Positions 1 to 28,957 of a stretch of DNA of 28,957 bases are shown in pieces (the stretch's first letter is position 1; each line of letters starts with the position of its first letter). The translations under genes were made by a program, and so were the position numbers. The notes below the pieces were generated by a model. That model was not told the DNA's origin and ran no database searches. It worked only from the letters and a program-made list of their open reading frames with translations. The stretch comes from Pseudopyrenochaeta lycopersici (taxonomy: Eukaryota > Ascomycota > Dothideomycetes > Pleosporales > Pseudopyrenochaetaceae), in NCBI GenBank assembly GCA_003313425.1, contig NHZP01000166.1, positions 1 through 28,957 of the forward strand, read 5' to 3'.

Positions 1-350
1 AGTGTGGCGAAAAGCCTATATATGATTCCTTCACTAGAAAGTTGTCAAGTGGTCAGGAGCCTTGCGCCCTTACCCTTGTCACTTTACACGTAAGCGGAGC
101 CCATGACTGGAGGGAGTAACGAAGTGTTAAACCACTTGGGGTTTAGGGCCTCTGCACTTAGTAAAAAGCCGAAGCACGGACGTAGCGCGAGATCATCTGA
201 TCTGTGGGTTGCCACATTTGTTAAATCTAAGATTTGATTGGTCTATGGATATAGATTCATGGAAGGGGCACAACACTGCCTGCTATGTAGTAGTTTCTCT
301 TGGCGGTGCCATAGATAGAGGTATATAATAACAACAGAGGATCTGTTCAT
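1..350 (+). promoter_or_regulatory. Unit 1 common region: partial origin, hairpin chain, promoter
   Basis: The window starts inside the origin stem-loop. Its inner stem GGC-gaaaa-GCC, the TATATATGATTCC loop and the right arm CACTAGAAAGTTG (32-44) are present; the loop has one T fewer than all other copies. A mini-hairpin AC-GAA-GT lies at 119-125, followed by the AAACC/GGTTT hairpin, the inverted CCAAT box (GATTGG) near 236 and a TATA box (TATATAAT) near 322. The start-site motif is a degenerate CATGGATATG near 348. Confidence 0.8.
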
Positions 351-391
351 GGATATGTTTTTACAATATGTAGTTTTTTACTACACATGCG

Positions 392-1179
392 ATGGAGTCG
401 CGCTCTGGACAGGGCACTATGGCGGGAGCCAGTGCTACCATAAGCTTCTTATCTATTGTGCGTCAGTTACAGGAAGGGAGTTCCTGTCATTGTCTGTAGA
501 GACAGCTGTGGAACTGCAACGCGTGAGAGATCACGTGCACAGTCAGTGTTTTTCTTTTCCCTAGACACACGATAGGTTGGCCGATGCCCAACTAACGTCA
601 TCACAGTGCTGGTGGAGCAGCATGTCTCTCTCATGCGTATGTTGATGCGTCGGGAAGACAAGCTTGGTCGATTACCAAGGAGAGCGGACGCCTTCCCCGT
701 CAATGTACCGAACAACAACGCATGGAGTGTTTTGAGGATTACCAGGAACTCAGTGCCTCGGGGGTACCCAGCAGGCGGCTTCTTGTCCTCAAGGTGGATA
801 CGAGTTGGAATGGCGTGGTGCGGAGCCGTGTTATATTTGCGAAGCTCTCCCTAGAGACACTGGATGTTGTCGTACAGCGGGTACTGCCTAGAATTAGATT
901 GCCTGGTGGGCAAGTTGTAGATGCTGTAAGCATGGAGGACTAATGCAGTTTTTAAGCATTGGGTACTATAGTACGCGGGTGGATTGCGCGTGTACTTTGT
1001 ACAGAATCTGTCAGCCTTGTGTGTGTGCGCACCGGATTTCATCGAGGTTTCTTCGTTTGAATGGGTTTTCTGGGGTAAGGCCATTCGGGAAGTGTTACTG
1101 GTTTACTGGGATCAGTGACGCTGTGGGAGCAGTACTACCGTCTGGCAGGAACTGGTTGAGTTGCACTCGTTCTTGGTAA
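392..1179 (+). pseudogene. Paralog-family gene, frameshifted (unit 1)
   Basis: This is a member of the two-exon W-x-TKESG family of unknown function. The start ATG at 392 sits in the usual GCGATGG context; exon 1 runs to 541, the intron is 542-606 (starting GTCAGT, ending TCACAG) and exon 2 starts at 607. Similarity to units 9 and 12 continues to the stop at 1177-1179, including WSITKESG, a VDCAC...CQPC cluster and GISDAVGAVLPSG, but it jumps frame three times: near 485 in exon 1, near 635-645, and near 930-945. Each jump is a one-base indel. Either the gene is decaying or the consensus here carries indel errors, since unit 2 next to it shows the same kind of damage. The stem GTTGG/CCAAC in the intron (576-580/588-592) is intact. 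Confidence 0.75.
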
Positions 1180-1403
1180 GAATATCGTGATGGTAAGATT
1201 ACCTAGTCCCTGTGTCCATGTAATGGTAATAATATATCTCAGTAGGAGATGGGTGCCTAGCATATTTATGGAGATAATTTGTTTGGGTATATTTGGTAAT
1301 TGTAAGTAACGATTGTGTATCGAATTTTTTTATTTTTGTTAAAAAAAGTCATTGTATACTGTATGAATCTGTGCTAACTACAGTAGTATGAGTAGTAAAG
1401 AAT

Positions 1404-1865
1404 TTGTATGGCGGAGGTCAGTCAGTAAGGGTGGGAGCCCTCAGGATGGAACACCATCTCTCAAAAATTGGCTATGTCCAATTTTGTTGTGGCTGGAGGG
1501 CACGTTGGGTCAGCTGGGTGTGGCGCGGATTTCGCGCACAGACCCTCCCTCAACTTTCTAGTGTGGCGTTTTGCCTATATATGATTCCTTTCACTAGAAA
1601 GTTGTCAAGTGGTCAGGAGCCTTGTGCTCGGGACCACGACGGCTTTACATCTAAGCAGGGCTCGAGTGGAACGAGAAGCGAAGCGTTAAACCACCTGGGG
1701 TTTAGGGCCTCTGCCCCTGTAAGCGCTAGCCTTTTTGTCACGTGGAGGCGGGAACACATGGAGTGGGCAGTATGTCTCTTTCTACGGAGTAGTGTATCTT
1801 GGCGGAGCTTGAGGTAGTAGTTTATATGCGCGCTCTGGCCGATATGTAGCGCGCTATCGTGGAGC
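1404..1865 (+). promoter_or_regulatory. Unit 2 origin, common region and Rep promoter
   Basis: The origin stem-loop is at 1551-1604 with inner stem GGC-gtttt-GCC. Upstream are an AGGGT/AGCCCT hairpin and a GCGCGgatttCGCGC hairpin; downstream a GTGGTC/GACCAC stem encloses GAGC/GCTC, then the GCGAAGC mini-hairpin (1678-1684) and the AAACC/GGTTT hairpin. The later part of the region differs from the paralog-family units: there is no GATTGG box, and the TATA-like TTTATAT at about 1821 precedes GCGCGC repeats. Confidence 0.75.
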
Positions 1866-3169
1866 GATATTATGGCGGAGCCTACAGTAGAGACGTGCGA
1901 TATTTCTACGGTGGGACCGTCGTCCAGGCGGACATCTTTTGCGTCTTTGTTTTCGTGTAGTACGCAAGGAAGTGCGTCGAGCGTAGTCGATGACTCCCGG
2001 ATGGGTGTGGGGAAAGGGAAGCTTTCGCGTTGAGGGTCAACGTTGTTCTTGTAACGTGGTCACAGAGTCGTCTGGAGGACGCGTCCGAATTTTACAATCT
2101 TCTTCAGGAGCGGATGCCTCCTGGTACGGAGATTTACGGTTGTCAAGAGCGCCATGAGGATGGGAAGCCTCATTATCACGCAGTGTTTCGGTTCACGCGT
2201 CGGACGAATTGGTGGATGCACACCAACATTTTCGAATTTATCTGTCTGATGGCACAGTGGATACAGAGGCTATTCGGTTCTCGGTGCCTCGCCCGTATCA
2301 GCGGGAGTCTGATTTTTTGGAAAACACACAGAATTACTGTTTTAAGTATGATGATTCGGTGTTTTTTGGGACGAGGATCGAGTCACTCAGTAGTTCTGAG
2401 TCTCGGAAGCGCAAGTTCGCTGAGGTGCTGGTGGAACCTGATTACATTAAAGCGAAACGGATGTTGATGGAACTGGATCCTATGGGATTTATCAAGTTTT
2501 ATAACGCGTACTCGTCCTATCTGGCTAACGAGAAGAAAGGCACGCCTGGACGAGGGTGGGTAGACTCTGGGGAACCCCTGAAGCAATGGCGTGTCCCGGT
2601 CGCCATGGAGGATTGGCGGAAAAGTTACATTGGGGGGTCATATAAGGGTAGACCTGTCCCCCTCATTCTTGTTGGTCCATCGAGGCTAGGAAAGACAGAA
2701 TGGGCTTTGCGTGCAGGGCCCAAGCCCATGGCCATGTCCAATCAGTGGAACCTTGGTAATTATGACCAGGATGCGTCGCATCTCGTGTTAAACGACATCG
2801 ATTTCAGCAATTTTGGGTCTGGTAAGTACCGGTATTGGCGAGAAATACTTGGTGGGCAGGCTTGTATTGATGCGCACGATCGGTATACGAAAACACGGAA
2901 TTTGAGTTGGGGATTTCCAGTCATTGTAACGTGCAATGCAGATAATGACCCTCGGAAAGTTCCTGACATTGCGGCGTATCTGAAGCATGCGCCTTGTGTT
3001 GTGGTTGAGTTGGCGGATCTACTGTATGTAGATGACGATCTAGCGTAGATAGATAGAATGAAAAATGGCTATGTCCATTTTCGTGGTGCGGTGCGGGTCG
3101 CGCACAGGCCAGAACTCAACTTTTCTAGTGTGGCGCAGCCTATATATGATTCCTTTCACTAGAAAGTTG
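1576..3169 (+). repeat. Origin-to-origin duplicate of 14196-15797
   Basis: Sequence identity to unit 10 starts at the TATATATG in the origin loop and ends just after the right arm of the next origin. Outside these points the flanks differ. All length differences (8 bases in total) are small deletions in this copy. The duplicated block is therefore exactly one loop-to-loop replicon unit. Confidence 0.85.
1872..3048 (+). pseudogene. rep: CRESS-type replication initiator Rep, frameshifted copy
   Basis: By eye this is the same sequence as the intact Rep gene of unit 10 (14497-15675), with the same start context and the same stop, but with two single-base deletions: one near 1994 (CC to C) and one near 2211 (GGG to GG). 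The first breaks the frame about 40 codons in, before HUH motif I; the second lies after motif II. From 2209 onward the helicase half is open, with Walker A GPSRLGKT and the downstream WGFPVIVTCN strand. As written it cannot make full-length Rep. I saw no substitutions against unit 10, only deletions in short repeats, so a consensus error is as likely as real inactivation. If real, unit 2 would depend on the unit 10 Rep in trans. Confidence 0.85.
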
Positions 3170-3510
3170 TCAAGTGGTCACCAGCCTTGCGCTGGTTACC
3201 CTTGCCACTTTACATCGTATGCGTTGCCACGAGTGGAGCGAGTAGCGAAGCGGTAAACTACTCGTAGTTTAGGGCAAAAGCCCCTGTAAGTAAGCCAGAG
3301 CACGGACGGTGCGGGTCGTTTGACGCTGGGTTACACGTGGGAGGCACCCTTGCCCCCCACTACTCTCTCAATCGATTCTTTGATTGGTGTATGGACATAG
3401 ACACAGGGACTAGGCACTCTGTGCGCACTAGGGACTAGGTTCTCTTGGCGGCGCAAGACAGAGAGGTATATATAAGAGCAACAGAGAATCTGTTGGCATG
3501 GAGTGGTTTG
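3058..3510 (+). promoter_or_regulatory. Unit 3 origin, common region and promoter
   Basis: The region begins right after the Rep stop with an AAAATGG/CCATTTT hairpin and a GTGCG/CGCAC hairpin. The origin is at 3117-3169 (inner stem GGC-gca-GCC). Downstream are ACCAGC/GCTGGT, GCGAAGC and AAACTAC/GTAGTTT hairpins, a GATTGG box, a TATA box at 3467-3476 (TATATATAAG), a CAACAG/CTGTTG hairpin, and a GCATGGAGTGG start-site motif near 3497. Confidence 0.8.
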
Positions 3511-3579
3511 GAGGGAGTTCCTCCACTACGTAGGACGTAGCTGGCAGTGCCTTTTATTTACATCCGTTACGTGTGCAGG

Positions 3580-3794
3580 ATGGGTGGGGGCGTAGATCCG
3601 TTGTCTATGCTCCCCGCGAGCTCTGGTTTGCGGCGCTGGAGATATGCGCAGACGGAGTCTCTCTTTCAGAGTTTGTGCGCCTGGGACAGGTTTGTAAGCT
3701 CTTCGCAGCGTGGAGACGCGGGTCTTTAGTTTGCTGGCTGGATGGGCAAACCGCCGGTAGTGCATCTTGGTTGTGGGCTGGTTCGTTCTGTTGA
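3580..3794 (+). CDS. Possible F-box protein, frame-disrupted (unit 3)
   Basis: The first AUG after the start-site motif is at 3580, at the usual distance and after a GGAGG/CCTCC leader hairpin. The reading frame that looks protein-like is one base off from that ATG; it is open from 3534 to the TGA at 3792-3794 and again from there to 4013. It contains PRELWFAALE followed by LGQVCKLFAAW, which fits the F-box pattern (P-x-E-L ... L ... VCK-x-F) that recruits Skp1 of SCF ubiquitin ligases. A missing base in the G-run just after the ATG would join the two frames. Nanovirus Clink, encoded on its own small circle, is also an F-box protein, so this role would suit the context. The F-box call rests on one motif read by eye. 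Alternatively this is an unrelated, decayed ORF. Confidence 0.4.
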
Positions 3795-4013
3795 ACGATC
3801 TATTGCTTATATTATGGACGACGAAGTTGGTCAGTAGGAGTCGTTGGCGGATGCCATATTTGTTGTGTTGCATGTTGTGCTAATGTAGTTGCAGCGATGC
3901 ATCGACGTGGCGTGGAGATGTGGTCTACAATACGAAGTGGTACTGAACCGGAGGCGGCGTTCTTTTCTTTTGCGCAGACACCGGTGGCGGGGACAGCCAG
4001 TCTCTAGGGCCAA

Positions 4014-4530
4014 TATACCTGTTGGTGTATATTGGTCAAACGGCAGGGTGTAGTGCGTGTAGCGTGCTGTGTGGTTGTTTGTGGATGCGATGGTTCGCAG
4101 CCGATACTTGCTTTCCCCCCGAAAGTTTGCGACTGTCTAGATATTGGTTATAGGTATCTGACGTATAGTCTATCTTTTCGCTAGGGCTATAAACGACTGA
4201 TATATCCAGGTCGTGGAACGAATTAGTGTTTGTATTTTGTGGAACAATAAAATCGATTGTCTGTACGTCGTATAATGCTATTGTATAGGGAACGCGGTTA
4301 ATAATTGATTTAGTGTTCGCGGCTTGCGTAGCGCGTTATTGTATAGTATGGTCCTTGCTGCTCGGAGGCGCGTTGTTTATCGTGTAACGGTCTCTACGGG
4401 GATGTATAACGTTAGGTGTAACTGATTTATAAGTAAGTAGGTATAAGTATTTTGTGTTTTATGTTATATGTAAGTAACAGTATTTGTTACTGTGAAGTGT
4501 GTAATGCTTAATGTACGCAGGTTGTTGAGA
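4014..4530 (+). other. Unit 3 non-coding tail
   Basis: About 500 bases without a convincing gene. It is AT-rich toward the end, with AATAAAATCG near 4246 that could serve as a polyadenylation signal. A short inverted repeat (AATATAC ... GTATATT) lies at 4012-4032. I see nothing else. Confidence 0.5.
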
Positions 4531-4534
4531 CGAG

Positions 4535-5090
4535 GGAGTAGGTTTGTGTACCATTACGATGGAAGTGTTGTTGTGGAACAACGAAAAGTCAAAAGAAATT
4601 TTGACCAAGTCCACAGGAACTGTGGCTGGAAGACAGGCTGAGTCAGTGTGGCTCGGGAGAGCACATGGGTTGCTGTGGCGCGGACTTCGCGCACAGACCA
4701 GAAATCAACTTTCTAGTGTGGCGTTTTGCCTATATATGATTCCTTTCACTAGAAAAGTTGAGCAAGTGGTCGGCAGCCTTGCGCTGCCAGCCCTTGCAAC
4801 TTTACAATTAAGCAGGGCCGACGAGTGGAACGAGTAGCGAAGCGTTAAACTAGAATTAGTTTAGGGGCGCTGCACTTAGTAAGCAACGCAACGCACGGAC
4901 GTAGCGTGAGATCATCTGATCTGTGGGTTGCCCACTCTTTTTCAATCAATCATTTGATTGGTCTATGGCGATAGACACGGGGGTATCGGCACCCCGGTGC
5001 TTACTAGGGACTAGGTTCTCTTGGCGGTGCCATGGATAGAGGTATATAATAACCACAGGGGAGCTGTGTGCACGGAGTGTTCTACTTTGT
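4535..5090 (+). promoter_or_regulatory. Unit 4 origin, common region and promoter
   Basis: A CCACAG/CTGTGG hairpin and a GCGCGgacttCGCGC hairpin precede the origin at 4706-4760 (inner stem GGC-gtttt-GCC; right arm with an extra A). Just 3' the right arm AAAGTTG is repeated in complement as CAACTTT at 4797, enclosing GGCAGC/GCTGCC. Then come GCGAAGC, AAACTA/TAGTTT, GATC-atct-GATC, a GATTGG box, a TATA box near 5043 and GCACGGAGTGTT near 5070. Confidence 0.8.
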
Positions 5091-5115
5091 GTAGTTTCAT
5101 CTTTTCTACACTGCG

Positions 5116-5908
5116 ATGGCATCGCCACACTGGGCAAGAGGCTGAGGCGGGTTTCGCTGGCACCGTGTTCTCCCATCGACGATAGATGGGTTGCAGGAAG
5201 GAAGCGCTTCCGCATTGTCCGTAGGGACACAAGCAGAGTTTAACGTAGTGAGGGATCACGTGCCTGGTAAGTGTCTCTTTATCTCGTTAGAGAGGTAAGT
5301 AGTTAGTAGGGGAGCCTATCTGACATGCGTACAGTGTTCATGGGACGCGGTATTTCTCTCACGTTTAGTGTGGAGTTGTCGGGGAGACAATCATGTTGGA
5401 TTACCAAAGAGAGTGGGCAGCCCCCTCGGCAGTGTGTGGAGCAACGACACAGAGCATGTCTGAAGTTCCATGAAGATCTCTGTTACGAGGGGGCACCCGG
5501 CAGTCGCTCCTGGTCCTCAAGGTAGATGCACTCCAGGATGGGGTGGAGCGGAGCCAGGTTGTGTTTGCGGAGCTCTCAGTAGAGACATTCGATGTGCTTA
5601 CACGGCGCATTCTACCTCTTATCACAACGTCAGAAGGCCAGAGGGCGGAGGCTTCTGTTGTTGACGAAGTGTTTTACGCGTTAGACGAAGGGGTTTTTAA
5701 TACGCGGGTGGACTGCGCGTGTTTACTATATAAGAGGTGTGAGCCTTGCGCGTCGGTACGTTCCCAGTCACGGAGGTTTATTCGTTTAGCTCGATTTTAC
5801 GGCGTATGGCAGCGGTCAAAGCTTTATTGGTTTATTGGGTTCAGCGATGCGGTAGGGACTATACAGCCGGAAGGCGAGGACTGGTTAACCTGCCGGCGTT
5901 CCTGCTGA
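5116..5908 (+). pseudogene. Paralog-family gene, frameshifted (unit 4)
   Basis: This is the closest relative of the unit 7 gene. Exon 1 is 5116-5266 and the intron 5267-5334 (GTAAGT ... GTACAG, phase 1). Exon 1 has one extra C near 5124 relative to unit 7, so the ATG frame ends at a TGA after nine codons; a compensating one-base loss lies near 5165. Exon 2 is disrupted once more near 5495 in a G-run, between CYEGA and the strand that continues as SLLVLKVD-like sequence in the next frame. The 3' part (from 5543) is open and has VDCACLLYKRCEPC and GFSDAVGTIQPEGEDW. The coding pattern is otherwise well kept, so either the breaks are recent or they are indel errors. Function unknown. Confidence 0.75.
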
Positions 5909-6114
5909 GCTGGTTGTAGTAGGTTTTTCTACTCTTTATTAATGTATATGGGGTATACTAAGGTAGTAGTAGTAGTTGTCTACGATACGATTACGATGCG
6001 TTACATTTTGCGTATCAGCTTAGTTTAGTTTAGTACGTTATTATAACAGTACGTTGATACACTCAATTTTATCTTTATTTCGGTAGTTACTGATTTTGTA
6101 ATGGTAAAGTCGTT

Positions 6115-6690
6115 ATGACAATGAGAAGTCGTTGTGGGGCGGAGCTCCGTCATGAAGGGTGGCTACGCTTACGATGGAACATGGAATTTTCCAAAAAAAA
6201 AATGGCTAAGTCCAATTTTGTTGTGGCTGGAGGCCATGCAGAGTCACCTGGGGGTGTGGCGCGGAGAGCGCACAGGCCAGAACTCAACTTTTCTAGTGTG
6301 GCGCAGCCTATATATGATTCCTTTCACTAGAAAGTTGTCAAGTGGTCACCAGCCTTGCGCTGGAGACCCTCGACACTTTACATCTAAGCAGGGCCGACGA
6401 GTGGAACGAGTAGCGGAGCGTTAAACTCTTTAGAGTGTAGGGCCGCTGCACCCTGTAAGCAAAGCAGAGCACGGACTGTGCGGGTCACTTGACCTTGGTT
6501 TGCACGTGGGAGACACACCTGGCCCCACCACCCTCTCAATCAGCTTTCTGATTGGGCTATGGCGATAGACACAGGGAGTGAGCAGCGCTCTGCTAACTAG
6601 GATTAGGTTCTCTTGGCGTAGCGCAAGACAGATATCGAGAGATATAAGAGGGGGAAGGCTCTCTCCCCGCTCACGGAGTGTTCTCTATTA
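6115..6690 (+). promoter_or_regulatory. Unit 5 origin, common region and promoter
   Basis: A GCGCggagaGCGC hairpin precedes the origin at 6285-6337 (inner stem GGC-gca-GCC). Downstream are ACCAGC/GCTGG, a GC-GGA-GC mini-hairpin, AAACTCT/AGAGT, GGTC-actt-GACC and AATCAG/CTGATT hairpins, a GATTGG box, a TATAAG box at 6643-6648, and CACGGAGTG near 6672. Where family units have GCGATGG after the leader, this unit has GCGACTGC, so translation starts further downstream. Confidence 0.8.
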
Positions 6691-6808
6691 TGTGTAGTTT
6701 CGTCTCTTTTTACATTGCGACTGCATTGTATAGATCTCGCGTGGTATGCGTGCAGAGGATCTGTGTACTGGTAGTAACTTTGGCTGACTCTATGCGTAGC
6801 GTTGTGTT

Positions 6809-7372
6809 ATGATTGTGCCTCGGTGGGATCGTTGGCGCATACATTCAGGAGTTCCGGTTACGGGATGCCCAGGAGGGGTTCGCTTTGTGAAGCTGCGGTT
6901 TAAACAGGTGTTTTCCCCGAGCGGAGCGGAGGTATCTTCGATTCTTCGCAAGTCTTTGCCGGTAGGGACACGTTGGCATGCAGCTTGCCTTGGTGCTGGT
7001 GCACTTGACGCGGATGCCTCGCCTGTTGGTGATCCTGTGTGCAGTGTGTTGTATGGTGGTATCCGGGGGCCAGCATGCCGTGCGCCCTACTGCCAATTCG
7101 TCTGGGTAGACGTGTTCATTGATTTTGGTGGATGCAGTAGTCGCGAAGCGCTTGATCTGGGAAAACATGTTACGCTTTGGGGACGGAGGCCTTGCGTGAA
7201 GGCGTGTTCTGGAGGGTACGGTGATGCCAATGCAGAGCGTTGGGGTACTACAGGAGGTGCGCCCTTTGGTTACGCGTTTGACCAAGAGTTGTCTATGTTT
7301 TCGGCGCCATTGGAGTTCTGGCGGTGTGGCACTCCTCTTTTATTGGACGCGGAGGAGGAGGAGTTACGGTAA
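6809..7372 (+). CDS. Orphan 187-aa protein; capsid candidate by elimination
   Basis: The only long open frame in unit 5, about 130 bases after the start-site motif. An in-frame stop at 6797 fixes the ATG at 6809 as the first usable start in this frame; two short upstream ORFs (ATGs near 6746 and 6791) would have to be bypassed or reinitiated from. The N-terminus is moderately basic (PRWDRWR, then RFVKLRFK), and several stretches alternate hydrophobic and polar residues (FVKLRFKQVF, FVWVDVFIDF) as in beta strands; the C-terminus is acidic (DAEEEELR). It is not related to the W-x-TKESG family. Small multipartite ssDNA viruses carry a capsid of about this size on a segment of its own, and no other gene here fits that role. 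The assignment is inference; I recognise no specific motif. Confidence 0.6.
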   Translation: MIVPRWDRWRIHSGVPVTGCPGGVRFVKLRFKQVFSPSGAEVSSILRKSLPVGTRWHAACLGAGALDADASPVGDPVCSVLYGGIRGPACRAPYCQFVWVDVFIDFGGCSSREALDLGKHVTLWGRRPCVKACSGGYGDANAERWGTTGGAPFGYAFDQELSMFSAPLEFWRCGTPLLLDAEEEELR

Positions 7373-7734
7373 TAGTCTTATTTGCGCATAATGAAGGCGT
7401 TTGGGTATAGGTACTGTGCTTAAGGTATATGTCAGTTGTCTTTGTTATACCATGTGGTATAGATTTCGTACGCTATGAGGTTGTGCTCTGTTAATTTTGC
7501 GTTGTGTTCAGAGCATGTTCATTGGATGCATAGGGTCTCAATAGTGGGACACGGCAGGCAGGATGCGTCCTCTGTAGTATTGGTCAGTGTCTATTCCATT
7601 GCTATGAGGAGTAGTGTTGACTTGAATTGACTAGGATGTGTGTGTTGTGTGCGCACAATTTTTTTCCCGGGCATATATGCCTGTGGGAGCAGTGTGGGCA
7701 GGATTGATGGTAAGCGGAGCAGAAAATTGACTAA
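7373..7734 (+). other. Unit 5 non-coding tail
   Basis: About 360 bases with no supported gene. Short ORFs here on either strand have no family similarity or leader. A GGTATA...TATACC-type inverted repeat lies around 7421-7454. Confidence 0.4.
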
Positions 7735-8235
7735 GTGCTCGAGGGTGGGAGCCCTTGTAGATGGAACATCAAATCTGAAGAAAAAATGCGTAAGTCCATT
7801 TTTGTTGTGGCTGGAGGGCACGGCGAGCCACGTTGGGGGGTGTGGCGCGGAGAGCGCACAGACCCTGCCCTCAACTTTCTTGTGTATATATGATTCCTTT
7901 CACTAGAAAGTTGTCAAGTGGTCACCAGCCTTGCGCTGGTTACCCTGGACACTTTACAATTAAGCAGGGCCTCGAGTGGAACGAGAAGCGAAGCGTTAAA
8001 CTACGAGTAGTTTAGAGGCAATGCACTTAGTAAGCAAAGCAGAGCACGGACGGTGCGGGTCAGATGACGCTGCTTTGCCCACTTTTCTTTGAATCATCTA
8101 TATGATTGGGCTATGAACATAGACACAGGGACGGGGCATTCCGCTGCCTGATAGGGACTAACACATCTTGGCGTAGCGCAAGGTATCGAGGAATATATAA
8201 GAGGGGAGGGCTTCCCACCCACGGAGGTGGTGTCT
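7735..8235 (+). promoter_or_regulatory. Unit 6 origin, common region and promoter
   Basis: The origin at 7872-7913 is of the short-loop type: the inner GGC stem is missing and the stem has one mismatch (CTTGTG versus CACTAG). It is preceded by a GCGCggagaGCGC hairpin and followed by ACCAGC/GCTGGT, GCGAAGC, AAACTAC/GTAGTTT and the long GCAAAGCAG/CTGCTTTGC stem. The ATTGG box lies near 8105, the TATA box (TATATAAG) at 8194-8201, and CACGGAGGTG near 8220. Confidence 0.8.
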
Positions 8236-8263
8236 TTCCTTGATCAACTCCTCGTTGACTGCG

Positions 8264-9059
8264 ATGGAGACGCAAGCCGGAGTGAGTTCGCTTGGTGGAA
8301 GCAAGAGGTGGTCGATAGACACACTGGAACCAGGTGTGCGCGGGGAGCCGTTTGAAGGGACTGATGTTAACATACAGTGGGTGCGGGAGCACTTGCACGG
8401 TAGGCGCTTTTTCGTTGTAAACAAGTTAGAGACGCCTAACTAACTTGATTTTGTTTTCTGGGACAGAGCTTGTGGAACAAGGAATATCGATGACGTGCCA
8501 TAATAGAGAAGATGGCGGCGTATTGTGGTGGCCCACGAAGGAGAGCGGGAAGCCTCCTCAGCAGTGCGTGGACGAACAACATGACGGATGTCTTAGGGGC
8601 TATGTTGATTCTATTTCCCTCCGCGATAGTCGGCAGGCCTTGCTTGTTTTTAAGGTGGATACCCTGACCCCGATAAGTGGTCGCTGGCAGAGCATTGTCT
8701 TCTTTGCTCGGCTCTCGGAAGAGACACTCGATGTGTTTGTGCAACGTGTGTTGCCTCTTGTGGTGTTGCCAGGAGGGCACGCTGCAGATGTGCAGTTGTT
8801 GCTCGCAGTGTGCGCTGCGTTGGAGAACGGGCGGTTTTCTAGCAGCGCGTTGTGTAGTTGTACCTTGTATGAAGACTGCGCATGCTGTGCGGCGCTCACG
8901 AGAAAGCAGCGGCGGTTCGAGCGTTGGGATAGATTTCACTGCATGCGTCCGAATAGAGATTCAGCGTGGTTCGCTGGTGTCAGTGACGCTCCTGGTACAG
9001 TGTACCCGTTTGGGGCCGAGTGGCTGCGTTGTTGGTATGCGGATGCATCTCAGTGTTAA
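8264..9059 (+). CDS. Paralog-family protein, two exons (unit 6)
   Basis: Exon 1 8264-8399, intron 8400-8466 (GTAGGC ... GGACAG, 67 bases, branch-point-like CTAACTAAC), exon 2 8467-9059; product 242 aa. The start is the first ATG after the leader hairpin CAAC-tcctc-GTTG. Exon 1 encodes a hydrophilic N-terminus ending GEPFEGTD...WVREHLH. Exon 2 has WWPTKESGKPPQQC, then QALLVFKVD, LSEETLDVFVQRVLPL, and a cysteine cluster CSCTLYEDCACC (CxC-x5-CxxC) that could bind zinc, ending with SDAPGTVYPFGAEWL. No signal peptide or membrane span is evident. The closest relative is unit 16. I do not recognise the family; diversification across units suggests a host-facing role, which is inference. Confidence 0.8.
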
Positions 9060-9324
9060 CTGGGAGTGTTTGCTTTTTTTTGCTGTAGTACAGAAATGCA
9101 GTACATAAACGAAGTTTTGCTATGATGTTAAGAATTGGCATGATAAGGGTGTGAGCGCTTATACAGTAAGTGTTCTAGAATGATTAAATTTGATTACATT
9201 TTAAGTTTATTTTGATTTTTTTAGGAATATACCTTATAATAATAAGGGTAGTGCAAGAGTATCGTATTGGTAGTAGACGGGGGACGTCGTATGAATTTAG
9301 TTGGGCTCAGTAAGGTAAGTGCGA

Positions 9325-9812
9325 AAAAAAAAATCCCAAATTTTTTTGGCTAAGTCCACAGGAATTGTGGCTGGAGGCGATGCAGAGTCACATGGAGGTG
9401 TGGCACATGGGGGGGGCACGGGCCCCGACTCAACTTTCTAGTGTGGCGAACCGCCTATATATGATTCCTTTCACTAGAAAGTTGTCAAGTGGTCAGGAGC
9501 CTTGCGCTCCTTGACCCCTGACACTTTACATTGTATGCGTTGCCACGACTGGAGGGAGTACCGAAGGGTTAGGCTCTTTAGAGGCTAGAGGCAAAAGCCC
9601 CTGTAAGCAAAGCAGAGCACGGACGTCGCGGGTCAGATGATCACTGCTTGCCCACTTTTCTCTCAATCAGTACTGTGATTGGTCTATGAACGTAGACAGC
9701 ATGGAAGGGGCACATTATTGCCTGCTAGGGACTAGTGTCTCTTGGCAAAGACAGCATAGACATCGACATATAAAAGAGGGGAGCCCCCTCCCCGCGCACG
9801 GAGTGTTCTACT
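9325..9812 (+). promoter_or_regulatory. Unit 7 origin, common region and promoter
   Basis: The origin is at 9431-9484 with the strongest inner stem, GGCG-aac-CGCC. The left flank has CCACA/TGTGG. Downstream are GTCAGGAGC/GCTCCTTGAC, the covarying mini-hairpin CC-GAA-GG, GGCTCT/AGAGGCT, and a GTCTA/TAGAC hairpin. The ATTGG box is near 9677, the TATA box (ATATAAAAG) near 9768, a GGGG/CCCC hairpin follows, and GCACGGAGTGTT is near 9796. Confidence 0.8.
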
Positions 9813-9841
9813 TTGTGTAGTTTCATCTTTTCTACACTGCG

Positions 9842-10626
9842 ATGGCATCGCACACTGGGCAAGAGGCTGAGGCGGGTTTCGCTGGCACCCCTATCCTCCC
9901 ATCGACGATAGATGGGCTGCAAGAAGGATCTTCTTGCGCGGTGTCGGTAGAGACAGAGGCAGAGTTTAACGTAGTGAGGGGTCACGTGCCGGGTAGGTGA
10001 TCTCTTTGTGTCGTTGGCGATGGCAGTAGGGGAGCCTATCTGACATGAGTGCAGTATTCATGAAACGCGGTATTTCTCTCACTCTCTCCTTGGATTTGTC
10101 GGGGAGACAATCTTGGTGGGTGACCAAAGAGAGTGGACGGCTTCCTCGCGAATGCGTTTCTCAGAAGCACACGGAGTGTTTACAGTACCACAAGGAACTG
10201 TGTGCAGAGGGGGTTACCCGGCAGTCGCTCCTGGTCCTCAAGGTGGAGGCGCTCCATCAGGATAGGGTGGTGCGGAGCCATGTTACTTTTGCGAAGCTCT
10301 CGGTAGAGGTACTGGAGGTGGTTGTGCAGCGCGTCCTACCTCTTCTCGTATTGCCCTCCGGCAAGACGGCGGATGTCTCTGTTGTTACTACAGTGTTTTA
10401 CGGGTTAGACCTTGGGTGTTATGGAACTTCCGTGGACTGCGGGTGCAAGCTCGATAAGCGTTGCAAAGAGTGCGAGTCAGTGTCTTATGAAAAACGGCGG
10501 TTTAATCGTTCAGAAGGATTTTCTTCTGTAAGGCCGGTGTCAAAGCTTTATTGGTTTATTAGGATCAGTGATGCAGTAGGGATAATGCAGCCGGAAGGAG
10601 AGCAGTGGTTAACGTGCCGGCTATGA
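9842..10626 (+). CDS. Paralog-family protein, two exons (unit 7)
   Basis: Exon 1 9842-9992, intron 9993-10054 (GTAGGT ... GTGCAG, 62 bases, branch-like CTGAC), exon 2 10055-10626; product 240 aa. The start codon is the first ATG after the CTAC/GTAG leader hairpin. The N-terminus contains STIDGLQEGSS, shared with unit 12 and, frame-broken, with units 1 and 4. Exon 2 has SWWVTKESGRLPREC, RQSLLVLKVE, FAKLSVEVLEVVVQRVLPLL, the best cysteine cluster CGCKLDKRCKEC, and a C-terminal block YWFIRISDAVGIMQPEGEQW. A second set of C/H residues (C-x5-H-x3-C) follows the TKESG motif and may form another metal site. The reading frame is intact. Function unknown. Confidence 0.82.
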
Positions 10627-10859
10627 AGAATAGGCAGGTTGTTATAGGAGGACGTATTCAGTCAGTGTCATGTCTTAGTAAGGGACCGGTGGCGCCTTTA
10701 AAGCTATGGTTATGGGTGTAGATTTTTGAATAGCAAGTATGTGTTGTATATGTCTTTTATTTTATTTATTTTCCTTGAAAATTGAGTTACTATTTAGTCT
10801 AATATATACTAACGTTATAATGTAGGGGTTATACGGCAGTAGGAAGAGTAACAAAGAAT

Positions 10860-11410
10860 TTGTATGGCGGAGCTTGGTTAGTAAGGGTGGGAGCCCTCAG
10901 GATGGAACATCGAGTCTTCAAAAAATTGGCTAAGTCCAATTTCCCTGTGGCTGACAGTCACGCAGGGTCACGTTAGCTGTGGCGGGTTCTGCGCACAGAC
11001 GGGTTGTGATGGGCACGGGCCCATTCTGTCAACTTTCTTGTGTATATATGATTCCTTTCACTAGAAAGTTGTCAAGTGGTCAGGAGCCTTGCGCTTCTGA
11101 CCCATGTAACTTTACCTTAAGCTGTGGCCACGAGTGGAACGAGAAGCGGAGTGTTAGACTACTTGTAGGCTAGGGCCTCTGCCCCTTGTAAGCCTACAAA
11201 AGCACGGACTGTGCGGGTCATCTGACTGTTGTGGGCACGTGGGAGACACTCTTGGCCCCACTCCAGCTAAATCTATGATTTAATTGGTCTATGTCTATAG
11301 AGTCATGGAATGTGCATTCTATTGCTTACTAGGGACTAGTATTTCTTGGCAGCGCTCAAGAGAGAGAGGTATATAGGAACAACAGAGGATCTGTTTCTAC
11401 GGAGTGTGGC
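10860..11410 (+). promoter_or_regulatory. Unit 8 origin, common region and promoter
   Basis: An AAATTGG/CCAATTT hairpin, a GTGGC hairpin and GGGC-acgg-GCCC precede a short-loop origin at 11030-11071. From the TATATATG at 11043 on, the sequence is identical to unit 15. Downstream are GGAGC/GCTTC, GC-GGA-GT, the ACTAC/GTAGG stem, CCTACAA/TTGTGGG and GTCA-tct-TGAC-like hairpins, a TATA box near 11370, an AACAG/CTGTT hairpin, and ACGGAGTGTGG near 11399. Confidence 0.8.
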
Positions 11411-12671
11411 AGTCCCTTGAGGGATCCTTTTTTATTTCTACTTTGCGATGGGGTCGCATACTGGATAGTGTGCTTTTGCGGGGTCCGCTTGCACAACCAC
11501 CCTCCTATCTATAGTAGATGGGGTACAGGCAGGATGTCGCTGCCCAGTGTCTGTAGGGACATCCACAGCGTTGAGAGATCACGTGCACAGTGAGTATCTT
11601 TCTCTTCTGACACGCAATCAGTTGGGTACTGTAACTGATAGAGTAGTAGCCCTAGTGGAGCGGCGTGTGTCACTAACTACCTAGGCAGATTTGCCAGGCA
11701 GACGACATTGGTGGGTAACCAAAGAGAGCGGGCAGCCTCCCCGCGAATGCATTTCGCAGAAACACACGGAGTGTCTTCACCGCTACGGAGAACTCTGTAG
11801 ACAGGGAGGGACGCAACAGTCGCTCCTTGTATTCAAGGCAGATACGAACTACTAGGGCGAGACTCTTTGTCTCGTTGTATTTGCGAAGCTCTCTCTAGAG
11901 GCATTAGACATCGTCTTGCAGAGTATTTTACCCCTTCTCATTCTGTCGTCGGGGCAGAGGGCAGACGCTGTAGAGCTTGATGGAGTATGCTCCATATACT
12001 GCTAGAGAAACCTCCTCAGCAGTGTAGACTGCGGATGTAACGAGTTCGGTTTCTGTAGGCCTTGCAGACGCATAAGGCCCGCGTCAGGGAGGTTTTCCCA
12101 TTCCAATGGATTTGATAGAGTTTATCTCAATAGGAAGCGTATGTAGTTGAGTAGGATCAGCAACACAGTAGGAGTAGTACAGCCATAAGGTTATGGAGTA
12201 GCAGTCATGTCTATAGGACAGCTAGATGGTTATAAGAAGACGTGGTCTATCAGAGTCGTATCTAGTAAGAGACAGGTTAAGATGTAGTAACCCAAAAAAA
12301 GTACATTTGGTAATAGTAAGTACTTTTTGTTTATTTACAGTATTCCAAATTCATTAAAATAAGGATAACCCAAAAACTATAGAATAGTTACTAATGGTAC
12401 GATGTAAGGTTTGTAGATTCGGGAAGAAGAGCAAAGAATGTTGGGTGCGGAGCTCAGTTGTTAAGGGTGTGAGCCCTTCAGATGGAATTTCCAAAAAAAA
12501 TTTGCTAAGTCCACAGGGCGTGTGGCTGACAGTCACGTTGGGACAGCGTGGCGCGATGAGCGGACAGGGGGTGGTGTGGCGCGGATTCTGCGCGCACAGA
12601 CCAGAAATCAACTTTCGAGTGCTATATATGATTCCTTTCACTAGAAAGTTGTCAAGTGGTCAGGAGCCTTG
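11043..12671 (+). repeat. Origin-to-origin duplicate of 22048-23676
   Basis: This block matches 22048-23676 with a constant offset of 11005 bases and no difference that I could see. It starts at the origin-loop TATATATG and ends about 50 bases past the next origin loop. The left flanks differ: here the left arm is CAACTTTCTTGTG with no inner stem, whereas unit 15 has CAACATTTCTAGTG with GGC-gca-GCC-like sequence. Confidence 0.88.
11448..12188 (+). pseudogene. Paralog-family gene with in-frame stops only (unit 8)
   Basis: ATG at 11448; exon 1 to 11589, likely intron 11590-11646 (GTGAGT ... GAGTAG, phase 1), exon 2 from 11647. Family similarity stays in one frame throughout: HWWVTKESGQPPREC, QSLLVFKADT, FAKLSLEALDIV, VDCGCNEFGFCRPC, RISNTVGVVQP. 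It is interrupted by six in-frame stops: TAG at 11466, 11682, 11853, 12003 and 12144, and TAA at 12186. No frameshift is needed to follow the family. The stop at 12144 falls where paralogs have the W of YWF. A pseudogene is the plain reading. Programmed read-through or suppression of UAG is an alternative, less likely one. Unit 15 carries an identical copy. Confidence 0.85.
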
Positions 12672-12970
12672 CGCTCCTTACCCTTGCCACTTTACACGTA
12701 AGCTTTGCCTGCGATTGGAGATCGCAACGGAGTGTTAAACTAGAATTAGTTTAGAGGCAATGCACTTAGTAAGCAGAGCAGAGCACGGACGGTGCGGGTC
12801 ATCTGACTCTTCTTTGCCACTCTTTTTTTCAATCAGTCATTTGATTGGTCTATGAATGTAGACAACATGGAATGGGCACTCCGCTGCTTACTATGTAGTA
12901 GTTGGTCTTTGCAGGGTGCAAGAGACAGAGGTATATAATAATAACAGGGGAGCTGTTTGTACGGAGTGTC
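12430..12970 (+). promoter_or_regulatory. Unit 9 origin, common region and promoter
   Basis: AAGGG-tgtga-GCCCTT, CCACA/TGTGG and GCGCGgattctGCGCGC hairpins precede the origin at 12609-12651, which has a short loop and a CGAGTG/CACTAG mismatch. Downstream are GGAGC/GCTCC, AC-GGA-GT, AAACTA/TAGTTT, AATCA/TGATT hairpins, a GATTGG box, a TATA box (TATATAATA) near 12932, AACAG-gggag-CTGTT, and ACGGAGTGTC at 12961. Confidence 0.8.
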
Positions 12971-12995
12971 TTTTTTTCATTCTTTTTGCTTTGCG

Positions 12996-13782
12996 ATGGA
13001 GTCGCTACAGGGACAGGGTGCTCCCATAGAGGCTATGGATGATAGTCGCTTGTTAGCAGTAGATACGCTCTTGCCTGGCGAGAAGGGGGAGCCCTTTCCT
13101 GGGACAGCCAACAATCTTCAATGGGTGCGGAGGCACGTTCAACGTAAGTATGTACTTCTTTTCTCAGGTTGGGTATCCCCTCCCAACTGATATCGTCACA
13201 GAGCTGGTGGGACACTGCGTTTCTCTTACTCTCTATCTCGATGTGTCGGGGAGACAATCCGCGTGGTTGACCAAGGAGAGCGGGCAGCTCCCTCGACAGT
13301 GTATTTCTCAGAAGCACCGGTTTTGTCTGGAGGACTATAAAGAACTCTGTGCACAGGGTACCACCCGGCAGTCTCTCCTGGTCTTCAAGGTGGATACGTT
13401 GGTTAGGGGCGTGGTGTGGAGCTATGTTGCGTTTGCGCAGCTCTCGTTAGAGGCACTGGATGTGCTGGTGGAGCGCGTTATCCCTCTTCTTGCATTGCCT
13501 AGTGGGCAAGCTGCGGATGCTTCTTCTGTTACGGTACGTAGATTGTTCTACGTTTTAGAGGAAGGGTGGTATAGTACGCGGGTCGACTGCGCGTGTACTG
13601 TTAAAAGTAGGTGTGAGCCTTGTGGGTTTTTATCCCATACATCACCAAGGTTTGTTCGTCTAGACCGATTCTACCGTTTATGGCGGTCGTCAAGGACATG
13701 TTGGTTTGGTGGACTCAGCGATGCAGTAGGAATAGTACAACCGTCAGGAGAGGACTGGCTCTCCTGTCGTGGATGGTCGTAA
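12996..13782 (+). CDS. Paralog-family protein, two exons (unit 9)
   Basis: Exon 1 12996-13143, intron 13144-13201 (GTAAGT ... TCACAG, 58 bases), exon 2 13202-13782; product 242 aa. Exon 1 ends in GEPFPGTANN...WVRRHVQ, a form shared with units 6, 16, 18 and 19. Exon 2 has SAWLTKESGQLPRQC, RQSLLVFKVD, AQLSLEALDVLVERV, a cluster CACTVKSRCEPC, and CWFGGLSDAVGIVQPSGEDW. The intron holds a GTTGGG/CCCAAC stem (13168-13173/13182-13187) whose 3' arm abuts the branch-point-like AACTGAT. The frame is intact on both exons. Function unknown; zinc binding is inferred from the cysteine spacing. Confidence 0.82.
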
Positions 13783-14014
13783 CCACGATGTAGTTTGTTT
13801 GCCTTATGGAATGGCATTGGTAATGCTATAGTCTTTGAGACAGAGTACATGCTGACTTTGTGCTTTTTATAATACGTTAGTATCATAAAGCTCTATGGTA
13901 TAGTATAGCCTATTTGTGTAGGAGAATAGGTATGTTTATTGTATTTTACTTTTTTTTCGTATTAGAAAATAGGACTGATTTAGTAATGGTAGGGCTCTTC
14001 TGGAAACGAAGAAA

Positions 14015-14496
14015 TCGTGGTGCGGAGCTTCATTGTTAAGGGTGTGGGCGCCCTTGGGATGGAACATCAAATCTCTCAAGAAATTTTGGCTAAGTCCAAT
14101 TTCCCTGTGGCTGGAGGGCCATGCAGAGTCACATGGAGATGTGGCACATGGGGGGGCACGGGCCTCCCTGACAACTTTTCTAGTGTGGCGCAGCCTATAT
14201 ATGATTCCTTTCACTAGAAAGTTGTCAAGTGGTCAGGAGCCTTGTGCTCGGGACCACGACGGCTTTACATCTAAGCAGGGCCTCGAGTGGAACGAGAAGC
14301 GAAGCGTTAAACCACCTGGGGTTTAGGGCCTCTGCCCCCTGTAAGCGCTAGCCTTTTTGTCACGTGGAGGCGGGAACACATGGAGTGGGCAGTATGTCTC
14401 TTTCTACGGAGTAGTGTATCTTGGCGGAGCTTGAGGTAGGTAGTATTTATATGCGCGCTCTGGCCGATATGTAGCGCGCTATCGTGGAGCGATATT
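14015..14496 (+). promoter_or_regulatory. Unit 10 origin, common region and Rep promoter
   Basis: AAGGG/GCCCTT and AAATTTTGG-type hairpins precede the origin at 14172-14224 (inner stem GGC-gca-GCC). A GTGGTC/GACCAC stem encloses GAGC/GCTC; GCGAAGC and AAACC/GGTTT follow. The Rep promoter has TATTTATAT at 14444-14452. A 7-bp inverted repeat GCGCGCT/AGCGCGC (14453-14459/14473-14479) sits between TATA box and ATG, at the likely start site, and could be an operator; that role is inference. Confidence 0.75.
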
Positions 14497-15797
14497 ATGG
14501 CGGAGCCTACAGTAGAGACGTGCGATATTTCTACGGTGGGACCGTCGTCCAGGCGGACATCTTTTGCGTCTTTGTTTTCGTGTAGTACGCAAGGAAGTGC
14601 GTCGAGCGTAGTCGATGACCTCCCGGATGGGTGTGGGGAAAGGGAAGCTTTCGCGTTGAGGGTCAACGTTGTTCTTGTAACGTGGTCACAGAGTCGTCTG
14701 GAGGACGCGTCCGAATTTTACAATCTTCTTCAGGAGCGGATGCCTCCTGGTACGGAGATTTACGGTTGTCAAGAGCGCCATGAGGATGGGAAGCCTCATT
14801 ATCACGCAGTGTTTCGGTTCACGCGTCGGACGAATTGGGTGGATGCACACCAACATTTTCGAATTTATCTGTCTGATGGCACAGTGGATACAGAGGCTAT
14901 TCGGTTCTCGGTGCCTCGCCCGTATCAGCGGGAGTCTGATTTTTTGGAAAACACACAGAATTACTGTTTTAAGTATGATGATTCGGTGTTTTTTGGGACG
15001 AGGATCGAGTCACTCAGTAGTTCTGAGTCTCGGAAGCGCAAGTTCGCTGAGGTGCTGGTGGAACCTGATTACATTAAAGCGAAACGGATGTTGATGGAAC
15101 TGGATCCTATGGGATTTATCAAGTTTTATAACGCGTACTCGTCCTATCTGGCTAACGAGAAGAAAGGCACGCCTGGACGAGGGTGGGTAGACTCTGGGGA
15201 ACCCCTGAAGCAATGGCGTGTCCCGGTCGCCATGGAGGATTGGCGGAAAAGTTACATTGGGGGGTCATATAAGGGTAGACCTGTCCCCCTCATTCTTGTT
15301 GGTCCATCGAGGCTAGGAAAGACAGAATGGGCTTTGCGTGCAGGGCCCAAGCCCATGGCCATGTCCAATCAGTGGAACCTTGGTAATTATGACCAGGATG
15401 CGTCGCATCTCGTGTTAAACGACATCGATTTCAGCAATTTTGGGTCTGGTAAGTACCGGTATTGGCGAGAAATACTTGGTGGGCAGGCTTGTATTGATGC
15501 GCACGATCGGTATACGAAAACACGGAATTTGAGTTGGGGATTTCCAGTCATTGTAACGTGCAATGCAGATAATGACCCTCGGAAAGTTCCTGACATTGCG
15601 GCGTATCTGAAGCATGCGCCTTGTGTTGTGGTTGAGTTGGCGGATCTACTGTATGTAGATGACGATCTAGCGTAGATAGATAGAATGAAAAATGGCTATG
15701 TCCATTTTCGTGGTGGCGGTGCGGGTCGCGCACAGGCCAGAACTCAACTTTTCTAGTGTGGCGCAGCCTATATATGATTCCTTTCACTAGAAAGTTG
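14196..15797 (+). repeat. Origin-to-origin duplicate of 1576-3169
   Basis: Intact counterpart of the unit 2 block. Identity begins at the loop TATATATG and stops right after the right arm of the unit 11 origin, where unit 3 continues TCAAGTGGTCACC and unit 11 AGCAAGTGGTCGG. Confidence 0.85.
14497..15675 (+). CDS. rep: CRESS-type replication initiator Rep, intact (unit 10)
   Basis: The 392-aa product is a rolling-circle initiator of the geminivirus/genomovirus-like class. HUH nuclease motifs are in order: motif I VLVTWSQ (residues 59-65), motif II HYH (101-103), motif III with Y156-x-x-K159, the tyrosine expected to cut the origin and stay attached to the 5' end. The superfamily 3 helicase follows: Walker A GPSRLGKT (269-276), Walker B-like LVLNDI (305-310), the GGQ...DRYTKTR stretch, and motif C ending in N356 (WGFPVIVTCN). 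The N-terminal about 50 residues are serine-rich and not conserved in such proteins. No intron is needed. It is likely the trans-acting initiator for all units. The motif I form (VTWSQ rather than FLTYP) and the origin loop sequence are both unusual. Length is at the upper end for the class. Confidence 0.92.
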   Translation: MAEPTVETCDISTVGPSSRRTSFASLFSCSTQGSASSVVDDLPDGCGEREAFALRVNVVLVTWSQSRLEDASEFYNLLQERMPPGTEIYGCQERHEDGKPHYHAVFRFTRRTNWVDAHQHFRIYLSDGTVDTEAIRFSVPRPYQRESDFLENTQNYCFKYDDSVFFGTRIESLSSSESRKRKFAEVLVEPDYIKAKRMLMELDPMGFIKFYNAYSSYLANEKKGTPGRGWVDSGEPLKQWRVPVAMEDWRKSYIGGSYKGRPVPLILVGPSRLGKTEWALRAGPKPMAMSNQWNLGNYDQDASHLVLNDIDFSNFGSGKYRYWREILGGQACIDAHDRYTKTRNLSWGFPVIVTCNADNDPRKVPDIAAYLKHAPCVVVELADLLYVDDDLA

Positions 15798-16175
15798 AGC
15801 AAGTGGTCGGCAGCCTCGTGCTGCCAGCCCTTGCAACTTTACTCTAAGCTTTGCCTATGAGTGGAACGAATAACGAAGTGTTAAACCACTTGGGGTTTAG
15901 AGGCAAAGATCCCTGTAAGCAACGCAGAGCACGGACGGTGCGGGTCAGATGACGCTGGGTTGCCCACTCTTCTCTCAATCAGTTGTCTGATTGGTCTATG
16001 GATATAACTACATGGAATGCGCATACCTCTGCTAACTAGGGACTAGTGTGTATTAGTAATGCCAAGAGTGTGGACGGACACTTGGACAGACAGAGATATA
16101 AGAGGGGTGGCTTCCCCCTCTCCTCCCGTTCTCTGTCTTCTTCTTCTTCTTCTTCTTCTTCTGCTACACGGAGTG
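15686..16175 (+). promoter_or_regulatory. Unit 11 origin, common region and promoter
   Basis: Starts after the Rep stop with AAAATGG/CCATTTT and GTGCG/CGCAC hairpins. The origin is at 15745-15797. Downstream AAAGTTG pairs with CAACTTT around GGCAGC/GCTGCC; then AC-GAA-GT, AAACC/GGTTT, GCAACGCAG/CTGGGTTGC and AATCAG/CTGATT. The TATA box (TATAAG) is at 16097-16102. A (TTC)n tract, about 16137-16161, separates it from ACACGGAGTG near 16164. Confidence 0.75.
16137..16161 (+). repeat. (TTC)n microsatellite in unit 11 leader
   Basis: About eight tandem TTC triplets lie between the TATA box and the ACGGAGTG motif. No other unit has it. It lengthens the TATA-to-start distance to about 65 bases instead of about 30. 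Confidence 0.9.
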
Positions 16176-16442
16176 CAGGTACGTTGCTGGGACAGCTTAG
16201 GTTTAGACGAAGTCTCGTTACTGTCTCTGTTGACAGGGCCAGTGGAGTTCTGGCTGGTTTACGTTGCGGAGCATACGTTTTGTTCTTATTCTGCGGCTGT
16301 TTACGCAGATTGTATACTGTGTGTAGCGCAGTTTTTCTATTGGAAAACGTACGTTAGTATCCACGTAGGCGGTTGTGAGGGATCACTCCCAGCGTCTGTT
16401 TCGTACCAGCGCTTCTTGTGCCCAAGGTGAACTTGGTACAGG

Positions 16443-16667
16443 ATGTCTTCATCTGGAGGTTGTGCGGGGACCGCGCATGAGGATCGTAGTGCGCTGGAAG
16501 CTGTAGACGTTTTGGAGGTGCTTGGCCAGGGAGTGGCAGCCGGGGAGACGGCGGGCAATACGGAGTATCTTGCGCTTCAGGCGGCAGAAATATTATGTTC
16601 TGCTCCTCTTGCTCCTCAATCGGCACAGCACGACGATTGCAATGGTGGTGAAGGCAGGAACAGATGA
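16443..16667 (+). CDS. Short ORF of unit 11, uncertain
   Basis: This is the first ATG after the start-site motif: no ATG occurs between about 16164 and 16442. The 74-aa product is hydrophilic and alanine-rich, without cysteine clusters. Its middle (DRSALEAVDVLEVLGQG...GETAGNTEYLA) weakly resembles the family exon 1 pattern (DSRLLAVDTL...GEPFPGTANN), so it may be a remnant of an exon 1 that lost its exon 2. The long ATG-less leader (about 280 bases) contains an open frame to 16430 with hydrophobic stretches but no start codon. It could be coding DNA that lost its start, or an exon. I cannot decide. Confidence 0.3.
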   Translation: MSSSGGCAGTAHEDRSALEAVDVLEVLGQGVAAGETAGNTEYLALQAAEILCSAPLAPQSAQHDDCNGGEGRNR

Positions 16668-17115
16668 CTGTTGTATAGGGGAGTAGCGCGACCTCTTCTT
16701 TTCCAACCAAGTATTGGTGGTGGGGCAGAACAGGTTTAGAAATGTAGGCAGTGTCTCGTCACATTGTTGTTATACTAGAAGTGTATGTGCAGACTGTACA
16801 CGTGACTGTAGTCTCTTACTGGGTACAGTAAGTGGAGAAAAGAAATAAGAGTAGAAGCGTAGTCTTGGTTTGACTGTGTAAGTAAAATACCCTGCGTTTT
16901 AAGGTATTTTTCGTTGCAGGTAGCATTCCTGGGACAGCACAGAAGTGTGTCTAGTATACAGGTATCTGTATCAGGCGCGAAGCAGTAGTAGAGGATGCGG
17001 AGGCAAGGGCGCGTACCCTCTTCTCTCTCCTGCGGTCTCTTGTATGTTACAGTAAAGTACATTATTATAAGTGTGTTTACCTTTTTCAAATTGCAGAAAA
17101 AAAAAAGCTAATGTC
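16668..17115 (+). other. Unit 11 non-coding tail
   Basis: About 450 bases with no supported gene. There are short hairpins such as AAAATACC-ctgcgttttaa-GGTATTTT around 16886-16912. A poly-A run ends the stretch near 17105, as before other origins. Confidence 0.5.
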
Positions 17116-17139
17116 GTAATGGCAAGGGCTTTAGTACAA

Positions 17140-17690
17140 TGAAGGAATTGTGGTGCAGAGGTCAGTTAGGAAGGGTGTGGGCACCCTTGGGATGGAACAC
17201 TATTTCCCGAAGAAAAAATGCGTAAGTCCACAGGAACTGTGGCTGGGGGGGCACACTAAGTCACATGGGTGTGGCTCGGGAGAGTCAGCTGTGGCGCGAA
17301 TGTTGCGCGCACGGGCCCCTCCGACAACTTTCTTGTGTATATATGATTCCTTTCACTAGAAAGTTGTCAAGTGGTCAGGAGCCTTGCGCTCCTTACCCTT
17401 GTCACTTTACATGTAAGCTTTGCCAACGAGTGGAACGAGTACCGAAGGGTTAAACTAGAATTAGTTTAGAGGCAATGCACTTACTAAGCATAGCAGAGCA
17501 CGGGCGCGTGCTGATCATCGGATCGCTGCTTGCCCACTTTTTTTTTCAATCAGTTGTCTGATTGGTCTATGAATGTAGACATAGGGAGTGTGCGTTTCTT
17601 CGCCCACTAGGGACTAGTATTCCTTGGCGGAGACCATGGTAGATATCTATATAATTACAACAGAGGATCTGTTGGCATGGAGTGGTTCTA
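17140..17690 (+). promoter_or_regulatory. Unit 12 origin, common region and promoter
   Basis: AAGGGTgtgggcACCCTT, CCACAG/CTGTGG and GCGCgaatgttGCGC hairpins precede a short-loop origin at 17325-17366. Downstream are GGAGC/GCTCC, CC-GAA-GG, AAACTA/TAGTTT, GCACG/CGTGC, AATCAG/CTGATT and GTCTA/TAGAC hairpins. The TATA box (TATATAAT) is at 17648-17655, AACAG/CTGTT follows, and GCATGGAGTGG is near 17675. Confidence 0.8.
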
Positions 17691-17728
17691 CATTCCTTAA
17701 GGAAACTTTTTCCTTGTTTTGCTTTCCG

Positions 17729-18506
17729 ATGGAGTCGTGTACTATGGACGATAGACAGGCGGCTGCCTCTAGCATGAGTTTGTCCCCATCTCTTATAGAT
17801 GGGTTGCAGGAAGGAAGTTCTTCCGCATTGTCCGTAGGGACACCCATGGAACAGCAGCTGGTGAGGGATCACGTGCACAGTCAGTGTCTTTGTCTTCTAA
17901 ACACGGGAGAAGTTGGTCAGGCCAACTCACGGAGTAACAGGTTTAGTGGAACGCGGTGTGTCTCTTACGCTCAGCATGAATGCGTCGGGAAGGTGTTCCT
18001 GGTGGGTAACCAAGGAGAGCGGGCAGCCTCATTGGCAGTGTGTAGAGGAACAGCACAGGACGTGTCTAGATGAGTATGAGCAGTTTATTGCAGAGGGTGG
18101 GACCCGGCAGTCGCTCCTGGTCCTTAAGGTGGACATCCTCAGGTATGGGGCAGTGCGGAGTCTAGTTGTATTTGCGGAGCTCTCAGTAGAGGCCCTTGAT
18201 GTGCTTATACGGCGCATTCTACCTCTTATCACAACGCCGGAAGGCCAGTTAGTGGATGCTTTTGTTGTTGACGAAGTGCTGCACCTGTTGGATAATGGGT
18301 GGTACAGCACCAGCGTGGACTGTGGGTGCACACAGGATAAGATGTGTAAGCCTTGTGTATCGGTAGACGATTCCCCGCCACGATTTCATCGACTAGATCG
18401 ATTTTACGGTGTATGGCCGTTTGGAGAGGGAGATTGGTTTACTGGACTCAGCGACGCTATTGGAATACGAAAACCGCAGGACGCAGACTGGCTGAGTTGT
18501 TCGTAG
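17729..18506 (+). CDS. Paralog-family protein, two exons (unit 12)
   Basis: Exon 1 17729-17879, intron 17880-17940 (GTCAGT ... TAACAG, 61 bases), exon 2 17941-18506; product 238 aa. The leader before the ATG carries the palindrome TTCCTTAAGGAA. Exon 1 contains LIDGLQEGSS as in unit 7. Exon 2 has CSWWVTKESGQPHWQC, RQSLLVLKVD, FAELSVEALDVLIRRILPL, CGCTQDKMCKPC and WFTGLSDAIGIRKPQDADW. The intron has an AGTTGG/CCAACT stem (17911-17916/17922-17927). The 5' splice site GTCAGT departs from the GTAAGT/GTAGGT form used by most paralogs and is shared with unit 1. Function unknown. Confidence 0.82.
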
Positions 18507-18719
18507 AGCGGGTGTATCGTTAAGAGAGGAGGTAGCCTGTTTACCTTATGGAACGGCATTAGTATATGGATAGAGCGGTAGCCTAGATCGGGTGAGTTAT
18601 AACGTAGGAGGCACGCATTCCCAAAGACAAATGTACTTAAATACGTACCCTACATAGTATAAGCTAGACTAACTAAGATATGTAGGTTCTGTACAGAAGC
18701 CAAAAAAAAAAAGAACGAA

Positions 18720-19130
18720 GAAATCGTGGTGCGGAGCTCGGTCAGTAAGGGTGGGAGCCCTCAGGATGGAACACCATCTCTCCAAAAAAAAAATAAAAAT
18801 TGGCTAAGTCCAATTTTGTTGTGGCTGGAAGACAGGCTGAGTCACCTGGGGGTGTGGCTCGAGAGAGCGCAGACATGGGTTGCTGTGGCGCAGATTGTGC
18901 GCACAGGCCTCTCCGACAACTTTCGAGTGCTATATATGATTCCTTTCACTAGAAAGTTGTCAATGTGGTCGGCAGCCTTGTGCTGCCTGACCCATGTAAC
19001 TTTACCCTAAGCTTTGCCCATGACTGGAGGGAGTACCGAAGGGTTAGGCTCCTTGGAGACTAGGGGCAAAAGCCATTAGTAAGCAAAGCAGAGCACGGAC
19101 GTGAGGGGTTGGTCGAGCGATCAGCGAGTT
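18720..19130 (+). promoter_or_regulatory. Unit 13 origin and truncated common region
   Basis: AGGGT/AGCCCT, AATTGG/CCAATT and GCGCAgattGTGCGC hairpins precede the origin at 18917-18959 (short loop, CGAGTG mismatch). GGCAGC/GCTGCC, CC-GAA-GG and GGCTCC/GGAGACT follow. The shared region then stops near 19110: there is no GATTGG box, standard TATA box or ACGGAGTG motif. Confidence 0.75.
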
Positions 19131-19381
19131 GTATGACGGAGGAGGAGTTGTCTGGGTACCACGACATCTCGGAGAGTACTCTCTTTGCGCCTTTTTATCC
19201 AATTCTTTTCATGATCAAATCCTGTAAGGTTTGTCATATTTAGCCGCAGCGGAGGCGCGCTCTTCTTAACGGGAAGTGTCGTGCTATTTTTGCACGCCCT
19301 CAGGGACTGCGAGGTTGGCTTTCCATTTCGCGCGGACGCGATATTTTTCACGGTGGAGTCGTTTCGGTTGTCTAGCGGAGC
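19131..19381 (+). promoter_or_regulatory. Unit 13 unit-specific leader/promoter
   Basis: About 250 bases unlike the other units. A GCGATATTTTTCACGG stretch near 19337 is the only TATA-like candidate, about 45 bases before the ATG at 19382. The promoter call is weak. Confidence 0.3.
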
Positions 19382-20156
19382 ATGTTTAGCAAAGGATTTG
19401 CTCAGTGGGACTGTTATACTGTGCAGCGGGCAGTGCACGCACTTGAAGAGAGTCGCGTAGCTCCTTTCTCGGGGAGCGAGGCTGAGATCGTATCTCTAGT
19501 GGAGAACATCCAAGGTTGGTTCGACTCATACGTGTGCTACGTTTGTGGCACACAGGCCATGCTTGGTCCTGTGTTTTGCTAACGGTAAGGTAGTGTTTCA
19601 AGACGCTGCCGTTTCTGTCACGTGCGAGGTTTCGCAGCAATGTGGTGTAAAGTGGTGGTTTACAAAGGAGAGCGGTAGGCTCCCGCCGTTGTGTGATGAT
19701 TGTATATCATTTTTACGGAGTGTGCCAGGCGGGTTGATGCCCCGGCGACGACGGGCTGCATTGGTTGCGAAGTTTATGCGCGGGCCGCAGGAGTGCGAGG
19801 TGTTGGTTGCGCCCTTGGTTTCCTCTGCCGTTGAGTGGCTTTACGCGGAGATTGCGCCTATGGTGTTGGTACATGTTCGACATGACACTTGGGGTTCTGT
19901 GCAGCAGATCTGCTCATGGCTTGTGTCCCCCGTTCCCTGCCCTTGTGTAGGTGCTGGGACTCGCTGTGTTGAGCAGCAACTGTGGGACTTATGTGGCTGG
20001 AGGCTTGTTCGACTCCCTGAGCTCAATCCTGCTCCTTTGCCAACGTGGTGGGCAGGTGTATCAGATGCTGTAGGTGATCGCCAGCTCGGATCGCGCCCTT
20101 GGATGCGTTGCCCCTGCGATCGCTCTGATGTAAGGTGTTTTGTTGTTATAGAGTAG
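19382..20156 (+). CDS. Divergent paralog-family protein, two exons (unit 13)
   Basis: Exon 1 19382-19514, intron 19515-19593 (GTTGGT ... AGGTAG, 79 bases, branch-like TGCTAAC), exon 2 19594-20156; product 231 aa. Exon 1 ends APFSGSEAE...VENIQ, matching the PFPGT...HVQ end of other paralogs, and the intron has the same phase and place. Exon 2 begins VFQDAAVSVTC and has KWWFTKESGRLPPLC. Beyond that it diverges: an arginine-rich stretch (MPRRRRAAL) replaces RQSLLVLKVD, the cysteine cluster is rearranged (CPCVGAGTRC), and only WWAGVSDAVGDRQLGSRPW recalls the C-terminal block. It is the most distant member here and also has its own promoter region. It may have a different function within the family. 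Confidence 0.75.
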
Positions 20157-20369
20157 TTTTTGAGTGTTCTACTTATAGCTCGGAATGTGCGTGTTAGGGT
20201 GTAATCGTTGGTTATTGTAGTACTGCACTTTTCGTTATATATTTATTGTGTATGCGATATTGTCCATGTGATATTGTGGGAACTATTTTTATTTTTAATT
20301 GTTGGTTAGTTATAATACTACCTAATCGTGTTGTGCGGTTTTGTAGAGGAGCGATAACAATAAAGGATT

Positions 20370-20860
20370 TTCGGTGCGGAGCGTTGTTGTTAAGGGTGCG
20401 AACCCTAGGATGTTTCGACAAAAAAATTTGGCGAAGGACAAATATGGGTGGCGGTGCGGGTCGCGCACAGGCCCCTCTGACAACTTTTCTAGTGTGGCGC
20501 AGCCTATATATGATTCCTTTCACTAGAAAGTTGTCAAGTGGTCAGGAGCCTTGCGCTCCTTGACCCCTGACACTTTACTGTAAGCAGAGCCTACGACTGG
20601 AGGGAGTACCGAAGGGTTAGGCTTTTTAAAGCCTAGAGGCGCTGTCCCCTGTAAGCAAAGCAGAGCACGGACTGTGTGGGTCAGATGATCACTGCTTGCC
20701 CACTCTTTTTCAGAACGTCAGTCTGATTGGTCTATGAACATGGACGCAGGGACGGGGCACCACATTGCCTGCTAGGGACTAGGTGCTCTTGGCAGAGACA
20801 GCATGGACATCGACATATAAGAGGGGAAGGCTCTCTCCCCGCTCACGGAGTGTTCTCTAT
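20370..20860 (+). promoter_or_regulatory. Unit 14 origin, common region and promoter
   Basis: AGGGT-gcga-ACCCT and GTGCG/CGCAC hairpins precede the origin at 20481-20533 (inner stem GGC-gca-GCC). Downstream are GTCAGGAGC/GCTCCTTGAC, CC-GAA-GG, GGCTTTttAAAGCC, GCAAAGCAG/CTGCTTGC, a GATTGG box, an ATATAAG box near 20816, and CTCACGGAGTG near 20843. Confidence 0.8.
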
Positions 20861-20908
20861 TATGTGTAGTTTCGTCTCTTTTCTCTTTTGAACGCGTTGT
20901 TCAGGGCG

Positions 20909-21732
20909 ATGGAGTTGCATCCCGGAGAGTTTTATATCGTTAGGAGGCCTGTGGACCGGCCAAGTGTAGCGGAGTATACGTCTTTTGTTATGGACGCCCT
21001 CGAAGAGGGTTGCAAGGGGGACCCGTTTGCAGGGACTGAAGACGAGTTAGGGATTATTGAAGAATACTCTCACAGTGGGTACCCTGTTGTGTTTCTCCGT
21101 GGAGTTGGTTGAAACTCAGAGTAACTGATGTTGATGTAGTGTTGGTAGAACACGATATTTCTCTTACGTGTCACGTGCAGGCGAACGGGGAACGGGTCTG
21201 GTGGTTCACCAAGGAGAGCGGGCAGCCTCCCATGTCTTGTGGTAGGCTTAAAGACTGTAGCTGCTTAGATCGCTATGAGGGTTCTGGCGATTTGGATGGT
21301 GCGTCTCGGGCGCGTCTCGTCTGGAAGGTCGATGTTGTGGGAGAATACGATCAACTGCGGAGCTTCGTTGCGTTTGCGGAGCTGTCTGTCGATATGCTCA
21401 ATGTGTTTGTGCGGCAGGTACTGCCACTCGTTACTATGATTGCAGCTGATGCTGCTAGGGCGGATGAAGTGGAGGCGGTGTTCCGCGCTGTAGAGAATGG
21501 GCATTTCTCTAGTGGTGCCCTTTGTGGATGCACAGTTGGAAAGTGTTGCACTTCGTGTCTGTTGCTAGGTCGGTGGCAGCGTGGGTTTGCACGTCTTGAT
21601 GTATTTGGCGGTGCATTTCCGCTCCCATCGCATAGATGGTTTAATGGATTTAGCGATGCTGTTGGGTTGGTGTTTCCATCGCGGGTAGATTGGTTATCGT
21701 GCAGGTATGTCCATGGTGCGTTATGGTGTTAA
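20909..21732 (+). CDS. Paralog-family protein, two exons (unit 14)
   Basis: Exon 1 20909-21074, intron 21075-21139 (GTGGGT ... GATGTAG, 65 bases, branch-like GTAACTGAT), exon 2 21140-21732; product 252 aa. Exon 1 is longer and divergent but ends GDPFAGTEDE...EEYSH at the conserved intron position. Exon 2 has VWWFTKESGQPPMSC, FAELSVDMLNVFVRQVLPL, CGCTVGKCCTSC and WFNGFSDAVGLVFPSRVDW. RARLVWKVD replaces the usual RQSLLVLKVD. The intron carries GAGTT/AACTC (21102-21106/21113-21117). The reading frame is intact. Function unknown. Confidence 0.8.
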
Positions 21733-21894
21733 TGTATGATGCGACACCTTCAGCGTATAGCTGTGATGGTGAAGTGCGGGCTGTTTTTTGACGTAGACAA
21801 GGCAAGTATTTTGGTAGTCTTATATTTCTTTGGTAATATATGTACTGCGGCGACATTGGTACGTTATGCGGTTCATAAAATTTTCGAATAAATT

Positions 21895-22410
21895 TGGCTA
21901 AGTCCGACACAGTGTGGCGCAAAAAAAAGTTGTCAATTGCCCTGTGCGCGATTTAGCGTCATTTGGGGGTACATGGTGCTCACCCAGAAGTGGGTGGGCG
22001 GGAGGTCACACTCCAGCCACAGTCAACATTTCTAGTGAGGCGCAGCCTATATATGATTCCTTTCACTAGAAAGTTGTCAAGTGGTCAGGAGCCTTGCGCT
22101 TCTGACCCATGTAACTTTACCTTAAGCTGTGGCCACGAGTGGAACGAGAAGCGGAGTGTTAGACTACTTGTAGGCTAGGGCCTCTGCCCCTTGTAAGCCT
22201 ACAAAAGCACGGACTGTGCGGGTCATCTGACTGTTGTGGGCACGTGGGAGACACTCTTGGCCCCACTCCAGCTAAATCTATGATTTAATTGGTCTATGTC
22301 TATAGAGTCATGGAATGTGCATTCTATTGCTTACTAGGGACTAGTATTTCTTGGCAGCGCTCAAGAGAGAGAGGTATATAGGAACAACAGAGGATCTGTT
22401 TCTACGGAGT
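21895..22410 (+). promoter_or_regulatory. Unit 15 origin, common region and promoter
   Basis: The origin at 22024-22076 has a variant left arm (CAACATTTCTAGTG). A CACCCA-gaag-TGGGTG hairpin replaces the usual GC-rich one upstream. From 22048 on the region is the same as in unit 8, with the TATA box near 22374 and ACGGAGTGTGG near 22404. Confidence 0.8.
21905..21945 (+). other. Relic of an origin lacking its loop
   Basis: CAGTGTGGCGC is followed directly by an A-run and AAAGTTGTCAA: the left and right halves of the origin are present but the TATATATGATTCC loop and inner arms are missing. It lies about 110 bases before the complete unit 15 origin. Confidence 0.45.
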
Positions 22411-23676
22411 GTGGCAGTCCCTTGAGGGATCCTTTTTTATTTCTACTTTGCGATGGGGTCGCATACTGGATAGTGTGCTTTTGCGGGGTCCGCTTGCACA
22501 ACCACCCTCCTATCTATAGTAGATGGGGTACAGGCAGGATGTCGCTGCCCAGTGTCTGTAGGGACATCCACAGCGTTGAGAGATCACGTGCACAGTGAGT
22601 ATCTTTCTCTTCTGACACGCAATCAGTTGGGTACTGTAACTGATAGAGTAGTAGCCCTAGTGGAGCGGCGTGTGTCACTAACTACCTAGGCAGATTTGCC
22701 AGGCAGACGACATTGGTGGGTAACCAAAGAGAGCGGGCAGCCTCCCCGCGAATGCATTTCGCAGAAACACACGGAGTGTCTTCACCGCTACGGAGAACTC
22801 TGTAGACAGGGAGGGACGCAACAGTCGCTCCTTGTATTCAAGGCAGATACGAACTACTAGGGCGAGACTCTTTGTCTCGTTGTATTTGCGAAGCTCTCTC
22901 TAGAGGCATTAGACATCGTCTTGCAGAGTATTTTACCCCTTCTCATTCTGTCGTCGGGGCAGAGGGCAGACGCTGTAGAGCTTGATGGAGTATGCTCCAT
23001 ATACTGCTAGAGAAACCTCCTCAGCAGTGTAGACTGCGGATGTAACGAGTTCGGTTTCTGTAGGCCTTGCAGACGCATAAGGCCCGCGTCAGGGAGGTTT
23101 TCCCATTCCAATGGATTTGATAGAGTTTATCTCAATAGGAAGCGTATGTAGTTGAGTAGGATCAGCAACACAGTAGGAGTAGTACAGCCATAAGGTTATG
23201 GAGTAGCAGTCATGTCTATAGGACAGCTAGATGGTTATAAGAAGACGTGGTCTATCAGAGTCGTATCTAGTAAGAGACAGGTTAAGATGTAGTAACCCAA
23301 AAAAAGTACATTTGGTAATAGTAAGTACTTTTTGTTTATTTACAGTATTCCAAATTCATTAAAATAAGGATAACCCAAAAACTATAGAATAGTTACTAAT
23401 GGTACGATGTAAGGTTTGTAGATTCGGGAAGAAGAGCAAAGAATGTTGGGTGCGGAGCTCAGTTGTTAAGGGTGTGAGCCCTTCAGATGGAATTTCCAAA
23501 AAAAATTTGCTAAGTCCACAGGGCGTGTGGCTGACAGTCACGTTGGGACAGCGTGGCGCGATGAGCGGACAGGGGGTGGTGTGGCGCGGATTCTGCGCGC
23601 ACAGACCAGAAATCAACTTTCGAGTGCTATATATGATTCCTTTCACTAGAAAGTTGTCAAGTGGTCAGGAGCCTTG
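22048..23676 (+). repeat. Origin-to-origin duplicate of 11043-12671
   Basis: Second copy of the unit 8 block. Identity ends at GAGCCTTG: unit 9 continues CGCTCC and unit 16 continues TGCTCC, about 50 bases after the loop of the next origin. Confidence 0.88.
22453..23193 (+). pseudogene. Paralog-family gene with in-frame stops only (unit 15)
   Basis: Identical by eye to the unit 8 copy, at a constant offset of 11005 bases. It has the same ATG, the same likely intron (22595-22651) and the same six in-frame stops (TAG at 22471, 22687, 22858, 23008, 23149; TAA at 23191). The identity means the unit was copied after the stops had arisen, or that the copies are being homogenised. Confidence 0.85.
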
Positions 23677-23975
23677 TGCTCCTGGCTACGACGGCTTTAC
23701 CGTTAAACTTGTCACGCCTACGGAGTGGGCAGCGGAGCGTTAAACTAGAATTAGTTTAGGGGCAAGTACTTAGTAAGCAGAGCAGAGCACGGACCGTGTG
23801 AGTCAGATGACGCTTCTTTGCCACTCTTTTTTTCAATCGGACTTCTGATTGGTCTATGGACGTAGACGCAGGGACTAGGCACACTCGTGCTTACTAGGGA
23901 CTAGACTATCTTGGCGGCGCGCAAGAGCTGGATGTATAAGACGGGAGGCCCTCCCTCCATTCACGGAGGTGGTGT
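23439..23975 (+). promoter_or_regulatory. Unit 16 origin, common region and promoter
   Basis: The left half is the copied unit 8/9 boundary. The origin is at 23614-23656 (short loop, mismatch). Downstream are GGAGC/GCTCC, GC-GGA-GC, AAACTA/TAGTTT, CACGGaCCGTG and AATCGG/CTGATT hairpins, a GATTGG box, TATAAG at 23935-23940, and TCACGGAGGTGG near 23961. Confidence 0.8.
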
Positions 23976-24012
23976 CTTTCCTTGGTCAACTCCTCGTTGA
24001 CTGCGATGGGTG

Positions 24013-24802
24013 ATGGAGTCGCCGCATGGAGTGAGTTCTCTTGCTTCCACCAAGAGGCGGTCGATAGACACACTGGAACCAGGTGTGCGCGGAGAGCCGT
24101 TTGAAGGGACTGATGTTAATATACAGTGGGTGCGGGAGCACTTGCACGGTAGGCGCTTTTTCGTTGTAAACAAGTTAGAGATGACTAACTAACTTGATTT
24201 TGTTTTCTGGGACAGAGCTTGTGGAACAAAGAATATCGATGACGTGCCATAATAGAGAAGATGGCCGCGTATTGTGGTGGCTCACTCGGGAGAGCGGGAA
24301 GCCTCCTCAGCAGTGCGTGGAGGAACAACATGACGGATGTCTTAGGGGCCATGTTGATTCTATTTCCCTCGGCGATAGTCGGCAGGCCTTGCTTGTTTTT
24401 AAGGTGGATACCTCGATAAGTGGTCGCTGCCAGAGCATTGTCTTCTTTGCTCGGCTCTCGGAAGAGACACTCGATGTGTTTGTGCAACGTGTGTTGCCTC
24501 TTGTGGTGTTGCCAGGAGGGCACGCTGCAGATGTGCAGTTGTTGCTCGCAGTGTGCGCTGCGTTGGAGAACGGGCGGTTTTCTAGCAGCGCGTTGTGTGG
24601 TTGTACCTTGTATGAAGGTTGCGTATGCTGTGCGGCGCTCACGAGAAAGCAGTGGCGGTTCGAGCGTTGGGATAGATTTCACTGCATACGTCCGAACGAA
24701 GACTCAGCGTGGTTCGCTGGGGTCAGTGATGCTCCTGGTACAGTGTACCCGTTTGGGGTCGAGTGGCTGCGTTGTTGGTATGCGGATGCATCTCAGTGTT
24801 AA
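24013..24802 (+). CDS. Paralog-family protein, two exons (unit 16)
   Basis: Exon 1 24013-24148, intron 24149-24215 (GTAGGC ... GGACAG, 67 bases), exon 2 24216-24802; product 240 aa. It is the close sister of unit 6, with the same exon ends and the same non-coding tail type. Differences cluster in the first 20 residues and in a short loop after FKVD, where unit 6 has two or three more residues. An ATG seven bases upstream (24006) is out of frame; the ATG at 24013 corresponds to that of unit 6. The cysteine cluster is CGCTLYEGCVCC, with unit 6 having CSC in the first half. The intron stem AGTTAG/CTAACT (24173-24178/24185-24190) is conserved. Confidence 0.82.
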
Positions 24803-25079
24803 CTGGGAGTGTTTTTTATGCAGTATATAAACGAAGTTTTGCTACGATGTTAAGAATTGGCATGGTAAGGGCGGGAGCGCTTATACAGTAAGTGTCTTAG
24901 AATAATTGAATTTTAAATTTTATTTAATTTTTTAGGAATATACCTTATAATAATAAGGGTAGTGCAAGAGTATCGTATTGGTAGTAGACGGGGAACGTCG
25001 TATGAATTTAGTTGGACTCAGTAAGGTAAGTTATTGTTGTGGAACAACCAAAAAAAAAACGGTAAGTCAAAAAAAAATC

Positions 25080-25440
25080 CCAAAATTTTTGGCTAAGTCC
25101 ACAGGAACTGTGGCTGGAGGCGATGCTGGGTCACATGGAGGTGTGGCACACGGGGTGCACGGGCCCGGCCTCAACTTTCTAGTGTGGCGTTTTGCCTATA
25201 TATGATTCCTTTCACTAGAAAGTTGTCAAGTGGTCACCAGCCTTGCGCTGGTTACCCTGGACACTTTACCTGTAAGCTTTGCCAACGAGTGGAACGAGAA
25301 GCGGACGCGTTAGGCTTTTTAAAGACTACGGCATAAGCACTAGCTAAGCAAGCCGAAGCACGGACGTCGCGGGTCATCTGACCTCAGGTTGCACGTGAGG
25401 AGCACCCCTGCCCTCACACGGACCAGATGTTCATAGTTAT
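25080..25440 (+). promoter_or_regulatory. Unit 17 origin and partial common region
   Basis: CCACAG/CTGTGG and a GGGCC-rich hairpin precede the origin at 25172-25225 (inner stem GGC-gtttt-GCC). ACCAGC/GCTGGT, GGCTTTttAAAG and GGTC-atct-GACC follow. The GNA mini-hairpin is altered (GCGGACGC), and the GATTGG/TATA/ACGGAGTG module of the family units is absent. Confidence 0.75.
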
Positions 25441-25711
25441 GGACACAACGGAGTGGGCGCATTATGGAATAATAGTCTTGGTATAGAGACTGTAGTGGAT
25501 GCTCTGCGGTAGTTGTCCCGGAGGGTATCAGTTGGGTACTGCCGCAGTCCCTTTGGTAGGCCTCTTGGAGTGGCCGTTCCTACCGTACGCTAAGCTTAGG
25601 TGCGGGCGTCGCTTGAGCATGGAGTGCTGTTGGCAGGACTGCCTATAAATGGAGCATGCCACGGCGTTGCTTTGGGTAGCGGAGCTTTTATCGTGCTCTG
25701 TTGTTATCAAC
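25441..25711 (+). promoter_or_regulatory. Unit 17 unit-specific promoter
   Basis: About 270 bases not shared with other units. A clear TATA box (TATAAAT, 25644-25650) lies about 80 bases before the 128-aa ORF. GTAGGCC/GGCCG-type short repeats occur around 25556-25580. Confidence 0.5.
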
Positions 25712-25724
25712 ATGATGTTGTCTG

Positions 25725-26111
25725 ATGTGCGTGAGGCTCGCACTATTGCCGATCAGGCGATCAGTATGTGTAATCTCTCCGTGTATTGCGGAGTGTGTGG
25801 AACTGTTTGCAGGGTGGTTACTAATGTTGCGGCGTGTAGGCGTCGCTTCACTGTTGTATATGCCCATGTCGGGCGAGTGGGAGGTCACTTGGATTACCGA
25901 CGATAAGCAAAGTTGCTGGGAAGCGTGTTTAGTACATGTGTACACGCGAGACGGGGAGGATCAATGGGAGATTATTGCGAGAGAAGATGGTGACAGCCGC
26001 GTCACCGCTGCCATGTCTCTCTTGGTGTCACTAGAGGTAGCGCTTGGTAGAGCTCCACGGGCTACGTTGGTTACAAAGCAAACGAGTGTACCGTTTACGT
26101 TACGTAGTTGA
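25725..26111 (+). CDS. Orphan 128-aa protein (unit 17)
   Basis: The longest frame in unit 17, opening about 75 bases after the TATA box. The N-terminal half is hydrophobic and cysteine-containing (SVCVISPCIAECVELFAGW), which may be a membrane-associated helix or a buried core. The C-terminal half is mixed and charged (GEWEVTWITDDKQSCWE, YTRDGEDQWEIIARED). It is not related to the family or to Rep. Two ATGs at 25712 and 25715 open an overlapping 64-aa frame ending at 25906, so this start would need leaky scanning; which frame is translated is not certain. The frame suits a small accessory protein. I recognise no domain. Confidence 0.5.
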   Translation: MCVRLALLPIRRSVCVISPCIAECVELFAGWLLMLRRVGVASLLYMPMSGEWEVTWITDDKQSCWEACLVHVYTRDGEDQWEIIAREDGDSRVTAAMSLLVSLEVALGRAPRATLVTKQTSVPFTLRS

Positions 26112-26600
26112 TTGTTCCGTATGGATGTGCGGAGTAGACATAGGGCTGATAACGTATGGAGTGGTTTGTCCCTGTGCGCAAGGTGTGGAGCGTGTTGCGA
26201 GTATCGTGATGGCCTATCTCGATAAGGGCTTATGAAGACATGTTTTGTAGTCACGTAAGTGTGTCTTTATCTATTGTTAGTGTGTACACTTTTTCTTATG
26301 TATGGTAGGTGCATATTTGGGGACTAGGTTTATGGAGTATTGTAGTAGAGTACTTGAATGTGTTCATGACTTATGTAGGTAGGCAATGGGCCTATACTTC
26401 TATCATAGGGACTGTGTTTTAATGTAGTTATGTAGGTATCGGATACCTAGAACTATTGTTTAGTAGTAGTATTCTGTAAAAATACTCTTACTATGTATAT
26501 TGTTTATGTAGAATAGACTAGGATTATTTTTTTTTTTTTTTTTTAACTATAAAATATTTTCTCTATATATATGTGTAGTAACGTGTTGCGTTAGGAAAAG
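26112..26600 (+). other. Unit 17 non-coding tail
   Basis: About 490 AT-rich bases with no supported gene, ending in a T-run (26527-26544). Unit 17 has the shortest candidate gene and one of the longest tails, which keeps the unit at 1576 bases. Confidence 0.5.
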
Positions 26601-26604
26601 CAAC

Positions 26605-27115
26605 GAAGAATTTGTATGGCGGAGGTCAGTCAGTAAGGGTGGGAGCCCTGAAGATGGAAAACCATCTCTCAGAAATTGGCTATGTCCGATTTTGTTGTGG
26701 CTGGAGGTCACGTTTTACCGGGGTGCTGAAAAATTTTTCAGCCACGTCAACTTTCTAGTGTGGCGTTTCGCCCTTATATGATTCCTTTCACTAGAAAGTT
26801 GTCAAGTGGTCGAGAGCCTTGCGCTCGGGACCACGACGGCTTTACTGTAAGCAGAGCCTGTGAGTGGAGCGAATAACGAAGTGTTAGACTACTTGTAGGC
26901 TAGGGCCTCTGCCCCCTGTAAGTAACACAACGCACGGGCAGTGCGGTCATCTGACCATGGGTTACCCACATTTTATTCAATCATCTATATGATTGGTCTA
27001 TGGATATAGAGGTAGGGAGTGTGCGTTTCTTCGCCCACTAGGGACTAGGTGCTCTTGGTAGTTACCAAGTTGTGAAGGTATATAACAAGAACAGAGGATC
27101 TGTGTTTACGGAGTG
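26605..27115 (+). promoter_or_regulatory. Unit 18 origin, common region and promoter
   Basis: A perfect 18-base palindrome GCTGAAAAATTTTTCAGC (26725-26742) stands where other units have the GC-rich hairpin. The origin is at 26748-26801 with inner stem GGCG-ttt-CGCC and a shortened loop (CTTATATGATTCC). GTGGTC/GACCAC, AC-GAA-GT, GACTAC/GTAGGC and CAATCAT/ATGATTG follow, then the GATTGG box, a TATA box near 27079, ACAG/CTGT and TTACGGAGTGTT near 27106. Confidence 0.8.
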
Positions 27116-27163
27116 TTGCTCTCCCCTAAGGGATTGAACGTTTTCTTATTGTTGTCATTTACG

Positions 27164-28018
27164 ATGGAATCGCAATTTGGAGAGGGTACGACTATCTCCG
27201 GTGTGAAGCGGTCCCATTCGCTGTCTTTGTTTAACTGGGATCAGTTACCGGTGACGTCCAAAGAGGGTAGTAAGGGGTACCCGTTTGCAGGAACAGAGAA
27301 TCAGATGCAATCGGTGCGGAGTCACGTGCAAGGTAGGTGGACCTTACAGTGCTTGTTGGGCATCTCCCCAACTGACACCGTCATAGAGCTGGTGGAACAA
27401 GATAGGTCGCTAACATGCCACGTCTTGCCGAATGGCAGACGACGTTGGTGGTGCACCAAGGAGAGCGGGAAGCCCCCGGATGAATGCATTTCCGGGAAGC
27501 AGTGCGATTGTTTGTTAGGATGCGGCGACATCTACATGGATGATCGGGTCAGGCAGTCCCTGTTGGTCCTTAAGGTGGATGTCCTTGCAGGCGATCAGGT
27601 GCGGAGTCTAGTTGTATTCGCGGAGCTCTCTGTAAAGGCACTGGATGTGCTCTTGCAGCGCATAGTACCTCTGCTCATACTACCGGGAGGTGGTGCTGTG
27701 GAACCTTCAGTTGTGGAAACGTTGTTTCAGTCGTTAGACAATGGGTGCTTTTCTAGCACTCTTTGGTGTGGGTGTACACTTGCTGTGATTTGTCCACAGT
27801 GTAGGGCGATCCCCTCTCAGCAGTGGAGGTTTACGTGGCGGGATGGCTTTAGTGGGGTTGCTCCAGATGGAATTTCTGGTTGGTTTGTTGGGATCACCGA
27901 TGCGGTAGGCATGGTACAGCCGTTCGGAGAAGACTGGCTAAGCTGCGGTACTGTGTTCCCCGAGATAGTATTGAGTAGTTCTGATTGCGGGTGCATGGAG
28001 TGTAGTCCGCATTCTTGA
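27164..28018 (+). CDS. Paralog-family protein, two exons (unit 18)
   Basis: Exon 1 27164-27332, intron 27333-27386 (GTAGGT ... TCATAG, 54 bases), exon 2 27387-28018; product 266 aa when spliced. The intron is a multiple of three and has no stop, so an unspliced message would give a protein 18 residues longer. Exon 1 ends GYPFAGTENQ...VRSHVQ. Exon 2 has RWWCTKESGKPPDEC, RQSLLVLKVD, FAELSVKALDVLLQRIVPL, CGCTLAVICPQC and WFVGITDAVGMVQPFGEDW. A C-terminal extension of about 24 residues with extra cysteines (DCGCMEC) is unique in this window. The leader carries TCCCCTAAGGGA. Function unknown. Confidence 0.82.
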   Translation: MESQFGEGTTISGVKRSHSLSLFNWDQLPVTSKEGSKGYPFAGTENQMQSVRSHVQGRWTLQCLLGISPTDTVIELVEQDRSLTCHVLPNGRRRWWCTKESGKPPDECISGKQCDCLLGCGDIYMDDRVRQSLLVLKVDVLAGDQVRSLVVFAELSVKALDVLLQRIVPLLILPGGGAVEPSVVETLFQSLDNGCFSSTLWCGCTLAVICPQCRAIPSQQWRFTWRDGFSGVAPDGISGWFVGITDAVGMVQPFGEDWLSCGTVFPEIVLSSSDCGCMECSPHS

Positions 28019-28159
28019 TTGTTTGATTGAGTTTTGGTAATTGAAGTGTTGTAATGGTAGGTTATGCGTGAGTCGTACTCTTTTAATATAGTTTAGTACA
28101 ATTATTATTTTTCTTGTCCTGCAAACATTGTTTATAGGAAAAATGATGCATTAGATTTA

Positions 28160-28695
28160 CTACAATGCTTGGTTCGTAAGGGTGTGGGTGCCCTTGGGAT
28201 GGAACATCACTCTTCACAAAAAAATTGGCTAAGTCCGATTTCCCTGTGGCTGGAGGCCATGCAGAGTCACGCTGGGGGCTGTGGCTCGGGGGTGCACGGG
28301 CCTGCCCTCAACTTTCTAGTGTGGCGTTTTGCCTATATATGATTCCTTTCACTAGAAAGTTGAGCAAGTGGTCGGCAGCCTTGCGCTGCCAGCCCTTGCA
28401 ACTTTATCTTAAGCTCTGGCCCGCGAGTGGAACGAGTAGCGAAGCGGTAAACTAGAATTAGTTTAGAGGCAAGAGCCCTGGTAAGCAACACGCAGCACGG
28501 ACCGTGTGAGTCAGATGACCGCAGGGTTGCCCACTCTTTTTCCAATCAGTACTGTGATTGGTCTATGGAGATAATATCATGGAATGTGCACTTAGTTGCT
28601 CTCTAGGGACTAGTGTGTCTTGGCAGCGCTCAAGACAGGGACATATATAACAACAGTGTCTCTGTTGGCACGGAGGTGTTGCACTCCCCTAAGGG
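28160..28695 (+). promoter_or_regulatory. Unit 19 origin, common region and promoter
   Basis: AAGGG/GCCCTT precedes the origin at 28309-28362 (inner stem GGC-gtttt-GCC). AAAGTTG pairs with CAACTTT around GGCAGC/GCTGCC. GCGAAGC, AAACTA/TAGTTT, CACGGaCCGTG and the GATTGG box follow. TATATAA is near 28644, AACAG/CTGTT follows, and GCACGGAGGTG is near 28669. Confidence 0.8.
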
Positions 28696-28719
28696 ACTTT
28701 GTGCTCTTTTTGCACTACG

Positions 28720-28957
28720 ATGGAATCGCTACAGGTAGTAGATAGTGTAGGGACTACGGATAATAGTCATTTGCCGTCAGTCGACCAGCTTCGGCCGGGT
28801 CAGAGGGGGGAGCCCTTTCCTGGGACAGTTGCAAACATTGAATACCTGCGGAGTCGCGTGCCTGGTAGGTATCTACTTTGGTTTCTCACGTTGGGCCCTT
28901 CCCAACTAACCTCATCACAGAGTTAGTGGAGGACTCTGTGTCCCTTACCTTCTGTAT
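28720..28957 (+). CDS. Paralog-family protein, 5' part only (unit 19)
   Basis: The gene is cut by the window end. Exon 1 28720-28864 ends GEPFPGTVAN...LRSRVPG-like; the intron is 28865-28920 (GTAGGT ... TCACAG, 56 bases) with stem GTTGGG/CCCAAC (28890-28895/28901-28906) and branch-like CCAACTAAC. Exon 2 opens with ELVEDSVSLTF, as in the other paralogs. The leader has the same TCCCCTAAGGGA palindrome as unit 18. Whether the rest is intact cannot be seen. Confidence 0.78.

Follow-up and report, generated by a model that had tools for sequence, protein, structure and literature searches.

Composition of the window and its origins

The window, which is the whole 28,957-nt stretch of DNA analysed, is an unplaced contig (C166) from the 62.7-Mb genome of a fungus that one protein places in Pleosporales. 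We identified within it an array of head-to-tail units of approximately 1.57 kb each, labelled here U01 to U19 (Table 1). The TATATGATTCC core has 19 exact matches, all on the forward strand and with 1543 to 1593 nt between successive copies, as had been claimed in a sequence-only reading of this DNA (19 origin copies with an invariant core); shuffles of the window, with one mismatch allowed, gave a mean of 0.30 matches and a maximum of 2.

The core lies in a loop closed by an imperfect stem, at most 13 bp long, and six origins folded as single-stranded DNA gave z values of -1.8 to -6.1. Compared with a genomovirus-like origin, the core is found in 19/19 origins and the stem-loop in the six that were folded, while the nick site, TATATGATT/CC (slashes mark borders), is predicted; as TT is common to the origin and the telomere, the cut is placed only within GA/TT/CC. 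The second hairpin, beyond the nick, has a stem that differs between units with partial compensation. The start of the unit is shared, the first 60 nt being 87% alike across 63 full-length types, compared with 40% at mid-unit. A promoter had been proposed to follow each origin, and we found a TATA-like box at 230 to 420 in 34 of the 63 full-length types, 22 of which have it at unit position 295 to 305 (3.2 expected in shuffles), but not in the other types.

Table 1. Positions of origins, genes and motifs in the window.
Feature	Position	Strand	Detail	Basis
Origin core, U01	19..29	+	predicted nick TATATGATT/CC between 27 and 28	exact match
Origin stem-loop, U02	1551..1604	+	13-bp stem, core 1578-1588 in loop; predicted nick 1586/1587	match, spacing, folding
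U02, second Rep-segment copy	1587..3151	+	coding frame interrupted	
Origin core, U02/U03	3143..3153	+	junction 3151/3152	exact match
Origin core, U03/U04	4733..4743	+	junction 4741/4742	exact match
Origin core, U04/U05	6311..6321	+	junction 6319/6320	exact match
U05 (type 2) ORF	6809..7372	+	187 aa, outside main family, candidate ORF only	no Pfam match
Origin core, U05/U06	7887..7897	+	short left arm; junction 7895/7896	match, folding
U06 cargo-family ORF	8490..9059	+		
Origin core, U06/U07	9458..9468	+	junction 9466/9467	match, folding
Second hairpin, example U07	9491..9516	+	just 3' of nick; GGTC AGGAGC / GCTCC T GACC	
U07 cargo-family ORF	10045..10626	+	exon 2 from 10057	
Origin core, U07/U08	11045..11055	+	junction 11053/11054	exact match
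Origin core, U08/U09	12625..12635	+	short left arm; junction 12633/12634	match, folding
U09 cargo gene exon 1	12996..13143	+	predicted	
U09 cargo gene intron	13144..13201	+	predicted, 58 nt (GTAAGT...CTGAT...CAG)	
U09 cargo gene exon 2	13202..13782	+	predicted	
Origin core, U09/U10	14198..14208	+	junction 14206/14207	exact match
U10, Rep segment (type 4)	14207..15779	+		
Rep	14497..15675	+	392 aa, HUH nuclease and SF3 helicase motifs	motifs, Pfam, profile
PHYHAV	14794..14811	+	HUH motif II (H101, H103)	motif
YCFK	14962..14973	+	catalytic tyrosine motif YxxK (Y156, K159)	motif
GPSRLGKT	15301..15324	+	Walker A	motif
Origin core, U10/U11	15771..15781	+	junction 15779/15780	exact match
Origin core, U11/U12	17340..17350	+	junction 17348/17349	exact match
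U12 cargo-family ORF	17976..18506	+		
Origin core, U12/U13	18933..18943	+	junction 18941/18942	exact match
U13 cargo-family ORF (type 10)	19737..20156	+		
Origin core, U13/U14	20507..20517	+	junction 20515/20516	exact match
U14 cargo gene exon 2	21142..21732	+		
Origin core, U14/U15	22050..22060	+	junction 22058/22059	exact match
Origin core, U15/U16	23630..23640	+	junction 23638/23639	exact match
U16 cargo-family ORF	24239..24802	+		
Origin core, U16/U17	25199..25209	+	junction 25207/25208	exact match
Origin core, U17/U18	26775..26785	+	junction 26783/26784	exact match
U18 cargo-family ORF	27164..28018	+	exon 2 from 27389	
Origin core, U18/U19	28336..28346	+	junction 28344/28345; contig end cuts U19	exact match

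Proteins encoded by the segments

Two units had been read as encoding CRESS-type Reps; in U10 the Rep is intact, but in U02 its frame is interrupted. The protein contains the strings VLVTWSQ, PHYHAV, YCFK, GPSRLGKT, VLNDIDF and VTCN, mostly kept in relatives, which we take to represent the HUH, YxxK, Walker A/B and motif C motifs; named in this way, all the motifs expected of a CRESS-DNA (geminivirus/genomovirus-type) Rep occur in one protein. Pfam geminivirus models matched it only below their cut-offs, and as a single sequence it had no significant match to known structures. A Rep profile matched the replication-associated protein structures 7kik, 6q1m and 1l2m (E 4e-6 to 3.6e-5). Assemblies of Pyrenophora and Colletotrichum contain relatives of the Rep. 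The genome holds nine intact Rep copies, 100% identical in protein.

We additionally identified a HUH-only Rep on type 65, a Rad52-type protein encoded by one segment type, and on type 21 a protein of 353 aa with a basic N-terminus (model pLDDT 36), which had no Pfam or PDB match and is possibly a capsid. Some types, such as 3 and 47, contain no long ORF on the motif strand. No reverse transcriptase family was found among the Pfam matches of 19 different single ORFs and 23 A3 members.

A single cargo family was present in 41 of the 63 full-length types, consistent with the expanded, intron-containing family described earlier, although an intron was predicted in only 27 to 29 of these 41 (54 to 86 nt, with a fungal-type branch site). 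Removal of the predicted intron gave a spliced frame in 29/41 types, two of which (T14 and T37) look like wrong picks. The family shows signs of purifying selection, and the sequence of the U14 exon 2 is identical in types T1, T38 and T57.

Arrays at chromosome ends

Genome-wide, 864 unit matches were found against 79 in a backward control, indicating approximately 785 units. We distinguished 67 segment types among 127 typed units, with approximately 104 estimated, and copies within one type are 98-100% identical. As in multipartite viruses, there are several segments, a shared origin region and a Rep on a segment of its own, type 4, which agrees with the multipartite Rep-encoding array of many types of unit, each of about 1.57 kb, that had been proposed from this contig. 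The RIP signature in the arrays is far below that of their flanks, which together with the identity within types suggests recent activity.

The arrays that were read lie at contig ends and are oriented toward the telomere, the units of any one chromosome end all facing the same way. Arrays are present on 8 of 10 contig ends with a telomere among those listed. The window itself has neither host flank nor telomere, although both occur elsewhere in this genome; like the window, many contigs with arrays are unplaced. The telomere location, and the coincidence of unit borders with the predicted nick site and the repeat phase, formed no part of the sequence-only reading.

At all 41 telomere/unit sites found genome-wide, in a search that allowed gaps of 0-12 nt and gave 0 in the backward control, the telomere tract ends in GGTT and is followed by CC, the right half of the origin. 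All 41 are in one of the six possible phases, 40 as TTAGGGTT/CC and one as TTAGGGGTT/CC. Similarly, at all 19 unit/telomere sites found (control 0), the unit ends in TATATGATT and the repeat resumes with AGG (GATT/AGG). Units contact each other directly (TATATGATT/CC) or through 1-5 whole, in-phase hexamers. Of the 41 telomere/unit sites, 37 were read directly, comprising 18 interstitial sites (16 distinct, 1-5 hexamers) and 19 proximal sites (19 distinct) with 1-3 telomere repeats each. As terminal telomere tracts measure 29-143 nt, some being lower bounds or broken by variant repeats, the proximal stubs are shorter than most. The 60-nt flanks of the proximal junctions comprise 15 different strings, which fall into 11 kinds; flanks of a single kind recur on up to 5 contig ends, so that the 19 junctions need not be 19 events.

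Among 12 telomere-capped arrays that were read, seven are capped exactly at the origin and five end within a unit (C5, C54, C65, C83 and C89). Ends of the latter kind are what plain erosion and healing would give. The flanks of the array-free telomeres C17/C62 match those of the array-bearing C4 over approximately 5 kb at 99.98%, and those of the array-bearing C101 over 1604 nt at 100%; as assembled, the same chromosome end exists both with and without an array. The 19 proximal junctions to non-unit sequence, and the comparison of occupied with empty ends, indicate that the array is chromosomal.

Within arrays, we compared 79 pairs of units of the same type that have different successors. Their last 40 nt are 99.8% identical, and their successors are 84% alike in the first 40 nt and 63% in the first 100; in the assembled arrays, segments are thus rearranged as intact modules that meet at the predicted nick. 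Neighbours of the same type account for only 2 of 104 neighbour pairs (shuffle mean 1.35), a mixture unlike the product of copying out of one circle. Recurrent neighbour pairs account for 8/104 (shuffle mean 1.8, P about 0.01), and the blocks 17-tel3-10-tel1, common to C119 and C81, and 6-27-1, common to C54 and C61, indicate that some of the array sequence arose through copying by recombination and not through fresh joining.

Proposed mechanism and alternatives

We consider it probable that these arrays represent a multi-segment Rep (rolling-circle) element at telomeres, in which Rep, attached to the 5' CC end of a single-stranded unit, joins that end to the 3' TT end of the chromosome. Rep would nick TATATGATT/CC, and by acting between two array origins would free one unit as a single-stranded circle; it would then transfer the CC end onto a (short) telomere or onto the last unit, in either case at a 3'-TT end. 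Synthesis of the complementary strand would follow, and telomerase would extend the new ...GATT end with AGGGTT. Repeated cycles would yield mixed arrays, break-induced or Rad52-type exchange would copy blocks between ends, and the arrays would serve as archive and source of segments. The joining chemistry, the dependence on Rep, the circles and the release of segments are what we infer from sequence. Borders between units and telomere at the predicted Rep cut make the telomere the likely place where the element lands and is stored.

A fuller reading, which we favour with somewhat less assurance, is of an ssDNA virus-like element of approximately 100 segments homed at the telomere, which encodes a Rad52-type annealing protein and a large cargo family under selection. 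Because the telomere overhang, ...GGGTT, resembles the 3' end left at the origin, ...GATT, Rep would ligate segments singly to the 3' ends of chromosomes; telomerase would re-cap these ends, and the array would act as archive and launch pad.

It is unlikely, in our estimate, that the units arose by targeted insertion into double-stranded repeats, with Rep as an IS91-/Helitron-type transposase that inserts single-stranded DNA behind a TT within the tract (TT^AGGG) and does not add it to a free 3' end. The repeat phase continues from one side of the unit to the other (...TTAGGGTT/unit/AGGGTTAGGG...), which is what clean insertion should produce, and strict orientation would also be expected from insertion into a double-stranded tract, so that only the short proximal stubs separate end-joining from insertion. 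Random sites in tracts of up to approximately 140 nt should give long inner tracts, whereas 19/19 proximal stubs read contain 1-3 repeats, although later shrinkage of the tract could mimic this.

We regard as quite unlikely a domesticated telomere system, in which the host would retain the arrays either to compensate for short telomeres or to store the members of a diversifying gene family. The presence of arrays on most of the listed telomere-bearing ends, the short proximal stubs and the signs of purifying selection in the cargo family would fit such a role, whereas two telomeres lack arrays, and segments for its own Rep, a Rad52-type protein and possibly a capsid look like those of a self-serving element.

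Blocks shared between arrays (C119/C81; C54/C61), and flanks common to different arrays, would also be produced by host recombination alone, in which case the units would be a Y'-like satellite of subtelomeres that spreads through break-induced replication and is then capped by telomerase, and Rep would be a passenger. This is very unlikely, as it leaves unexplained the single-nucleotide borders at the predicted nick, the single phase at 41/41 sites and the shuffling of whole modules with the last 40 nt kept, and the genome has nine intact Rep genes for an identical protein.

Finally, the chaining by the assembler of free circles of a multipartite virus, to which the lack of flank in the window and the many unplaced array contigs might point, is close to refuted: the arrays join host flanks of 11 kinds through in-phase telomere stubs, terminal telomeres are present, the units of any one chromosome end share an orientation, and occupied ends have empty counterparts.

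Comparison with known systems

Botrytis cinerea ssDNA virus 1 has 4 segments of approximately 1.7 kb and Fusarium graminearum gemytripvirus 1 has 3 (PMC10731770). Both resemble the element considered here in the fungal host, in one gene per small unit (circles in the viruses) and in a geminivirus/genomovirus-kind Rep on its own segment, and the stem-loop origin shared by their segments is nicked at TACTCTT^CA, like our predicted site after TT (PMC10731770). In contrast to their 3-4 segments (PMC10731770), we count 67 segment types, or an estimated 104, and our units, known from assembly alone, are integrated at telomeres, whereas the terms 'integrated' and 'telomer' are absent from the main text of PMC10731770. 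The MoTeRs of Magnaporthe oryzae are reverse-transcribing telomeric retrotransposons of two kinds, which likewise form head-to-tail telomeric arrays with short (TTAGGG)n between units, include truncated units healed by telomere and exchange blocks between ends (PMC7367193, PMC8381367). The literature searched, seen in part and lying mostly outside subscription papers and bioRxiv, yielded no description of a Rep element at telomeres (PMC10731770, PMC8262958, PMC7367193, PMC8381367 and PMC9498494 included). Our arrays share with MoTeRs head-to-tail units in telomeres split by (TTAGGG)n, a likeness of working and not of membership; unlike MoTeRs, they encode a DNA Rep, comprise dozens of segment types and have an origin, at which the junctions lie.

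The bracovirus proviral arrays of polydnaviruses are chromosomal tandems whose segments bear genes and differ from one another but have excision sites in common; their host is a wasp and their machinery is of nudivirus type. A likeness to them, previously drawn, holds for layout only: the fungal host and the Rep-type origin and replicon rule out membership, and the location here is telomeric. Geminivirus-like repeats in plant genomes are integrated tandem Rep-origin units; to our knowledge they have no cargo family and no known link to telomeres. The herpesviruses HHV-6 and Marek's disease virus store their genomes at telomeres, into which they integrate; they contain telomere repeats and probably rely on homologous recombination, whereas the border here is a Rep origin. 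Helitrons and IS91/IS200-type transposons use a HUH nuclease for single-strand transfer beside a short fixed target; our element differs in its geminivirus/genomovirus-type Rep, small multipartite units and telomere target. Helitrons have 5'-TC...CTRR-3' ends, insertion into A^T and a RepHel protein, and membership was rejected, as the units run CC...TATATGATT beside TT^AGGG and the Rep has SF3-type helicase motifs in 392 aa.

Implications

The telomere-targeted elements known to us are retroelements or users of homologous recombination. The unit borders described here fit a testable chemistry, in which Rep transfers a DNA strand to the 3' end of the telomere. The element carries a Rad52-type gene on a segment of approximately 1.6 kb. 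If the proposed reading is true, it would be the first telomere-specific element to rely on strand transfer by a HUH/Rep protein and would have more segments than any known ssDNA replicon, and as a multipartite replicon it would avoid segment loss by storage at chromosome ends under one shared origin. Such an element is likely to be a cause of rapid change at the chromosome ends of fungi.

Arrays of origin-bearing units lie at chromosome ends

The core TATATGATTCC occurs 19 times in the window, on the + strand only (mean in shuffles of the window 0.30, one mismatch tolerated), with successive cores 1543-1593 nt apart, bearing out the sequence-only reading of 19 head-to-tail copies of one origin. 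An imperfect stem, at most 13 bp long, closes the loop that contains the core (z -1.8 to -6.1 in the six origins folded). Among 63 full-length segment types, mean pairwise identity was high around the origin (87% over the first 60 nt of units, 83% over the last 40 nt), and unit middles had diverged to 40%. We additionally identified a second hairpin about 25-49 nt downstream of the predicted nick. Scored over 13 of the 19 origins in the window, which give 11 distinct rows, the hairpin's stem paired in 91.8% of cells versus 82.4 shuffled and showed 10 double changes versus 3.9, but pairs with a double change (3 versus 2.2) and further pair types (7 versus 5.9) were not above chance, and the covariation is thus suggestive.

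The window is the entirety of contig C166, one of 188 in a 62.73-Mb assembly with the telomere repeat TTAGGG. The best named relatives of the genome's Pol I subunit RPA2 were Pleosporales (best 120 of 7,994 scored candidates), with 91% identity to Plenodomus lindquistii and to Parastagonospora nodorum, the latter covering 51% of the query; a further record reached 92%. This conserved protein thus places the host in Pleosporales. Genome-wide, 864 core matches against 79 for the backward-read control pattern indicate about 785 units, or ~1.2 Mb; lone matches on large contigs were background in all three checked. Each array contig among the matches listed had a single unit orientation, except C23, which has an array at both ends, each facing outward. 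The telomere, where present, lay on the side toward which the units point. Within the first 100 of 263 places, at least 10 contig ends among C1-C89 bore telomeres, eight of them with arrays (C5, C18, C50, C54, C65, C77, C83 and C89).

We found no array within the terminal ~10 kb examined at the telomeric ends of C17 and C62. These empty ends have their last 5 kb in common with array-bearing C4 (99.98%) and 1604 nt with array-bearing C101 (100%); at the empty end the flank runs into TTAGGGTTAGGGTTAGGG..., and at the filled C101 end into TTAGGGTTAGGGTT and then CC.

Junctions between telomere repeats and origins are exact

Searching for TTAGGG joined to the right half of the origin (0-12 nt gap permitted), we identified 41 distinct telomere-to-unit sites, all with GGTT immediately before CC (control 0); 40 read TTAGGGTT followed by CC, and the C4 site has one extra G. 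On the opposite side (0-14 nt gap permitted), all 19 unit-to-telomere sites had TATATGATT and then AGG directly (control 0), with perfect repeats at 17 and a variant first repeat at C50 and C92. An extra right-arm match in C89 sits inside a predicted intron and was rejected as a junction.

Direct inspection of 37 of the 41 sites placed 18 between two units, with 1-5 hexamers (16 distinct), and 19 on the chromosome side of an array, with one hexamer in 1, two in 12 and three in 6. These 19 proximal junctions comprised 15 different 60-nt strings in 11 flank kinds, one of which was found at five contig ends. The C5 and C54 flanks, compared over only 128 and 94 nt, matched no unit examined. Tracts between 104 neighbouring unit pairs held no hexamer in 94, one in 4, two in 2, three in 2, four in 1 and five in 1. 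Seven of 12 telomere-capped arrays stop exactly at an origin (C18, C50, C77, C92, C99, C118, C119), and five within a unit (C5, C54, C65, C83, C89). The C65 and C89 breakpoints (see table) could be either a common end or an erosion hot spot.

Units are shuffled modules

We cut 133 units from the stretches examined and typed the 127 of at least 300 nt (97% identity across 90% of the shorter unit), obtaining 67 types with internal pairwise identities of 98.05-100% and a Chao1 estimate of about 104. In 79 same-type pairs with differing successors, the last 40 nt were 99.8% alike (identical in 78) and the last 100 nt 96.9% (gaps not counted), and the successors 84% over their first 40 and 63% over their first 100 nt. 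Across 68 pairs with differing predecessors, the units' own first 100 nt were 95% alike, against 41% for the final 100 nt of the preceding units (ungapped). The module thus runs from CC to TATATGATT.

Neighbour order was near random (same-type pairs 2 of 104, shuffle mean 1.35). Eight of the 104, however, fall into neighbour combinations that occur in two places (1.8 on average in shuffles, P about 0.01), indicating that some blocks have been copied between chromosome ends. Unit-order blocks are common to C119 and C81, and to C54 and C61; the former also keeps its interposed telomere tracts (17-tel3-10-tel1).

Genes carried by the units

The 392-aa Rep is present in nine full-length copies with identical proteins. 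Seventeen matches were found in all; the remaining eight are fragments, either of broken copies (window unit U02, and C99) or of another Rep with the HUH part only, 46% alike, encoded by type 65 (C92, C119, C131). Of the two Rep-coding units previously read in the window, that in U02 is broken and that in U10 intact. A profile search matched Rep structures, and the database search suggested earlier yielded relatives of 33-57% identity for Rep; for the cargo family, the main expanded gene family, searches for relatives and known folds found none. The contig that holds P0004 makes chromosomal integration likely in Pyrenophora seminiperda too.

A Rad52/Rad22 protein (97.9 bits in Pfam against a cut-off of 20.3; PDB match RAD52) is the product of type 17 and is identical in 13 array copies; the presumed host RAD52 on C12, in two pieces, is just 45-48% alike. 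The 353-aa type 21 protein, with its basic start, looks like a candidate capsid protein. Nanovirus Clink is an F-box protein, and type 24 carries a stretch resembling an F-box that scores under the cut-off.

The cargo family is present in 41 of the 63 full-length types, with a spliced frame and predicted 54-86-nt intron in 29 of the 41 (two doubtful). Exon 2 had pN < pS in all 120 pairs of 16 sequences, with a median dN/dS of 0.365 (113 unsaturated pairs). Types 12, 43 and 66 may form a second cargo family, and U11, U08 and U15 are possibly decayed or non-coding segments.

Coordinates and contigs of individual features (U, window unit; L, genome stretch)
Feature	Location	Observation
U08	11054-12633	letter-for-letter identical to U15; no convincing gene
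U15	22059-23638	letter-for-letter identical to U08; no convincing gene
U11	15780-17348	no convincing gene
Type 12	L025:8515-9234	210-262 aa proteins in types 12, 43 and 66, alike by eye
Type 43	L011:5560-6189	as type 12
Type 66	L030:3-788	as type 12
Type 24	L014:716-1111	F-box-like N-terminal stretch, 19.7 bits
C65 end (L019)	C65:290777	telomere-capped; breaks within same segment type as C89, same distance (388 nt)
C89 end (L022)	C89:99898	as C65
Rep relative	Pyrenophora tritici-repentis, 1600-base contig	
Rep relative P0004	P. seminiperda, 241,788-base contig	57% identical
Rep relative	Colletotrichum sojae, 1422-base contig	

A model for array growth

The interpretation of a multipartite Rep element is supported, and it is extended: the arrays lie at telomeres and their units have fixed borders. 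The origin of Botrytis cinerea ssDNA virus 1 is nicked after TT in TACTCTT^CA (PMC10731770). Given this and the unit borders, Rep is predicted to nick between TATATGATT and CC. Every array unit is flanked by an origin on each side, and would be set free in circular form by replication running from the first origin to the second. Rep, still bound to the CC end, would then link it to a 3' end finishing in TT, that of a telomere overhang (...GGGTT) or of the last unit (...GATT). Telomerase would extend the new GATT end with AGGGTT, and the next unit would arrive before repeats (n = 0) or after a few (n = 1-5). The main rival, insertion into a double-stranded telomere tract, is also fitted by the junctions by themselves. 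Proximal stubs are short, at 1-3 repeats, with terminal tracts measured at 29-143 nt; this suggests short telomeres as landing sites.

In the portions available of two accounts (PMC7367193, PMC8381367), MoTeRs, the telomeric retrotransposons of Magnaporthe oryzae, have the same layout, with short interstitial telomere tracts between units; the element here differs from them in encoding a DNA Rep and in its dozens of segment types. Its replicon appears to be the type seen in multipartite ssDNA viruses of fungi. The main text of PMC8381367, which deals with telomeres and the evolution of fungal genomes, nowhere uses the words virus, Helitron or DNA transposon, and no description of a telomere-located Rep element came up in the portions of the literature searched.

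Age of the arrays

The window array (GC 0.49) has RIP indices of 1.11 (TA/AT) and 1.04 ((CA+TG)/(AC+GT)), and seven flanks or array-free ends (L010, L018, L023-L027) have 1.58-2.22 and 0.61-0.82. By the thresholds of 0.89 and 1.03, respectively, the flanks read as RIPped on both indices and the window array on TA/AT alone, weakly. Highly similar repeats are expected RIP targets in such fungi, yet the array signature is weak; thus, the arrays probably postdate the last strong RIP cycle or else are renewed. The contrast between flanks and window array provides a handle for dating the arrays.
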